DNA from: Saprospiraceae bacterium | GTDB lineage: Bacteria > Bacteroidota > Bacteroidia > Chitinophagales > Saprospiraceae | Length of the DNA: 57,465 nt | Assembly: GCA_020630775.1 (NCBI GenBank) | Contig: JAHDIN010000021.1 | Span: forward strand, 1-57,465 | Direction of reading: 5' to 3' | Notes under the pieces: generated by a model | The model's database searches: none | Told to the model about the DNA's origin: nothing | What the model saw: only the letters and a program-made list of their open reading frames with translations | Shown here: positions 1 through 57,465 of the stretch, in pieces | How the letters are laid out: each line of letters opens with the position of its first letter | Numbering within the stretch: the first letter of the stretch is position 1 | Made by a program: the position numbers and the translations under genes

Positions 1-92
1 TATCTATAAAATTATTGAGCGGTTACTTGGAATTTAAAACAGTACCTTTTTTATTCAATTAAACTATTGAATGAAATGGAAAATAAAATTGA

Positions 93-596
93 TTATGCTT
101 TTATCTCAATACTTAATATTTCATCTCCCATACGAATATCATTGACAGTTTCTTGATCCGCATCACCATGCACCTTACCAAAGACCGTATGATTACCGTC
201 CAGCCATGGTGTTTCTAAATGTGTGATAAAAAATTGGCTGCCATTGGTGCCAGGACCTGCATTGGCCATAGACAAGATACCAGCACTATCATGCTTTAAG
301 TCTGGATGGAATTCATCCTCAAAGTTATAACCTGGACCTCCAGTACCTTTTCCATAAGGGCAACCACCTTGAACCATAAAGTCTGGAATTACTCTATGAA
401 AGGTTAATCCATCATAATAACCGGCTTTAGCCAATTCAAGAAAATTGAATACAGTCTTTGGTGTTTTTGTAGCATAAAGGGTCATGTTGATATCCCCTTT
501 ATTTGTATGAATGCAAATGTCGATATCTGAATCAAATGAAGCATTTTGCATTCCTAAGTTGATGTGACCTGGGTCTATTTTGTCTAAGGCTGACAT
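93..596 (-). CDS. Peptidyl-prolyl cis-trans isomerase, cyclophilin type
   Basis: This 167-residue protein catalyses cis-trans isomerisation of prolyl bonds and so assists protein folding. The cyclophilin signatures are clear: [13 protein letters not shown] with the catalytic Arg, then [11 protein letters not shown], then [12 protein letters not shown] near the C-terminus. The length matches a single-domain bacterial cyclophilin. There is no signal peptide or lipobox, so it is probably cytoplasmic. The ATG start leaves about 25 residues before the fold, and no better internal start exists. It is the first complete gene in the window and is divergent from the giant gene at 864, with 267 bp between them in which I see no further gene. 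The family is certain; the cellular client is not. Confidence 0.95.
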
Positions 597-863
597 GTGT
601 TTTAGTTTTGTGCGGTAAGATAATTAAAGGGAATAAAATCTATGTGAAAAGTACAAGCTAATTGTTGTATTCGGCATTAATCTACCTATAATGTAACAAA
701 GCGTTCATAAGGCAGAGGATGTAGCTTATAACTAATTATATGTATTTAATCATTTTGAATACTATTTAAATCAGGATGCACACTATAATTAAGTAATTTA
801 TGGTAACGATTTTTACTAAATCTACACTACTTAACCATAAATAACCACTAAACCTTCACGTAA

Positions 864-3800
864 ATGAGAACAATCATTTGCATCTGCTTGTGCCAGATTT
901 TTGTAATAATATCCAATGCACAAAATTCTTCTTTACATTTTGATGGTAGTGATGATCATCTTGCTTTAATAAATCTACCTGTTAGTGCAACATATTCATT
1001 TGAGGCTTGGATTAAGCCAGAATCTAGTAATTCGGATATGCGCATAACATCTGCCAATACAACAAGTTCATCAGATCCATTTGCCCTTAGATGGCATTTT
1101 GATGCCTTTGATTTTTGGACTGGTACGTCTTGGGTAAATATAGTTGACAACTTAACTGTGGATACGTGGTATCATGTAGCATTAAGTAGGGAGTCATCTA
1201 CTGAGATTAAAGCTTATGTAAACGGTGTTTTAGAATCTACAATTACTATTCAATCAGATGTGCAATTTGTAGATCTTTCAACCTTAGGCAGTCCTTATGC
1301 TTCTGGTTCAAATTCGTTTGGAAAGTACTTTGAAGGTAAACTAGATGAAGTTAGGATTTGGGAAGGTCCCCTGAGTGCTACAGACATAAGTTCTAGAATG
1401 AATTTGGAGTTAGTAGGTGATGAGGTTGACTTAGTGGCATATTATAAGTTTGATGATAGCAGTTCAATTTATGATATTGTCGATTGTAGTCCTAATTTAA
1501 ATCATGCTACTAGATTAGGTACTTCAGGAACCAATAATTTACCACAATATGACACAGATATTCCAAGTGGAATTACAGATGCAGCCTGTGGAATAGATTA
1601 TAATAATTCATTAGACTTTGATGGTACAGATGATTATGCGGATTTAGATAATATTCCATCTTCATTTACTTATAGTGTAGAAATGTGGTTGAATTTGACC
1701 TCGGTGTCATCTAATGATAGAATTTTATCTGCTCAATCATCGCATAACGATATCTATGGTATTTATATAGATAATAATCAAAAGTTATGCATTTCTACTG
1801 GTGGAACACCTCAACCTGTTAGTGCTAATCCTTTGCAGAGTAATACATGGTACCACATTGCTTACATAAGAAAAAGTCCTACTGAAGTAGATTTCTATAT
1901 TAATGGGATTAATGAGGTCGGAACAATTACAGTGACAAGTAGTATAGAGTTCGTTGATAAACAAACTTTATGTCAACCCTTCATGCAAACTGGGACGAGT
2001 TGGGGTAACTATGCTGAAGCCAAAATTGATGAATTCAGGATTTGGAATGGGCCTCGTTCACAAACTGAAATTCAAAGTTTAATGAATACTGAATTAAATG
2101 GTGCAGAAAATGGATTAGTAGCTTATTATAAGTTTGATGATTTTAATTCCGTTCATGATATAGAAGATTGTACTATTAATGCTTACCATTCGACCAGGGT
2201 AGGTGCTTCTGGCAACAATAACTTGCCTCAGTTCAATACAGATACACCTAGCCCACTTACCGATGTGAGTTGTGCCGCACAAAATTGTCCTGCGGGAAAT
2301 ACAGTTTTGAATAATCAAAGCGACATTGATTTATATGTATCTACTTATGGCACATGTTCTGTACATAATGGTAATCTAACAATTAACGGAAGTGTTTCAG
2401 ATGTTTCTGCGTTAAACTTTATAACTGAAATAACAGGCAACCTAACCTTCAATGCTAATAACAATTTAACGAGCTTAACTGGTTTTGAAAACCTTGAGAA
2501 AGTCGGAGGAAGTTTGGCGTTTAATCACTTAGATGCCATTACTGATTTTTCAGGTTTTGATGGTATGAAACTGGATTCTATTGATGGGAGTTTCAGAATT
2601 ACCAATTGTAATTTGATTACAGAGTTTAGCGCATTTAGAGGATTGCGTCATGTAGGTAGTACTTTGACTATAGAAGATAATATCGCCCTAACTAGTTTGA
2701 GTGGGTTAGATTCATTAAGAACAATAGGCTATCGTATGTATATTGACAATAATGATGCCTTGCCTAATTTAAATGGTATAGAAAATATTACCAACGTCGC
2801 AAACTGGGCTTATATATTTGGAAATGCGCAATTAGTTGATTGCAGTGCCTTATGTGTGCCATATGATAATGGTGCAATTAATTACCTGTCAGTATATAGT
2901 AACCCTAGTGAGTGTTCGTCGCAGAATGAAGTAATTATTAATTGTGTTTCTGATTCCTGTTATGTTGGAAATTTATCTCTAACTACTCAACTTGAAATAG
3001 ATGCCTACGTCGCTAATTTTAATACATGTACAGTCCACGATGGGAATTTGACAATTAGTGGCAGTATTTCGGATATTTCAGGCTTGAGTTTTTTGGAGGA
3101 GGTAACAGGCCATTTGACTTTTCAAAATAACTCTGTTTTATCCAGTCTAACAGGAATGGATAATATCAAAACCATTGGAGGTAATTTAAATATTACAAAT
3201 ATGGGTGGATTGTCAGATGTTTCGGGGCTGAATGGAACTCAGTTAGACACTATTGGAGGTACCTTAACTATTAAAGATTGCGGCTCAATGGTGCATTTTG
3301 ATGATTTATCGGGACTAAGTTATGTTGGAAGTTCAATTAGTATAAGAGGCAACTCTTCACTAATCAGCTTGCAAGGCTTCGACCAATTGGATGTGATCGG
3401 CTATAGGTTAACCATTCAGAGTAACAACAGTTTAAGTACTTTAAGTGGGATTGAAGGCATTTCACAAATTGCCAATAGATTCGACTTATACTTCAATAAT
3501 GCTTTAACGGATTGTAGTGCTATGTGCACACTTATAGATAATGGAGCCACTTCAAATTTTCAAGTTTATGGAAATCCAAGTGAATGTTCTAGCTTGGATG
3601 AAATAGTAATCAATTGTCAATTTGATCCATGTTATGTTGGAAATATTAATTTGAATAGTCAGGCAGAAGTGGATGCATATGTTGACCATTATTCTTATTG
3701 TACCATACACGATGGCAATTTAGAAATCAGTGGGTCTGTAACTGATATTTCTGGACTTAGCTTTTTAGAAGAGGTAACGGGTGGTTTGGCAATTAGATAT

Positions 3801-6800
3801 AATTCAGTTTTGACGAGCTTAGATGGTCTTCAGAATATTCATACAATAGGTACAAGTTTAACCATATCAGATGTTGATGGATTGACTGATCTTTCTGGTA
3901 TCGATGGTGCTCAAATTCAAACCTTACATAATGGCTCATTGACTGTTGAAGATTGTTCTGGTTTAGTTCAAATTGATGCTTTAAACGGTATTCAACATGT
4001 AGGGAGTACCGTTAGGGTAGAAAGTAATTCAAGTCTAGCCAACCTAAATGGGCTATCTCAATTGCAAACAGTAGGGTATAGACTTTTTGTCAGTTCTAAT
4101 CCTACTATAACAAACTTAATAGGCATTGAAAATTTATTAGATGTCGGAAACTTTAGCTATTTCAATAATAATTCTAATTTGACTGATTGCAGTGTTATTT
4201 GTGATTTGTCAGACAACGGTGTTTTTTCAGGCGTATCTGTATATAATAATCCTAGTGATTGTTCAAGCTATGATGAAATTATTCTAAACTGTCAATTTGA
4301 TTCATGCTTTGTAGGTAACATGAATCTGAGCACACAAGCTGAGGTAGATGCTTACGTGGCCAATTATTCAAACTGTGATACGCACGATGGGAATCTAAAT
4401 ATTAGTGGTTCTGTGTCTGATATTTCAGGTCTTAATTTTTTACAAATTATTACTGGGTCTTTGACAATAGGTAGCAGTAATAGTTTGACTGATTTAACTG
4501 GTTTCGAAAATATTCATACAATAGGGGGGAGTTTAGTAATTCAGAATTTGGATGCTATTACAAGTATTAATGCCCTTGATGGTGCGTTGATTGGTTCATT
4601 AAATAGCAGTTTAGTAATTAAAGATTGTAATCTTTTAGAGGAATTTTCCGTGCTTGATGGTATTGATTATGTGGGCGCCAATGTGATTGTTGAAAATAAT
4701 CCAGCTTTGATTTCACTTTCTGGTTTAAACACACTTAACAACATATCTGGATATTTAGAAATAGATAATAATGATGCATTAATTGACTTAGTAGGATTGG
4801 AAAATGTGTTTGAAGTTGGTGGCATATTAGCTATTCGTAATAATGCGGTGTTGAGTGATTGTTCTGCATTGTGCCCGATGATTTTAAGTGGTGGTCCTAA
4901 TGGAACAAGTATTTACAATAACCCCTCATTTTGTAGTAATTACACAGAGATCAGTGGGCAATGTGCTGGTAACGCTTGTGCTATTGGTGATTTAACGGTA
5001 AGCACACAAACAGAGTTAGATGATTTTGTAACTAATTATTCTAGTTGTGATAGTCTGTATGGAAGCCTTCATATTACTGGAACTGTAAACGATATATCCG
5101 CTTTGGGCTTTATGGACTTCCTCTCGGTAGATTTAAGGATTTATAACAATAATAGTTTAACTGATCTTTCTGGTTTTGCAGGTCTAGAAGTCATAGATGA
5201 TTTAATTATTGATAATAATAGTGCATTAACTGCATTAACCGGTATTGATCAAATCAATTTTAATGGTGATCTGGTTATTGAAGATTGCGCTAATCTTCCT
5301 AGTATAAGCGAACTGTCTTATTTGACTTCAATAACGGGTTCTTTACGCTTGTACAATTTAGATATGCTTCCCAATTTGATGGGTGTTCAAAATATTACAA
5401 GTGTAGGTGGTGGTTTAACCATACAACAGTCTGCAATGCTTATAGACTGCAGCGCGATATGTGATCTCATTAATAATGATGGTGTGAATGGCACTATTGG
5501 CATATCAAGTAATCCATCTGAATGTAGTAGTGTGTCGGAAGTATCACTAGTCTGTACACCTGCTGGTTGTCCAGCACAAGATTTAATCTTATCTACACAA
5601 ATAGATGTTGACGCGTTTATTCAAGCCTATGGTTCGTGTCCAGAATTTTATGGAAACCTTGAAATTAGAACAAACAATGTTACAGATATATCAGGCTTGA
5701 ATTTTCTTACTGAAATTCATGGTGATTTTGAGTTAAACAATCTAGATGAAATTTCAGATTTCTCTGGCTTAGGTAATTTGGATAGCATCTTTGGAAATTT
5801 GGAATTGATTGGTAATGATTCATTGTTAAATCTAAACTTTTTATCTAATGTTGAAGGTTTTGATCAAAAGTTGGTTTTGAATGACAACTCCATTTTAAAT
5901 GATATTTCTGAACTATCTACTTGGATACAGTTCGTTGATGTAACTATTATCAATAATGACTCTTTGCAAAATTTGAGCGGGCTAGAAAATATTACATTCA
6001 TCCAGAATAATCTAACCGTACAAAATAATATGAGTCTAACGGATTGTTCTGCGTTATGTACATTGATTGATAATAATGCCGTGGCGGGTGCTTATTCAAT
6101 AGCGGGTAATCCAAGTGAATGTACTTCACTTAATGAAATAACCATTTATTGTTCTTCGGGTGCTTGTCCTATGAGTAATGTCACTTTAGCGAATCAAGCA
6201 GAAGTGGATGCTTTCGCCAATATTTATAGTTCCTGTGATACAATATTTGGCGACTTAAGAATTACCGGAAGTACTATTACTGATATTTCAGGTTTGGCTA
6301 TGATTACCCATGTTGAAGGCGATTTGGATTTGATGCATTTATCATCATTGTCTTCCTTGACTGGTTTAGAAAATATTCTAAAGGTTGAAGGGGAGTTATA
6401 CTTCCATGATAATGATGCATTATCTGATCTAACTGGATTGAGTAATATTGAATTTGGAGATGATTTACGGATACAATATTCTGGGGGCTTAGTTAATTTG
6501 AATGGATTAAGCAGCATTGATACTGTGCTAGGGAATTTGGTTATTCAAAAGAATCATGGACTTCTATCCTTGTCTGGATTGGCGCAATTGAAACATGTTT
6601 CTGGTGCCTTAAGTATTTCAGATAATGATGCATTATTGGACTTAAATAATTTGAATAGCTTGCAGACTGTGGGCTCTAATTTGACTGTTAGTGGCAATGC
6701 CGTTTTATCAGACTGTGGTCAGTTATGTAGTATAATAAATAATGGAGGGGTTCAAGGCAGCAGTTATATATCAAATAATCCATCACAATGTAGTTCACTT

Positions 6801-9800
6801 ACAGAATTAACAGCATTATGTGCAGTCACCGATTGTCCAGAAGCGGCAGTCGTCTTGTCTAGTCAAATAGATGTGGATGCTTTTGTGGCTGCTTTTAGCG
6901 GTTGTGATTCTTTACCTGATAACTTAACAATTTCAGGAAGTAATGCTATTGTCGATTTATCTGCATTGAGTTTCATAACACATATTGAAGGGAATTTGCA
7001 AATTCAGAGTACACACCAAATAACTGATCTTGCAGGTTTTGAAAACTTAATTAGCATCAATGGCGACTTCAGGATAAATGGCAATGACAATTTAGAATCT
7101 TTAGCTCATCTTTCATTGCTTAGTTACGTTGGAGGCGACTTGCGTATATATGGTAACGATAGCTTGGTAAATGTGAATGGGATGGTTGAATTGGATACGG
7201 TATTTGGTGATTTAAAAATTCATGACAATCCTTTCTTATCTGATTGCTCGGGAATTTGTGATCTCATTAATAGTGCATCTATTATTGGAGACTTAGATGT
7301 TTATAATAATCCGACTGGTTGTTCTTCAGAGAATGAATTGATGACCCTTTGTAGTAATAGTACCTGTCCTTCAGGAGATGTTACTTTGAATACGCAAACC
7401 GAAGTCGATGCATTCGTTGTTGCCTTTAATGGATGTGATTCTTTACCAGGGAATTTGATGATTAATGGCACCAACATGATTACAGATTTATCAGGTCTGT
7501 CATTTATTGAATATGTAAATGGTTCTGTTACTATTCAAAATACACATTTGATATCGACTTTGTCGGGATTTCAATCCTTAACAGAAATCAATGGAAGTTT
7601 AAAACTAGTTAATAATGACTTGCTGCTTGATTTAGATAGTTTGCATCAGTTGTCTGTTATTAATGGTGAATTGAGTATTCAACATAATGACGCATTAATT
7701 CAAGTGGATTCGTTGGTAGATATTTCTTTGATCCAATCTAATTTACTTGTAAAAAATAATAGTGCTTTATCGGACTGTGAAGGCCTTTGCAATATTATCA
7801 ATAATAACATAGTCGGTGGGAATTCAATCATAACTGGTAATCCATCTCAGTGCAGCAGTTTGACTGAATTAACTATGTTTTGCTCTCCTTACGAATGTCC
7901 AATAGATAACGTAACATTATACAATCAAATCGAGGTAGATGCTTTTGTGTCTCAGTTTGCTACTTGTGATTCTTTAAGTGGTGATTTAATCATATCTGGA
8001 GGAAATAATATCACGGACCTGTCAGGATTAAGTTTTGTGACTTATGTAGCTGGTGATTTAAAATTTATCAATAATTATTTGATACAGGATTTAGACGGGT
8101 TTCAAAATGTAACTGGTGTTGGTGGGGATTTGATAATTGAAAATAATATAAATCTAGATAGTATACCTCAGTTGTCAAATCTGCTTACTGTTGGAAATGC
8201 GTTAGAGATCTACAGTAATGATTCGTTACAACTTTTAGGAGGCTTAGAGCAATTGATGTCTATTGGGTCAGATTTAGATATTTCGTATAACTTAAAACTT
8301 GACGACTGCTTGGCAATTTGTAATATCATTCAGAATGCAGGTATTGGAGGACAATTGAATATTTCAAACAATGCCAATTCGTGTAATTCAGAAAATGAGT
8401 TGGTGGCTATCTGTCAATATGGCTCTGCGATATCTGAAGTTTTTATCGAAAATCTGCCTGATACAATTATAGAAGGGACCACCTTTAGTTTTGATGTTAG
8501 TGTCGATTACGCTCCTGTCGAAGATTTGTTCGTTAATATTTATTGTGATAATGATATAGAAGTACCTATGCCTGATACGGTTAAGATTTTAGCTGGGTTA
8601 ACAACTACACAGGTGACAATATCGATACCAGATGATACCGAACCTGAAGAAAATGAAATTATTGGTATTACAGTAGGGGCGCCTTATTTGGATGGGACTA
8701 TTGGGTATACCTTGTTGTCTGATGATGGCGATATCCCCGCATTTACTTTTGAAATTGTTCAAGATACTATTTCTGAATCCGCTGGGATTTATGCAACTCA
8801 AGGTATAGTGACTAGGGTAATTGATGATAGTACGGATCTGACAGTACTTTTAGAAGAGTATCCTTATTCTGATCTAATCATCCCTTCAGGTGTGCATTTA
8901 GAACCTGACGAGTTGAGCAAATCTTTTTATATAGGTGCGCTTGATAATGCGCAGTCAGAAGGTGAAAGAAAAACTTTTATTGATGCTAAATATTGGATTC
9001 CTTCTTGTAATTGTGCAGCTAGCGCAACAAGCTTAGGTTATGGTATTGATAGTCTAGTCATCACAGACAATGACGGCCCATCTCTTAATTTATTGGTGAA
9101 TCCATTATCAATGCAAGAAGGTTTGTCAAACGCAGGCATATTAACTGTATCTAGAAATACAGATACAAGTGCGGATTTGATAGTGTCGTTGAGTAATAAC
9201 GATCCCACAGAATTGACTTTGCCAGCGACAATTACAATTCCTGCTGGACAAACATCGATTGATGTACCTATTGGCACTATTGAAGATAATATCCCAGATG
9301 GCAATCAGAATGTGAGCATAACTGCGAGTCATGCAGGATTTAATTCCGGTGCTTCTTGGGCTCTAGTCACTGATATTAATAAACCAGATTTTAAAATATC
9401 CCACATCCATACACCAATTGATATGGTGCATCCTGGTGAAAATTTTGATATAAGAGCCTACGTGATCAATGAAGGATTAAGCACAGCACCAACAGGCGTT
9501 TTATTAAAAGCTTATTTGTCAGATGATGATATAATTGACGAGAATGATTTCGATTTGGGAGAGATGCTGCTTGAGTATCCTATCGAAGTAGGGGATACTT
9601 TGGAGTTGCCGGATTTATTACAAGCTCCTGCGCAACCCGGTGTATATAATTTATTATTACAGGTTAATTATAATAACGAACTAACTGAAACAAATTATTT
9701 AAACAATGTATCTGCGCCATCTACATTTACGGTTTTAGCGGATTATTCAGGAAATGCATTTACTGATATTGTTTACACGATGCGCGGAACTCAAGAAGTT

Positions 9801-12800
9801 GTGATTCATGGTAAATCTATATTGCCAGATGGCAGTGTTATTCCAAATGTCGATTTAGAGGTTTATGTTGAAAATAATGTTTTAAGTCGCACAGAAATAG
9901 TTCAAACAGATTCCTTAGGCTGCTACGAATTGACTTTTGATTTATTAGATAATGAGATTGGTCATTTTGAACTCGGTGCACGCTATCCTAATGCTGGTAC
10001 TCAAGTGATGACAGATACATTTGAGGTGATTGGTTTGAAGCTTAATGCAGGAAATAAAATTACTTGGGACCTCATGCAAAATGAACCAGATACAGGATAT
10101 ATTCTGGTTGAGAACCTTAATGATACTACTTATTCTGAAGTGACATTTGATACGACAATTTTACCCTTTGGTTGTAATGTTAGTTTTGATACCATTGCCA
10201 CCTTGTCACCTTTTATATTAGACTCTATTCAGTACATTATCGAAAGTTCAGAAGTCTCAAACATTCAGGGGTATGACAATTTAGAATTCAATGTTATTAG
10301 TGCCGAGTTTGGAGTCATACAAGACGAAGAGGCACGATATTTTTGTCAAGCACAGCAAGGGTATATCAGATCCGATATCACCTCAATAGATGCAAAGTAT
10401 TATAAAGATACCACGCGTATAATTGAGTTTGCTTTATTCAATGAGGGTATAGGGACTACTGATGTTGAGATTTTAACCCCTGCTGTAGATTGGATGATGG
10501 TAAAAAGTCAAACATTGATTAGTGGAGTCGAAACAGGCGATACGGCCTATGTAGTACTAGAATTATTGCCATCGGAAAACCTACCATTGAATACGCCGGC
10601 TACAGGAACCATAGTGGTAAATGCTTTAAATGGAAATTCAATAACTATACCTTTTACGGTTGAAAAAGTATCAACGCAAACTGGAGCATTGACGGTTGAT
10701 GCCGTTGATCAATATACTTACTTTACGGAGGAAGCACCTCATGTCGAGAATGCAGAGGTGACGATCAGTCATTATTTTACTGGTCAAGTTTTAGCACAAG
10801 GAACAACTAACGCGCAAGGGTTGATTACATTTTCAAATCTTCCTGAAGGAAATCATAGGTTGGTAGTGGAATCAGATAAACATAGAGGCTATGATGGTCC
10901 CGTTTATGTTAATCCAGGAGATTCAATAACAGAAATTGTATTCTTGGATTATCAAGCCATTACTTTTTCTTGGGAGGTATTCCCAACTACAATCGAAGAT
11001 GAATATTTGGTGAATTTGAATATGGAATTTGAAACCAATGTACCTAAGCCAGTTGTCATTATTGAAATGCCAGATACAATGCCGCAGTTGCTCGGTAACG
11101 AAACATTTGATTTTTATGCAACATTGACAAATGTTGGTTTAATTACAGCGGAAGAAGTTCAATTGACTTTACCTCAGGATCATCCTACTTACGAATGGGT
11201 AACAAACTATGTCCCTCAGGATATTTCTGCACAACAGTCTATTCAAATTCCCGTTCAAATGCGTGTAAAAGGTTTTGGAAATATTTCAGATAGTGATCCA
11301 GATATATATGGTAAAGTTGCAGATCACTTAGGAATCAGTGGGCCGAGTTTAAAGAATAGTGGTGATTGTGTAGAATTCACTTTAGTTGCCTATACATATG
11401 AATGTGTTGATGGATTATGGGAAGCTACAGCTAAACAAATATTTGTTTTGGGTGAAATATGTCCAGGTAATTTTACTGGTGGGCCAGGCATAGACTTTCC
11501 AGGGTGCTCAGATTGTAGTATTGAAATTCCAGATATACCTGAAATTGATTTGCCTGATATAAATATTGATTGTGATTGTAATGCATGTTGGAAGGATGCG
11601 TTAGGTGCAATTTTTGGCTGTATTCCAATCCCTATACCATCTAAATATGAAAAAGTAAAGGATGCTATCGATTTAGCAACTAGTGATAATACTGGGGATG
11701 TACTTGTTTATGTGGCTAGCAAAGGAAGCTTAAATGTTCCTGGTCTTAAAGGTGTAGCCCCAGTAGGTAAGCTAATAGATGCTTTCAAGTGTGGTTGGGG
11801 AATCGGTACTGTTATTAATGATTGTATTGTTGATCCATATTTTTGGGGGCCACAAACAAGTAATGCAGATAAAAATCAAATTCTTGAAAAGTCTTTAACC
11901 TCAGCCAGTATTCCATCTACACTTATTGATCCTATTAATGATTTGCATGTAATAAAAATGTATTACGAGGCAAAGGAAACTCAAACTGAATTATATACAG
12001 GGTCTGAAGTATTTGAAAATGAGAATTATGCCGAGCTTCTAGGTTTAACTCAGGATTCTTTACTTCAGAGAAAGAAAATAATGCCATTAGATAGTCAAGA
12101 AGTCTTGATTTATATGTCAGTGTTCGATATTGATTCTACATTGATTTCAAATTTTATTTCAAGGTGGAATCAAACCTTGGATGCTTGGAATCAAAGTGTT
12201 TATGAACCAAATGCGTCATTTCCTAATATTATAAGCAAATCTGCTTTAGATGACGAGGAGTCATTAATTCAAGATATTAAAACACATGTGGGCTTAAGGG
12301 GTTACGATAGTTTTATAGATATGTATGAGCAGTGTTTAACTGCTGTACAAACATACTCAGCCAGCGATGATCCAACCATAAACGAAGTCTGCGCTTCAGT
12401 TAGCATAGAAATGAGCCAATCACTTACCATGGAACGCGAAGCCTTCCAAGGCACACTCACCGTTTTCAATGGTTCTCTTACCGATCAAATGACTGACTTT
12501 TCATTAGAGTTAGAGATATTAGATAATATGGGCGTGCTCAGTAATCACTTGTTTGAAATAGTACCTCAGACAACGAGTAACCTGACGGCCATAGATGGGA
12601 CAGGCATGCTTGATCCTAATACGGAAGGGACAGCCACCATTATTTTTATTCCTGAAAAAGGAGCGGCACCAACTGCACCTCAGTTTTATTCTTTCGGCGG
12701 CTATATTGAATATATGGACCCGTTTACAAACCTGATGGTTAAGTTGCCATTGATACCTGTAACCTTACAAGTCAACCCAAGTCCTGATTTATTCTTGCAT

Positions 12801-15800
12801 TATTTCATGCAACGAGATATCTATGGTGATGATCCTTTGACAAATGTCATTGAACCTATTTTACCAGCGGACTTCGCAGTGATGGTTGAAAATAATGGTT
12901 TCGGTGTTGGGCAAAATATCTTAATCGAATCGGCTCAACCTGAGATAGTCGATAATGATAAAGGTTTGGCAATTTCATTCCAATTAGTAGGATCAAAGTT
13001 GCAAGGTCAAGAAAAGGATCTCGGATTAACCACAATTGACTTTGGGAATATTAACCCTCAAATAGCAAAAGTAGGGCAGTGGTATTTCACTTCTTCCTTG
13101 CTGGGCCATTTTACTTCTTATGAATCGAATATTGTACACCTCGATAGTTATGGTAATCCGGATTTGAGTTTAGTTAGTGGTACAGAAATTCATGAATTGA
13201 TTAAAACCATTTCAGTGTATGATACACCGAATGATGGCATAGAGGATTTCTTAGTCAATGATGTAGCGGATATCAATGATCATCCAGAATCAATTTATTT
13301 GTCACAAGGCAATCAAGTCTTAGACGTTTATCCTGCAGATTTTGGTGAACATACAGGAGATATATATGCGACTGGAAATACGACAATACTGAATGTAGAT
13401 CCTTTAGCAATAGGTTGGAATTACATTAAGCTAGATGACCCTGGTAATGGTTTGTTTGAATTGGTAAGTGTTACAAGAGATAGCGATGGGCAATTGATTC
13501 CCTTAACTAATGTTTGGTTGACACATGTTACCATTCCAGATGGACAATCGCCTATTTATGAAAGTAAATTTCACTTTGTCGATAATTTTGCCTCAATCAA
13601 TCCTGAAACCTATACTGTTGTTTGGTCACCTTTAGATCCGAATCCACCAGCGGTAGATACTATTATGGGGCATCCGTCTATGTTGACTTCAGAGCAAGTA
13701 ACACAATTAACAGTACGCTTTACTGAAGAAATTAATCCTTTTACATTTGGGATTGAGGATTTGAACCTTGCTTTTCAAGGAGGAGCTAATTTGATTGATT
13801 CTACTGTAATCATTAGTCAAATTGATTCATTGACCTTTGAAGTGGATATTGCTACTGTAACTACAGGAAATGGATTTTATGTTTTTACAGTCCAAGCAGC
13901 GGGAGTAGAAGATTTAACGGGAACTCCTGGGCAAGTTGGCGAACAAGCTTCTTGGACACAATATATGTCTGTACCAGTAGTGGATCAATTCATTGGTTGG
14001 CCCATAAATTATTCAGCTAACAGTTTTGACACCGTTCAGTTGCTCTTTAATATGCCTATAGATACGAGTACTTTTGGGGTGGATGATATTAGCATTACGT
14101 TAGATGGTGTAGTACAAACCGGAAATTTAACTCTTGAGTTGTTAGGTAATAATGATAAGTTGTTTAAGTTGAGTGGTTTAAGTTCATTCCTTGGGTCTAA
14201 TGATGAATATGAATTGAATATTGATTTATTAAATATTTCATCTCAAGATGGCACCAATGGTTTAAGTGTGCAAACCATTCCGCTCATCTTAGATACGCAA
14301 CCACCAACTTTAATTAATAAACTATTAAGTAATTCAGGAGGTATCGATAATCAACACTTCGTTAAAATAAGTTTAAACTTCAGCGAGGATATTGTGTCTC
14401 TAGATACTTCTATGATTGCTTTAAAATTCAATGGTAACAATCAAACAATTTTTGCTCATGAAGTTGTGAAAGTCGCAGATGATTGGTATGAGATATTATG
14501 GAATGACACGCTAACTATTCCTAGTGGTTCATATGAGTTTGATTTAGATTTAACCAAGGTCTATGATTTAGCAGGCAATCAAGGTGCAGGGCTTGAAAGT
14601 GAAGATTGGATTGTTAATAGGAGTTCTGCTTTAACCATCTCTAATATAAGTGTTAGTCCCGATTTAGGGTATGATAATCAAGATTTAAAAACATCAACAA
14701 ATGCGCTAGATGTTTCCTTTGATCTAAATGAAGATGCTTGGGATATTCAATTATATCAATTGATCAATGGCTCTAAGGTATGGCTTAATACTTTTGCAAG
14801 TGGATCAATGGGTACACATACACATAATGTCTTATTTCCTCATTGGGGGAATTCAGAGTTAGAGATTATAGCACATGATCAATTTGGAAACTTTGTGTCA
14901 GCTACAGTTGACATGTACCTAGATCAGTCAACTATCTTTGGATCTTGGGATCAAGAAGATGCATTAGAATTGGTCTATCATCCCGATACATTAAATCTAT
15001 ATTTAGATGAAGATGTGTTTGATATTTCAACACTTAATGATTCTTTGTTGATTTGGAATTGGGACAATAATGATTTACCACTCAGTGAAATCGTCATTGA
15101 AAAAGTCACAGCGCAGCATTATCGAATCTTGGGTTTTGACGACTATATAAATGAACCAGGGGTGTATACATTTGGTGTAGGTTTAGAATCATTCACTGAA
15201 TATATTAGTGGTCTTCAAGGGTCTGGATGGGCGACGATTTCATGGACTATTTTGGACCTAAATCAAAGACCCAATGCAGATGCAGGTGTCGATACAGTTT
15301 TAGTTTATCCTGGCTTACATTATTTAGATGGTTCGAATTCTTCTGATCCAGATAATGATAGTTTATCTTATGTATGGTATCCACCTCTTAATAAACCAAT
15401 CAGTGATTCGTTTGCTATTCAACCTAGTTTTATGATTACTCAAGAAGATCATGAAGAAGTTTATACTTTTTTATTGGAAGTTGATGATGGTAAGAAAAGT
15501 CATACAAATCAGATTCATGTCTTTATTGAATTGCTGGATTCATTGTATTTGCTAGATGAACCCAATTCAATATACTGTGAAACAGATACTTTAGATATAG
15601 AATGGGATTATTTTGGAAATATAGAGTTAGTTGATATTTTATTGTCTTCAGATAATGGTATCAGTTTTCCTACAATTATAGCAGAAGATATTCATGTAGA
15701 TAGTATGAGTATTTCTTATGCACTGAATGGATTAGATGGTAATCAGTTTATGTATCAAATTAGGAATACTAGTGCTAGTGGGTTTGTAGTAATAAGCCAG

Positions 15801-16676
15801 AATTTTGAAGTTGTTAAATCTGATAGCACTTACCTCGAATATTTGACATGTGATCCAAGTCTAGTAGATACAACGTATCAAACATTGGCTAATTTGCAAG
15901 GTTGCGATAGTCTCATTGTCACAGCAACTATTTTGGATACAATAGTACCTGTTGCCAATTGTGTTACGCAACTGAATGTCGATTTAAATATTGACGGGAC
16001 GTATGTGTTAAGTCCAGCTGATGTAGATAATTCAAGTTCAGATAACTGTAGCATTCAGCAGTCGCTTTTAGATCAAGATACTTTTGATTGTAGTAGCCTT
16101 GGAGCAAGAGATGTCATCTTAACGGTAGTAGATAATGCCGGCAATCAATCGAGTTGTTCGACTGTTGTAGTCGTCGGTGATATTAATGACTATTGTTCGT
16201 GTATAACCCCTGTGTTGGAAATAGATACTTTAGATATACCAACAGATATTTATCGTGCCGTTACTATCCACTCATCAGGGAATGTCCTAGCAGCAAATAA
16301 TGTTGAGTATAGAGCTAGTGATCATATTTTATTAGAGCCTGGGTTTGAGGTCAAGCAAAACGCTGATTTCTTGGCTATAATTGTTGATTGTAACATTCCA
16401 AATGGTCAAAATGCTGAAGATGAAGTAAGAGGGAAGATATACGTTGGGCTAGAGTCAATCGAATATATAATTGAAAAAGGTAGTTTGATCTTAAAGTCTA
16501 ATTTAAGGCATGAATCAGCTTTTCAAATTAATAACAATTCAAGTCTGAGGATTTTAAGAAAATTTACTTTGAACAATAGTGAAGACGAATTTAAAATCAG
16601 TTTAGAGGGGATAGACCCAGAAGAAGCAATCAGAATCATAAGTGAAGATGGTCGATTTGATTTCCAAATTCGTTGA
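864..16676 (+). CDS. Giant secreted multidomain protein: LamG x2, ten LRR modules, Calx-beta/CARDB/Ig/PKD/HYR-like domains
   Basis: This is one uninterrupted reading frame of 5,270 residues, probably a cell-surface adhesin or matrix protein. Residues 1-20 are a signal peptide ending SNAQ. Two LamG/concanavalin-like domains follow (about 20-240 and 245-470), both with WYH and DEVRIW/DEFRIW motifs. Ten cysteine-framed leucine-rich modules fill 475-2520. Calx-beta-like segments lie at about 2523-2845 and a CARDB-like domain at 2846-2960. After CNA_B-like beta domains there is a Cys-rich stretch at about 3545-3595. Three SwmB/Ig-like domains lie at about 4260-4590, a PKD-like domain (NADAGVD, DPDNDSLSYVW) at 4796-4886, a HYR-like domain at 5030-5103, and a coathanger-type segment (LEPGFEVK) at 5126-5176. 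The last 90 residues do not clearly match a T9SS sorting tail, so the export route is open. The ligand is unknown. It is convergent with the response regulator gene, 53 bp away. Confidence 0.93.
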   Translation: MRTIICICLCQIFVIISNAQNSSLHFDGSDDHLALINLPVSATYSFEAWIKPESSNSDMRITSANTTSSSDPFALRWHFDAFDFWTGTSWVNIVDNLTVDTWYHVALSRESSTEIKAYVNGVLESTITIQSDVQFVDLSTLGSPYASGSNSFGKYFEGKLDEVRIWEGPLSATDISSRMNLELVGDEVDLVAYYKFDDSSSIYDIVDCSPNLNHATRLGTSGTNNLPQYDTDIPSGITDAACGIDYNNSLDFDGTDDYADLDNIPSSFTYSVEMWLNLTSVSSNDRILSAQSSHNDIYGIYIDNNQKLCISTGGTPQPVSANPLQSNTWYHIAYIRKSPTEVDFYINGINEVGTITVTSSIEFVDKQTLCQPFMQTGTSWGNYAEAKIDEFRIWNGPRSQTEIQSLMNTELNGAENGLVAYYKFDDFNSVHDIEDCTINAYHSTRVGASGNNNLPQFNTDTPSPLTDVSCAAQNCPAGNTVLNNQSDIDLYVSTYGTCSVHNGNLTINGSVSDVSALNFITEITGNLTFNANNNLTSLTGFENLEKVGGSLAFNHLDAITDFSGFDGMKLDSIDGSFRITNCNLITEFSAFRGLRHVGSTLTIEDNIALTSLSGLDSLRTIGYRMYIDNNDALPNLNGIENITNVANWAYIFGNAQLVDCSALCVPYDNGAINYLSVYSNPSECSSQNEVIINCVSDSCYVGNLSLTTQLEIDAYVANFNTCTVHDGNLTISGSISDISGLSFLEEVTGHLTFQNNSVLSSLTGMDNIKTIGGNLNITNMGGLSDVSGLNGTQLDTIGGTLTIKDCGSMVHFDDLSGLSYVGSSISIRGNSSLISLQGFDQLDVIGYRLTIQSNNSLSTLSGIEGISQIANRFDLYFNNALTDCSAMCTLIDNGATSNFQVYGNPSECSSLDEIVINCQFDPCYVGNINLNSQAEVDAYVDHYSYCTIHDGNLEISGSVTDISGLSFLEEVTGGLAIRYNSVLTSLDGLQNIHTIGTSLTISDVDGLTDLSGIDGAQIQTLHNGSLTVEDCSGLVQIDALNGIQHVGSTVRVESNSSLANLNGLSQLQTVGYRLFVSSNPTITNLIGIENLLDVGNFSYFNNNSNLTDCSVICDLSDNGVFSGVSVYNNPSDCSSYDEIILNCQFDSCFVGNMNLSTQAEVDAYVANYSNCDTHDGNLNISGSVSDISGLNFLQIITGSLTIGSSNSLTDLTGFENIHTIGGSLVIQNLDAITSINALDGALIGSLNSSLVIKDCNLLEEFSVLDGIDYVGANVIVENNPALISLSGLNTLNNISGYLEIDNNDALIDLVGLENVFEVGGILAIRNNAVLSDCSALCPMILSGGPNGTSIYNNPSFCSNYTEISGQCAGNACAIGDLTVSTQTELDDFVTNYSSCDSLYGSLHITGTVNDISALGFMDFLSVDLRIYNNNSLTDLSGFAGLEVIDDLIIDNNSALTALTGIDQINFNGDLVIEDCANLPSISELSYLTSITGSLRLYNLDMLPNLMGVQNITSVGGGLTIQQSAMLIDCSAICDLINNDGVNGTIGISSNPSECSSVSEVSLVCTPAGCPAQDLILSTQIDVDAFIQAYGSCPEFYGNLEIRTNNVTDISGLNFLTEIHGDFELNNLDEISDFSGLGNLDSIFGNLELIGNDSLLNLNFLSNVEGFDQKLVLNDNSILNDISELSTWIQFVDVTIINNDSLQNLSGLENITFIQNNLTVQNNMSLTDCSALCTLIDNNAVAGAYSIAGNPSECTSLNEITIYCSSGACPMSNVTLANQAEVDAFANIYSSCDTIFGDLRITGSTITDISGLAMITHVEGDLDLMHLSSLSSLTGLENILKVEGELYFHDNDALSDLTGLSNIEFGDDLRIQYSGGLVNLNGLSSIDTVLGNLVIQKNHGLLSLSGLAQLKHVSGALSISDNDALLDLNNLNSLQTVGSNLTVSGNAVLSDCGQLCSIINNGGVQGSSYISNNPSQCSSLTELTALCAVTDCPEAAVVLSSQIDVDAFVAAFSGCDSLPDNLTISGSNAIVDLSALSFITHIEGNLQIQSTHQITDLAGFENLISINGDFRINGNDNLESLAHLSLLSYVGGDLRIYGNDSLVNVNGMVELDTVFGDLKIHDNPFLSDCSGICDLINSASIIGDLDVYNNPTGCSSENELMTLCSNSTCPSGDVTLNTQTEVDAFVVAFNGCDSLPGNLMINGTNMITDLSGLSFIEYVNGSVTIQNTHLISTLSGFQSLTEINGSLKLVNNDLLLDLDSLHQLSVINGELSIQHNDALIQVDSLVDISLIQSNLLVKNNSALSDCEGLCNIINNNIVGGNSIITGNPSQCSSLTELTMFCSPYECPIDNVTLYNQIEVDAFVSQFATCDSLSGDLIISGGNNITDLSGLSFVTYVAGDLKFINNYLIQDLDGFQNVTGVGGDLIIENNINLDSIPQLSNLLTVGNALEIYSNDSLQLLGGLEQLMSIGSDLDISYNLKLDDCLAICNIIQNAGIGGQLNISNNANSCNSENELVAICQYGSAISEVFIENLPDTIIEGTTFSFDVSVDYAPVEDLFVNIYCDNDIEVPMPDTVKILAGLTTTQVTISIPDDTEPEENEIIGITVGAPYLDGTIGYTLLSDDGDIPAFTFEIVQDTISESAGIYATQGIVTRVIDDSTDLTVLLEEYPYSDLIIPSGVHLEPDELSKSFYIGALDNAQSEGERKTFIDAKYWIPSCNCAASATSLGYGIDSLVITDNDGPSLNLLVNPLSMQEGLSNAGILTVSRNTDTSADLIVSLSNNDPTELTLPATITIPAGQTSIDVPIGTIEDNIPDGNQNVSITASHAGFNSGASWALVTDINKPDFKISHIHTPIDMVHPGENFDIRAYVINEGLSTAPTGVLLKAYLSDDDIIDENDFDLGEMLLEYPIEVGDTLELPDLLQAPAQPGVYNLLLQVNYNNELTETNYLNNVSAPSTFTVLADYSGNAFTDIVYTMRGTQEVVIHGKSILPDGSVIPNVDLEVYVENNVLSRTEIVQTDSLGCYELTFDLLDNEIGHFELGARYPNAGTQVMTDTFEVIGLKLNAGNKITWDLMQNEPDTGYILVENLNDTTYSEVTFDTTILPFGCNVSFDTIATLSPFILDSIQYIIESSEVSNIQGYDNLEFNVISAEFGVIQDEEARYFCQAQQGYIRSDITSIDAKYYKDTTRIIEFALFNEGIGTTDVEILTPAVDWMMVKSQTLISGVETGDTAYVVLELLPSENLPLNTPATGTIVVNALNGNSITIPFTVEKVSTQTGALTVDAVDQYTYFTEEAPHVENAEVTISHYFTGQVLAQGTTNAQGLITFSNLPEGNHRLVVESDKHRGYDGPVYVNPGDSITEIVFLDYQAITFSWEVFPTTIEDEYLVNLNMEFETNVPKPVVIIEMPDTMPQLLGNETFDFYATLTNVGLITAEEVQLTLPQDHPTYEWVTNYVPQDISAQQSIQIPVQMRVKGFGNISDSDPDIYGKVADHLGISGPSLKNSGDCVEFTLVAYTYECVDGLWEATAKQIFVLGEICPGNFTGGPGIDFPGCSDCSIEIPDIPEIDLPDINIDCDCNACWKDALGAIFGCIPIPIPSKYEKVKDAIDLATSDNTGDVLVYVASKGSLNVPGLKGVAPVGKLIDAFKCGWGIGTVINDCIVDPYFWGPQTSNADKNQILEKSLTSASIPSTLIDPINDLHVIKMYYEAKETQTELYTGSEVFENENYAELLGLTQDSLLQRKKIMPLDSQEVLIYMSVFDIDSTLISNFISRWNQTLDAWNQSVYEPNASFPNIISKSALDDEESLIQDIKTHVGLRGYDSFIDMYEQCLTAVQTYSASDDPTINEVCASVSIEMSQSLTMEREAFQGTLTVFNGSLTDQMTDFSLELEILDNMGVLSNHLFEIVPQTTSNLTAIDGTGMLDPNTEGTATIIFIPEKGAAPTAPQFYSFGGYIEYMDPFTNLMVKLPLIPVTLQVNPSPDLFLHYFMQRDIYGDDPLTNVIEPILPADFAVMVENNGFGVGQNILIESAQPEIVDNDKGLAISFQLVGSKLQGQEKDLGLTTIDFGNINPQIAKVGQWYFTSSLLGHFTSYESNIVHLDSYGNPDLSLVSGTEIHELIKTISVYDTPNDGIEDFLVNDVADINDHPESIYLSQGNQVLDVYPADFGEHTGDIYATGNTTILNVDPLAIGWNYIKLDDPGNGLFELVSVTRDSDGQLIPLTNVWLTHVTIPDGQSPIYESKFHFVDNFASINPETYTVVWSPLDPNPPAVDTIMGHPSMLTSEQVTQLTVRFTEEINPFTFGIEDLNLAFQGGANLIDSTVIISQIDSLTFEVDIATVTTGNGFYVFTVQAAGVEDLTGTPGQVGEQASWTQYMSVPVVDQFIGWPINYSANSFDTVQLLFNMPIDTSTFGVDDISITLDGVVQTGNLTLELLGNNDKLFKLSGLSSFLGSNDEYELNIDLLNISSQDGTNGLSVQTIPLILDTQPPTLINKLLSNSGGIDNQHFVKISLNFSEDIVSLDTSMIALKFNGNNQTIFAHEVVKVADDWYEILWNDTLTIPSGSYEFDLDLTKVYDLAGNQGAGLESEDWIVNRSSALTISNISVSPDLGYDNQDLKTSTNALDVSFDLNEDAWDIQLYQLINGSKVWLNTFASGSMGTHTHNVLFPHWGNSELEIIAHDQFGNFVSATVDMYLDQSTIFGSWDQEDALELVYHPDTLNLYLDEDVFDISTLNDSLLIWNWDNNDLPLSEIVIEKVTAQHYRILGFDDYINEPGVYTFGVGLESFTEYISGLQGSGWATISWTILDLNQRPNADAGVDTVLVYPGLHYLDGSNSSDPDNDSLSYVWYPPLNKPISDSFAIQPSFMITQEDHEEVYTFLLEVDDGKKSHTNQIHVFIELLDSLYLLDEPNSIYCETDTLDIEWDYFGNIELVDILLSSDNGISFPTIIAEDIHVDSMSISYALNGLDGNQFMYQIRNTSASGFVVISQNFEVVKSDSTYLEYLTCDPSLVDTTYQTLANLQGCDSLIVTATILDTIVPVANCVTQLNVDLNIDGTYVLSPADVDNSSSDNCSIQQSLLDQDTFDCSSLGARDVILTVVDNAGNQSSCSTVVVVGDINDYCSCITPVLEIDTLDIPTDIYRAVTIHSSGNVLAANNVEYRASDHILLEPGFEVKQNADFLAIIVDCNIPNGQNAEDEVRGKIYVGLESIEYIIEKGSLILKSNLRHESAFQINNNSSLRILRKFTLNNSEDEFKISLEGIDPEEAIRIISEDGRFDFQIR
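2286..8414 (+). repeat. Ten tandem LRR modules inside the giant gene, with quantised lengths
   Basis: Ten homologous coding modules begin at the first Cys of a C-x(5)-L-x(2)-Q-x(2)-(V/I)DA(F/Y) motif. These Cys codons are at 2286, 2958, 3630, 4305, 4977, 5568, 6165, 6834, 7365 and 7896. Each module has a second Cys about 22 residues later, then beta-strand repeats such as DISGLSFL and LTGFENI, and it closes with a NNPSxCSS cap and a final Cys. Successive starts are 224, 224, 225, 224, 197, 199, 223, 177 and 177 codons apart, and the tenth module is also about 177. The 47-residue gap between the longest and shortest forms is about two leucine-rich repeats of 23-24 residues. Nucleotide identity between modules is only moderate, so the array is old or diversifying. 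Confidence 0.9.
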
Positions 16677-16729
16677 TGTAAGCGCTGTGCAAAATAGTTT
16701 TAAAGAATTAGGGGGTTGTGGGGTTTCAT

Positions 16730-17779
16730 TCAATACTCATAACCCCTCAATACCTCCAGGTCTTCTATAATGATCTGGCCTTGTTCTACCTTTATAAGAT
16801 TATCTGACTTAAATTCAGATAAGGTTCGGATGAGCGTTTCTTTAGCTGTACCTGCCGTAGCGGCTAATTCTTCTCTGCTGATTTTTAAGGTGATAGGTGT
16901 TTCGCTATTACCTTTGCAGTAGAATAGGAGCGCGTTGATGACTTTCTTTCTTACGGAGCCATAGGCTAATTCAATAAGCTGTTTTTCAGTTTCGTTAGCT
17001 CTATTGGCAATCATTTTGATAAATTGGGCAGCAAAGTCTCTGTTGTTAAATAACAGAAGTGAAAAATCCTCCTTAGGGATAAGTCGTAATGTACAATCAC
17101 TCACTGCTGCAGCATTGTTAGAATATTTAGAGGCATTGAGTAAAGGGAAATATCCAAAGAAATCGCCTGGGTTGAATAATTGTGTATTTAATTGTTTGCC
17201 TACTTCATTCGTTTGGTATTCCTTTATTTGCCCATTAACAACGAAGTATAACCATCGCGCTTGCTGACCTTCCTCATAGATGATATCTTTTGATGAGAAC
17301 GATCTTAATTCTTTGTCTAATGAAAGTTTTTTAAATTCTTCGGAAGCTTTGGCTTCTGAAAAGAATCTTTGTAAACCTTCATCCGATTGGTCAAATAAGC
17401 CTTTTAATTTTTCGCTTTTCTTTAACCTGATTTCAATTGCCTCAAGCAGTTCTGTATCGTCAAATGGCTTTGTGATATAATCATCAGCACCAAGGCCCAT
17501 GCCTTTGCGGATATCTGATTTTTCAGCTTTTGCAGTTAGGAAAATAAGGGGTACATGATTAAGTTTTTCAGATTTATTTAGAATCTTTAAAACCCCAAAA
17601 CCATCTAATTCAGGCATCATTACATCGCATATGATTAAATCAGGAGTGTCTGACTTAGCCATAGCTACACCTTCCTTACCATTGCTAGCACTGGATACTT
17701 CATAATCAGCTAACTCTAGTATTTCGACAAGATTTTCTCTTACATCTTTAGTGTCTTCAATGACAAGGATTTTTTTCAT
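16730..17779 (-). CDS. Response regulator with CRP/FNR-type output (REC-cNMP-HTH_Crp), FixJ-FixK-like fusion
   Basis: This 349-residue protein is predicted to be a phosphorylation-controlled transcription factor. Residues 1-120 are a receiver domain with E8/D9, phospho-acceptor D52 in CDVMMPELDG, T82 and K104. Residues about 150-262 form a cyclic-nucleotide-binding-type beta-roll (IIYEEGQQARWLYFVVNG). Residues 265-345 are an HTH_Crp domain with recognition helix GTAKETLIRTL. E314 and R318 align with FNR E209 and R213, which read the TGA half-site; FNR Ser212 is Ile here. The N-terminal Fe-S cysteines of FNR are absent, so control probably comes from the receiver domain. The gene lies 4 bp downstream of the kinase gene on the same strand, so the two form an operon. 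I infer that it binds the ATGA(C/T)-N4-(G/A)TCAT boxes of the neighbouring operons. Confidence 0.93.
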   Translation of the reverse strand: MKKILVIEDTKDVRENLVEILELADYEVSSASNGKEGVAMAKSDTPDLIICDVMMPELDGFGVLKILNKSEKLNHVPLIFLTAKAEKSDIRKGMGLGADDYITKPFDDTELLEAIEIRLKKSEKLKGLFDQSDEGLQRFFSEAKASEEFKKLSLDKELRSFSSKDIIYEEGQQARWLYFVVNGQIKEYQTNEVGKQLNTQLFNPGDFFGYFPLLNASKYSNNAAAVSDCTLRLIPKEDFSLLLFNNRDFAAQFIKMIANRANETEKQLIELAYGSVRKKVINALLFYCKGNSETPITLKISREELAATAGTAKETLIRTLSEFKSDNLIKVEQGQIIIEDLEVLRGYEY

Positions 17780-17783
17780 TATT

Positions 17784-19010
17784 CTATTTTAGGGGAAGCG
17801 AAACAAAGAATGTCGTACCAATATTTGATTGACTTTTAAAAGAAATGTCACCATTAAGCATTTCAGTATAGCGTTTGACTATATTCAGTCCAAGCCCTGT
17901 GCCCTGAATGTTTTCAACATTGGTTGCTCTAAAAAACCTTTCGAACATATGCGCTTGCTCTGCTTCAGGAATGCCTATGCCATTATCTGATACACTGAAC
18001 AAGATAGAGTCACTTTTAGTTTCAATCTTCAACTCTATAATGCCTTCATCTATGTTGGTGTACTTTATAGCATTGGAAAGTAAGTTGAACAGGATATTTT
18101 TTAAAATCTTAACATCGCTATTGATTTTAAACTCCTTGTCATCATGCGAAAAAGTAATTTTCTGATGGCCTTTTATAAGTCCGCTGACTTCCTCAATGAC
18201 ATCTTTGCATACGATATTGACGTTGAATTCAGAGAAGTCGATGTTTAATTTTCCTTCTTCTATTTTACTTAATGAAAGGAAGTCGTTAAGCAGCCCAGTA
18301 AGATGAGCAACTGAATCTTTTATTTTTTTGACATGACCGTCGCTTTTATCATATAATTTTTTGTCATTATATTTTGAAATAAGCGAAGCCGATGAAAGAA
18401 TGGTACTCAAAGGCGTGCGAAACTCATGAGATGCCATTGATACAAACCTAGACTTCAATTCATTTAGTTCTTTTTCTTTTGTAAGGGCTTCCTCCAGCTG
18501 TTTTTCTCGATATTCTAGTTTGTTATTTACTTCTAGTAAATTATTAACTACTTTTTCTAACTCATTGGTTCTTTCTTCGACTTTGTCTTCAAGTTGTTCG
18601 TTTAGTTTAATTAATTTATCCTCAGCTTGTTTGACTTCCGAAAGGTCATGGATAATGCCCGTAAATATGACCCTGTTATTTAAAATAACCTCACTTACAG
18701 CTAATCTAAAAGGAAATGTCGACTTGTCCTTTTTAAGACCGATAACTTCTCTTCCAACGCCAATGATTTTTGGTTTACGAGTTCGATTATACCGACTTAT
18801 ATATTCATCATGTTCGCTATGGTAGGGGTTAGGCATGAGCATTTTTATGTTATGACCTATGACTTCATCTGGGGAGTATAAAAACTGTTTTGCTGCTGAT
18901 TTATTTATAGATTCTACTATGCCTTTATCATCTATAGTGATAATCCCATCAATGGCAGTATCTATTATTCCTTGCAGTTTTAAAGCAATATCCTTAAGGT
19001 TTTCTGACAT
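17784..19010 (-). CDS. FixL-like PAS sensor histidine kinase (predicted haem oxygen sensor)
   Basis: This 408-residue kinase has one PAS domain (about 10-128), a coiled linker (130-185), a HisKA domain with phospho-His195 in SMASHEFRTP, and an ATPase domain with N box NLLSNAIKYT, DNGIGIPE and GTGLGL. The PAS core closely matches FixL (MPNPYHSEHDEYISRY, then IIGVGREV). His67, Arg73, Ile82 and Arg87 fall at the spacing of Bradyrhizobium FixL His200 (haem ligand), Arg206, Ile215 and Arg220 (distal pocket). There is no membrane segment, so it is a soluble sensor. I infer that it senses oxygen through haem and controls the REC-CRP regulator encoded downstream. Some FixL-like PAS domains carry no haem, so binding is unproven. 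A palindromic operator lies 4 bp upstream of its start codon. Confidence 0.93.
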   Translation of the reverse strand: MSENLKDIALKLQGIIDTAIDGIITIDDKGIVESINKSAAKQFLYSPDEVIGHNIKMLMPNPYHSEHDEYISRYNRTRKPKIIGVGREVIGLKKDKSTFPFRLAVSEVILNNRVIFTGIIHDLSEVKQAEDKLIKLNEQLEDKVEERTNELEKVVNNLLEVNNKLEYREKQLEEALTKEKELNELKSRFVSMASHEFRTPLSTILSSASLISKYNDKKLYDKSDGHVKKIKDSVAHLTGLLNDFLSLSKIEEGKLNIDFSEFNVNIVCKDVIEEVSGLIKGHQKITFSHDDKEFKINSDVKILKNILFNLLSNAIKYTNIDEGIIELKIETKSDSILFSVSDNGIGIPEAEQAHMFERFFRATNVENIQGTGLGLNIVKRYTEMLNGDISFKSQSNIGTTFFVSLPLK

Positions 19011-19013
19011 AAG

Positions 19014-19025
19014 TGACTAAAGTCA
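19014..19025. promoter_or_regulatory. FNR/FixK-like palindrome beside the kinase start
   Basis: TGACTAAAGTCA is a perfect TGAC-N4-GTCA palindrome, flanked by G and T. It lies 4 bp upstream of the kinase ATG, between the divergent kinase-regulator operon and the CBS-USP operon. No -7 element sits 23 bp away in either direction, unlike the other boxes in this island. It may serve autoregulation of the kinase-regulator operon or act as a second upstream site for the divergent operon. Confidence 0.6.
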
Positions 19026-19035
19026 TTTGTAAGAC

Positions 19036-19078
19036 TGATTAAGATCATCAGAGCTGACGGTTTACGGATTTATGTTTG
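19036..19078 (+). promoter_or_regulatory. FNR/FixK-like box plus -7 element for the CBS-USP operon
   Basis: The box TGATTAAGATCA (19036-19047) matches the FNR/FixK core TGAT-N4-ATCA. After 23 bp comes TATGTTTG (19071-19078), a perfect Bacteroidota -7 element, 17 bp before the start codon at 19096. If the final G is about 5 nt from the transcription start, the box centre lies near -41.5, the class II activator position. No clear -33 element is seen. Confidence 0.75.
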
Positions 19079-19095
19079 TATAAAATTAATAAGAA

Positions 19096-19536
19096 ATGAA
19101 TTTATTATCTCCAATTTCTGAAATCATGAGTACCGATCTCATATCTGTATCTCCTTATGATGATTTAGAACAAGTAAAAACCATATTTGATAACAACCGG
19201 ATTCATCATATACCTGTAGTGAAGGATGGGGCAATAATTGGACTAGTAAGTAAATCTGATTACTTGTTTTTCCGAAGAGGCTTTTTAGATGATAGTTCTT
19301 TAAAGCGCCTCGAGTTAATAAGACTCAGTACGCATACTGTAAGTGAAATCATGACAACCGGTTTGGCGACTTTAGCTCCAGACCAAAAAATTAATGTGGC
19401 TATAGAATTGCTTAAAGAGAATTTATTTCATGCTGTTCCAGTCGTGGAGGATGAGCAATTAGTGGGCATCGTAACGACATGGGATATCATCAATCAGATC
19501 TCTGAGAAGAAAAGTGTAACAAATCATTACGAATAG
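19096..19536 (+). CDS. CBS-domain pair protein
   Basis: This 146-residue protein consists almost entirely of two CBS domains (about 8-65 and 80-140), which usually bind adenine nucleotides as a Bateman module. The repeated motifs are IHHIPVVKDGAIIGLVSKSD and HAVPVVEDEQLVGIVTTWD. There is no catalytic domain. It is first in an operon with three universal stress proteins (the next gene starts 2 bp after its stop) and lies behind an FNR/FixK-like promoter. Stand-alone CBS pairs such as mycobacterial Hrp1 are hypoxia-induced, which fits the setting. A role in energy sensing is inference. Confidence 0.92.
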   Translation: MNLLSPISEIMSTDLISVSPYDDLEQVKTIFDNNRIHHIPVVKDGAIIGLVSKSDYLFFRRGFLDDSSLKRLELIRLSTHTVSEIMTTGLATLAPDQKINVAIELLKENLFHAVPVVEDEQLVGIVTTWDIINQISEKKSVTNHYE

Positions 19537-19538
19537 TT

Positions 19539-20621
19539 ATGGTGCAAATGACAATATATGGTAAGCAGTCCTCAGTCTATGAATATCTTAAAATGAAAAT
19601 TTCTGATAGTGCAAAAATGGCTGGTCTTGAATTGCAGCTAAATGAGATAAATGATACAGCTGTATTTGTAGAAGAGAAATTAATGCAGATTCCTGCTGTT
19701 AAGATTGATGGCAACTTGATTTATAATTCTTCATCAGATATAAATAATTACATTATGGAAGTTACCGACAAGCTGTTAAAAAAAGAGAATTATGGAGAAC
19801 TTAAAAAAGTAGTTGTCCCTATTGATTTTTCTGATCACTCACATAATGCTGTCAAGTTTGCGATACAATTGTCAAAGTACATGAATTGTGTTATAGAACT
19901 AGTGCATTACTTCCGTCCCCGTCTTTCAAAGTATGCAACATCTGGGAATACGTATGAATTGACTGAGAAGGAATCAAATGAAATACTGAAGACCTACGTG
20001 GATAATTTGAAAAAGCAAAACTTCAACGTGCCGTTTTCTCCGAAGTTCATAAAATCAAGATTAGAAGTCGGTTCTGTAATCGATGGTTTGAAAAATGATT
20101 TCGAAAGCGACTCTTTGGTCATTATGGGAAGCCAAGGGGAGGGCAATTCGTTTGCAAAGACTTTTGGTTCTGTTTCGACAACTGTAGCTCAGAAAGGCAA
20201 TAATGATACTATCATAGTGCCAGGTAATTATAATTTCAAACCATTTCAGGAGATTCTATTTTGTACTGAAGATCCTCAAAAGGATATTAAAGCTATTTTT
20301 TCATTAGTGGAATTGGCGGAATTATTTGATGCAAAAATTCATGTGGTTCATTTTAATATCGATGATGCTAAGCCTTTAAGTTATAATTTGATCGAAGCAT
20401 TCAGATCAAATTATTCTAAGCATAAAATTGTATTCGAAACAGTTGAGGCTGAAAATATTGTGCAAGGGGTCTCTGACTATGCTGAGAAAGAAAGCATTGA
20501 TTTAATTACCATTTCTAGAAGTTCAAAAGGTTTTCTCGAAAACTTATTTTCTACAAGTTTTACCAAGCAATTGGTTATGTATTCTAATATCCCTATTCAC
20601 ATCATAAATGTTGTAAAATGA
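19539..20621 (+). CDS. Universal stress protein with N-terminal thioredoxin-like domain lacking cysteines
   Basis: This 360-residue protein has three parts. Residues 1-88 look like a small thioredoxin/glutaredoxin fold of the Thioredoxin_3 type, with a cis-Pro-type motif (IPAVKIDGNLIY). The place where a CxxC would sit reads GKQSSVY, so it cannot act as a dithiol enzyme. Residues about 89-235 are a UspA domain starting KKVVVPIDFS, with the nucleotide-binding signature GSQGEGNSFAKTFGSVS. Residues 236-360 are a second, degenerate UspA domain. It follows the CBS gene by 2 bp and overlaps the next USP gene by 4 bp (ATGA). A second ATG at 19548 is possible. The domain order is clear; the role of the N-terminal domain is unknown. 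Confidence 0.88.
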   Translation: MVQMTIYGKQSSVYEYLKMKISDSAKMAGLELQLNEINDTAVFVEEKLMQIPAVKIDGNLIYNSSSDINNYIMEVTDKLLKKENYGELKKVVVPIDFSDHSHNAVKFAIQLSKYMNCVIELVHYFRPRLSKYATSGNTYELTEKESNEILKTYVDNLKKQNFNVPFSPKFIKSRLEVGSVIDGLKNDFESDSLVIMGSQGEGNSFAKTFGSVSTTVAQKGNNDTIIVPGNYNFKPFQEILFCTEDPQKDIKAIFSLVELAELFDAKIHVVHFNIDDAKPLSYNLIEAFRSNYSKHKIVFETVEAENIVQGVSDYAEKESIDLITISRSSKGFLENLFSTSFTKQLVMYSNIPIHIINVVK

Positions 20622-21454
20622 AAAATATTTTAGTTCCTATAGATTTTACTAAGGTAGCTTTTAATGCTTTAGAATATGCGATAAATGCTTTTCCTGAATC
20701 TAATATCTTAGTATTGCATGTAACGCCTCCTTCTTTAAATACTACAGAAATAAAATATTCCCTACTTAATCGTATAAGAACAGAAGCGGATGTTTTGCAA
20801 GATGAAGTAAAGCGCCTCATTAAGCTCGAATTAAATCTGGAAGACATTCCTAGTAATTTGAATTTGATTATGAGAAAGGGGGATATTCTGCCAGTGATCA
20901 ATAAGTTGTCTCAAGAATTAGCCATCGATACAATTGTGATGGGGACTAGGGACAAGTATGATATGTTTGACAAAATTATTGGAACAACTTCTTTGGCTAT
21001 CATTAAAAGTCAACAAGTTCCAACCTACCTTATACCTAAGGATGTGAAATATACACCTTATAAAAAGGTACTCGTCGCAAGTGATTATCATTTGCTTACA
21101 AGCAGCTTAGGCAGAAAAATAAAGGAATGGAACAAATCCTTTAGAGCTTATATTAGATTTTTTCATGTTAAAAAAGGGCAGGAAAAATTTCATAAAGAAA
21201 CGGATCAATTGATTACGGATTTATTTGATGGTGATGCCCCGCAATTTGTGTTTGACTTGATCCAGAAAGAAGGGGATAACATTGGCGAGATGCTTTTAAA
21301 TGAAGCTGAGAGCTTCAACGCTAATTTAATAGTGACTATGCCTGAGAAGCAAAATTTTATTAGTAGAGTATTCTTGAAGAGTGTGACAAAGTCTTTGGTT
21401 CAAAAATCTAAGGTTCCACTTCTTTTTATCCATCCTCAAAATATTTTGGTATGA
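20618..21454 (+). CDS. Universal stress protein, tandem UspA domains
   Basis: This 278-residue protein has two UspA-like halves. The first opens with MKNILVPIDFTKVAFNAL and carries a diverged nucleotide loop, GTRDKYDMFDKIIGTTS, in place of G-2x-G-9x-G-S. The second half opens with YKKVLVASDY and is more degenerate. The first domain may therefore bind ATP weakly or not at all. The start overlaps the previous stop (ATGA) and the end overlaps the next start in the same way, so translation is probably coupled across the three USP genes. Confidence 0.9.
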   Translation: MKNILVPIDFTKVAFNALEYAINAFPESNILVLHVTPPSLNTTEIKYSLLNRIRTEADVLQDEVKRLIKLELNLEDIPSNLNLIMRKGDILPVINKLSQELAIDTIVMGTRDKYDMFDKIIGTTSLAIIKSQQVPTYLIPKDVKYTPYKKVLVASDYHLLTSSLGRKIKEWNKSFRAYIRFFHVKKGQEKFHKETDQLITDLFDGDAPQFVFDLIQKEGDNIGEMLLNEAESFNANLIVTMPEKQNFISRVFLKSVTKSLVQKSKVPLLFIHPQNILV

Positions 21455-22257
21455 AAATCCTATGTCCAATAGATTTTTCTAGGTGTTCAATTAATGCAGT
21501 CAATTGGATAGCTGAACATCTTAAAGATCAAAATGATATAGATGTCCATTTGATTCATTGTTTGGAATTAAAAGGCTTTAAAAGCTTGAATGGCGCTGAT
21601 CCTGAAATGATTAAAGAAGTAGCAAAGAGAAAGATTAAGGACTTGGCTAAACAACTGCATAGTAAATATCCTAGCTTTCGAGTTGAGTCCAGTGTTTATG
21701 AGGCAAATCCGAAAGCGTTTTTAGTAAATAAGTTGAATTATCATCCTGTAGATTTGGTCGTGATGGGTTCAGTTGGATTAAGTCAATTTAAGGAGATGAC
21801 TATTGGTAGTGTCAGTAATTATGTGATTGATAACATAGATATTCCAACGCTATTGATTCCTGATAATTATGCTTATCAAGGCATTCGCAAAACGCTAATT
21901 GGTGTAGATAAACTAGAGGTCAAGCACCCATCGGTAGTGGATGGATTAAATCAGCTGTTATATGATAAATCTTCTGAGATCATTATAACTCAAGTTGACG
22001 ATGATATTTACAGTGATCAGTTTGAGTACGATTATAGGATTGACGATTACTTAAGAGAATATAAGCTCGAAGTCGCAAAGATTAAAAAAGAGGTAAGTAT
22101 TTCTAATACACTAAATAAATATGCAGCATTAAATGACGTACAGCTCATATGTTATTTGCACAGAAAACGCAGTTGGTTTAAAAACATCTTTCACTTTAGT
22201 TCTTTACGAGAAAGTTTGTATGACTTAGAGTTCCCTTTGTTGGTTTTATCCGATTGA
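21451..22257 (+). CDS. Universal stress protein, tandem UspA domains
   Basis: This 268-residue protein begins MKILCPIDFSRCSINAV. It carries an intact UspA nucleotide signature in its first half (MGSVGLSQFKEMTIGSVS), which predicts ATP binding. The second half, from about residue 148, is a diverged UspA-like domain without the glycine loop. It is the last gene of the four-gene operon 19096-22257. The start overlaps the previous stop by 4 bp. The next promoter begins 20 bp after its stop, so transcription units are tightly packed here. Confidence 0.9.
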   Translation: MKILCPIDFSRCSINAVNWIAEHLKDQNDIDVHLIHCLELKGFKSLNGADPEMIKEVAKRKIKDLAKQLHSKYPSFRVESSVYEANPKAFLVNKLNYHPVDLVVMGSVGLSQFKEMTIGSVSNYVIDNIDIPTLLIPDNYAYQGIRKTLIGVDKLEVKHPSVVDGLNQLLYDKSSEIIITQVDDDIYSDQFEYDYRIDDYLREYKLEVAKIKKEVSISNTLNKYAALNDVQLICYLHRKRSWFKNIFHFSSLRESLYDLEFPLLVLSD

Positions 22258-22276
22258 TCATAAACATATCTGCTGA

Positions 22277-22319
22277 TGACTTAGGTCATTTTGTCACTAT
22301 AGTTAATGCATCACTTTTG
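22277..22319 (+). promoter_or_regulatory. FNR/FixK-like box plus -7 element for hsp20 operon
   Basis: The box TGACTTAGGTCA (22277-22288), flanked by A and T, is a perfect TGAC-N4-GTCA palindrome. Exactly 23 bp later is CACTTTTG (22312-22319), a variant -7 element, 31 bp before the Hsp20 start. Confidence 0.72.
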
Positions 22320-22350
22320 ATATAATTAATTAACCATAAAACTTAAATAT

Positions 22351-22782
22351 ATGTCACTTGTAAAATGGAATAGAAGTTTGCTTTCCCCAAGTGTAGATGC
22401 TTGGATGGATTCTTTTTTTGACAATGGTCCCGTTGAATTGATACAGTCATCAATGGCCATGCCTGCAGTTAATATTGTTGAAAATGTGAATGATTATACC
22501 TTAGAATTAGCAGTGCCTGGAAGGGCTAAAGAGGATTTTAAATTAGAAATCGAAAGTAATACTTTGCGTGTAAGCACTGAATCGCAAACCGAAAACGAAT
22601 CCGAAAACAAAAATTACAAACGCAGAGAGTATTCCTATAGCTCTTTTGCTCGATGTTTTACTTTGCCAGATAATATAAATCCTGACGATGTTTCAGCACA
22701 ATATTCTGAAGGCATTTTGACTATTGTAGTGCCTAAGACCGAGGTAAATCAAGAAGATAAAAGGATTATTGCTATCACTTAA
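22351..22782 (+). CDS. Small heat shock protein, Hsp20/alpha-crystallin family
   Basis: This 143-residue holdase chaperone has the usual layout: a short N-terminal arm (MSLVKWNRSLLSP), an alpha-crystallin domain from about residue 38 (PAVNIVENVNDYTLELAVPG) to about 135, and a short tail. Core motifs include FARCFTLPDNINPDDV and YSEGILTIVVPK. The C-terminal tail has IIAIT in place of a classical I-x-I motif. It is first in an operon with a CBS protein and a D-lactate dehydrogenase-like enzyme, behind an FNR/FixK-like promoter. Hsp20 is also a hallmark of the mycobacterial hypoxia regulon. Confidence 0.95.
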   Translation: MSLVKWNRSLLSPSVDAWMDSFFDNGPVELIQSSMAMPAVNIVENVNDYTLELAVPGRAKEDFKLEIESNTLRVSTESQTENESENKNYKRREYSYSSFARCFTLPDNINPDDVSAQYSEGILTIVVPKTEVNQEDKRIIAIT

Positions 22783-22840
22783 TTAAGGTTTGAGGCGATT
22801 GGTTTTGCTGGCTAGTCGTCTCTCTTTTAAAATCGATCAA

Positions 22841-23260
22841 ATGAAACGGACTATTTCAATGTATATGATAAAAGATCCATCTTTTGTTGGTGTTGATCTT
22901 GGTTTAAATCAAATATTAAAAAAGTTTGAAACATCAGGACTGTCGCATCTGTTGGTTAGCGATGAAAATAATCAATTGATGGGCATAATATCTAAGGCAG
23001 ACTTGGTTTCTAGACTGGACTTCCTTACAAAAAATTCATCAGGAAAAACTTATTCGGCACTTTCTCGGCAAGGTATTTCAGCTGCAGATATAATGACTGA
23101 AAAACCAATCTGTATAAAACCTGACGATGATGTGGCTTACGCAGTTGAATTATTACTCCAAAAGAAATTTCATGCATTACCCGTTGTTAAGGATAATCGC
23201 CCTATAGGCATTGTTACTTTTTATGATTTACTCAAAGGGTACTATCAAGAATTTGGATAA
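22841..23260 (+). CDS. CBS-domain pair protein
   Basis: This is a 139-residue Bateman module. The first CBS domain (about 7-60) contains SHLLVSDENNQLMGIISKADL and the second (about 80-135) contains HALPVVKDNRPIGIVTFYDL. I chose the ATG at 22841 (MKRTISMYMI) over an upstream TTG at 22790, because the region between them is not conserved-looking and lies right after the Hsp20 stop. Its stop lies 8 bp before the dehydrogenase gene. The ligand is unknown; adenylates are usual for this fold. Confidence 0.9.
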   Translation: MKRTISMYMIKDPSFVGVDLGLNQILKKFETSGLSHLLVSDENNQLMGIISKADLVSRLDFLTKNSSGKTYSALSRQGISAADIMTEKPICIKPDDDVAYAVELLLQKKFHALPVVKDNRPIGIVTFYDLLKGYYQEFG

Positions 23261-23268
23261 TGTAAGCA

Positions 23269-24261
23269 ATGGATAAGCTCAATATTTGTTTTTATTCTGT
23301 AAAAGATTATGAACTTTCATTTATTCGATTCGCTAATCAGAATACTTATAATTTAAGGTTGAATGATGTTTGTCTTTCTTTAGATAATGTTCATTATGTA
23401 AAGGGCTGTGAAGTTGTTAGTTTATTCTCTAGGGATAAATGTAACAAAGAGGTTCTGTCAGTTATGAAAGAGCTAGGTGTGAAGCTCATAACATTGCGTT
23501 CGACAGGATATGATAATGTAGATCTAGAAACTGCAACCAAATTAGGAATTAAGGTGGCTCATGTGCCTTCTTACTCTCCAGAGTCAATTGCCGAACATAC
23601 CTTGATGTTAGCCTTGTTATTATTGAAAAACTTTAAAAAAGCTCAATTAAATATAAGTGCGTGTAATTTTAATTTAACTGGTTTGCTCGGAACCAATCTT
23701 GGTGAAATGACTGTAGGGGTTATTGGTACAGGTATGATTGGTTTGGCTTTCATAAGACTTTTGAAAGGATTAGGTGCCAAGGTCATGGCCTATGATATCC
23801 TTCCTAGTTCATACTCAGCTTTAAGATGGGATTATGAATATGTTGAATTAGATGAACTATATGCAAAGTCAGACCTTATTTCCTTGCATATTCCAATGAA
23901 TGAAAATAATAGATACTTTATCGATGAGAATAGCCTATCAAAAATGAAAACTGGTGTATTTATTATAAATACAAGTGGGGGGAAGTTGATCAACACGAAA
24001 CATGTGCTGACAGCAATTCGAAATAATAAAGTAAGAGGACTTGGGCTCGATGTTTACGAAAATGAAGCTGATTTCTTCTTCGAAAAACATCATAATGTTA
24101 ATGATCCTCTTTTAAACGAGTTGATTGAAAATGAACGTATTATTCTAACAGGTCATCAAGCATTCTTTACCCATACCGCACTTCGTAATATTGCCATTAT
24201 TACATTTAAGAACATCGCGAATTACCGTCAGGGTCGATTTGACCAAAATTTTCTTGTATAA
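23269..24261 (+). CDS. D-2-hydroxyacid dehydrogenase, D-lactate dehydrogenase-like
   Basis: At 330 residues this matches the length of fermentative D-lactate dehydrogenases, which reduce pyruvate to D-lactate and re-oxidise NADH. The NAD-binding loop is GTGMIG (153-158), followed by the acidic D176 that favours NAD. The catalytic Arg lies in LRSTGYDNVD (about residue 77), the Glu in the LGLDVYENE region and the catalytic His in LTGHQAFFT. The motif PSYSPESIAEHTLML is typical of the LdhA branch. The gene follows a CBS gene by 8 bp in the Hsp20 operon. Its place behind an FNR/FixK-like promoter suggests fermentative redox balancing at low oxygen. Substrate specificity is not proven. Confidence 0.88.
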   Translation: MDKLNICFYSVKDYELSFIRFANQNTYNLRLNDVCLSLDNVHYVKGCEVVSLFSRDKCNKEVLSVMKELGVKLITLRSTGYDNVDLETATKLGIKVAHVPSYSPESIAEHTLMLALLLLKNFKKAQLNISACNFNLTGLLGTNLGEMTVGVIGTGMIGLAFIRLLKGLGAKVMAYDILPSSYSALRWDYEYVELDELYAKSDLISLHIPMNENNRYFIDENSLSKMKTGVFIINTSGGKLINTKHVLTAIRNNKVRGLGLDVYENEADFFFEKHHNVNDPLLNELIENERIILTGHQAFFTHTALRNIAIITFKNIANYRQGRFDQNFLV

Positions 24262-24280
24262 CGAATGTCATCCTAGGGAA

Positions 24281-24323
24281 TGACCATCGTCATAAAATAT
24301 AGCCGCTAGATGTAAGAAATTTG
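24281..24323 (+). promoter_or_regulatory. FNR/FixK-like box plus -7 element
   Basis: The box TGACCATCGTCA (24281-24292), flanked by A and T, is a TGAC-N4-GTCA palindrome. It is followed after 23 bp by GAAATTTG (24316-24323), a variant -7 element, 59 bp before the ATG at 24383. Confidence 0.7.
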
Positions 24324-24382
24324 GTTTAGCATTAGAAATGAAGACTCTAATTAACCTTTATTAATTGACAGAACATTTAGCT

Positions 24383-25105
24383 ATGAAAATTTACAAATTA
24401 TTTAGCGCTATAATTATTGCGATCATAACCACCTTTAGTGGCTTTTCTCAGCAAAGTAATAACTATGCTCAAGTAGAATCTGCTTTGCTTAATCTTTATT
24501 TTGCAGCCGATGCTGAGGATTATTCAAAAGCCAATAGCGCACTTAAAACCTCTGCCAAATTATGGGAAGCGACTTTGAGTTTGAAGTCAGATGACCAGGT
24601 ATGTAACATTTTACGTCAAACACATACTTGTGCTATTGATGGTTATTTTTCTGTTTTAAGAATAGCTCTAGATTCTAAAAACTTTGATCTTGTCCAACTT
24701 TATTCTTCTAAGATAATTACCGAATTATCAAAGTCAAGATCAGTTGAGTCAAGTCAAATTTATCCTTTAGATATAGCATGGAATGCCTATCAATCATATT
24801 TATCAGTCCATGAAACAGTCCATGATCAAATGTTTGGTTTACGAGAGTGGTTTGAGTTTGAAGATATGGTACATACGCTTTCTGCTGATTTACAGTATTA
24901 TAACAATTTTAAGCTTACGGATATTCAAACGTATTTCCCTCACATAGATGCAAAAGCACATAATGAAGCATTAGTGGCCGTAAATTCATGTTTTTATGAG
25001 TTTCTTCTTTCTTTAGAAAGTGGCTATACTGAAGAATTTGAATGGCCTTGCTATGAACTAGGTGAGGCGTTGGTTAAGCTTTTAGAATTATATAAGAATA
25101 GTTAG
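24383..25105 (+). CDS. Exported helical protein of unknown function in the stress island
   Basis: This 240-residue protein has an N-terminal signal peptide ending near FSGFSQQ, so it is exported to the periplasm or beyond. The rest looks mainly helical and rich in Leu, Ala, Ser and Tyr, and contains a few Cys (VCNILRQTHTCAI). I do not recognise the family. The ATG at 24383 is preferred over a TTG at 24365, because it gives a clean signal peptide. The gene stands alone behind its own FNR/FixK-like promoter, and the next such box begins 20 bp after its stop. It is therefore a predicted member of the hypoxia regulon with no known role. Confidence 0.8.
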   Translation: MKIYKLFSAIIIAIITTFSGFSQQSNNYAQVESALLNLYFAADAEDYSKANSALKTSAKLWEATLSLKSDDQVCNILRQTHTCAIDGYFSVLRIALDSKNFDLVQLYSSKIITELSKSRSVESSQIYPLDIAWNAYQSYLSVHETVHDQMFGLREWFEFEDMVHTLSADLQYYNNFKLTDIQTYFPHIDAKAHNEALVAVNSCFYEFLLSLESGYTEEFEWPCYELGEALVKLLELYKNS

Positions 25106-25125
25106 ACCAAAATCATTACAGCAGA

Positions 25126-25168
25126 TGACAACAGTCATAAACACGTTCTTATTTTCTTCTCAACTTTA
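25126..25168 (+). promoter_or_regulatory. FNR/FixK-like box plus -7 element for the CBS pair
   Basis: The box TGACAACAGTCA (25126-25137), flanked by A and T, is followed after 23 bp by CAACTTTA (25161-25168), a weak -7 element. The start codon is 15 bp further on. Confidence 0.68.
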
Positions 25169-25183
25169 AATAAACAAATTAAG

Positions 25184-25609
25184 ATGTTAGCAAATTATCA
25201 AATTCAAATTTCGGAAGTCATGTCAGATGCCTTGGTAACATTGCATCCTAAGGATAAGGCGTCCAGGGCAAAAGAAATATTTAATCAATACGATATACAT
25301 CATATACCCATTGTTGTGATGAAGAAAGTTGTTGGAGTCCTCAGTATGGGTGACTTGTTGATAAAGGAACGCAAAATTTCAAAACATACAGATAAGTTTC
25401 TAAGTCAGAACAATATCTTCTTTCATAATATTGAAGAATTTATGACTGAAAATCCAATCACTATAGATGAAAAAGCAACCTTAAAAGATGCACTCGAATT
25501 ATTGACAGCAAACAGAATTAATTGTCTGCCAGTAGTTGCCAATAATGAGATAAAGGGTATAGTTACTTCTTACGATATTCTTGTTTTTATAAAAAATAAA
25601 AATTCATAG
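25184..25609 (+). CDS. CBS-domain pair protein
   Basis: This 141-residue protein is made of two CBS domains: IHHIPIVVMKKVVGVLSMGDL in the first, and MTENPITIDE followed by NCLPVVANNEIKGIVTSYD in the second. It is first in a two-gene unit with another CBS-pair protein whose start is 2 bp after its stop. The two may form a heteromeric Bateman assembly, which is inference. It lies directly behind an FNR/FixK-like promoter. Confidence 0.9.
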   Translation: MLANYQIQISEVMSDALVTLHPKDKASRAKEIFNQYDIHHIPIVVMKKVVGVLSMGDLLIKERKISKHTDKFLSQNNIFFHNIEEFMTENPITIDEKATLKDALELLTANRINCLPVVANNEIKGIVTSYDILVFIKNKNS

Positions 25610-25611
25610 TT

Positions 25612-26046
25612 ATGATTAATACTTTCGTGAAAAACCAACTTGTCTCAGATTTGATGACAAAAAATATGTTGACCGCAGGCTTAAATGATACTGTGGGTGA
25701 AATCGAATCTGTAATGGAAGGATCTGAAATACATCATATCCCAGTAATAAATGATAATTATGAATTGCAAGGGATCATCAGTAAAGTGGATATACAGGTG
25801 CTTAAGCACTGGGGAACAAAGTTTGAACTAAAGGAGGCTGCTGTTCAAAATAAAGGGATTTTAGATAGCATGTTGGCCAAAGATATTATGCAGAAAAACT
25901 GTGTGACTGTAGCACCTGATCAGTCTTTGTCATATTGCGCTGATCTTTTCAAGCAAAATAAATTCCGTGCCTTACCTGTAGTAGAAGACAATAAGCTAAA
26001 AGGTATAATTACGACTTATGATTTATTAGTAGCGGCTTACCAATAA
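25612..26046 (+). CDS. CBS-domain pair protein
   Basis: This 144-residue protein has two CBS domains, with IHHIPVINDNYELQGIISKVD in the first half and FRALPVVEDNKLKGIITTYDL in the second. It is translationally adjacent to the preceding CBS gene. It is the fourth CBS-only protein of the island, and all four have the same size and architecture, which suggests local duplication. It has no fused enzyme or transporter. Confidence 0.9.
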   Translation: MINTFVKNQLVSDLMTKNMLTAGLNDTVGEIESVMEGSEIHHIPVINDNYELQGIISKVDIQVLKHWGTKFELKEAAVQNKGILDSMLAKDIMQKNCVTVAPDQSLSYCADLFKQNKFRALPVVEDNKLKGIITTYDLLVAAYQ

Positions 26047-26123
26047 TTGTCTGTTCCGTTCAGAGCGTAGATGGTATGCGGAAAAGGATGTAGCAGAATT
26101 CACATAATTAAAACTCTAAAAAA

Positions 26124-26216
26124 ATGATGACGATTGTTTATGTATTTATAATTCTATGTATTTTAAGTTTTTACCTTCTTGCAATCAATTTTTACCTTTC
26201 TAATTTGATGGATTGA
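26124..26216 (+). CDS. 30-residue single-span membrane protein
   Basis: This is a short open frame beginning ATGATG that encodes MMTIVYVFIILCILSFYLL and then a polar tail ending SNLMD. It would be one transmembrane helix with almost nothing else. It lies 77 bp after the CBS pair and just before a hairpin with a T tract, so it could be the last gene of that transcript. Size and shape recall small subunits such as KdpF or CydX, but I see no specific similarity and no Kdp or cytochrome bd genes nearby. Short open frames arise by chance in AT-rich DNA, so confidence is moderate. Confidence 0.5.
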   Translation: MMTIVYVFIILCILSFYLLAINFYLSNLMD

Positions 26217-26230
26217 ATCATAGATAATGT

Positions 26231-26265
26231 ACCTCTAAGTCCGGTAGGAGAGAGGTTCGTTTTTA
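26231..26265 (+). terminator. Hairpin with T tract after the 30-residue gene
   Basis: ACCTCT (26231-26236) pairs with AGAGGT (26251-26256) around a 14-nt loop and is followed by TCGTTTTT. It is placed to end the 25184-26216 transcript. The stem is only 6 bp. Confidence 0.5.
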
Positions 26266-26332
26266 ATACCTTGATCTCTTTAGAATTCAGTTTATGTAAA
26301 AGTTTTTATAGAAATATTCAAATTGCCTAACG

Positions 26333-26366
26333 AAGCTCATTCTTGTCATTAAGGATGAGCTTTTAT
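26333..26366. terminator. Second hairpin, possible terminator
   Basis: AAGCTCAT (26333-26340) pairs perfectly with ATGAGCTT (26355-26362) around a 14-nt loop, followed by TTATAATTTC. A third partial copy of the arm (TTAAGCTCAT) follows downstream. Between 26366 and the box at 26479 I see no gene. Confidence 0.45.
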
Positions 26367-26478
26367 AATTTCTTTAAGCTCATTCTAAATGTTGAGATGT
26401 TCTGATTTGCTCTTAGTGGAATTTGAAATTGTGTCTGTTGTTGGGCTGATTTTAGTGTGTAGAAATCATTCGTTGTAA

Positions 26479-26521
26479 TGATTCTTGTCATCACTATTTT
26501 TTCATGTATTAAATAGATTTA
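26479..26521 (+). promoter_or_regulatory. FNR/FixK-like box plus -7 element
   Basis: The box TGATTCTTGTCA (26479-26490), flanked by A and T, pairs one TGAT half-site with one GTCA half-site. TAGATTTA (26514-26521) follows after 23 bp and fits TAnnTTT(G/A). The start codon at 26536 is 14 bp further on. Confidence 0.7.
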
Positions 26522-26535
26522 TAAAAAATAAATAC

Positions 26536-26964
26536 ATGAAACAAATTGCAGTATGGTTGGACTTAGAAGAGGCATTTATCATTGACTTCAATGCCGACAA
26601 GTCAAACGTTAGCCACATTCAGTCAGAAATTGAACACTATGCGTTAAAGGGTGGATCTCGCTCGAAATCGCCTTATGGTCCTATGGATAAAACATCAGAA
26701 AGTAAGCTGTTGAATCGAAAAAAAATGCAGACCAAGTCCTACTTTAAAAACTTATATGATACCATTAAAGTAGGCGATGAGTTGCTGCTCATGGGGCCTG
26801 CAGAAATAAAGAATCATTTTGCGAAATATCTAAATGATTTGTCTGTAAAATGTCCTCAGATTGTTGATGTCTTAACGGTAGACTCTATAACATTAAATCA
26901 AAAAGTAGCCCAAGCTAGGGACTATTTTGACCTGCGTAATAAGAAAAGAAGAATCAAGTTTTAA
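26536..26964 (+). CDS. baeRF/eRF1-like small protein
   Basis: This 142-residue protein resembles the last domain of bacterial release-factor-like (baeRF, eRF1-domain) proteins. It has an N-terminal strand MKQIAVWLDLEEAFIIDF, a basic middle segment with many Lys and Arg, the motif DELLLMGPAEIKNHFAKYL, and a C-terminal strand VDVLTVDSITLNQ. Similar proteins are often linked to ribosomes, but the function here is inference. The ATG at 26536 is preferred over an upstream TTG at 26485, which overlaps the promoter box. It heads a unit with two USP genes, the first 9 bp after its stop. Confidence 0.7.
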   Translation: MKQIAVWLDLEEAFIIDFNADKSNVSHIQSEIEHYALKGGSRSKSPYGPMDKTSESKLLNRKKMQTKSYFKNLYDTIKVGDELLLMGPAEIKNHFAKYLNDLSVKCPQIVDVLTVDSITLNQKVAQARDYFDLRNKKRRIKF

Positions 26965-26973
26965 TTCGGTGCT

Positions 26974-27858
26974 ATGAAAAAAAATAAAAGAGTATTGTTA
27001 GCGCTAGATTATACATCAATGGATGAGACATTAATTAATTATACAGAATATATAATTGATATTTTGAGTCCTCAATCCATTACAGTAGTTCATGTGATTC
27101 AAGATGTTTTCACTGACGGGATTGAGCTTAGGAAAAATGAGCTAAATTATTCGCAAGATATCAATGACTATGTAAAGTCACTTCTGGAAATTCGTTTGCA
27201 GGAGACAAAGTTAAAAACACATGAGGCTTTTTCCTTCAATCTAGAAATAGTGAAGGGGTCTCCGCAACATGTATTATCTGAAAAAATGCAATCAGGTGAT
27301 TATGATATCTTAATTGTTGGGTGTAAGAAAGCTCCTTGGAATAGTGGTTCTATAATAAGGAGAGTTGCGCATAATATTCATGAAGATATCATGGTTGTTC
27401 CAGAAGGAGTAAAGAATGATATCAGACATATATTGGTTCCGTTTGATTTTTCTGATAATTCGCAACGGGCATTTGAGGCTGCATTGAAAATGAAGCAAAC
27501 TTTAAAGGATGTCCTTATTTCACCCGTTTATATTTTGCCTAAATATAGGATGGGCTATTACAGTGTTGAAAAAGAATCTGAAGTTTTTAATAATTATTAT
27601 AAACAGATAGCTGTCACATCTTGGAATAAGTACTTAGATGGTATTGGAGAAGATATGTGTGAGTATACCTTGAAATGTGTTAATAGCACAAATAAGAATA
27701 CGAGTTCATTGATATATGAGTCTGCTTGGGATATGGGTGTGGACTTCATTATGATAGGTGCGGTTGGTAAATCCAATATTGAAAAGGTGCTATTTGGGAG
27801 TACAACCGAACGATTTGTTGATTTAAATAAAGAATTTCCTTTAATGATTATACGATGA
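26974..27858 (+). CDS. Universal stress protein, tandem UspA domains
   Basis: This 294-residue protein has two UspA halves. The N-terminal half (KKNKRVLLALDY) has a degenerate loop (VGCKKAPWNSGSIIRR). The C-terminal half, starting near IRHILVPFDFS, has the intact signature GAVGKSNIEKVLFGSTT. In the other USPs of this island the first half is usually the better preserved, so this one is inverted in that respect. It overlaps the next USP gene by 4 bp (ATGA). Confidence 0.9.
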   Translation: MKKNKRVLLALDYTSMDETLINYTEYIIDILSPQSITVVHVIQDVFTDGIELRKNELNYSQDINDYVKSLLEIRLQETKLKTHEAFSFNLEIVKGSPQHVLSEKMQSGDYDILIVGCKKAPWNSGSIIRRVAHNIHEDIMVVPEGVKNDIRHILVPFDFSDNSQRAFEAALKMKQTLKDVLISPVYILPKYRMGYYSVEKESEVFNNYYKQIAVTSWNKYLDGIGEDMCEYTLKCVNSTNKNTSSLIYESAWDMGVDFIMIGAVGKSNIEKVLFGSTTERFVDLNKEFPLMIIR

Positions 27859-28691
27859 AAAAAATATTAATACCTACTGATTTTTCAGAAGCAAGTCTTA
27901 ATTCTATAAAGTATGCGATTGACCTTTTTCGTTACGAACGTGTAGAACTTCAATTAGTAAACGTCATAACACCATTGGCTATTGACTATTCGTATGGAGC
28001 AGTTGTAGACGAAAAGGCGGTTGAGATCATGATTCAAGATTCTAAAAAAGCTTTTACTAAGATTATTAGTCAATTGAGGAAGGATTTGCACACTCAAAGT
28101 TTTAAGATTGATTATGAAATAGTTATCGGTCAAGTAGTTTATAAAATAAAAGAGCTTTCTAAGTCGTATAATCCTGATCTATTGATTATGGGTAATCAAG
28201 GTTCGAATTACGATCCAGTGAGCAAGTTTTTTGGATCTGTCAGTTCTGCCATAGTCGGTGACCCTAGTGTGCCAACATTGCTGGTGCCTTTTTCTTATAA
28301 GCAGGCTGGCCCTATAAGATCGATTTTGTTCGCAACAAAAATGTATAAATCAGATCTCTTTGACCTTTCTAGGGTTCAGGATATGTTCAAAATGTTTCAA
28401 CCAATAATTCATCTTTTTAATGTGGTGAAAAAACCTAATAAAAAATTTATCACAAGTCATGATAAGTTGCTTGATAAAATGAAAAAGCTGAGTACGGATT
28501 TTGATCTTGTACAGCACGAGGTTGTAGGTTCTAACTTTATTGAGACTTTACTGTCTTTTCTAAGGCATTCTGCTTTCGATATGGTAGTCACGAACAAAAA
28601 GCATTCATCTTTTTTACAGCGACTTATTAAGCAAAGTTATTCAAGTAAGTTATCTCATAAAATTGATGTGCCTCTTCTGGTTATGAATTGA
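27855..28691 (+). CDS. Universal stress protein, tandem UspA domains
   Basis: This 278-residue protein begins MKKILIPTDFSEASLNSI and carries an intact nucleotide-binding loop in its first half (MGNQGSNYDPVSKFFGSVS). The second half (from about residue 150, RSILFATKMY) is a diverged UspA-like domain. The start is coupled to the previous stop by an ATGA overlap. It is the last gene of the operon and is convergent with a decayed P-type ATPase gene. Confidence 0.9.
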   Translation: MKKILIPTDFSEASLNSIKYAIDLFRYERVELQLVNVITPLAIDYSYGAVVDEKAVEIMIQDSKKAFTKIISQLRKDLHTQSFKIDYEIVIGQVVYKIKELSKSYNPDLLIMGNQGSNYDPVSKFFGSVSSAIVGDPSVPTLLVPFSYKQAGPIRSILFATKMYKSDLFDLSRVQDMFKMFQPIIHLFNVVKKPNKKFITSHDKLLDKMKKLSTDFDLVQHEVVGSNFIETLLSFLRHSAFDMVVTNKKHSSFLQRLIKQSYSSKLSHKIDVPLLVMN

Positions 28692-28709
28692 CTAAAGAGG
28701 CCTTAAGTC
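28690..28709. terminator. Hairpin between convergent genes
   Basis: GACTAAAG (28690-28697) and CTTAAGTC (28702-28709) form an 8-bp stem with one mismatch and a 4-nt loop. It overlaps the USP stop codon and is followed by GATTCATTTTG. It could terminate from both sides. Confidence 0.4.
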
Positions 28710-28712
28710 GAT

Positions 28713-29154
28713 TCATTTTGCCTTTAAGTTTAAGACTCTCAAGGCGTTTAATGCGACCAGGACAGTAGAGCTTTCATGGGCAAATACAATTGCCCCCAAT
28801 GGGCTGACTCCTGAGATAGCAATAGGAACCAAAATGCATACCATGGATAAGCTTATCCATATGTTTTGATTGATTATTTTCTTTATGTGTTTGCTTAGTT
28901 CTATACTAAAGCAAATATTCCTCAGTTTATTCGTTAAGATGGCAATGTCCGCGCAAACTGTTTATTTTAGCTTTTAGTAAGTCATTTATGGCATATCTAA
29001 GAGGATATATGCCTCCTAGAAATGCTGATATCAGAAATAGAATGTAATCATATGGAGCACTAAGTAAAACTAATCCTACAAGCCATAAGGTGCCAGAGCA
29101 TAAAGAAAATAGTAGTTCTTTATTTATGCTGCTATCAATTTTCAATTTGATCAT
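28713..29154 (-). pseudogene. P1B-type metal ATPase remnant with large internal deletion (N- and C-terminal membrane parts only)
   Basis: An opening fragment (28927-29154, from ATG) encodes a two-helix membrane segment ending GGIYPLRYAINDLLKAKI, typical of the start of Zn/Cd-type P1B ATPases. In the next frame, from about 28952 down to a stop at 28713, the DNA encodes ADIAILTNKLRNI and, further on, GVSPLGAIVFAHESSTVLVALNALRVL in two adjoining parts. These match the region just after the GDGxNDAPAL motif and the last two helices of the same family. Everything between is missing: the CPx helix, the DKTGT phosphorylation site and the nucleotide-binding domain. The junction lies near 28950-28965 and shifts the frame. 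Pump activity is lost. A P-type ATPase is a common companion of USP/CBS clusters, so this is a recent loss from the island. Confidence 0.85.
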
Positions 29155-29307
29155 TTAGATGTTTTCCAAAAGATGTTTTCAGTATTGTAGATGCTTTGGC
29201 ACAATATCTTACCTTGATAAAGAAGACTCGATTTATAAGTTTATCTCATTAGTTGTGTTTAGGATTGTTGTTTATAATTACATAAATGGCTCATCCTCTT
29301 TTCAAGA

Positions 29308-30000
29308 TTAATAATCAATTTTATTCACTTCAAAATTGAATAGTTTTAATTCATCTTGTTTCCTGACATATTTAGAATTAAGGATTTTGTTGAATTCTTT
29401 ATCTGTAGGATATATGCGATATAGTTCATCACTATTAGCGTCTATGAGTTTATCATATTTTTTAACAAGCGATTTTATGATTCTTTCTTTATTAGGAATA
29501 GAGATATTGCTGAATTCGATTGTACGGTCTGGTTGTTCTTCAAATATGTATGTTATCCAACCAAGGTTCTCTTCATTGAAATTGACAAATAATGCATTGT
29601 CTCTTTGAATGATTTTTGAAGCTGGAGTGAATTTAAACAATGTGTCTATTTCCGATATGGTGACAAGCAATGTGTCCTCGGTTATATATTCAAAGGGGAA
29701 GCACTCTTTTCTTCCAGTTAGGTGTAATCCTCCGTCTTTCAATGAGCAATTCTCAGATTCTAAAACTCTTTTTGTTGTTGTTTTATACTTTATGGTTGTT
29801 TCTGTGGTGACTAAGTTTTTCGAAACAAATAACAGACTTGAATCACTGACGAAATAATACACCCCATGTAAGTTTTCAGGAATGCAACATAAGTGCTCTC
29901 CATCGGATGGCATAGCTTCATTGAAGAATACTTCCTCTTTGCAAGAACTGGTTAATAGAAGAAGTGTGACAAGGCCAAGAACATAATCTAATTTTTTCAT
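29308..30000 (-). CDS. Lipoprotein of unknown function
   Basis: This 230-residue protein has a lipoprotein signal peptide, with lipobox LTSSC placing the lipidated Cys at residue 20. The mature part is mostly beta and charged (for example NLHGVYYFVSDSSLLFVSKN) and has repeated aromatic-acidic strands. I do not recognise the family. It lies 24 bp downstream of the USP gene at 30024 and is probably the last gene of that operon. A 16-A tract sits in its leader, 4 bp before the ATG. Confidence 0.8.
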   Translation of the reverse strand: MKKLDYVLGLVTLLLLTSSCKEEVFFNEAMPSDGEHLCCIPENLHGVYYFVSDSSLLFVSKNLVTTETTIKYKTTTKRVLESENCSLKDGGLHLTGRKECFPFEYITEDTLLVTISEIDTLFKFTPASKIIQRDNALFVNFNEENLGWITYIFEEQPDRTIEFSNISIPNKERIIKSLVKKYDKLIDANSDELYRIYPTDKEFNKILNSKYVRKQDELKLFNFEVNKIDY

Positions 30001-30004
30001 TTTC

Positions 30005-30020
30005 TTTTTTTTTTTTTTTT
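30005..30020 (-). repeat. A16 homopolymer in the leader of the lipoprotein gene
   Basis: An uninterrupted run of 16 T on the + strand (A on the coding strand) lies 4 bp upstream of the ATG at 30000, between the USP stop and the lipoprotein start. Tracts of this length are prone to slippage, which could alter leader length. It is outside coding sequence, so it would act on expression only. Confidence 0.9.
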
Positions 30021-30023
30021 AAT

Positions 30024-30851
30024 TTAAGTAATAGTAAGAATTGGAATTTGATTGTGGTTGGCAATGTATTCTACATTGCTGCCTTGGAATAATCTTTTAA
30101 GGGGGTGTTTGTGTGAGTTGGAAATGCCAATTAGGTCAATGTTGTTTTCAATACAAAAGTGCCTAACGCCAGCATCAACAGAGAAGTCTTTATAAAAGTG
30201 TGTTGTTACATTAAAATCACCGGCTATTTCGGCATATTTCTCTAAGGCATTCTCCATGACGATGGATGGCTGAGAGAAATAGGCTAATGTGTCAATACTC
30301 AATATATGGAGCTCTTTTGTTTCAAATATTGAAAGGTACTTAAGGAAGTTTCTAAATGCTTCTTGTTCGTTTTTAAAAAGTCCAGTAACATAAACAGCTT
30401 TGTCGAATTTTAATTCTTCAACTGGGTTTTTAATGACTAAAACTGGTTTGTCTATTTTGCGAAGAATCTTTTGAGTATTCGAACCTATAAATCGTTCTCT
30501 CTTACCGCTTGCGCCATTAGATCCAATGATAACGAGATCAATGTCTTCGTATAAGCTTTCTTCCAGTAATGCGGATTTAAATTCTTTTTCTATTATACTG
30601 TAGCTGCATTCAATATTTGCGTCTTCAAGTAGTCCTTGATATTTCTCTAGTTTTTCTTGAGCAGAATCGATTAAGGCCTCTTTAATATTGGTTATTAATG
30701 CTTTGTTTTTGGCGGTCAAATTCCAAAAGAAGGGCAGTTCTATGCAATGAAACATCTCAATTTCTGCATCAGTTTTTTTTGCGAATAATATAGATGCATT
30801 GAATGCATTATTAGATACTTCGCTGAAATCTACAGGTACAATAACTTTCAT
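30024..30851 (-). CDS. Universal stress protein, tandem UspA domains
   Basis: This 275-residue protein begins MKVIVPVDFSEVSNNAF and has an intact nucleotide loop in the first half (GSNGASGKRERFIGSNT). The second half, from about residue 147, keeps the alpha/beta pattern with IDLIGISNSHKHPLKRLFQGS, a partly preserved loop. It overlaps the HPF-like gene upstream by 4 bp (ATGA), so the two are translationally coupled. It belongs to the minus-strand operon that starts at 31832 behind an FNR/FixK-like promoter. Confidence 0.9.
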   Translation of the reverse strand: MKVIVPVDFSEVSNNAFNASILFAKKTDAEIEMFHCIELPFFWNLTAKNKALITNIKEALIDSAQEKLEKYQGLLEDANIECSYSIIEKEFKSALLEESLYEDIDLVIIGSNGASGKRERFIGSNTQKILRKIDKPVLVIKNPVEELKFDKAVYVTGLFKNEQEAFRNFLKYLSIFETKELHILSIDTLAYFSQPSIVMENALEKYAEIAGDFNVTTHFYKDFSVDAGVRHFCIENNIDLIGISNSHKHPLKRLFQGSNVEYIANHNQIPILTIT

Positions 30852-31126
30852 GATGTATGTGATTCTATTTGTTGTTTAGAAATTTGAATAACTCCTTTTA
30901 ATGCCTTCTTGTAGTCAGTACTTGAGTGACATACTGTGATCGGAAAGCCTTCTTTAACTTTTATATTGAGTAATATGCTCACTTGATTGTCATCGACGTT
31001 TCTTGTTTCTACATCAATTTGATCGATATTCTTATATTTCGAATAAGCATCATGGATGCATGCGGACCAATGCTCTTGGTTCATGTAATTGATCGCTTCG
31101 CTGTTGACTTTAGTTTGAACTTTCAT
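30848..31126 (-). CDS. HPF/RaiA-like ribosome-associated protein
   Basis: This 92-residue protein has the size and beta-alpha-beta-beta-beta-alpha pattern of short ribosome hibernation factors. It has an early strand and helix (WSACIHDAYSKYKNIDQI), two long strands (VSILLNIKVKEGFPITVCH) and a closing helix starting YKKALKGVI. The similarity is moderate and the typical basic patch is weak. Its stop overlaps the start of a USP gene. If correct, it would silence or protect ribosomes during low-oxygen arrest, as DosR-controlled RafH does in mycobacteria; that parallel is inference. Confidence 0.6.
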   Translation of the reverse strand: MKVQTKVNSEAINYMNQEHWSACIHDAYSKYKNIDQIDVETRNVDDNQVSILLNIKVKEGFPITVCHSSTDYKKALKGVIQISKQQIESHTS

Positions 31127-31186
31127 GATTGATAAATTATGAGTTGATGACTTCTTTATAAATTTTGAGAGGCCAGGCTATAGTTT

Positions 31187-31603
31187 TTAATGACTTAGAA
31201 TCTCTGAATTAAATAGGGGTGCATAAAACTTGCGGTATCTGTATACTAAGTATGTTGCGATTGTAAATTCTAAACATGCAATCAATAGAAAATCTCGAGT
31301 CGGGAATACCAAATTGTATGTCAAAAAGATACTTGCATATACAATAGTCATTAGCGCACCAAAAGCTGAAAATCTTGAAACTAATAGCATGAAGCCGCAA
31401 ATCATTTTGCTGAGGATCAGTAGGTTAAATGCCAATCTCGAACTAATAAAGTTTGTTATAAACGAGATGTTGTAATAAGACCATTCTGGATTGATATAGA
31501 TCCCTTCTATAGACTTGTAAATAGCTGATGCTAATAAATAAATGCCAAAAACTAATCTTATAAATTGACTTAAATCTGTGTTTCCTGACAAGTAAGATTT
31601 CAT
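31187..31603 (-). CDS. DoxX-like four-helix membrane protein
   Basis: This 138-residue protein has four predicted membrane helices and begins with a short cytoplasmic part (MKSYLSGNTDLSQFIRLVFG). The layout and the small polar loops resemble DoxX/DoxD-like proteins, a broad family with poorly defined redox-linked roles. It starts 1 bp before the stop codon of the small membrane protein gene upstream and lies 60 bp before the HPF-like gene. A specific function cannot be read from the sequence. Confidence 0.65.
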   Translation of the reverse strand: MKSYLSGNTDLSQFIRLVFGIYLLASAIYKSIEGIYINPEWSYYNISFITNFISSRLAFNLLILSKMICGFMLLVSRFSAFGALMTIVYASIFLTYNLVFPTRDFLLIACLEFTIATYLVYRYRKFYAPLFNSEILSH

Positions 31604-31604
31604 A

Positions 31605-31832
31605 TTATGCTGACTTTAGATATTCTTGATGACGACTTAAGCTTGTGTGTATAATAGCCTCAGCTTGTACTTTTTCTTTTTTGAAAGAAACACCTAGTAA
31701 TGCGCTAAGGAAAATAGGTAAGGCTAAAATGGATAGATACTCCATCCCAATGACAAAAGGAAATATAACCACGAACATCATAAGGTAGTATCTGAGGATT
31801 ATTGTTGAAAAACTTGCTTTAAATAATTTCAT
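31605..31832 (-). CDS. Small membrane protein, first gene of the minus-strand stress operon
   Basis: This 75-residue protein has a hydrophobic middle of one long or two short helices (about 12-48, IILRYYLMMFVVIFPFVIG onward) and a basic, amphipathic C-terminus (FKKEKVQAEAIIHTS). The family is unknown. It is the first gene after the predicted FNR/FixK-like promoter at 31849-31891 and is followed after 1 bp by the DoxX-like gene, so it very likely belongs to the regulon. Confidence 0.7.
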   Translation of the reverse strand: MKLFKASFSTIILRYYLMMFVVIFPFVIGMEYLSILALPIFLSALLGVSFKKEKVQAEAIIHTSLSRHQEYLKSA

Positions 31833-31848
31833 AATTAATTCTTTTATT

Positions 31849-31891
31849 CAAAGATGGGTGTGTCATGACTGTTTTGCGATGTTATTAATCA
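31849..31891 (-). promoter_or_regulatory. FNR/FixK-like box plus -7 element for the minus-strand stress operon
   Basis: Read on the minus strand, the box is TGATTAATAACA (31891-31880), flanked by A and T, with one mismatch in the second half-site. After 23 bp comes CATCTTTG (31856-31849). The start codon of the 75-residue gene is 16 bp further. The box-to-element spacing equals that of the five plus-strand promoters. Confidence 0.65.
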
Positions 31892-32112
31892 TCTGGTGGA
31901 ATGATATTCGTCAGTTTAGTGGATGTGTCACCAAGGTATCTTAGTAGTAAGTAAAAGATACTTGTTATGAGAACAGATAAAATGTCGTTCGCCAAGATTG
32001 TTGGCGTTAAATGTTTGTCGTTATGTAATCTGATTGTTTCAGCTATTATTAGAAGACTAATGGATTTACAAACGCAAATTCGAAAACAGCTAAAATTGTA
32101 TTCTAAGCTCAA
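31885..32112 (-). CDS. Doubtful 75-codon open frame
   Basis: This is an open frame with a TTG start. Its C-terminal part (DILSVLITSIFYLLLRYLG, then a polar tail ending PPDD) could be a small membrane protein. Against it, it has no ATG start, and its stop overlaps the predicted promoter box for the next operon. An inverted repeat CGCCAA-N5-TTGGCG (31990-32006) lies inside it. Nothing else supportable is seen between 31892 and the tRNA at 32255. I list it as possible only. Confidence 0.25.
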   Translation of the reverse strand: MSLEYNFSCFRICVCKSISLLIIAETIRLHNDKHLTPTILANDILSVLITSIFYLLLRYLGDTSTKLTNIIPPDD

Positions 32113-32254
32113 TACAGCGGAAGCGCAGACTTATTCAGACGTCTTTATAAATCGCCTTTAATGAAGTCGGTAAAGACCCTAGGCTTTTAAAATTATCTCA
32201 TAGCGATATTTATCTGGTTTTAATATTAATTTCTTTTATTTTTGCCCCACTTCA

Positions 32255-32328
32255 GGCCACGTAGCTCAATTGGATAGAGTACCTGATTACGGCTCAGGAG
32301 GTTGAGGGTTCGACTCCTTCCGTGGTCA
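32255..32328 (+). tRNA. tRNA-Arg (anticodon ACG)
   Basis: This is a complete 74-nt cloverleaf. The acceptor arms GGCCACG and CGTGGTC pair with one G-T. The anticodon stem CCTGA/TCAGG encloses the loop TTACGGC, giving anticodon ACG. The T arm GAGGG-TTCGACT-CCTTC is intact. The CCA end is not encoded. ACG is read as ICG after deamination and decodes CGU, CGC and CGA. Confidence 0.95.
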
Positions 32329-32372
32329 CTGAAAATCAATGACTTGCAATTTTTGCAGGTCATTTTTTTTCT

Positions 32373-33026
32373 TTATCTGCATACTTCAGAATACTTGCCT
32401 AAAAAATCATCAAATGTCTGGAGTTCGTTTATTTTATCTATAGATATACTTTCAAAGGATTTACAATGGTGGTCCAAATATTCTTTTAATCTTTTTCTAA
32501 ATTTCTTTTTATTAAGCTTTGATCTTCCTCTTCTCATAGAAATATCGATGATCTCAAAGTCTTCAGGAAATCTAATGCCATAAGCTGCTTTTGATCTAGA
32601 GAAGGGTATAAAGCCAATAAAGCCGCTGGGTGTTGTTAGGGCTACTGATTGTTGAGCTTTAAAGTTATAGTAAAACCCTTCGATTTCATCACTTATAAAT
32701 ACAGGTGAGGCCCAAGCAGACTTAAAGTAGGTTTTGAATTTTGTTTTTTTTCCGTTGTACCTGACTATTTCATGCTTTCTAAAATAGAAAGTATCGGATT
32801 CCACTATTAAGCATATTTCTTCCAAATCAGAAGACTTTATTTTTTCCTTATCCTTCTCTAGTCCAGTACGAAAAATGATTTTTTCAGCATCACAATTAAA
32901 TTCCTTGATATACCCAAATCTTTGGTCGCCTTCCTTGTATTGGATGTAGCCCTTTTTAAATTCTTTTTGGCTTGTTAATGATAAAATAGAAAACAATGTG
33001 ATGACGAAAGTTGCTAAAATCTTCAT
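32373..33026 (-). CDS. Exported protein of unknown function
   Basis: This 217-residue protein has a signal peptide ending near SLTSQ. The N-terminal half has repeated beta strands (FKKGYIQYKEGDQRFGYIK), as in Bacteroidota exported proteins of unknown function. A basic stretch of Arg and Lys lies at about 165-185 (RRGRSKLNKKKFRKRLKEY), followed by an acidic helical end. No catalytic motif is visible. It stands alone between the tRNA and a divergent exported-protein gene. Confidence 0.75.
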   Translation of the reverse strand: MKILATFVITLFSILSLTSQKEFKKGYIQYKEGDQRFGYIKEFNCDAEKIIFRTGLEKDKEKIKSSDLEEICLIVESDTFYFRKHEIVRYNGKKTKFKTYFKSAWASPVFISDEIEGFYYNFKAQQSVALTTPSGFIGFIPFSRSKAAYGIRFPEDFEIIDISMRRGRSKLNKKKFRKRLKEYLDHHCKSFESISIDKINELQTFDDFLGKYSEVCR

Positions 33027-33229
33027 AATTCTAAATAATGATTTGTTGATTTATGGGTGATGTCCTTAAATAATATTGTTTATTTCAAACTTACTTCCTT
33101 TAAGTAAATATATAAATTCGAAAATGTTAAAGTGGGTGTTGACAACTTTTAAGGTATAGTAATTAATACATATTAAAATAATCCCTAATATGTTTTAATT
33201 ACTTTTAAATTAGTGTATAGACCCTTACA

Positions 33230-34018
33230 ATGAAATTTTTAAATTATTTCCTGTGCTTGCTTGCGATAGAGGGGTATGCGCAAGGTACTACCACATTTAA
33301 AGTAGAGTCAAAGAAGATTATAATCAATGAGAGTGCTGTTTATGATAGCCTCACGAATTATGTCGATGGCAATCCGAACCTTTTAATTGGTCAAGAACTC
33401 TATTTGATTCCATCTTCAAATTCTGCAGGATATGATGGTTTTTTTAATACTAGGAGTACCAGAAGGTATCCAGATAATATTTACAAGTCTTTTAATTTGG
33501 GTGACTTTTATTATTCTGAAGCATCGATTGGAGATCAAATCTATATTGTAAGGGATGTAGAATTGGTTATGGACGTCCAAAGAAATAGATTGAATCATCA
33601 TGTTTATATGTTACTACTAGAAGATTCAAAAGGAGAAAAGTGCTATTATAAGTATCCAAAGCATCCCGAAGATTTTGTTTTTTACACTAGTGGTTTTATG
33701 GATAAATCATTGAAAGGATTGCAACGATTTGAGTATCGTTTAAACAAACCTTCAAATGGCGCGCTTCGCGATTTCAAGACAGGTCAACTTATAGAGTATA
33801 CTTCTAATGATACCTGGACAGTATCAGAATTGGTCATAGATGCAAAGCGACAATATAAGCTGACTGCTATAATAGAAAACTCTAATGGTGATAAATTGTC
33901 TGCACGTTTTCATAATAAGTTTCCAGGCGAATTTAAATTAGCATCGGTGTATAGAGATAACTCCCTACCTATTAATTTGATACTTTCCTATAATCCATCA
34001 AGATTAAATATGCATTAA
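33230..34018 (+). CDS. Exported protein of unknown function
   Basis: This 262-residue protein has a short signal peptide (MKFLNYFLCLLAIEGYAQG). The mature part is beta-rich with many Tyr, Asn and Ser, including YDGFFNTRSTRRYPDNIYKSF and a KGEKCYYKYPKHPED segment. I see no lipobox, no sorting tail and no known domain. The ATG at 33230 gives a clean signal peptide. It precedes an S9 peptidase gene by 120 bp on the same strand. Confidence 0.75.
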   Translation: MKFLNYFLCLLAIEGYAQGTTTFKVESKKIIINESAVYDSLTNYVDGNPNLLIGQELYLIPSSNSAGYDGFFNTRSTRRYPDNIYKSFNLGDFYYSEASIGDQIYIVRDVELVMDVQRNRLNHHVYMLLLEDSKGEKCYYKYPKHPEDFVFYTSGFMDKSLKGLQRFEYRLNKPSNGALRDFKTGQLIEYTSNDTWTVSELVIDAKRQYKLTAIIENSNGDKLSARFHNKFPGEFKLASVYRDNSLPINLILSYNPSRLNMH

Positions 34019-34138
34019 TCAAACTCTAAGATATTGCAATATTAAAGTCTCTTCTCGTCAATTGTATTTGTTAATTGATCGAATTCTCTTTCCTTTTGCT
34101 ATCCATTGAGTATATTTAATTTAATTAAATTTTATTCA

Positions 34139-36574
34139 ATGAAGTCCTTATTGTCATTCTTGTTTTGTTGTAACTTTTTATGCTTAATCGCTCAGGTTGA
34201 TTTAGGCTATCAATTGCCGCACGATGATATTTTGCAATTAGCAGATGCGCCCTTGCCACCAGCTATGCGGATGAATTCTACTGCTGATAAAGGTGTGTTG
34301 ATGTATCGCAAATCTTACAAGTCAATTGCCGAATTATCGGAAAAGGAAATGCGATTAGCGGGTTTGAGAATCAATCCGAAAACCAATATCTCGAGTAGAC
34401 AGAATTATTACTTTAATATGTCTCTCTTTGATGTGAATACACAGACGGAAAAGGCCATTGAAGGACTTCCAGAGAATGCAAGATTGGCCAACTTCTCGAT
34501 ATCCAATAATGATAGATTAGCAGCATTTACAAATACAGTTGAAAATGGCGTAGAGTTATGGATCTTAGATTTGTATTCTGGAAAGGTTAAGAAACTGACG
34601 GATGCAAATTTAAATGCTAATATGGGGCGTCCGTTTTATTGGCTGAAGGATGGTGAGACACTTTTGGTAAGAATGTTGCCAGAAAAGCGTCCTGCATTAA
34701 TCAACACTTCAGCAACAATCCCAGCTGGGCCTACAATTTCAGTCAATAGCGGAAAAAAAGCTCAGAACAGAACCTATCAGGATTTGCTTAAAAACAAAAA
34801 CGATGAAGCCAATTTTGATATCTTGGCAACATCAACTTTGATGAAAATCCACACTTCAGGAAAAATGACGCAATGGTTACCAGAAGGTATTTACTCTGGT
34901 ATTTCTTTTTCTCCAGATGGTAACTATGTCATGGTGACAACGGTGAACAAACCTTATTCTTATTTAGTGCCTTACAGAAGATTTCCTTCTACAAGTAATA
35001 TTTACACAGCAGACGGAGAGATGATTAAAACGATGTTAGACTTGCCACTAATTGAGGACTTGCCTAAAGGATTTATGTCAACAAGAAAAGGTCCAAGGAG
35101 TATGTCTTGGAGAGCTGATCGTCCGGCAACATTGGTATGGGCTGAAGCTCTAGATGGTGGTGATGCTAATATTGAAGCGGATCATAGAGATGCAGTTTAT
35201 CAATTGGATGCGCCTTTTAATGGCAAGAAAAAGTTTTTATTAAATACAATCAACAGGTATTCAGGGATTGAATGGTGCAATGATGATATGGCTGTTGCTT
35301 ATGATTATTGGTGGAATTCAAGAAATACAAAAACTTATATTTTTAATCCAAGTGATAGCGGCGTAGAGCCTAAGGTGATTACAGATAGAAATTATCAGGA
35401 CAGATATAGTGATCCAGGAGATTTCGTAACTGATGATAATGAGTATGATCGAAACGTTTTGCAACTAGACAAGAAGGGCAGATTGTATAGAGTAGGAGAT
35501 GGTTATTCTGATGATGGGATAAAACCATTTGTAGATACTTATGATCCCAAAACTGGTGCTACGGAAAGACTATATGAAGCTGATGGAAAGACAACTTTAG
35601 AAACAATGTATTATGCGTTGGATTTTGCAAAAGGAGAATATCTCTGTCGAATAGAATCAAAAACTGATTACCCTAATTTCTATAAAAGGAATATTAATAC
35701 TGGTGAGTTAAAGCAGTTGACAAATTTTGAAAATCCTTTCAAAGCGATTCAGGACGTACACAAAGAGGTAATTACATATAAACGTGACGACGGGCTAGAA
35801 TTATCAGGGACATTGTATTTGCCACCAAATTATGATAAAAATAAAAAGGAAAAGTTGCCTATGATCATGTGGGCTTACCCGAGAGAGTTTAAAGATAAAA
35901 GCAGTGCCTCTCAAGTAACGTCTTCTTCTAATGAATTTACATATCCTTACTATGGCTCAGCGTTGTATTGGGTATTAAGAGGGTATGCGGTATTAGATGA
36001 TGCAGCATTCCCAATAGTCGGTGAAGGGGATGAAGAACCTAATGATTCCTTTAGAACCCAATTGGTTGCGAATGCCAAAGCGGGCATTGATGCTGTTGAT
36101 GGTATGGGATATATTGATAGAGAACGTGTAGGAGTGGGTGGTCATTCATATGGTGCATTTATGGTAGCTAATCTATTGTCTCATTCTGATCTATTTGCGG
36201 CAGGTATTGCTAGGTCAGGAGCTTATAACAGGACGTTAACGCCTTTTGGTTTTCAATCTGAAGAAAGAAATTATTGGGAAGCCCCTGAGGTTTATTATAC
36301 AATGTCTCCATTTATGCATGCAGAAAAGATGAAGACACCATTGCTATTAATTCATGGCGAAGCTGATAATAATTCAGGTACTTACCCCATGCAGTCAGAG
36401 CGTTATTTCAATGCTTTGAAAGGACTAGGTGCTACAGTAAGATTGGTGATGTTGCCAAAAGAAAGTCATGGATATAGAGCACGAGAATCCGTATTACATA
36501 TGTTATGGGAGCAAGATGAATGGCTTGAGAAATATGTCAAGAATAAGGGAAAGGAAGAGGTGAGTACGCCTTAG
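34139..36574 (+). CDS. Exported S9 family serine peptidase (prolyl oligopeptidase/glutamyl endopeptidase-like)
   Basis: This 811-residue enzyme has a signal peptide (MKSLLSFLFCCNFLCLIAQ), a beta-propeller-like region of about 550 residues and a C-terminal alpha/beta-hydrolase domain. The nucleophile is Ser670 in GGHSYGAFM. The Asp lies in LLIHGEADNNSGTYP and the His in ESHGYRARES. The layout and motifs best match the S9 glutamyl endopeptidase-like branch that is common in Bacteroidota; substrate choice is not readable. The ATG at 34139 was chosen over a TTG at 34106 because it starts the signal peptide exactly. It probably cleaves peptides in the periplasm. Confidence 0.92.
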   Translation: MKSLLSFLFCCNFLCLIAQVDLGYQLPHDDILQLADAPLPPAMRMNSTADKGVLMYRKSYKSIAELSEKEMRLAGLRINPKTNISSRQNYYFNMSLFDVNTQTEKAIEGLPENARLANFSISNNDRLAAFTNTVENGVELWILDLYSGKVKKLTDANLNANMGRPFYWLKDGETLLVRMLPEKRPALINTSATIPAGPTISVNSGKKAQNRTYQDLLKNKNDEANFDILATSTLMKIHTSGKMTQWLPEGIYSGISFSPDGNYVMVTTVNKPYSYLVPYRRFPSTSNIYTADGEMIKTMLDLPLIEDLPKGFMSTRKGPRSMSWRADRPATLVWAEALDGGDANIEADHRDAVYQLDAPFNGKKKFLLNTINRYSGIEWCNDDMAVAYDYWWNSRNTKTYIFNPSDSGVEPKVITDRNYQDRYSDPGDFVTDDNEYDRNVLQLDKKGRLYRVGDGYSDDGIKPFVDTYDPKTGATERLYEADGKTTLETMYYALDFAKGEYLCRIESKTDYPNFYKRNINTGELKQLTNFENPFKAIQDVHKEVITYKRDDGLELSGTLYLPPNYDKNKKEKLPMIMWAYPREFKDKSSASQVTSSSNEFTYPYYGSALYWVLRGYAVLDDAAFPIVGEGDEEPNDSFRTQLVANAKAGIDAVDGMGYIDRERVGVGGHSYGAFMVANLLSHSDLFAAGIARSGAYNRTLTPFGFQSEERNYWEAPEVYYTMSPFMHAEKMKTPLLLIHGEADNNSGTYPMQSERYFNALKGLGATVRLVMLPKESHGYRARESVLHMLWEQDEWLEKYVKNKGKEEVSTP

Positions 36575-36593
36575 GGAAGTGTTTGGAGGGTTC

Positions 36594-36684
36594 AGGTATC
36601 AAGGTGTCAAGGTTTCAAGGTTTCAAGGTTTCAAGGTTTCATGGTATCAAGGTTTCATGGTTTCATGGTTTCATGGTGTCTCGG
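36594..36684 (+). repeat. 8-bp tandem repeat array (AAGGTTTC family)
   Basis: About 11 imperfect copies of A(A/T)GGT(T/A/G)TC follow the S9 peptidase stop. The gap 36575-36994 holds no credible gene. It also contains CCCGAGACCTT twice (near 36736 and 36783) and is otherwise featureless. The related array at 38231-38297 lies on the other side of the halogenase-like gene. Confidence 0.9.
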
Positions 36685-36994
36685 TTGTTTTTTTAATGAA
36701 TTTTATTCTTAAAAATAATTTGTTCTTAAATATCCCGAGACCTTCCGACATTCAGGTCGAAATCTGCGGCTTGGCGTAGCGACCCGAGACCTTGAAAAAA
36801 TTCGTCATGCACATTCCCCCTTTCGTAATATAGGGATGAAATTCTTACTTGGAGTTAATTTCTTTTTGTGTTTAAATTGTAAAATACCTGACTATTCTAC
36901 GATATGACTACCTGATCCCTACGAATCCCATTATCTCTTCAAGTAAATAAGACGGAAAGCACTATATTATCTCATCTAGTTTAAAATTCGTCTT

Positions 36995-38227
36995 ATGACC
37001 AAGCACCCAAATAAAAAAGACGAGATGCTCAAAGGATTTAGTTCTATGGAGGACTATTTCAAAGACCATCCCATTTCTAGTTTGAATTCAATCAAACTCA
37101 ATCTGATTACTTGCCTAGTTTTTCTTTTAAAGTATACATATAAGCCTATTCGTTCCCTTTTAGGTAAAGGATTTAATCCGACTAGAAATTTTGATAAGGT
37201 CGATGATTTGAAATTGGAGATACAAAAGGGAAAGACTTTCGAAAAAGATGGCGAACATTTTCTAAAAGAAAGTGACATCGAAGATTTTGAAAAAACAGGA
37301 TACTATGGTCCTTTTAAAGTTTTAGAAGAATCAGAAGCGAAAGCACTTTTAGAATATGTAAGATCCAACCAAAAAGATAATAAATTTAAAAAGACCTGCA
37401 GAGTAGGAAAGGCATACATTGAAGGCGTAGGAGATAATGCTTCAATTACTCAAACTGGCTTGTACTCTGCTTTAGAATTCGAAAAACTCTGGGATACAGT
37501 TAGTCATAAGATCACCACTCAAAAACTTCAAAGTATTTTAGGTGATGATGTAATATGTTGGCGCTCGCAATTCTTCGAAAAAACACCGGGAGCCAACGGG
37601 ACATTCTGGCATCAGTCAGGGACATTCAGAGAAGGTTCTGCAAAAGATAAGCTGCAACCTCCAAAAGATATGTCAACGCCTCTAGTGAATATTACTGTAT
37701 GGATGGCTGTTACAGAATCCACAATAGAAAACGGTTGTTTGCGTATCTTAAAAGGCTCCTTTAATAATGGTTATCTTGAACAGTTTGGTAATAATATTCT
37801 TGATGATAAGTTGGGCTTCTTAATGAGCCTTGATAATTCGGACATTAAAAGCACACTGAAATCTTTATTGTTTACGCCAGGAACATTATTCAAACTACAA
37901 ATCCCGTATCTCAATCTTTTTAAATACAAACCCAACTATTTAGAAAAATTCGAGCCAGTAGAATTAGTCATGAAACCCGGAGAGGCCGTCATCTTCACAA
38001 GCTTAAATACGCATGGTTCCTACTCCAACGTTTCAGATAAATTGAGATTAGGCTTCGCTGCAAGATACACCTCCAATAACGTTAAGGTCTATAATAACTT
38101 TGATGTTGACGAAATTACCACCCCTGGAGGCCTTGTCAAGTTTTCAACCAAACCACTAGAATGTATTTTGGTGGCTGGAGAGGATAATTCGGGGTTTAAT
38201 CGATTAGCGGAGAGGCCGAAGGATTAG
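36995..38227 (+). CDS. Fe(II)/2-oxoglutarate enzyme of the PhyH/chlorinating-enzyme (SyrB2-like) family, HxS variant
   Basis: This 410-residue protein has a double-stranded beta-helix core from about residue 190. Features recalled from SyrB2/CytC3-type chlorinating enzymes are WRSQFF, PGANGTFWHQSGTF, TVWMAVTE, ENGCLRILKGS, MKPGEAVIF, GFAARY and a late VKVY segment. Proposed iron ligands are His206 and His340, and Arg357 would hold 2-oxoglutarate. The acidic ligand of hydroxylases (HxD) is Ser208 here; SyrB2 has Ala at this place, where halide binds. It may therefore be a halogenase, an atypical hydroxylase or inactive. An extra N-terminal 100 residues include a hydrophobic patch. No NRPS or carrier gene is in the window. 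Tandem repeats flank it on both sides. Confidence 0.8.
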   Translation: MTKHPNKKDEMLKGFSSMEDYFKDHPISSLNSIKLNLITCLVFLLKYTYKPIRSLLGKGFNPTRNFDKVDDLKLEIQKGKTFEKDGEHFLKESDIEDFEKTGYYGPFKVLEESEAKALLEYVRSNQKDNKFKKTCRVGKAYIEGVGDNASITQTGLYSALEFEKLWDTVSHKITTQKLQSILGDDVICWRSQFFEKTPGANGTFWHQSGTFREGSAKDKLQPPKDMSTPLVNITVWMAVTESTIENGCLRILKGSFNNGYLEQFGNNILDDKLGFLMSLDNSDIKSTLKSLLFTPGTLFKLQIPYLNLFKYKPNYLEKFEPVELVMKPGEAVIFTSLNTHGSYSNVSDKLRLGFAARYTSNNVKVYNNFDVDEITTPGGLVKFSTKPLECILVAGEDNSGFNRLAERPKD

Positions 38228-38230
38228 ATT

Positions 38231-38297
38231 TAAGGTCTTAAGGTCTCAAGGTCTCAGGGTCTCAAGGTCTCAAGGTATTAAGGTTTCGCGGTTTTGG
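38231..38297 (+). repeat. 8-bp tandem repeat array (AAGGTCTC family)
   Basis: About eight imperfect copies of the AAGGTCTC/TAAGGTCT octamer begin 4 bp after the stop of the halogenase-like gene. The unit differs by one base from the AAGGTTTC unit upstream of that gene, in the same orientation. Confidence 0.88.
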
Positions 38298-38384
38298 TTT
38301 TAAGGATTAGAGGCCTAGAGGCTCAAAGGATTATACGTTTTGGAACGATAAAATATATTAAGATTTTCTACTTTGAAACTATTA

Positions 38385-38546
38385 CCCGAGATACCGGAGC
38401 AACCCAAGCAATCCGAGAAACCCGAGCAATCCGAGCAATCCGAGCAATCCGAGCAACCCGAGAAAACCGAGCAATCCGAGAAAACCGAGCTACCCGAGCA
38501 ATCCGAGATACCTTTAAGCCTTTAAGCCTTTAAATCTTTAAACCTT
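38385..38546 (+). repeat. 9-bp tandem repeat array (CCGAGCAAT family) plus TTTAAGCC copies
   Basis: About 14 imperfect copies of (A/C)CCGAG(C/A)A(A/T) run from 38385 to 38513, followed by TTTAAGCC-type octamers to 38546 that reach into the end of metX. Those octamers are roughly complementary to the array at 38231, so the whole gap between two convergent genes could fold back on itself and act as a terminator. The 9-bp period is in phase with codons, giving a spurious Arg-Ala-Ile-type reading frame. There are no CRISPR-like spacers. Confidence 0.88.
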
Positions 38547-39581
38547 GAACCCTAAATACCTCCCAATCACCTGCCCAATCTTCTCCGTCTCAATTAAAAA
38601 GCCATCATGGCCATAATTAGATTCAATAGTGATATGCTTATTGTTTGGAATATGCTGGGCCATAAAGGTTTGAGCTTCAACTGGGATAAGTTGATCTGAA
38701 CTTATAGAAATAATAAGGCAGTTTGTTTGTATGCTTTCTAAAGCAGATATAGTCCCACCTCTGTTCCTGCCGATGTCATGCGTGTCCAAGGTTTGAGTGA
38801 GCTTAAAATAAGATTGAGCGTCAAATCGTTTTTGCAATTTATGACCTTGGTATTGGATATAGCTGCTCGCTTTATAATCGGAGATTGAATTGTTTTCTCT
38901 CTGTTGTGAAAGATTGTATTGCTTGTATGTACGATAGCCAATCAGACCCATGCCTCGTGCTGCAATTAAGCCTTTTTCTCCAGCTTGGTCAGAGTTGTCT
39001 TTTAATGTTTGGTCAGCATCTAATGCCAAACGTTGAGCCTCATGAATGGCAATGGAGTAGGGTGTTTCATATGCGCTTGTAACCAATAGGCATGCATTTT
39101 TGATAGGTATTGAACTCAAGCATAGTTCCTGGACTTGATGCCCGCCGCAAGATCCTCCGATGGCTAACTGAATTTGTTTTATCCCTAAATGTTGTGCTAA
39201 TTTAATTTGAGCTTGAACTTGATCTCGAATTGTAATCAAAGGGAAGTCCATCCGCCAAGATGCGTTAGTTTCTGGATTTATAGATCTCGTACATGTGCTG
39301 CCATAGCAAGAACCCAAAATATTAGAGCAAACAATAAAATACTTATCTGTATCGAATAGTTTTCCTTTCCCAAAAAGTCCAGACCACCAATCGGTGACGT
39401 CAGAGTTGGCTGTTAAAGCATGACAAACCCAAATGACATTTGATTGGTCTTTGTTGATTGTACCAAATGTGTGATATCCTATTTCTACTTGCTGTAGTGT
39501 GACACCGCTTTCAAGAGTAAGTCGCCCTAAATCGAAAGTTTTCAATCCAGGAATGGGCATTGGGAGATTGTACGCAGACAT
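38538..39581 (-). CDS. metX: Homoserine O-acetyltransferase family protein
   Basis: This 347-residue alpha/beta-hydrolase-fold acyltransferase activates homoserine, the first committed step of methionine synthesis. The nucleophile elbow reads GGSCGG, where GGSMGG is usual. The catalytic Asp is in SSDQLIPVEAQ and the His in YGHDGFLIE. Family motifs such as YHTFGTINKDQSN and VWVCHALTANSDV-type sequence are present at the N-terminus. It is encoded 1 bp downstream of metZ, so the two enzymes form a consecutive pathway pair. Whether acetyl-CoA or succinyl-CoA is used cannot be read with certainty. Confidence 0.92.
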   Translation of the reverse strand: MSAYNLPMPIPGLKTFDLGRLTLESGVTLQQVEIGYHTFGTINKDQSNVIWVCHALTANSDVTDWWSGLFGKGKLFDTDKYFIVCSNILGSCYGSTCTRSINPETNASWRMDFPLITIRDQVQAQIKLAQHLGIKQIQLAIGGSCGGHQVQELCLSSIPIKNACLLVTSAYETPYSIAIHEAQRLALDADQTLKDNSDQAGEKGLIAARGMGLIGYRTYKQYNLSQQRENNSISDYKASSYIQYQGHKLQKRFDAQSYFKLTQTLDTHDIGRNRGGTISALESIQTNCLIISISSDQLIPVEAQTFMAQHIPNNKHITIESNYGHDGFLIETEKIGQVIGRYLGFKV

Positions 39582-39582
39582 T

Positions 39583-40746
39583 TTAAAGTTTATCTAATGA
39601 TTGTAATATGTCATTACAAATATCTTCTTTGTGTTCTAAGCCTACCGAAATACGTATCATACCATTGGTGATACCAGCTTCTAGTCTTTGTTCTTCGGTT
39701 AGCTTAGCGTGTGTTGTAGAACTAGGATGCGAGGCAATTGATCGACTGTCACCAAGGTTGGCTGTCAATGAAAGTAACTTTAAGTTGTTTAGAAAATCAA
39801 CGCCTTTTTCGACGCCTCCTTTCAATTCAAAACAAACAATACCGCCGCCTTGGGACATTTGTTTCGTAGCGAGATCATATTGTGGATGATCTGTGTCAAA
39901 TGGATATTTAACCCAATTGATTTTACTGTGCCCTTTTAAAATTTGACATAATTCGAATGCATTACTACAGTGGCGATCCATTCTTACACCTAATGTTTCT
40001 AAGCTCTTCGAAAGTAGCCAAGCATTAAACGGTGAAATCGAAGGGCCGGTAGCTCTACAAAATCCTTTTACTTGTTGCACCAAATCCTCAGAACCACAAA
40101 CAGCTCCTCCAAGCACACGTCCTTGGCCATCTATAAATTTGGTCGCGGAATGAATTGAAAGGTCCGCGCCATATTGAGCAGGTTTTTGTAAATATGGTGT
40201 CGCAAAACAATTGTCTACAATAAATAGAATGTTATGTGCTCTGCAGAAAGCACTCGCTTTTTCCAAATCGATTAATTCTAACCCTGGATTGGAAGGGGTT
40301 TCTAAATAAAACAGCTTGGTGTTTTTCTTGAGTCCTCGTTCCCAGATTTCAGGGTTTTGTCCATCAACGAATGTATGTTCGATATTCCACCGTGGAAACC
40401 AATTGGTCATCAATCTGTAAGTTGAACCAAATATGGCTCTAGAAGATAAAATGTGATCGCCCGCATTTAGAAAAGGCATGAAGCTAGCAAACACAGCAGA
40501 CATACCAGACGCTGTAGAAAAGCAGGCGTCCATATCTTCTAATGATGCCATCTTTACCTCAAATTCATTGGCATTCGGATTGACGAATCTGCTGTATATA
40601 TATCCTTGTTCTTCATTAGCGAAAACCGCACGCATTTGTTCGGCATTATCATAAACAAATGATGAAGTAGGGAATATAGGCGTAGCATGTTCTCTGAATG
40701 GCGTTCTAGACATTTGTTGCCTGATCGCCTTAGTGTCAAAATGCAT
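39583..40746 (-). CDS. metZ: PLP-dependent O-acylhomoserine sulfhydrylase
   Basis: This 387-residue Cys/Met-metabolism PLP enzyme is predicted to convert O-acylhomoserine plus sulfide to homocysteine. The PLP-binding Lys is in SIHSATKFIDGQGR. Other family motifs are YSRFVNPNANEFE, ASGMSAVFA and ATGPSISPFNAW. Its length and the SPFNAWLLSKSLETL motif fit MetZ better than the longer MetY. The start codon is 4 bp after the OsmC stop, and metX follows after 1 bp. Cystathionine synthase or methionine lyase activity is a less likely alternative. Confidence 0.9.
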   Translation of the reverse strand: MHFDTKAIRQQMSRTPFREHATPIFPTSSFVYDNAEQMRAVFANEEQGYIYSRFVNPNANEFEVKMASLEDMDACFSTASGMSAVFASFMPFLNAGDHILSSRAIFGSTYRLMTNWFPRWNIEHTFVDGQNPEIWERGLKKNTKLFYLETPSNPGLELIDLEKASAFCRAHNILFIVDNCFATPYLQKPAQYGADLSIHSATKFIDGQGRVLGGAVCGSEDLVQQVKGFCRATGPSISPFNAWLLSKSLETLGVRMDRHCSNAFELCQILKGHSKINWVKYPFDTDHPQYDLATKQMSQGGGIVCFELKGGVEKGVDFLNNLKLLSLTANLGDSRSIASHPSSTTHAKLTEEQRLEAGITNGMIRISVGLEHKEDICNDILQSLDKL

Positions 40747-40750
40747 GGGC

Positions 40751-41176
40751 TTACTTAATTATATAGCTGGTGGTAATCTTGGAACTCTTCTCTAATATCT
40801 TTGATACCGAACAGTATTTTTCAACAGAGAGTTGAATGGCTTTTTTTAATTTGGCTTCCTTTATCTGTCCACTCAAAATAAAGTGCAAATTAATCTTAGT
40901 GTAACTGGTTATGTGATCTTTCTTAACCTTGTCAGCCGTGATTTCAACTTCGAGGTTGTCAATCTTTTGCTTCATCTTTTTTAAGATCAGTACGACGTCG
41001 ATGCTGCTGCATCCTGCTAAACCCATGAGCAGTGTTTCCATTGGTCGTACACCATTGCCTTTGCCGCCAATAGCGGGAGACCCATCCATAAAGATAGACT
41101 CTCCATCGCTGTTGGTAGCTACAAAATTGACGTGATCGTCAATACGTTGTAAATGTATTTTTGATTGTTCTGACAT
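40751..41176 (-). CDS. OsmC/Ohr family protein
   Basis: This 141-residue thiol-peroxidase-fold protein has both conserved cysteines, one in GLAGCSSIDVV and one in VEKYCSVSKIL. That is consistent with reduction of organic or sulfur-derived peroxides. The preceding SPAIGGKGNGVRPMETLL segment is typical of the family. It lies between the Kbp-like gene and metZ, with 4-bp gaps on both sides. Its presence next to sulfide-using MetZ may reflect protection from reactive sulfur or oxygen species, which is inference. Confidence 0.92.
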   Translation of the reverse strand: MSEQSKIHLQRIDDHVNFVATNSDGESIFMDGSPAIGGKGNGVRPMETLLMGLAGCSSIDVVLILKKMKQKIDNLEVEITADKVKKDHITSYTKINLHFILSGQIKEAKLKKAIQLSVEKYCSVSKILEKSSKITTSYIIK

Positions 41177-41180
41177 GTAA

Positions 41181-41645
41181 TTATAATGCTGGTATTCTCA
41201 ATGTTTGACCAGGATATATCTTATCAGGATGCTCTAACATAGGTTGGTTAGCTTCGAAAATCACATTATATTTCATCGGATCACCATAAACCTTTTTAGA
41301 GATCATAGATAACGTATCTCCTGATTCAACAACGTGGAAAGTAGCTTCAGGTTCTGGATTTGTGACAGTTATATTGTCTTCCACACAGCCAATACAATCA
41401 ACATTACCTAATGCTAAAATGACTTTTTCTCTGTCAGCATTTGTTGCTGTTTCTCCAGAAACAGTAATCATTTCAGAAATTTCAATCCCTAAATTGTCTA
41501 CAGGAATCCCTAATCTCTGGATTTCTCCTCTTAATAGATCTGTTTTACTTGGTCCTACTGGTGCTCCAGCTTCTACTACAGGCGCTGCTTCTTTCTTTCC
41601 AAAAAGCTTTTTACCCGCTCCTTTAATAAATGAAAATAATCCCAT
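41181..41645 (-). CDS. kbp: BON-LysM protein, potassium-binding protein Kbp (YgaU) homologue
   Basis: This 154-residue protein has the layout of E. coli Kbp: MGLFSFIKGAGKKLFG at the start, a BON domain (about 35-100, with KVILALGNVDCIGCVEDNI) and a LysM domain (about 103-152) with VVESGDTLSMISKKVYGD and DKIYPGQTLRIP. Length and motif order agree with the family. There is no signal peptide, which points to a cytoplasmic K+-binding role. It is first in the operon kbp-osmC-metZ-metX. Two Cys in the BON domain (C-x2-C) are unlike the E. coli protein. Confidence 0.9.
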   Translation of the reverse strand: MGLFSFIKGAGKKLFGKKEAAPVVEAGAPVGPSKTDLLRGEIQRLGIPVDNLGIEISEMITVSGETATNADREKVILALGNVDCIGCVEDNITVTNPEPEATFHVVESGDTLSMISKKVYGDPMKYNVIFEANQPMLEHPDKIYPGQTLRIPAL

Positions 41646-41700
41646 CGAATTTGTTTTTTGAGTTAGAAAAGGGCAAAGATAAGGGAATAAGTTGAAGTTG

Positions 41701-41998
41701 AAGTTGAAGCTTAAGTTTAACGGGTTTTTAATGTTTTAAGTCTAAGCTTAAATCTAAGTCTAAGTTTAAAGGATTTTTGATGCTTTATGTCTAGACCATT
41801 GTTTAAGTCTAAGCTTAAATCTAAGTCTAAGTTTAACGGATTTTTGATGCTTTATGTCTAAAGCATTGTTTAAGTCTAAGCTTAAATCTAAGTCTAAGTT
41901 TAAAAGGTTGTTATTGTATTAAGTCTTAGGGATTTCATACCTCATTGTAAACTTATTTTAATGATAAAACCATTCAACTTAAACTTAAGCTTCAACTT
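41701..41998. repeat. 67-bp tandem repeat bounded by a 20-bp perfect inverted repeat
   Basis: The gap between kbp and rarA holds three copies of a 67-bp unit beginning TTAAGTCTAAGCTTAAATC at 41736, 41803 and 41870. Each is built from hexamers of the AAGTCT type; the third copy decays after about 41905. A 20-bp arm, AAGTTGAAGCTTAAGTTTAA (41701-41720), has its exact reverse complement at 41979-41998, which overlaps the rarA stop codon. No gene is visible. Related (AAGTTG)n hexamers recur just upstream of rarA at 43270-43300. Confidence 0.88.
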
Positions 41999-43268
41999 AA
42001 TACCCATACTTCTCCTTCCAAAGTCCCCTCAAATGTGCACTCAATTTATTTTCAGCACCATTATCACCAGGGTTATAAAAACGTGTACCTTTCATTTCTT
42101 CGGGAAGAAATTCGTGATCCGCAAAATTATTATCATATTGATGCGCATATTTATAATCCTTCCCGTAATCCAGAGACTTCATCAATTTAGTTGGAGCATT
42201 TCTTATGGATAGTGGAATGCTTAAATTCATATTTGATTTAACGAAAGCCAATGCTTCATTGATGGCGGCGTAGGCAGAATTCGATTTTGGCGAACAAGCT
42301 AAATAGATAGCGCATTGAGACATAATGATACGTCCCTCTGGCATGCCAATGTTATGTACGGCTTGAAAACAATTATTAGCCATTAATAGCGCATTTGGAT
42401 TAGCTAAGCCAATATCTTCACTAGCTAAAATGATCAATCTCCTACAGATGAATTTAGGATCTTCTCCACCTTCAATCATTCTTGCTAAATAGTATACTGC
42501 AGCATTGGGGTCGCTTCCTCTTATTGATTTGATGAAAGCAGAAATGACATCATAATGTTGCTCTCCTGATTTGTCATATAAATTGAGATTATTCTGAATA
42601 CAGCTTTCTACCATATCATTGGTGATGGTAATAGAATCATTTTCTTGGCTATTGATAACCAATTCTAATACATTGTATAATTTCCTACCGTCACCACCGC
42701 TAAACTTGATTAATGCTTCATAATCTTTTACGCTAATATTCTGCTCCTTTAAATAAGTATCTTCAGATAAAGCATGGTTGATCATTTTAGTCATATCTTC
42801 CTTGCTTAGATGAGAGAGGACATATACTTGACACCTGGAAAGCAGGGCTGAAATAACTTCAAAAGAAGGATTTTCAGTGGTAGCACCAATTAGTGTCACC
42901 GTTCCGTCTTCAACAGCTCCCAATAAAGCATCTTGTTGTGATTTACTAAAACGATGGATCTCGTCGATAAATAAAATAGGAGAGGGCGCGTCAAAAAATC
43001 TTGATTGCTTCGCCTGCTTTATGACTTCTCTTACATCTTTGACCCCTGAATTAATGGCGCTCAATTTAAAAAACTTCCGTTTAGTATTTTGAGAAATTAT
43101 GGAAGCTAGTGTTGTCTTTCCAACGCCAGGAGGTCCCCATAGAATCATTGATGGTATTCTCTCCGAAAGAATTACTTGTCTAAGATGCCCACTTTTTCCA
43201 AGTAGTTCTTCTTGGCCAAAATAGTTGTCCAAAGCGTTGGGCCGCATTCTTTCTGCTAGTGGTTGCAT
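41997..43268 (-). CDS. rarA: Replication-associated recombination protein A (AAA+ ATPase)
   Basis: This 423-residue AAA+ protein acts at stalled replication forks. It has Walker A GPPGVGKTTLA, Walker B LFIDEIHRF, sensor 1 GATTENPSFEV, a sensor 2 region GGDGRKLYNVLE, and the C-terminal tetramerisation domain of the family (GSDPNAAVYYLARMIEGGEDP, APTKLMK). The N-terminus MQPLAERMRPNALDNYFGQ is typical. Length is normal. It is encoded alone, divergent from the AlkD-like gene, and bordered on both sides by hexamer-type repeats. Confidence 0.96.
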   Translation of the reverse strand: MQPLAERMRPNALDNYFGQEELLGKSGHLRQVILSERIPSMILWGPPGVGKTTLASIISQNTKRKFFKLSAINSGVKDVREVIKQAKQSRFFDAPSPILFIDEIHRFSKSQQDALLGAVEDGTVTLIGATTENPSFEVISALLSRCQVYVLSHLSKEDMTKMINHALSEDTYLKEQNISVKDYEALIKFSGGDGRKLYNVLELVINSQENDSITITNDMVESCIQNNLNLYDKSGEQHYDVISAFIKSIRGSDPNAAVYYLARMIEGGEDPKFICRRLIILASEDIGLANPNALLMANNCFQAVHNIGMPEGRIIMSQCAIYLACSPKSNSAYAAINEALAFVKSNMNLSIPLSIRNAPTKLMKSLDYGKDYKYAHQYDNNFADHEFLPEEMKGTRFYNPGDNGAENKLSAHLRGLWKEKYGY

Positions 43269-43427
43269 GTTTATAAGTTGAAGATTAAGTTGAAGGCGAA
43301 GTTGATAAAAAAATCTAAGCTTAATGAGAATCTGTAAATTTTACTAATTTCATTTCTAACTTATAAAAAAATCCAAAATCCAAAATCATTCTTAATTATT
43401 CATTCTTAATTTTTAATTACAAAAAAG

Positions 43428-44108
43428 TTGTCCGCAAGTTCTCTATTTAAATTAATCAGTTCTACGCTTAAAGAAGAAGCCAATCCCCTTCAAGCTCCAC
43501 CCATGAAGGCTTACTTGAAAAATAAGTTTGAATTGTTTGGTGCAAAAGGGCCAGTACAAAAAGCAGTGTTTAAAAAGATTTGGAATACAGCCAAGGAAGA
43601 TATCTTAAAGAACTGGAAAGCACTGGTTTATTTACTTTGGGAAGCCGAAGAAAGAGAGCATCAGTATTTTGCAATGGAAATTATTCGGAAAGTAGAGAAG
43701 AAGTTGACTATAGATGATCTGGATGATGTAGAATACTGGATTACGCATAAGTCTTGGTGGGATACAGTAGACTTTTTGGCTAGCCATGCTGTCGGTAGCA
43801 TTTTAAAAGATGATCGCTTTTTAATGGAAAGTGTTTCTGCAAGATATTTTAAATCAGAAAACTTATGGTTGATGCGTACAGCCATTATCTTTCAATTATT
43901 TTACAAGCATAATACGCATGAGTTTTTATTGTTTGCACTAATAGATGATACGAAGGGGTCTAAAGAGTTTTTTATTAATAAAGCGAGTGGCTGGGCCTTG
44001 CGACAATACTCGAAAGTTAATCCTGCAGCAGTTAAAGAATTTATTGAATCTAGACGATCCGAATTAAGCAATTTGACAATAAAGGAAGGATCGAAGTATT
44101 TATCTTAG
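43428..44108 (+). CDS. DNA alkylation repair protein (AlkD-like HEAT-repeat protein)
   Basis: This 226-residue all-helical protein resembles AlkD-type DNA glycosylases. It has LQAPPMKAYLKNKFELFGAKGPVQKAVFK near the start and WWDTVDFLASHAVGSIL plus ENLWLMRTAIIFQLF further on, each typical of the HEAT-like repeats. The only start that keeps the N-terminal helix is TTG at 43428; the frame is closed by a stop at 43407, and the first ATG (43503) would truncate the fold. It lies 21 bp upstream of the glycosidase gene on the same strand. Its activity on alkylated bases is inferred from the family. Confidence 0.85.
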   Translation: MSASSLFKLISSTLKEEANPLQAPPMKAYLKNKFELFGAKGPVQKAVFKKIWNTAKEDILKNWKALVYLLWEAEEREHQYFAMEIIRKVEKKLTIDDLDDVEYWITHKSWWDTVDFLASHAVGSILKDDRFLMESVSARYFKSENLWLMRTAIIFQLFYKHNTHEFLLFALIDDTKGSKEFFINKASGWALRQYSKVNPAAVKEFIESRRSELSNLTIKEGSKYLS

Positions 44109-44129
44109 CGATTCGCTATCTTCATCTAT

Positions 44130-46184
44130 ATGAGTAAACTTCAGTTCGTAAGATTGTCTTTGAGTCGGTATTCTGCCGCATATAGTGTGGCCTTTGTCTT
44201 TATTGCTCTTTTTTCGATTGAGTCATATGCTCAAATTTCAAGTACTTACTGGGATATAACGGATAGACAATCGATTCTTTTTGATGCTACAACATCCCAA
44301 ATGCTGCCGCATGCTGACAATATAGAAATGTCTGGCACCAAGGTTTCTGCAATCATCCATTATGAGTTGGATACAAATAGAAATTTATCGATTAAGCGAG
44401 ATATTATATTTCCACAGTTAAGAACATTCAATAAATCTAATGAACCAGATTGGAAAAAGTATCGGGCGTATTATAGGAAAATGGTATTGGATGAAAGGCG
44501 TCCTTCCGTAGTGTCTGATGGACAGGTTATTATTCATAATGCCGTGGATTCTATTGAGATTGATGGCATGATTACATTTTACATGACACCTGTAAATGGA
44601 CTTGGCTTAAAGCGTGTCATTTATCCATCTATGAAAGAAAGCGTCTTAGTCGAAGAGTGGCATTTGCATAACTATAATAACGAAACTAAAACACTCTATA
44701 TTTCTAATGTCGATGCTTCGGAAGGTGAACTGGGATATAAAGGACATTATGGCTTTAGTGTTAAGTCGAATTCAAAAAGAGAGATTGAAATAAAGTCTAA
44801 TGAAACAATAGCATTTCCAGTGACCTACTTTGCAACGCTTAATGAAGAGAAGCCTAATTTATCTCTTGAATATAATAGAGCGACAAGAGAAGCATTTCTA
44901 ATGCAAATGAAAGATAACTTGATATTGGAAAGTCCTAATGAGGTCCTCAATCAAATGTTTTATTTTTCGAAAATTAGAGCTGCTGAAAGTATTTTTGAAT
45001 CAAGTATGGGCTTAGTGCACTCTCCAGGTGGAGGCAATTATTATGTAGGCATTTGGGCTAATGATCAAATTGAATACAGTGGGCCTTTCTTTCCATATTT
45101 AAATTATGATAGAGGCGTAGAAGCGGCATATAATGCGTATCATAAATTCAGCAAACATATTCCAGATGAAGGACATTTGCCTTATGCATTTGAAGTAGAT
45201 GGTAATTTCGCGATGATGCATTTGGATCGCGGCGATGCAGCTATGGTCGCTTATGGGACTTCAAAATATTTGTTAGCAAAAAGTGATATACAACAAGCTC
45301 AAACACTTTGGCCCTTAATTAAATGGTCACTGCACTATTGCCATAATCAAATGAATACAGAAGGCGCCATTCAATCTGAATCTGATGAAATGGAAGGCCG
45401 CATCGAAACAGGTACAGCTAATTTATCCACGTCCACTTTGTATTATGGTGGGTTGCATTTTGCGCATATTTTAGCTAAAGAATTGGGAGATAAAGAAGCA
45501 TCAGAAAAGTATTTCCAAAGGAAAATGCAAATGCTCAAAGTCATTGATAATTATTTCGGTGCACAGATTGAAGGCTTGGACACTTATAGATATTATGACG
45601 GTAATACCAAGTTGCGACATTGGATATGCTTGCCATTGACGATGGGTATAACCACTCGAAAGGAAGCCACCTTGTCTGCATTGTTTGATAAGCTTTGGAC
45701 GGACAATGGAATTCTGGTAGAATATGATCCAGGCCCATCTTCCGATGAGCAGCAGATGTTTTGGGATAGAGCCACCTTGTATGCATTGAGGGGCGTGTTA
45801 AAAGTAGGGGATGTAGAAGCAGGATATGAAAAGTTAATGGCGTACTCTAACAAAAGATTGTTAGGTGATCACGTACCGTATGCTGTCGAAGCGTATCCTG
45901 AAAATAATATGAAACACCTATCAGCCGAAAGTGCACTTTATGCAAGAATCATCATAGAAGGCCTGTTAGGCATAGAACCTGCCGGCTTTAACCAAATTAA
46001 AATGAAACCGAGCTTACCCAAAGATTGGGATATTTATACGCTTAAAAATATTAAGTTAGGCAATCATCTTTTCGATGTCAAAGTAGAACGAAATGGGTCA
46101 TCATGTATGCCTACGATTTATAAAGACAATAAGAAGGTTGAATTTTTGAAGAAGGGAAGGGGGTATTATTATGATTTTAATTAA
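44130..46184 (+). CDS. Exported six-hairpin glycosidase family protein
   Basis: This 684-residue protein has a signal sequence ending near IESYAQ, a beta-sandwich N-terminal half, and an (alpha/alpha)6-barrel region (about 260-600) with HSPGGGNYYVGIWANDQIEYSGPF in two adjoining parts and later FAMMHLDRGDAA. A Glu/Asp-rich stretch (QSESDEMEGRIETG) and YDPGPSSDEQQMFWDRA could hold the catalytic acids. A small C-terminal beta domain follows (KMKPSLPKDWDIYTLKNIK). The fold is shared by GH63, GH65, GH78 and related families, and I cannot assign one. It likely acts on an oligosaccharide in the periplasm. Confidence 0.75.
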   Translation: MSKLQFVRLSLSRYSAAYSVAFVFIALFSIESYAQISSTYWDITDRQSILFDATTSQMLPHADNIEMSGTKVSAIIHYELDTNRNLSIKRDIIFPQLRTFNKSNEPDWKKYRAYYRKMVLDERRPSVVSDGQVIIHNAVDSIEIDGMITFYMTPVNGLGLKRVIYPSMKESVLVEEWHLHNYNNETKTLYISNVDASEGELGYKGHYGFSVKSNSKREIEIKSNETIAFPVTYFATLNEEKPNLSLEYNRATREAFLMQMKDNLILESPNEVLNQMFYFSKIRAAESIFESSMGLVHSPGGGNYYVGIWANDQIEYSGPFFPYLNYDRGVEAAYNAYHKFSKHIPDEGHLPYAFEVDGNFAMMHLDRGDAAMVAYGTSKYLLAKSDIQQAQTLWPLIKWSLHYCHNQMNTEGAIQSESDEMEGRIETGTANLSTSTLYYGGLHFAHILAKELGDKEASEKYFQRKMQMLKVIDNYFGAQIEGLDTYRYYDGNTKLRHWICLPLTMGITTRKEATLSALFDKLWTDNGILVEYDPGPSSDEQQMFWDRATLYALRGVLKVGDVEAGYEKLMAYSNKRLLGDHVPYAVEAYPENNMKHLSAESALYARIIIEGLLGIEPAGFNQIKMKPSLPKDWDIYTLKNIKLGNHLFDVKVERNGSSCMPTIYKDNKKVEFLKKGRGYYYDFN

Positions 46185-46348
46185 AGTTCTAGGTTGGTCT
46201 TTAACTAATTTTCTAAACAGATTTAGTATTTCAATGAAATTAGTTTTATTCTTTAGTGAAAATTATTTGATAATTTGTTGCTTTGTTGTTATAAAAAAGA
46301 CTTTGTTCATTTTTTTCAATCGCAAAAAAAACGAACCAAAAAATGCTT

Positions 46349-46377
46349 GAAAATCTGAATTGCTCCGCCAGATTTTC
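46349..46377. repeat. Intergenic hairpin element
   Basis: GAAAATCTG (46349-46357) and CAGATTTTC (46369-46377) form a perfect 9-bp stem around an 11-nt loop. An A-rich lead-in containing AACGAACCAAAAAATGC precedes it. Similar A-rich elements recur in Bacteroidota intergenic DNA as far as I recall, so it may be a dispersed repeat. It lies between convergent genes and could also terminate transcription. Confidence 0.5.
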
Positions 46378-46419
46378 GGCCGCCCACAATTGAGGTTTTT
46401 TGAAGATGGTGTGAGTAAA

Positions 46420-46693
46420 TTATTTCATTCTTTTGTTCTTGTTCCTAATCTCTTGCACCTTGAAAAACAAAATAACCGCTGAAGAAAGTGCCGTTATCCC
46501 ATTAGAGATAATCATGGGTATTGAGTTGATTCTTATTCCGTAGATGAGCCAAAGGACTATTCCAACAAAAAATAATAAGTACATCCAAAAAGAAATACCT
46601 GATGTGTCCCGTGTCTGTATGGTTTTAATAGCCTGAGGAAAGAACGCAGTTGTTGTCAAAAAAAGCAGCGATATATCCAATTATTTCTGTCAT
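46420..46693 (-). pseudogene. SemiSWEET sugar transporter, frameshifted at a T7 run
   Basis: From the ATG at 46693 the frame reads MTEIIGYIAAF and then breaks. The rest of a SemiSWEET/PQ-loop protein continues in the neighbouring frame (LTTTAFFPQAIKTIQT, then DTSGISFWMYLLFFVG) to the stop at 46420. The switch lies exactly at seven T residues on the coding strand (46658-46664). Removing one T joins the halves into a normal protein of about 90 residues with three helices and the PQ motif. It is either a real frameshift, a base-calling error in a homopolymer, or slippage. From the TTG at 46680 the downstream frame alone would lack the proper N-terminus. Confidence 0.8.
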
Positions 46694-46943
46694 GGTTTTT
46701 TATTGGTTGCGGATTTAATTCGGTAAAGATAAGTGAATACACCTTATATGAAGAAGCTGGAATGTGGAGTAAGAAAAAATTAATTTATCACAAAACTGAC
46801 CTATGGTAATTGTAAAATTGACAGTCCCCTTATAAGGGGAAATAGGGGTCAATTGGATAAAAGATGAATAAGGATAAAACTGACTACTCTTAATTAGATA
46901 TGTGACAACCTCTTCTATATTTACTATTCGTTTGCTTAAATTT

Positions 46944-47228
46944 ATGATTATGCAATTACCCGAATCATATAAATCTTTGCAAGGATACTTAGGTGCTGAT
47001 GGGCGCTTTAAAATCATGCCGGGTAAGCGCCAAAAGAAATTACAGATATTGTTATTTCAGTTCTTGTCCGAACAATTTGAGAAGGATGTCCAATACTTAG
47101 AAACTGAGGTCAATTCCATTTTAAATAATTGCCATAGCTTTGAAGATCCTGCATCTTTAAGACGATTTATGATTGGGCAAAAGCTGCTTGCCCGGACCTT
47201 GGATGGCAGGGTGTATTGGAAGGTTTGA
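46944..47228 (+). CDS. DUF2087 domain protein
   Basis: This protein of about 94 residues matches the DUF2087 pattern: GRFKIMPGKRQKKLQILLFQFL, then FEKDVQYLETEVNSILN, and a C-terminal RRFMIGQKLLARTLDGRVYW-type ending, here in a winged-helix-like fold. In other bacteria the domain often follows an ArsR-type or acetyltransferase domain; here it is alone. I prefer the ATG at 46944 (or 46950) to an upstream GTG at 46902, because the extra N-terminal residues look like non-coding DNA. The function is unknown, and nucleic-acid binding is only a guess. Confidence 0.75.
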   Translation: MIMQLPESYKSLQGYLGADGRFKIMPGKRQKKLQILLFQFLSEQFEKDVQYLETEVNSILNNCHSFEDPASLRRFMIGQKLLARTLDGRVYWKV

Positions 47229-47416
47229 GATATTTGTAAGGCAAAGATTTAGTCTATGTTATCTATGTGCTTTATGACCGCTTTCTGTTTAATCGCAAAT
47301 TACTCAAAGATGAAGGCACATTAATAATTATCAAACTTTATGACCTATGTGGTAAAAAGTGAATGCCCTTTTTTCCACCCAATTAATCAAGATTAAAAAA
47401 ATCGAAACACCCAACC

Positions 47417-48484
47417 CTAAAACCCTTCCACTATATCCACCAATCGCCCCGCTTTCCAAAACCAATCAAACTCCTCTGCCATCTCTTCACCTAGCTTGGC
47501 CACCTTATACCAATTTTTAATCCGTAGGTCATTATCATTGAAGTAGGTTTCAAAATCTTTACGGTCGGGAATTTTGGAATCGGGCCATGACTGAACAAAG
47601 TCGTTTGAAGGATAGATCATGATCATTTTATCAAGGACAGGTCCTTTAAATTTTCGCCACCGCAAAAATTTATCAAACCAACCTTTAGTAATGTGACTCG
47701 AAAAGTGAGGATAAAAAATTAAGCCTTCAGTGTTATAGTCTAAGCCGATATGATAATCAATCAAAGCGCCATCCCAAAGTAAACCATCACATTCTGAAAT
47801 ATCATCAACGGGTTCCATCATCAGAGGTATGGCACCAGTAGATCTCAATGCAGAGATAATATTTTCTTGATTAAATGGTATGTAGTGTGTGGTAAATCCA
47901 TCAGGTTTAATAAACTCTGTTTGTTGATGATTGGTGAAGACGACGCGTTGTAATGATTTGCTTAGCCAGTTTCTAGAAATGAGATTTTGACTCACTAAGC
48001 TCAGAAAGTAAGCTTTAGGAAAATGGATATTGTTTTTCTTTGATAGACTACTGATAATGTTAAGTTGCCTATTTTTATTATTGAATAGATCAGCAGCTGT
48101 ATACGATCCTAAGGTGCCTTTAAGGAGTTCGTGCATCTTTCCGGTTAAGAATTCGGGAGGGGGTATCTCTTGATAGCGTTGCTCTACATAGTGCTTTAAA
48201 AATCTATCTAAGGCGTCGGTAGGATTAGGTAGCGCGTAGCATAACATACGCCATGCGCCAGCAGACGCGCCCACTAAGTGCAAGGTTTCTGATCTGTTTT
48301 TAAACCACTTATTCAAAAGGTACTTGTCAAAACCGTAAAGCGAAATCCATTTAGGTCCACCCGCTGCTGCAGGTATGACACTAATATCTGTAGGGTCCAA
48401 TCCATATTTTTCTATATGGCTTTTGGCTTTAATGCCTGCTTTTATTTTGAATGTCTTTGGACTTCTGCTAGGCTCCACGAGCAT
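47417..48484 (-). CDS. Patatin-like phospholipase family protein
   Basis: This 355-residue protein has the patatin catalytic layout: an oxyanion-hole Gly-rich motif (AAAGGPKW), a nucleophile elbow GASAGAWR carrying the Ser, and the Asp in DGALIDYH of the Ser-Asp dyad. There is no signal peptide, so it is probably cytoplasmic. The N-terminal segment differs from the classical DGGGxRG motif, which places it in a diverged subfamily. Its substrate, a phospholipid or other acyl ester, is unknown. It is divergent from the amidohydrolase gene. Confidence 0.82.
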   Translation of the reverse strand: MLVEPSRSPKTFKIKAGIKAKSHIEKYGLDPTDISVIPAAAGGPKWISLYGFDKYLLNKWFKNRSETLHLVGASAGAWRMLCYALPNPTDALDRFLKHYVEQRYQEIPPPEFLTGKMHELLKGTLGSYTAADLFNNKNRQLNIISSLSKKNNIHFPKAYFLSLVSQNLISRNWLSKSLQRVVFTNHQQTEFIKPDGFTTHYIPFNQENIISALRSTGAIPLMMEPVDDISECDGLLWDGALIDYHIGLDYNTEGLIFYPHFSSHITKGWFDKFLRWRKFKGPVLDKMIMIYPSNDFVQSWPDSKIPDRKDFETYFNDNDLRIKNWYKVAKLGEEMAEEFDWFWKAGRLVDIVEGF

Positions 48485-48637
48485 TATTTAATGTAAAGTT
48501 GTTTAATTAAATGTTTTTATAAAAAGCGATAGCAATAAAAAATCTTATCGAAGCAACGAAAAAAATATGTTTGGTATCTTTACGAAGAGGATCGTATGTT
48601 GGTTGCTCCTCTTTAATTACAACACCAAAATTTACCT

Positions 48638-50152
48638 GTGAAACGCATCTTAAAATTCATTTTCATATTTCTAATTCTTTTAATTATCGTTTCAGTCTTC
48701 ACCTTTAATCATGGTGTCAAAACATTATATGGTGGTTTTACAGAAGAGGTTGACCATGTTGCATTTGCTGTCGCAGAAAATTCTCTTTTAATCAGAAATG
48801 TCAACATCCTGAGTGAAAACTGTGACAGCTTTATTACTCAACAAACTGTTGTAGTTCAAGATGGATTGATTACAGAGATTGATAGCAGCATAATTAACAC
48901 AAATCAATGGCCAGAAATTGATGGCTCAGGAAAATTTCTTATACCGGGATTAATTGACTCTCATGTACATCTCTTTAAAAGTCCTAATGATCTTTTATTA
49001 TATGTGGCTAATGGTGTAACGCATGTAAGGGAAATGATCGGTGAACCTGATCATTTAGAATGGAGGGAAGAAATTAGAAATGGGCGTATAGGACCTGAAC
49101 TATATGTGGCTTCTCCAAGGTTTGGCAGTTTTGGATTTTTTCAAGGATGGTTTATGGAACAAACCCAAGGATTTACCAATGTTACTAGTGAGCAAGAAGC
49201 TGAACAAGCAGTTGTCAAATATCATGAAAAAGGTTATGATGGTATTAAGATTTATAGCCACTTAAATAAAGCGTCTTATCAGAAAGTCTCAAGTGTATCT
49301 GACGCTTTAGGTATGGACGTTATTGGGCATATTCCGTTTAATATTGGTTTGGAAGACGTTTGGCTTGGTCAACAAAAAGAGGTCGCGCATTTCGAGGAAA
49401 TAATGAATGCTCTTAATCGAGAGTTTGAATATTATGAAAATTACGAGAAGGATCAATTTTATAAATTTATTGACCAACGAAGTGATGATATAGCTGACTA
49501 TTTATTAGAAAAGAATATAGCCGTCACATCAACATTATGGGGAATGCAGAGTCTATATCGCCAAAAGACAGATTTAAAAGCTCTCTTAGGGGAGTTAGAA
49601 TTAAAATATGTCAATCCTGGTATCACTGAAGGGCATTACTTTACGCCTCGTGGAGGTTTGGGTTGGTTGCCTGGTGTCAATCGAGTTAGATTTCCGGAAG
49701 GATTAAATGAAGAAGAACAAAAGGGCAGAGGAGATTATTGGTTGATTTATGCTGAGGCATGCGAACGAGTTGGTAAGAATTTATATGATAGGGGTGTTAC
49801 TATTTTGGCAGGTACTGATGCAAATCTTTCTGTCAAGGTGCCTGGTTTTTCATTGCATGACGAACTCGTAACCTTGCAAACAATGGGAATGACAAATACT
49901 GATATTCTTAAATCCGCAACAGTCCTTCCAGCAAAATGGCTTAATGTAAAAAGCGGTCAGATCAAGAAAGGATATCAAGCGGATCTAATACTTCTTGATC
50001 AAAATCCATTAGAGAATATTGACAATACGAAGCAAATATATGGTGTCGTATTGGATGGTCGATATTTGGATAAACCTGCATTGAATCAAATCTTAAACGC
50101 TGTAGAGGCGGCCAATAATCAGAGTAGAAGCCAAGAAATTAATGCATTTTAG
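48638..50152 (+). CDS. Membrane-anchored or exported amidohydrolase family protein
   Basis: This 504-residue protein starts at GTG with a hydrophobic N-terminal helix (ILKFIFIFLILLIIVSVF), a signal or anchor. The metal-dependent hydrolase motifs follow in order: DSHVHLF (HxH), the Lys of YDGIKIYSHL, the His residues of VIGHIPF and VAHFEEI, and the Asp of LAGTDANLS. The C-terminal beta part ends KKGYQADLILLDQNPL. This pattern suits imidazolonepropionase- or prolidase-like amidohydrolases. The substrate cannot be predicted. No in-frame ATG upstream fits better than the GTG. Confidence 0.88.
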   Translation: MKRILKFIFIFLILLIIVSVFTFNHGVKTLYGGFTEEVDHVAFAVAENSLLIRNVNILSENCDSFITQQTVVVQDGLITEIDSSIINTNQWPEIDGSGKFLIPGLIDSHVHLFKSPNDLLLYVANGVTHVREMIGEPDHLEWREEIRNGRIGPELYVASPRFGSFGFFQGWFMEQTQGFTNVTSEQEAEQAVVKYHEKGYDGIKIYSHLNKASYQKVSSVSDALGMDVIGHIPFNIGLEDVWLGQQKEVAHFEEIMNALNREFEYYENYEKDQFYKFIDQRSDDIADYLLEKNIAVTSTLWGMQSLYRQKTDLKALLGELELKYVNPGITEGHYFTPRGGLGWLPGVNRVRFPEGLNEEEQKGRGDYWLIYAEACERVGKNLYDRGVTILAGTDANLSVKVPGFSLHDELVTLQTMGMTNTDILKSATVLPAKWLNVKSGQIKKGYQADLILLDQNPLENIDNTKQIYGVVLDGRYLDKPALNQILNAVEAANNQSRSQEINAF

Positions 50153-50234
50153 AGTTTAGGCGATATTCTTCGTTTTTTAATGAGCCAGATCCTCAATATT
50201 GGTATTTGAGAATGTACTACCTTTAGCTGGCAGC

Positions 50235-52814
50235 ATGAGAATATTGAATTACATAGCATTCATCATTCTTTTCATTGGGATCAATACATTAGCTTCAGGA
50301 CAACGCTTTTCGTGTAATGGACAGATATTGATCGCTAGCTTTGATGGTCAATCTACAACTATTTATCGACCTGTATACATTCCTTTTAATCCGCCTTTTT
50401 TAAGCCCTTTAGTAAGATATCCAAATGTTTATATCGATGCAATTGGATTTAACTCAGTGGATAATTACCTCTATGGCATAAAGCAAAATACGCGAGAGGT
50501 CGTCAGGTTAAAACGAGATAATACTTTCGACATTTTAGGACCTGTCGGTGCGGGCAGTTCCTTAAATGCACTTTCCGGAGACTGTACGGTTGATGGTCAA
50601 TTTGTTGTTTATGATAATGATGCAGATCAGCTCTTATTTTTTGATGTTGTCAATAACTTCGACCTCCTTAGATCAATAAATCTTTTTTGGGATCCAAGTT
50701 CGGGTATTGATGAGCCCTTTACGACATCAATATTTGATCTAGCGGTTGATCCAAACAATCCGAATATTGCATACACCTACCAAGGCAATCACTTCCACCC
50801 AGAGTTAGAGCCAGAGTCCACAAAAGGACAATTACTAAAGATAAATATAGATCTTAATAGTCCGAATTTAGGAATGGTGAGCCCTGCAGCGCGCGTCAAT
50901 TCCAATATCGTTTCTCATCTGGGAGGTTTGCTTTTTTCTCCTGAGGGAACCATAAATGCGATCGGTACAAGTCAGCCCGGTTTTAATCCGGCTCAACATT
51001 TATGGTATTCGATAAATCCTATCACGGGCCAAGCTTTTGTGGTGTTAGGGACACCGCGTTCACTAAATAGTGACGGCTGTTCTTGCCCATTTGCATTTAC
51101 ATTCGAATGCGAAGCACCTGGCGAAGGTATTGTTTGTAATAATGATGAAAAGTCCTTCTACTTTACGATAGAAAATTATTCATTCGATCAAATTAATGAT
51201 GTTGTATTGCGAGATACTTTTCCAGAGGGACTTATCGTGTCTAGTGTTTCATCAGATTTTCCAGAAGCCGTATTGATGATTGATGGTATTGGCACCAATA
51301 TTTTAGAAATTACCAATCTTGATATCGCACCCAAAACCAATTACAGAATCAATGTGCGCGTAAGATCAGTCGATGCGGAAGTAGGCCCCACGGATAATCA
51401 AGGTTTCCTTTCTAATTTGCCAGAACGATTTGATGGGCCCTTACCTTCAGATCAGCCTGGCGCATCAGGTGTTGAAGGCGATCCTTCCTTCTTTATTGTT
51501 TTCCCTCCAAGATTGGAAGATGCCTCTTGGGAAGCGGAAGGTCCTACGGACTGTCTAGATGCTAATGATGGATTCATAGCTATCCAATCCATGGCTTTCG
51601 AGTCGGGATTAACTTATGAAGTTAAAATGAGAAATGAACAGGATTGGAATGAATTTCAATTTGATATACAAGCCAATGCGTCTAACACAATTGTGATTGA
51701 TTCTCTGATGCCAGGCGATTATCAAATCTATCAAATCCGTTCTCAAAGCGATGATTGTGGTGTATCCTTAAAAGACACCTCTATACTATTGGAGCCACCA
51801 AATGATTTGATCCAGCTTTCTATGACGACCAATAGTCCCATATGCGAAGGTGATGACTTATATATCAATACGACCGTATCTCCGACTTCATTAATAACTT
51901 GGAAAGGTCCAGGTGTGCTTGGATTAGAAAGCTCTGAAGTTTTTATAGCTTCTGCACGATCAGAAAAAAGTGGATTATATGAGGCGGTGGCTACTTATGG
52001 TTTTTGTGAAAAATTGGACTCTTTAGACATCGTTGTGCATCCGCCAATTAATGCGAGGATTCGCGGCAATTCTGTTTATTGCGAAGGCAGTCCTTTAAAC
52101 TTAACAGCTGAGGGTAGAGGAGAGGACTTAATACATAATTGGTCAACAAACAACGGCGCTCAGTTTAATCGTGAAACGTTATCCATAGATTCAATTACGT
52201 TTGACCAAGCCGGTATTGTAGAACTTATCTCTGATAATGGGGCCTGTCTCGACACATTCCAACTTAATATTGAAATTCTGACAGCACCTCATATTTCGAT
52301 GTCATCTGTTTTTACTACAGATTTTTGTGATAATACCATTTTGCAACCTCAATTAAATGGTCTACAAAATCCGACTTTTGATTGGTGGCCTGCTGAAGGT
52401 TTGAGTTGTACCGATTGTCCGTCACCTGAGCTGGTGCCACAAGTAGAGGAAGTTTACAACCTAGTTGTCATCAATGATAATGATTGTACGGATAGCCTAG
52501 AACTGACCATCGAATTAGATAGACAACGAACGGCTTACGTGCCAAATGTATTTGATCTCAGTGCCATTGGTGTTAATAGCGAATTCAATTTATATCCCGG
52601 GTGTATTGTAGAAGCTGTCCGTCAGTTTGATATTTATGATGCTTGGGGTAATCTGGTACATTCAACCAATAATTTAAATGGCCCTATGGAAGCTTGGAAA
52701 GGATATGCTAATGGCTTTTCTTTAAATAAGGGCGTCTATGTATGGACTGCCGAGTTAGAGTTGGTAGATGGGACTATCGAGAATTTGAGTGGGAGTTTGA
52801 CTTTGTTGAAATAG
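50235..52814 (+). CDS. T9SS-secreted protein with type B (CHU_C) sorting domain
   Basis: This 859-residue exported protein has a signal peptide ending LASGQ. Residues about 25-290 resemble the DUF6923 propeller-like region (AIGFNSVDNYLYGI, FDLAVDPNNPNIAY). A DUF11-like repeat follows (VCNNDEKSFYFTIENYSFDQ), then Ig/PKD-like domains with Cys pairs. The last 90 residues form a CHU_C sorting domain: YVPNVFDLS, FDIYDAWGNLV and the end GVYVWTAELELVDG. This tail marks it for the type IX system and surface display. The ATG at 50235 is chosen over a TTG at 50199 because it begins the signal peptide. Confidence 0.9.
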   Translation: MRILNYIAFIILFIGINTLASGQRFSCNGQILIASFDGQSTTIYRPVYIPFNPPFLSPLVRYPNVYIDAIGFNSVDNYLYGIKQNTREVVRLKRDNTFDILGPVGAGSSLNALSGDCTVDGQFVVYDNDADQLLFFDVVNNFDLLRSINLFWDPSSGIDEPFTTSIFDLAVDPNNPNIAYTYQGNHFHPELEPESTKGQLLKINIDLNSPNLGMVSPAARVNSNIVSHLGGLLFSPEGTINAIGTSQPGFNPAQHLWYSINPITGQAFVVLGTPRSLNSDGCSCPFAFTFECEAPGEGIVCNNDEKSFYFTIENYSFDQINDVVLRDTFPEGLIVSSVSSDFPEAVLMIDGIGTNILEITNLDIAPKTNYRINVRVRSVDAEVGPTDNQGFLSNLPERFDGPLPSDQPGASGVEGDPSFFIVFPPRLEDASWEAEGPTDCLDANDGFIAIQSMAFESGLTYEVKMRNEQDWNEFQFDIQANASNTIVIDSLMPGDYQIYQIRSQSDDCGVSLKDTSILLEPPNDLIQLSMTTNSPICEGDDLYINTTVSPTSLITWKGPGVLGLESSEVFIASARSEKSGLYEAVATYGFCEKLDSLDIVVHPPINARIRGNSVYCEGSPLNLTAEGRGEDLIHNWSTNNGAQFNRETLSIDSITFDQAGIVELISDNGACLDTFQLNIEILTAPHISMSSVFTTDFCDNTILQPQLNGLQNPTFDWWPAEGLSCTDCPSPELVPQVEEVYNLVVINDNDCTDSLELTIELDRQRTAYVPNVFDLSAIGVNSEFNLYPGCIVEAVRQFDIYDAWGNLVHSTNNLNGPMEAWKGYANGFSLNKGVYVWTAELELVDGTIENLSGSLTLLK

Positions 52815-52855
52815 GTGTCCTTTACTCTATGTTACTTCTGAAATAATTCACTTGC

Positions 52856-52914
52856 ATTAAATGCAACATTGTTGCATTTAATAAAATATTACCTATATTT
52901 GCAACGGCGTTGCA
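52856..52914 (+). promoter_or_regulatory. Two GCAAC-N3-GTTGC palindromes over a promoter (Fur/Zur-type operator, predicted)
   Basis: The first palindrome has 12-bp arms, ATTAAATGCAAC (52856-52867) and GTTGCATTTAAT (52871-52882), around a 3-bp centre. The second, TGCAACGGCGTTGCA (52900-52914), repeats its core. A perfect -7 element, TATATTTG (52894-52901), overlaps the second palindrome by 2 bp, and a TTG at 52872-52874 in the first lies at the -33 position. A half-site TTGCAAC follows near 52926. Binding at both sites would block the promoter. The regulator is not in the window; a Fur-family metal sensor is inferred from the MerC-like gene downstream. Confidence 0.7.
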
Positions 52915-52989
52915 TTTAGAAGTTATTGCAACATACTGGTGACTTAATAAGTTGTGTCATCGGTTTAAAATTTATTTAATTGAAACAGT

Positions 52990-53044
52990 CTGGAGGAACT
53001 AGAGTAGAAATATAGTGATAGTATAATGCTTTAAGTTCCTTCAG
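52990..53044 (+). promoter_or_regulatory. Long-range hairpin in the leader of the MerC-like gene
   Basis: CTGGAGGAACT (52990-53000) can pair with AGTTCCTTCAG (53034-53044) over 11 bp with one G-U, leaving a 33-nt loop. It lies in the predicted 5' leader, 27 bp before the start codon. Whether it has a role is unknown. Confidence 0.4.
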
Positions 53045-53071
53045 ATCTTTAATTATTTACTCTTTCTTCTA

Positions 53072-53467
53072 ATGATCAAACAAAATAACTTGACTGCAAA
53101 TTCCTCTGATGCGTATGGTGCATTAGCTAGTGGTTTATGTTTGATTCATTGTCTAGCTACACCATTCATTTTTTTGACTCAAACCTCTATTAAACGATGT
53201 AGCCATGTAGGTCCTTTTTGGTGGAGGATAATCGATTTTTTATTTCTTGGAATAGCGTTTTTAGCAATCTACAAATCAAGTAAAACGACTCAGGTAAAGT
53301 GGATGCCTACCGCAATGTATGCCTGCTTTCTGATATTATCTTTTCTGGTATTCAATGAAAAAATAGGATGGATTCCTTTGCCTTGCGCTATGGTTTACCT
53401 TCCAGCCGTTTCTCTCATTATTTTACATTTATACAATATTCGATTTTGTAACTGTAGGGTGGCTTAG
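53072..53467 (+). CDS. MerC-domain membrane protein
   Basis: This 131-residue protein has four predicted membrane helices and opens, after a short polar part, with a Cys pair in the first helix (Cys23 and Cys27, GLCLIHCLATP). That pattern is typical of the MerC family of small metal-related membrane proteins. No other mercury-resistance gene is present, so a mercury role is unlikely; Bacteroidota MerC-like genes are often found near Fur-type regulators. The leader carries two palindromes that look like a metalloregulator operator, suggesting zinc or iron control. Confidence 0.82.
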   Translation: MIKQNNLTANSSDAYGALASGLCLIHCLATPFIFLTQTSIKRCSHVGPFWWRIIDFLFLGIAFLAIYKSSKTTQVKWMPTAMYACFLILSFLVFNEKIGWIPLPCAMVYLPAVSLIILHLYNIRFCNCRVA

Positions 53468-53771
53468 TTGGATGTAATTTCATAATGCTCTGATTGTATA
53501 GATGGTATAATTAACGCATCCTTTTTAGTCATACTTAATTTAAGGCTTCTGACCAATGTCGAAAATTATAGTAAAAAAGCACAATTGGAAAAAGTTATTT
53601 GTGAAATTGATTATCTCATTGATGTTTGACTTAGTGTAAACACATAACGTGTTTCAATTCAAAGTACAGTTGGTTATTAACCACTAACTGTAAAAGACTA
53701 ATCTTATTTAATCATTTAGAATAAGGTCATTTTGGTTTTTTTTGGAGACATTTGATTAAAATCATGTATAG
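53468..53771. other. Intergenic region without a recognisable gene
   Basis: This 304-bp gap between the MerC-like gene and the TonB receptor holds no credible coding frame. It contains an inverted repeat AAACAC-N5-GTGTTT (53638-53654) and a nested palindrome around GGTTATTAACC (53672-53682) inside CAGTT/AACTG arms. An eight-T run precedes the receptor start. I assign no function. Confidence 0.6.
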
Positions 53772-56426
53772 ATGTTACGTTATGTCTTCTTTCTCGTTTT
53801 GTTCATCAATCCTTTCTTAGAATCCCACCTTATAAGTCAGCAGTATTTAGATTTGAAGCCTGGGTATTCAAGTCTTGATACGACCTATAATCAAGGATTA
53901 ATATTTGATCCTTTGATGATGATTCAGGGGCGTGCACCTGGTGTTCAAATCTATAATCGTGGTGGTAACCCTAATGTTCAAACTTTTGCGCGTATGAGAG
54001 GTTTGTCTTCATATTCTGGACAAGGTATATTGGTTATTAAAGATGGTATTCCTGGGTATCCTCTGGAAAGTATTGATCCTGCAAGCATTATATCTATAGA
54101 ACTAGTGAATGACCCTGCTTTACACGCTGTTTTCGGCATGCGAGGCGGAGAAGGAGTCATTTCAATCATTACACGTCAACCAAAAAAGAATTCTAAAAAA
54201 TGGTCTATTGGTTTTAAGACACAATTAAGTATTTCTGAGGTTTCAAATAAACATTCAATATTCAGCAAAGATGAATTTCTTGATTCTAATGGCGTTGATA
54301 TTGGTTTTGAAAATGATTGGATATCGAATATAACTAGACAAGGAATCTCTTCTTTAAATAATTTCGATGTCAGTTATAAATATAAGCACACGGATATCTA
54401 TGCAACACTGACCCGACGAAATGTAAATGGGATTTTAGCAGGATCTGGTTTTGTTCGACAAGCACTTAATGCAGCAATTAACCAAAAGGCACTTGATGAT
54501 AGATTAAATATAAGTCTTGGGGCGTCTATTTTACGTGATCAACAAGACTATGGATTTCCAGAAGCATTTAGATACGCTCAAATAATGAATCCGACAGCGC
54601 CAATTTTTAGCGAAGGCATATTAAGTCAAGTAAATGATGAGCGATTTGATGGCTATTATCAAGCCTTAGGCGAATTTGATTATTATAACCCTGTAGCTAT
54701 TGTGGATCAAAATCTTAGGGAAGGGGAGAATGATTATGATGTTTTCTATGGTAAAGTAGATTTCGCTTTGTTAGATGAAACGCTGAGTGTTTATGGTTCA
54801 GTACTTAATTCGAATCGTAGAAATACCTTCGTTACCTTTTACTCTCCATTTTCAAATTATAATGGATTGCCTTTTAATCCTATGGGAACTAGAGGGCAGA
54901 TTGAGCAAATCTTTACAGATGAAAATCTTTCAACCTTAGATGGAGGTCTGTCATTTAAATCTACATTAGGAAAATTAAATACACGTCTAAATATTGGTTC
55001 TTCATTACAAGTAGGCGAATCAAACATCAGAAGACTCAATGAAACTGGTGTGCAGTCGATTGATGAATTTCAGGATACCGTATTGTCTTCCACTTATGGT
55101 TTTGATACAAAATTGATTAGTTTTTATGCTCATGGCCAATTTGAAGTATCAAAAAATTATGTCTTCAATGGATACTTTAGATATGATGGATCAAGCAAGC
55201 TAGGGCAGAATAGTCAATGGGGTAGTTTTTATGGTGTTTCATTTAATGCAGACTTTAATGAATTGCTTAAAATGGATAGCTTAAGCCATTTAAGATTAAA
55301 TATGACATATGGCAAATCAGGTAGTCTTCCTGAACTGGGAGGCTTGTCGGCGGAGCGTAGAATAATAGTTATGAATGCCAATGGAGATACAGCTTCTACA
55401 CCTGGTCTTATTGCCAATCCAGATTTGACATTCGAAAAAAAGACAGAGTATGCGATTGGATTAAATTATGGGCAATCAAAATTTAATTTTTGCGTCACTT
55501 ATTTTAATAAAAAATTAGAAGATTTAATTGCATTTGTCGATGTCGAGAGATCTGTATTTGGTGTTGATTCTAGAATAGATAATGCATATAATTTAAGGAC
55601 AAGTGGTCTGGAAGGGCAATTTTCATTAAATCATTCAAATAAGGAATCAGTGGCTCTTGTGTCTACTGTCTCCATGCATTATTTTTTCAATCAGTTAAAG
55701 GTGCAAGAGGAAAATAGTTTTGAAACGCTCACCGATTTTTCCAACGGTTTCTTGTATGATCCTATAATAACTGCGGATTCTGGTGGAAGTGTTGGAGATA
55801 TCTATGGCGGCATACCAGTGGGTTTAGATGAAGAGCTGGAATACATTTATGAAGACATAAATATGGATGGTAGAGCCTCAGCTAATCCAACTAATTTTAA
55901 TCGAAGAAACGATTTTGCCTTACTTGGGAATGGTTTACCTAACTTTGAATTATCGTATGCTTTGTCATTGAATACTTCGCAATGGTTTGGCGCGATTTTA
56001 TTTAGAGGCGCTTTTGGTCACCAACTTGTAAATAGAACAAATCAATTTTTAGAGCCCCAATTTAGACCAGAAATTATAAGGAATCGAATAGCGACAGAAT
56101 TTGAAATGCGCCCTAGCGAAGTAGAGTTTAATTCTAGATTCGTGGAGTCAGCAAATTTTATGAAGCTAGATAATTTAAGCATCGGCAGATATATAAATTT
56201 AGGCAATGGGCGAATGCTGACGCTTATTTTGACTGGTCAAAATTTAGTAACTGTAACCAATTACTCTGGCGCCGATCCTGAACCATCACTAACGGATGAT
56301 GAATATGTCTTCTATGAACAGGATATAGAATATACTTGGAAAAGTAGATTTATATCAGGAATTGATCGTCGTAAAAGTTATTTGCCATCCAGAACTTTCT
56401 CGATTTCAGCTGAATTAAATTTTTAA
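53772..56426 (+). CDS. SusC-like TonB-dependent outer membrane receptor
   Basis: This 884-residue receptor has a signal peptide (MLRYVFFLVLFINPFLES), a plug domain (about 45-140) with MIQGRAPGVQI, ARMRGLSSYSGQGILVIKDG and GMRGGEGVISIITR, and a beta-barrel with SusC-type motifs (SLGASI, YFRYDGSSKLG, a final aromatic FSISAELNF). It is shorter than usual SusC proteins because the N-terminal carboxypeptidase-like domain is missing. No SusD-like gene follows; the next gene encodes a 146-residue lipoprotein. It therefore looks like an orphan receptor with an unknown substrate, energised by TonB. Confidence 0.88.
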   Translation: MLRYVFFLVLFINPFLESHLISQQYLDLKPGYSSLDTTYNQGLIFDPLMMIQGRAPGVQIYNRGGNPNVQTFARMRGLSSYSGQGILVIKDGIPGYPLESIDPASIISIELVNDPALHAVFGMRGGEGVISIITRQPKKNSKKWSIGFKTQLSISEVSNKHSIFSKDEFLDSNGVDIGFENDWISNITRQGISSLNNFDVSYKYKHTDIYATLTRRNVNGILAGSGFVRQALNAAINQKALDDRLNISLGASILRDQQDYGFPEAFRYAQIMNPTAPIFSEGILSQVNDERFDGYYQALGEFDYYNPVAIVDQNLREGENDYDVFYGKVDFALLDETLSVYGSVLNSNRRNTFVTFYSPFSNYNGLPFNPMGTRGQIEQIFTDENLSTLDGGLSFKSTLGKLNTRLNIGSSLQVGESNIRRLNETGVQSIDEFQDTVLSSTYGFDTKLISFYAHGQFEVSKNYVFNGYFRYDGSSKLGQNSQWGSFYGVSFNADFNELLKMDSLSHLRLNMTYGKSGSLPELGGLSAERRIIVMNANGDTASTPGLIANPDLTFEKKTEYAIGLNYGQSKFNFCVTYFNKKLEDLIAFVDVERSVFGVDSRIDNAYNLRTSGLEGQFSLNHSNKESVALVSTVSMHYFFNQLKVQEENSFETLTDFSNGFLYDPIITADSGGSVGDIYGGIPVGLDEELEYIYEDINMDGRASANPTNFNRRNDFALLGNGLPNFELSYALSLNTSQWFGAILFRGAFGHQLVNRTNQFLEPQFRPEIIRNRIATEFEMRPSEVEFNSRFVESANFMKLDNLSIGRYINLGNGRMLTLILTGQNLVTVTNYSGADPEPSLTDDEYVFYEQDIEYTWKSRFISGIDRRKSYLPSRTFSISAELNF

Positions 56427-56612
56427 TCCGCATTCTAAATAAGAACTTCGTTATGAGGTTTTACATTCATATAAATTATCGATGTGTATTTGCAAACAAT
56501 GGACGATATTATTTTGAAATTAAAGTTGGCGAAGCTTCTTGTTTGCAGTAATTTCAGATTGTTATAGATTTTTCGCTACATGATTTTAGTTCATCTTAAT
56601 TTATAATTGACA

Positions 56613-57053
56613 ATGAAATATTTGATTTTCCTTATTACATTAATCACGATGGGTTGTACGCACGAAAGATCAAGTATTAAAAATCTCTCAGATGATGAGA
56701 TTTGTAAAATGATTATATCAATGGTTGCGAATGATCAAAAAATTAGACTTGAAGGTAACTTTGGTAGTAATAATGAAGTGGATGTTTTTAATACAAAGAC
56801 GCTTATTGAAATTGTAAAATTGAAGGGTTGGCCAAGTAAGGATAGGTATAATTGTGATGAACATCCAGGTGGTGCCATTATATTTAGACACGCACCGCAA
56901 AGATATTTTAAAGAGATTGAATCTCTAATAAAAAAAGAGTATCTGGCGGGCCGTATGCAAGCTGGTGACTATAATTTAATTAAAAATCATCTTGACGGAC
57001 GACCTGTGATTACAAGTGAACAATTGCTCAAAGAACCTGTTTTTAATAAATAG
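56613..57053 (+). CDS. Small lipoprotein of unknown function
   Basis: This 146-residue protein has a lipoprotein signal peptide (MKYLIFLITLITMGC), with the lipidated Cys at residue 15. The mature part is helical and charged, with LSDDEICKMIISMVANDQKI near the start and RMQAGDYNLIKNHLDGR near the end. I do not recognise the family. The ATG at 56613 is preferred to a TTG at 56607. It follows the TonB receptor by 186 bp on the same strand, but is too small to be a SusD. Confidence 0.78.
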   Translation: MKYLIFLITLITMGCTHERSSIKNLSDDEICKMIISMVANDQKIRLEGNFGSNNEVDVFNTKTLIEIVKLKGWPSKDRYNCDEHPGGAIIFRHAPQRYFKEIESLIKKEYLAGRMQAGDYNLIKNHLDGRPVITSEQLLKEPVFNK

Positions 57054-57094
57054 ATAGGTAATCGATCTTAAGCTGTCAAAAAGTTAAACACCTT

Positions 57095-57465
57095 ATGAGC
57101 AAAACTCACTTTAAAATACATAATGGCAAATTCCTCACTCTAATTTTTTTCATAGTAATTGGTATCGTTGGCTGCAATGATGATGAAGAGATGATTGATC
57201 AGAATGATATTATTGCTGAAGGGAACTGCTATCCAGAAGAGCCTGAAGAAATTTTTGCTATAGCATCCGTTCCTGCTAAGATTCAGAACTTTACTGAAGT
57301 AGAATTCGAACAATTGATTATGCAGCCGATCGAAAAATATTTACCTCAAGGTATTTCTGGTGAAGTTAGAATGGTGATATTTTATTCAATAGAGGAAAAT
57401 AGTTGTTTGCTTTCTTTAGAATCTAATATAGAGATAGATGCTGCTGTTTTCAGTGAACTGCAAGA
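57095..57465 (+). CDS. Lipoprotein of unknown function, cut by the window end
   Basis: An open frame starts at ATG 57095 and runs past the window end, with 123 complete codons visible. It has a lipoprotein-type signal (FLTLIFFIVIGIVGC) followed by an acidic linker (NDDEEMIDQND). The visible mature part has mixed alpha/beta character and no known motif. It starts 41 bp after the preceding lipoprotein stop and may be cotranscribed with it. Confidence 0.75.
   Translation, partial: MSKTHFKIHNGKFLTLIFFIVIGIVGCNDDEEMIDQNDIIAEGNCYPEEPEEIFAIASVPAKIQNFTEVEFEQLIMQPIEKYLPQGISGEVRMVIFYSIEENSCLLSLESNIEIDAAVFSELQ

Follow-up and report, generated by a model that had tools for sequence, protein, structure and literature searches.

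A kinase and regulator pair beside six operons

The window, a stretch of 57,465 nucleotides from a Saprospiraceae bacterium (contig JAHDIN010000021.1), carries two adjacent minus-strand genes for a putative signalling pair, followed by operons that share one promoter design. The REC-CRP regulator (16730..17779, minus strand) joins a receiver domain (residues 4-116), a cNMP-binding-type beta roll (159-244) and a Crp-type helix-turn-helix (279-345) according to Pfam, and with PF00027 and PF13545 both above cut-off it falls within the Crp/Fnr family. In this family a Glu and an Arg of the recognition helix read the TGA-N6-TCA core. The corresponding E314 and R318, as well as the phosphoacceptor D52, are kept in 74 of 74 relatives, and an AlphaFold2 model (mean pLDDT 79.2, pTM 0.40) places a helix at 313-325. 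C51 of the receiver is the sole cysteine among the invariant columns of a 12-row regulator alignment.

The neighbouring sensor histidine kinase (17784..19010, minus strand) has a PAS-HisKA-HATPase arrangement (Pfam). In the heme-PAS domain of FixL the proximal His is the heme ligand and an Arg lies on the distal side. The PAS domain of the kinase aligns to FixL (1d06/1dp6, E about 2e-27) with both residues present, the predicted heme ligand being His67 and the distal Arg being Arg87. With the best match taken per locus, 51 of 74 loci, many of which span only 4 kb, have a FixL-like PAS match, and the heme His is present in all 49 aligned best matches. As the kinase scores 152.5 bits with the NCBIfam rhizobial FixL equivalog NF041777, against a cut-off of 850, it is referred to as FixL-like and not as a rhizobial FixL.

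The P1 operon (19096..22257, plus strand) encodes a CBS-domain protein (19096-19536) and three Usp proteins (from 19539, 20618 and 21451; Pfam). P2 (22351..24261, plus) comprises an Hsp20 (22351-22782), a CBS-domain protein (to 23260) and a D-lactate-dehydrogenase-like 2-hydroxyacid dehydrogenase (23269-24261). The single P3 gene (24395..25105, plus) is unassigned to a family, its product giving no Pfam or NCBIfam match at E 0.01, while P4 (25184..26046, plus) encodes two CBS-domain proteins (Pfam) and P5 (26536..28691, plus) a 142-aa protein and two Usp proteins (from 26974 and 27855). On the minus strand, the P6 operon (29308..31832), whose extent is predicted, contains a membrane-like small protein (31605-31832), proteins of 138 and 92 aa, a Usp (30024-30851) and a 230-aa protein. 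The 92-aa protein (30848-31126) was considered as a ribosome-hibernation factor and rejected, since it matched nothing in Pfam or NCBIfam and no homologue turned up in the loci compared.

A shared promoter architecture

A preliminary description of this DNA had proposed six boxes of the form ATGAY-N4-RTCAT with at most one deviation, each followed after exactly 23 bp by an 8-mer -7 element. All six boxes and 8-mers are present as written, four boxes matching exactly and two with one mismatch. The positions given for the boxes pointed to real sites with starts one nucleotide too high, and the gap from the 14-bp box to the 8-mer is 22 bp, not 23, in all six cases. Overlooked there was a second dyad 22 bp upstream of every box, which is degenerate in P2 and P5.

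P1 thus consists of a distal dyad GTGACTAAAGTCAT (19013..19026, centre about -63.5), a proximal dyad CTGATTAAGATCAT (19035..19048, centre about -41.5) and a -7 element TATGTTTG (19071..19078), a spacing kept in relatives. The same order on the plus strand is found in P2, with TTGATCATAAACAT (22254..22267), ATGACTTAGGTCAT (22276..22289) and CACTTTTG (22312..22319), where the distal dyad reads AACAT in place of RTCAT, in P3, with ATAACGAATGTCAT (24258..24271), ATGACCATCGTCAT (24280..24293) and GAAATTTG (24316..24323), and in P4, with TAGACCAAAATCAT (25103..25116), ATGACAACAGTCAT (25125..25138) and CAACTTTA (25161..25168). In P5 the left half of the distal dyad is mismatched and the right half alone is recognisable (TGTGTAGAAATCAT, 26456..26469), ahead of the proximal dyad ATGATTCTTGTCAT (26478..26491) and the -7 element TAGATTTA (26514..26521). 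P6 lies on the minus strand, with distal dyad CTGACGAATATCAT (31901..31914), proximal dyad ATGATTAATAACAT (31879..31892) and -7 element CATCTTTG (31849..31856). Scored as TGA-N6-TCA plus the rest of the site, P1 to P6 have 0, 1, 1, 1, 3 and 1 mismatches. A plus-strand mirror of P6 (31888-31944, TATCTTAG, two mismatches) was not counted as a seventh promoter because no convincing gene lies downstream.

In a published start-site map of Flavobacterium psychrophilum (PMC9723704), the -7 box of sigma-A, TAnnTTTG, spans -12 to -5, and the box centres would therefore lie at -41.5 and those of the second dyads at -63.5. With starts predicted in this way, by a -7 reference map from another genus, the proximal dyads occupy the class II Crp/Fnr position (about -41.5), and the invariant distance of 22 bp to the -7 element bears out the class II geometry that had been predicted for one regulon.

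In the window, exact dyads occur four times against 0.67 expected, a number reached in 0 of 100 shuffles; with one mismatch allowed there are 27 against 16.25 expected (2 of 100 shuffles gave 27), and the dyad alone at this tolerance is weak evidence. The composite of distal RTCAT, 8 bp, proximal dyad, 22 bp and NAnnTTTR occurs seven times with up to two mismatches against 0.03 expected, the seventh being the weak P6 mirror. These six are the only matches with zero or one mismatch in the genome bin (3.1 Mb, 53.9% complete); both scans are partly circular because the composite was derived from these sites.

Recurrence beside the regulator in relatives

Tests in relatives are out of sample with respect to the six window sites. 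The main set comprised 45 loci (755 kb) chosen solely by their REC-CRP orthologue, with every palindromic core on both strands taken as an anchor. A second core lay at offset 22 for 70 of 400 strand-counted cores, compared with 9 at offset 23 and a mean of 1.39 at other offsets, and this peak was absent from 31 loci that lack a full regulator, among them several from other phyla. TAnnTTTG likewise had two peaks of 18, at gaps of 23 and 45 counted from where the core ends, over a mean of 0.43. Among 53 tandem operators found blind to promoter elements, 44 have, on one side or both, a -7 element resembling TAnnTTTG where the spacing predicts it (background 0.9% per position). Of the 51 promoters, 40 have a gene within reach, with a median leader of 31 nt. 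Positions outside the search pattern are conserved as well: the left half of the distal dyad has T, G and A in 23, 23 and 25 of 27 sites, and a T precedes the A of the -7 element in 42 of 67 sites (27 from fetched loci plus 40 among the matches listed for the composite scan of family genomes).

A larger set of 55 loci added L223-L229, hand-chosen among genomes with the regulator, and L230-L232, picked for their sites; since it included such regions, the counts were repeated with 45 loci (and also with 52). The 55 loci gave 124 of 582 anchors at offset 22, a -7 element in 62 of 86 operators (9 on both sides) and 72 promoters, 60 of them with a gene, at a median leader of 29 nt.

Of the six operon heads, three (P1, P2 and P6) are preceded by the site in relatives as well. 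P1-like heads have it in L223, L224, L226 and L228 (0, 1, 0 and 2 mismatches), Hsp20 has it in L225, where CBS and dehydrogenase genes follow, and in the site-selected region L230, and the first gene of P6 has a site without mismatches in L223, L225 and L226. For the heads of P3, P4 and P5 no conserved site was seen in the compared loci; stretches 35% similar to the P3 protein occur in L224 and L225, with no site directly in front, and the 142-aa protein of P5 has a 46% homologue in L064.

The first genes behind sites in relatives are richer than the control in Usp, P-type ATPases and PAS kinases. A first tally of 41 target and 41 random genes gave 7 against 4 Usp, 4 against 1 PAS kinases and 3 against 1 E1-E2 ATPases. 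The final tally took 60 target and 60 random genes from the tandem set of 55 loci, with 6 of the 60 targets coming from L230-L232, and here the control draws also hold Usp (5/60) and cbb3 genes (2/60). Both are to be read with the targets limited mostly to the neighbourhood of the regulator and the random draws unscreened, REC-CRP genes making up 7 of 41 and 3 of 60 random genes.

Sites and the presence of REC-CRP across genomes

Equal frequency at random genomic places had been named beforehand as the outcome that would speak against the pattern, and the counts run the other way. The composite matched 234 times, compared with 12 for the reversed pattern, in the 39 family genomes in which the regulator was found, and 27 times compared with 9 in the 21 family genomes where REC-CRP was not found. 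The tandem core occurred 415 times (12 in the control) in the former and 51 times (7) in the latter, 11 of these 51 in one genome (G027). Genomes in which REC-CRP was found have about 3.5 times the density of tandem sites (within the family, p 3e-6). The split is our own reading of the matches, with a long match below E 1e-55 required and a frameshifted copy (G047) counted as present; as the search scored a limited number of candidates per genome (up to 34 and up to 14 in two rounds), some regulators may have been missed. Some REC-CRP genomes have few sites: G015 has neither composite nor tandem matches, G162 has no tandem sites, and G040, G062, G104 and G189 have no composite matches.

In the scan of 34 genomes of the class outside the family, G158 alone accounted for 31 of the 108 matches. 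The tandem scan covered 20 chosen genomes of these 34 (11 with and 9 without the regulator); the 14 omitted were mostly of family f5, where the single-dyad form dominates with or without REC-CRP, a selection that favours the tandem link outside the family; G123 was also omitted. Single-box promoters with identical spacing occur in f4 and f5 genomes where REC-CRP was not found (13 against 1 in G127, 13 against 0 in G154). A single box and -7 element are therefore insufficient to define this regulon, contrary to what had been proposed, and were rejected as a signature unique to REC-CRP. What goes with REC-CRP is the tandem pair.

A proposed low-oxygen switch

Sequence shows the promoter architecture and its conservation, the link with the regulator, and the protein domains with their key residues. 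The best reading of the locus is an oxygen circuit like FixL-FixJ-FixK in which the functions of FixJ and FixK would reside in one REC-CRP protein; its oxygen signal, phosphotransfer, binding to both dyads, cooperativity and activation as the direction of control we infer. Oxygen leaving the heme would free the FixL-like heme-PAS kinase from its brake, and the kinase would phosphorylate Asp52 of REC-CRP. Two phosphorylated CRP-type dimers might then sit side by side on the TGA-N6-TCA dyads, with centres 22 bp apart (about -41.5 and -63.5), and the promoter-proximal dimer in its class II position would replace a -33 element and bring RNA polymerase with sigma-A to the -7 box TAnnTTTG. Usp, CBS, Hsp20 and the D-lactate-dehydrogenase-like enzyme, as the output here, would make up a survival set for low oxygen or energy limitation, to which some relatives may add cbb3 oxidase, a FixI-like ATPase and kinase or regulator genes. 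It is probable that the six promoters form one regulon switched on by the adjacent kinase and REC-CRP pair, and the rigid design recurring near the regulator in many relatives points to a little-studied low-oxygen survival switch. The wider proposal is somewhat favoured: a class-wide Bacteroidota hypoxia circuit would compress the FixL-FixJ-FixK cascade into two proteins, with a rigid four-half-site operator holding two REC-CRP dimers 22 bp apart. As this operator is symmetric, with each dyad the class II site for one direction, one copy could fire two divergent promoters.

A signal such as NO, CO, redox or energy state could take the place of oxygen, although this appears unlikely. Heme PAS domains bind several gases. 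Of 50 relatives, 41 keep the distal Arg and 9 have Met, Leu, Ile, Val, Thr or Phe in its place, so the ligand may differ from oxygen in some of them. However, the window kinase keeps both His and Arg and aligns to FixL, and the targets in relatives include heavy-metal P-type ATPases and cbb3 oxidase, the latter barely above control (3/60 compared with 2/60). A cbb3 oxidase target in the window's own genome was considered and set aside, FixO not being found in the 53.9% complete bin.

Alternatively, a stand-alone Fnr- or Crp-like regulator might read the boxes, REC-CRP being a mere neighbour. The single-dyad promoters of f4 and f5 suggest that other Crp/Fnr proteins in the class probably read the same half-site, and with the bin 53.9% complete another such protein may be missing from view. 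This is nonetheless quite improbable given the greater density of tandem sites with REC-CRP in the family and the concentration of composite sites beside it, 40 in 755 kb (about 53 per Mb) compared with 1.1 per Mb over the 39 whole family genomes; the two further HTH_Crp_2 proteins found in the genome have SRQTV at the recognition position and thus lack the Glu. Still more doubtful is a distal dyad that serves a second regulator or repression, the boxes acting apart. Its degeneracy in P2 and P5 would fit, but both dyads share the same core at a fixed 22-bp offset, and in 6 of the 53 operators -7 elements on both sides make each dyad proximal for one direction. A chance pattern put together by eye, to which the mild enrichment of the one-mismatch dyad might have pointed, can be dismissed in view of the reversed-pattern controls and the out-of-sample peaks in relatives.

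If the oxygen circuit is correct, Bacteroidota would gain a defined low-oxygen regulator, operator and regulon, predictable from sequence in many environmental genomes, and with it a natural experiment on wiring a two-component receiver directly onto a Crp-type activator. Cooperative contacts between dimers are a clear prediction of the strict 22-bp pairing.

Comparison with known systems

A search of the open-access literature, judged by titles and the beginnings of abstracts, found no paper treating a Bacteroidota FixL/REC-CRP regulon. Mycobacterium DosRS/T also couples heme-sensor kinases to a response regulator, but the heme domain of its kinases is of the GAF type, its regulator of the NarL type and its boxes differ, whereas the window regulator has a Crp-type helix-turn-helix. 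The DosR hypoxia regulon resembles the present one in being rich in Usp (10 among 48 genes, plus alpha-crystallin), as stated in PMC6127331. The same source describes the low-oxygen-activated lxa locus of Burkholderia cenocepacia, which similarly has Usp and alpha-crystallin genes and is discussed alongside homologues of FixK and FixLJ; there, the FixJ and FixK homologues are separate. In Myxococcus, the NmpRSTU oxygen-utilization regulon similarly places CBS, Usp and cbb3-associated genes under a two-component system (PMC11841059), but one with an NtrC-like regulator. The single-dyad Crp/Fnr-type promoters of f4 and f5 share the half-site and the 22-bp gap to TAnnTTTG and differ in mostly lacking the second dyad and in occurring also where no REC-CRP was found.

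A close parallel to the proposed mechanism is the rhizobial FixL-FixJ-FixK(2) cascade, which shares the FixL-type heme-PAS kinase. FixK is described as a Crp/Fnr-type activator without an Fe-S cluster (PMC4999443), the FnrN anaerobox TTGA-N6-TCAA has the TGA-N6-TCA core of the window boxes (PMC11784457), and rhizobial proteins listed as induced microoxically include Usp, CBS, DnaJ, cbb3 and FixI (PMC6515984). In contrast to that cascade, receiver and Crp-type domains occur here in a single chain, so the FixJ-to-fixK transcription step would be absent; the outer base of the half-site is mostly A instead of T, and the dyads come in tandem at a fixed 22 bp with a Bacteroidota sigma-A -7 box. With no separate FixJ and FixK, the pair in the window would work like the FixLJ-FixK cascade without being a member of it.

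Tandem operators at the six promoters

All six boxes and six 8-mers previously described at the stress-gene promoters of the window (P1 to P6) are present in the sequence. Each box start in that preliminary description was one too high, and the 14-bp box is separated from the 8-mer by 22 bp rather than 23 bp. A second dyad, absent from that description, lies 22 bp upstream of every one of the six boxes; in this distal dyad the RTCAT half is clear in five of the six promoters, the exception being P2 (AACAT), and no left half can be recognised in P5. Exact dyads are enriched in the window (4 vs 0.67 expected) and in its genome bin (3.1 Mb, 84 contigs, 53.9% complete), where 50 were found vs 14 with the reversed pattern. 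The composite of distal RTCAT, 8 bp, proximal dyad ATGAY-N4-RTCAT, 22 bp and the -7 element NAnnTTTR matched the bin 28 times with up to 3 mismatches (6 reversed), and the six matches with 0-1 mismatch are identical with P1 to P6. The composite was derived from the window's own sites, and the out-of-sample tests therefore rest on relatives.

In a published start-site map of Flavobacterium psychrophilum, TAnnTTTG lies at -12 to -5 (PMC9723704), and the dyads are therefore predicted to be centred at -41.5 and -63.5. Two dimers spaced by two helical turns would occupy the same DNA face and could touch. The P1 operator may also repress the kinase gene, since it overlaps the stretch immediately upstream of that gene. 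The P6 operator (31849-31944) carries a weak plus-strand mirror promoter (TATCTTAG) with no clear gene.

Architecture in relatives

Around REC-CRP orthologues, 74 loci were scanned (871 kb in total, without the window's own locus). Their 80 strand-counted exact dyads showed a single upstream peak at offset 22 (n = 17; 0-2 at other offsets), and downstream of them NAnnTTTR peaked at gaps of 22 (16) and 44 (7). In the 45 named loci, picked by regulator alone, the composite gave 40 matches vs 0 reversed with up to 2 mismatches and 76 vs 4 when 3 mismatches were included; 35 further loci lacking a full-length regulator match gave 3 vs 0. Cultured environmental relatives that have the locus with sites close by include Reichenbachiella faecimaris (L088) and Parachryseolinea silvisoli (L102). 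With a looser core (TGAY-N4-RTCA, strand-counted), 70 of 400 anchors in the named loci had a partner at offset 22, compared with 9 at offset 23 and a mean of 1.39 elsewhere, and TAnnTTTG occurred 18 times at each of two gaps, 23 and 45, counted from the end of the core (mean 0.43). The same scan gave no peak in 31 loci without the full regulator. Tandem operators collected from the named loci blind to the promoter (n = 53) had a -7 element on one side in 38 cases and on neither in 9, against a background rate of 0.88% per position. Conservation extended to positions outside the pattern: of 27 sites, 23, 23 and 25 carried T, G and A, respectively, in the left half of the distal dyad, and 42 of 67 began the -7 element with T.

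Both-sided -7 elements accompany 6 of these 53 operators and 9 of 86 in a 55-locus set with ten loci added by hand or for their sites; examples are L226:1315-1410, L228:1751-1846, L087:12121-12216 and L103:17395-17490. Such operators could serve two divergent promoters. Three cores in series at 22-bp steps occur at G067:C2:2518584-2518639 and at G054:C68:5691-5746, with two overlapping tandem matches in each region.

Sites track the regulator

A sample of 148 genomes from the phylum yielded REC-CRP in 23, every one belonging to the window's own class. Composite sites (up to 2 mismatches) numbered 234 vs 12 control in the 39 genomes of the window's family with full REC-CRP and 27 vs 9 in the 21 where it was not found; elsewhere in the class they numbered 108 vs 9 (20 genomes with) and 22 vs 7 (14 without), and six genomes outside the class had none. 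Tandem cores alone gave 415 vs 12 and 51 vs 7 in the family, and 98 vs 1 and 16 vs 1 in the rest of the class, the latter counts resting on 20 chosen genomes. The p values for these contrasts (composite, 8e-7 in the family and 0.014 elsewhere; tandem cores, 3e-6 and 0.02) serve as guides, because the genomes share descent and the protein searches scored limited candidates per genome.

Genomes of two other families (f4 and f5) in which REC-CRP was not found also have promoters with an identical gap but a single dyad. The box and -7 element had been proposed to define a regulon: their class II geometry holds but is general, and it is the tandem form that is special. In G158, a genome of a further family (f3), 31 composite and 37 tandem matches were found with 0 control in both, and its tandem regulon appears much larger than that of the window's bin. 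Its region L230 has several receiver-domain matches besides its sites.

Regulator and kinase

The regulator (16730..17779, minus strand) combines REC, cNMP-type and Crp-type HTH domains; among its named relatives are Saprospiraceae, Chitinophagaceae, Cyclobacteriaceae and Flavobacteriaceae. In the receiver, D9, D52 and K104 are kept in 74 of 74 relatives, with T or S at position 82. The recognition helix likewise keeps E314 and R318 in all 74, the Glu and Arg that read the TGA core in Crp/Fnr proteins. The two other HTH_Crp_2 proteins found in the 53.9%-complete bin have SRQTV at this position. An AlphaFold2 model places 313-325 in a helix; its domain arrangement is unreliable (pTM 0.40).

The PAS domain of the adjoining kinase (17784..19010, minus strand) aligns to FixL structures (E about 2e-27) and keeps both the heme His and the Arg of IIGxGR, residues with established roles in FixL. 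A FixL-like PAS match was found in 51 of the 74 loci, many of them only 4 kb long; among the best matches, one per locus, all 49 that aligned at the His position retain it, and 41 of 50 retain the Arg. Another residue (Thr, Phe, Met, Ile, Leu or Val) takes the place of the distal Arg in L076, L078, L079, L082, L084, L085, L092, L094 and L109, which may point to another gas ligand.

Genes under predicted control

P1 precedes an operon of a CBS and three Usp proteins, P2 one of Hsp20, CBS and a D-lactate-dehydrogenase-like enzyme, P3 a single protein of unknown family, P4 two CBS proteins, P5 an unnamed protein with two Usp, and P6 a small membrane-like protein followed by Usp and others. Sites likewise precede the CBS1-Usp operon in L223, L224, L226 and L228, Hsp20 in L225 and L230 (the latter selected for its sites) and the small P6 protein in L223, L225 and L226. 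Of the 51 tandem promoters in the named loci, 40 have a first gene in reach, with a median leader of 31 nt, and the regulator gene itself comes first in L074, L099 and L106.

A Pfam tally compared 60 first genes from the 55-locus set with an equal number drawn at random from the same loci. Usp (11 vs 5), E1-E2 ATPase (5 vs 1) and PAS kinases (5 vs 2) lean upward in raw counts and oxidase hardly does (COX1 and FixO, 3 vs 2 each). Crp-type HTH was even at 3 each; YceI (3), CBS (2) and HSP20 (2) were among the matches listed for first genes.

Within the P6 operon, a 92-aa protein (30848-31126, minus strand) has no family match and by eye resembles a ribosome-hibernation factor. Adjoining the regulator genes is a 5270-aa open frame (864-16676, plus strand) with, by eye, repeated leucine-rich-like segments.

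Relation to known systems

The promoter system is real, conserved and coherent. The window system works like FixLJ-FixK, the alphaproteobacterial logic of which is outlined in PMC4999443. The rhizobial microoxic set likewise includes Usp, CBS, DnaJ, cbb3 and FixI proteins (PMC6515984), and an sHsp carrying an anaerobox depends on FnrN (PMC11784457). However, FixLJ-FixK has separate FixJ and FixK and the window system does not, so it is not a member of that system. Parallels also exist to the DosR and lxa systems (PMC6127331) and to NmpR (PMC11841059). Judged from sequence, the window system is a novel form of two-component control linked to oxygen, in which both operator binding and the signal are putative.
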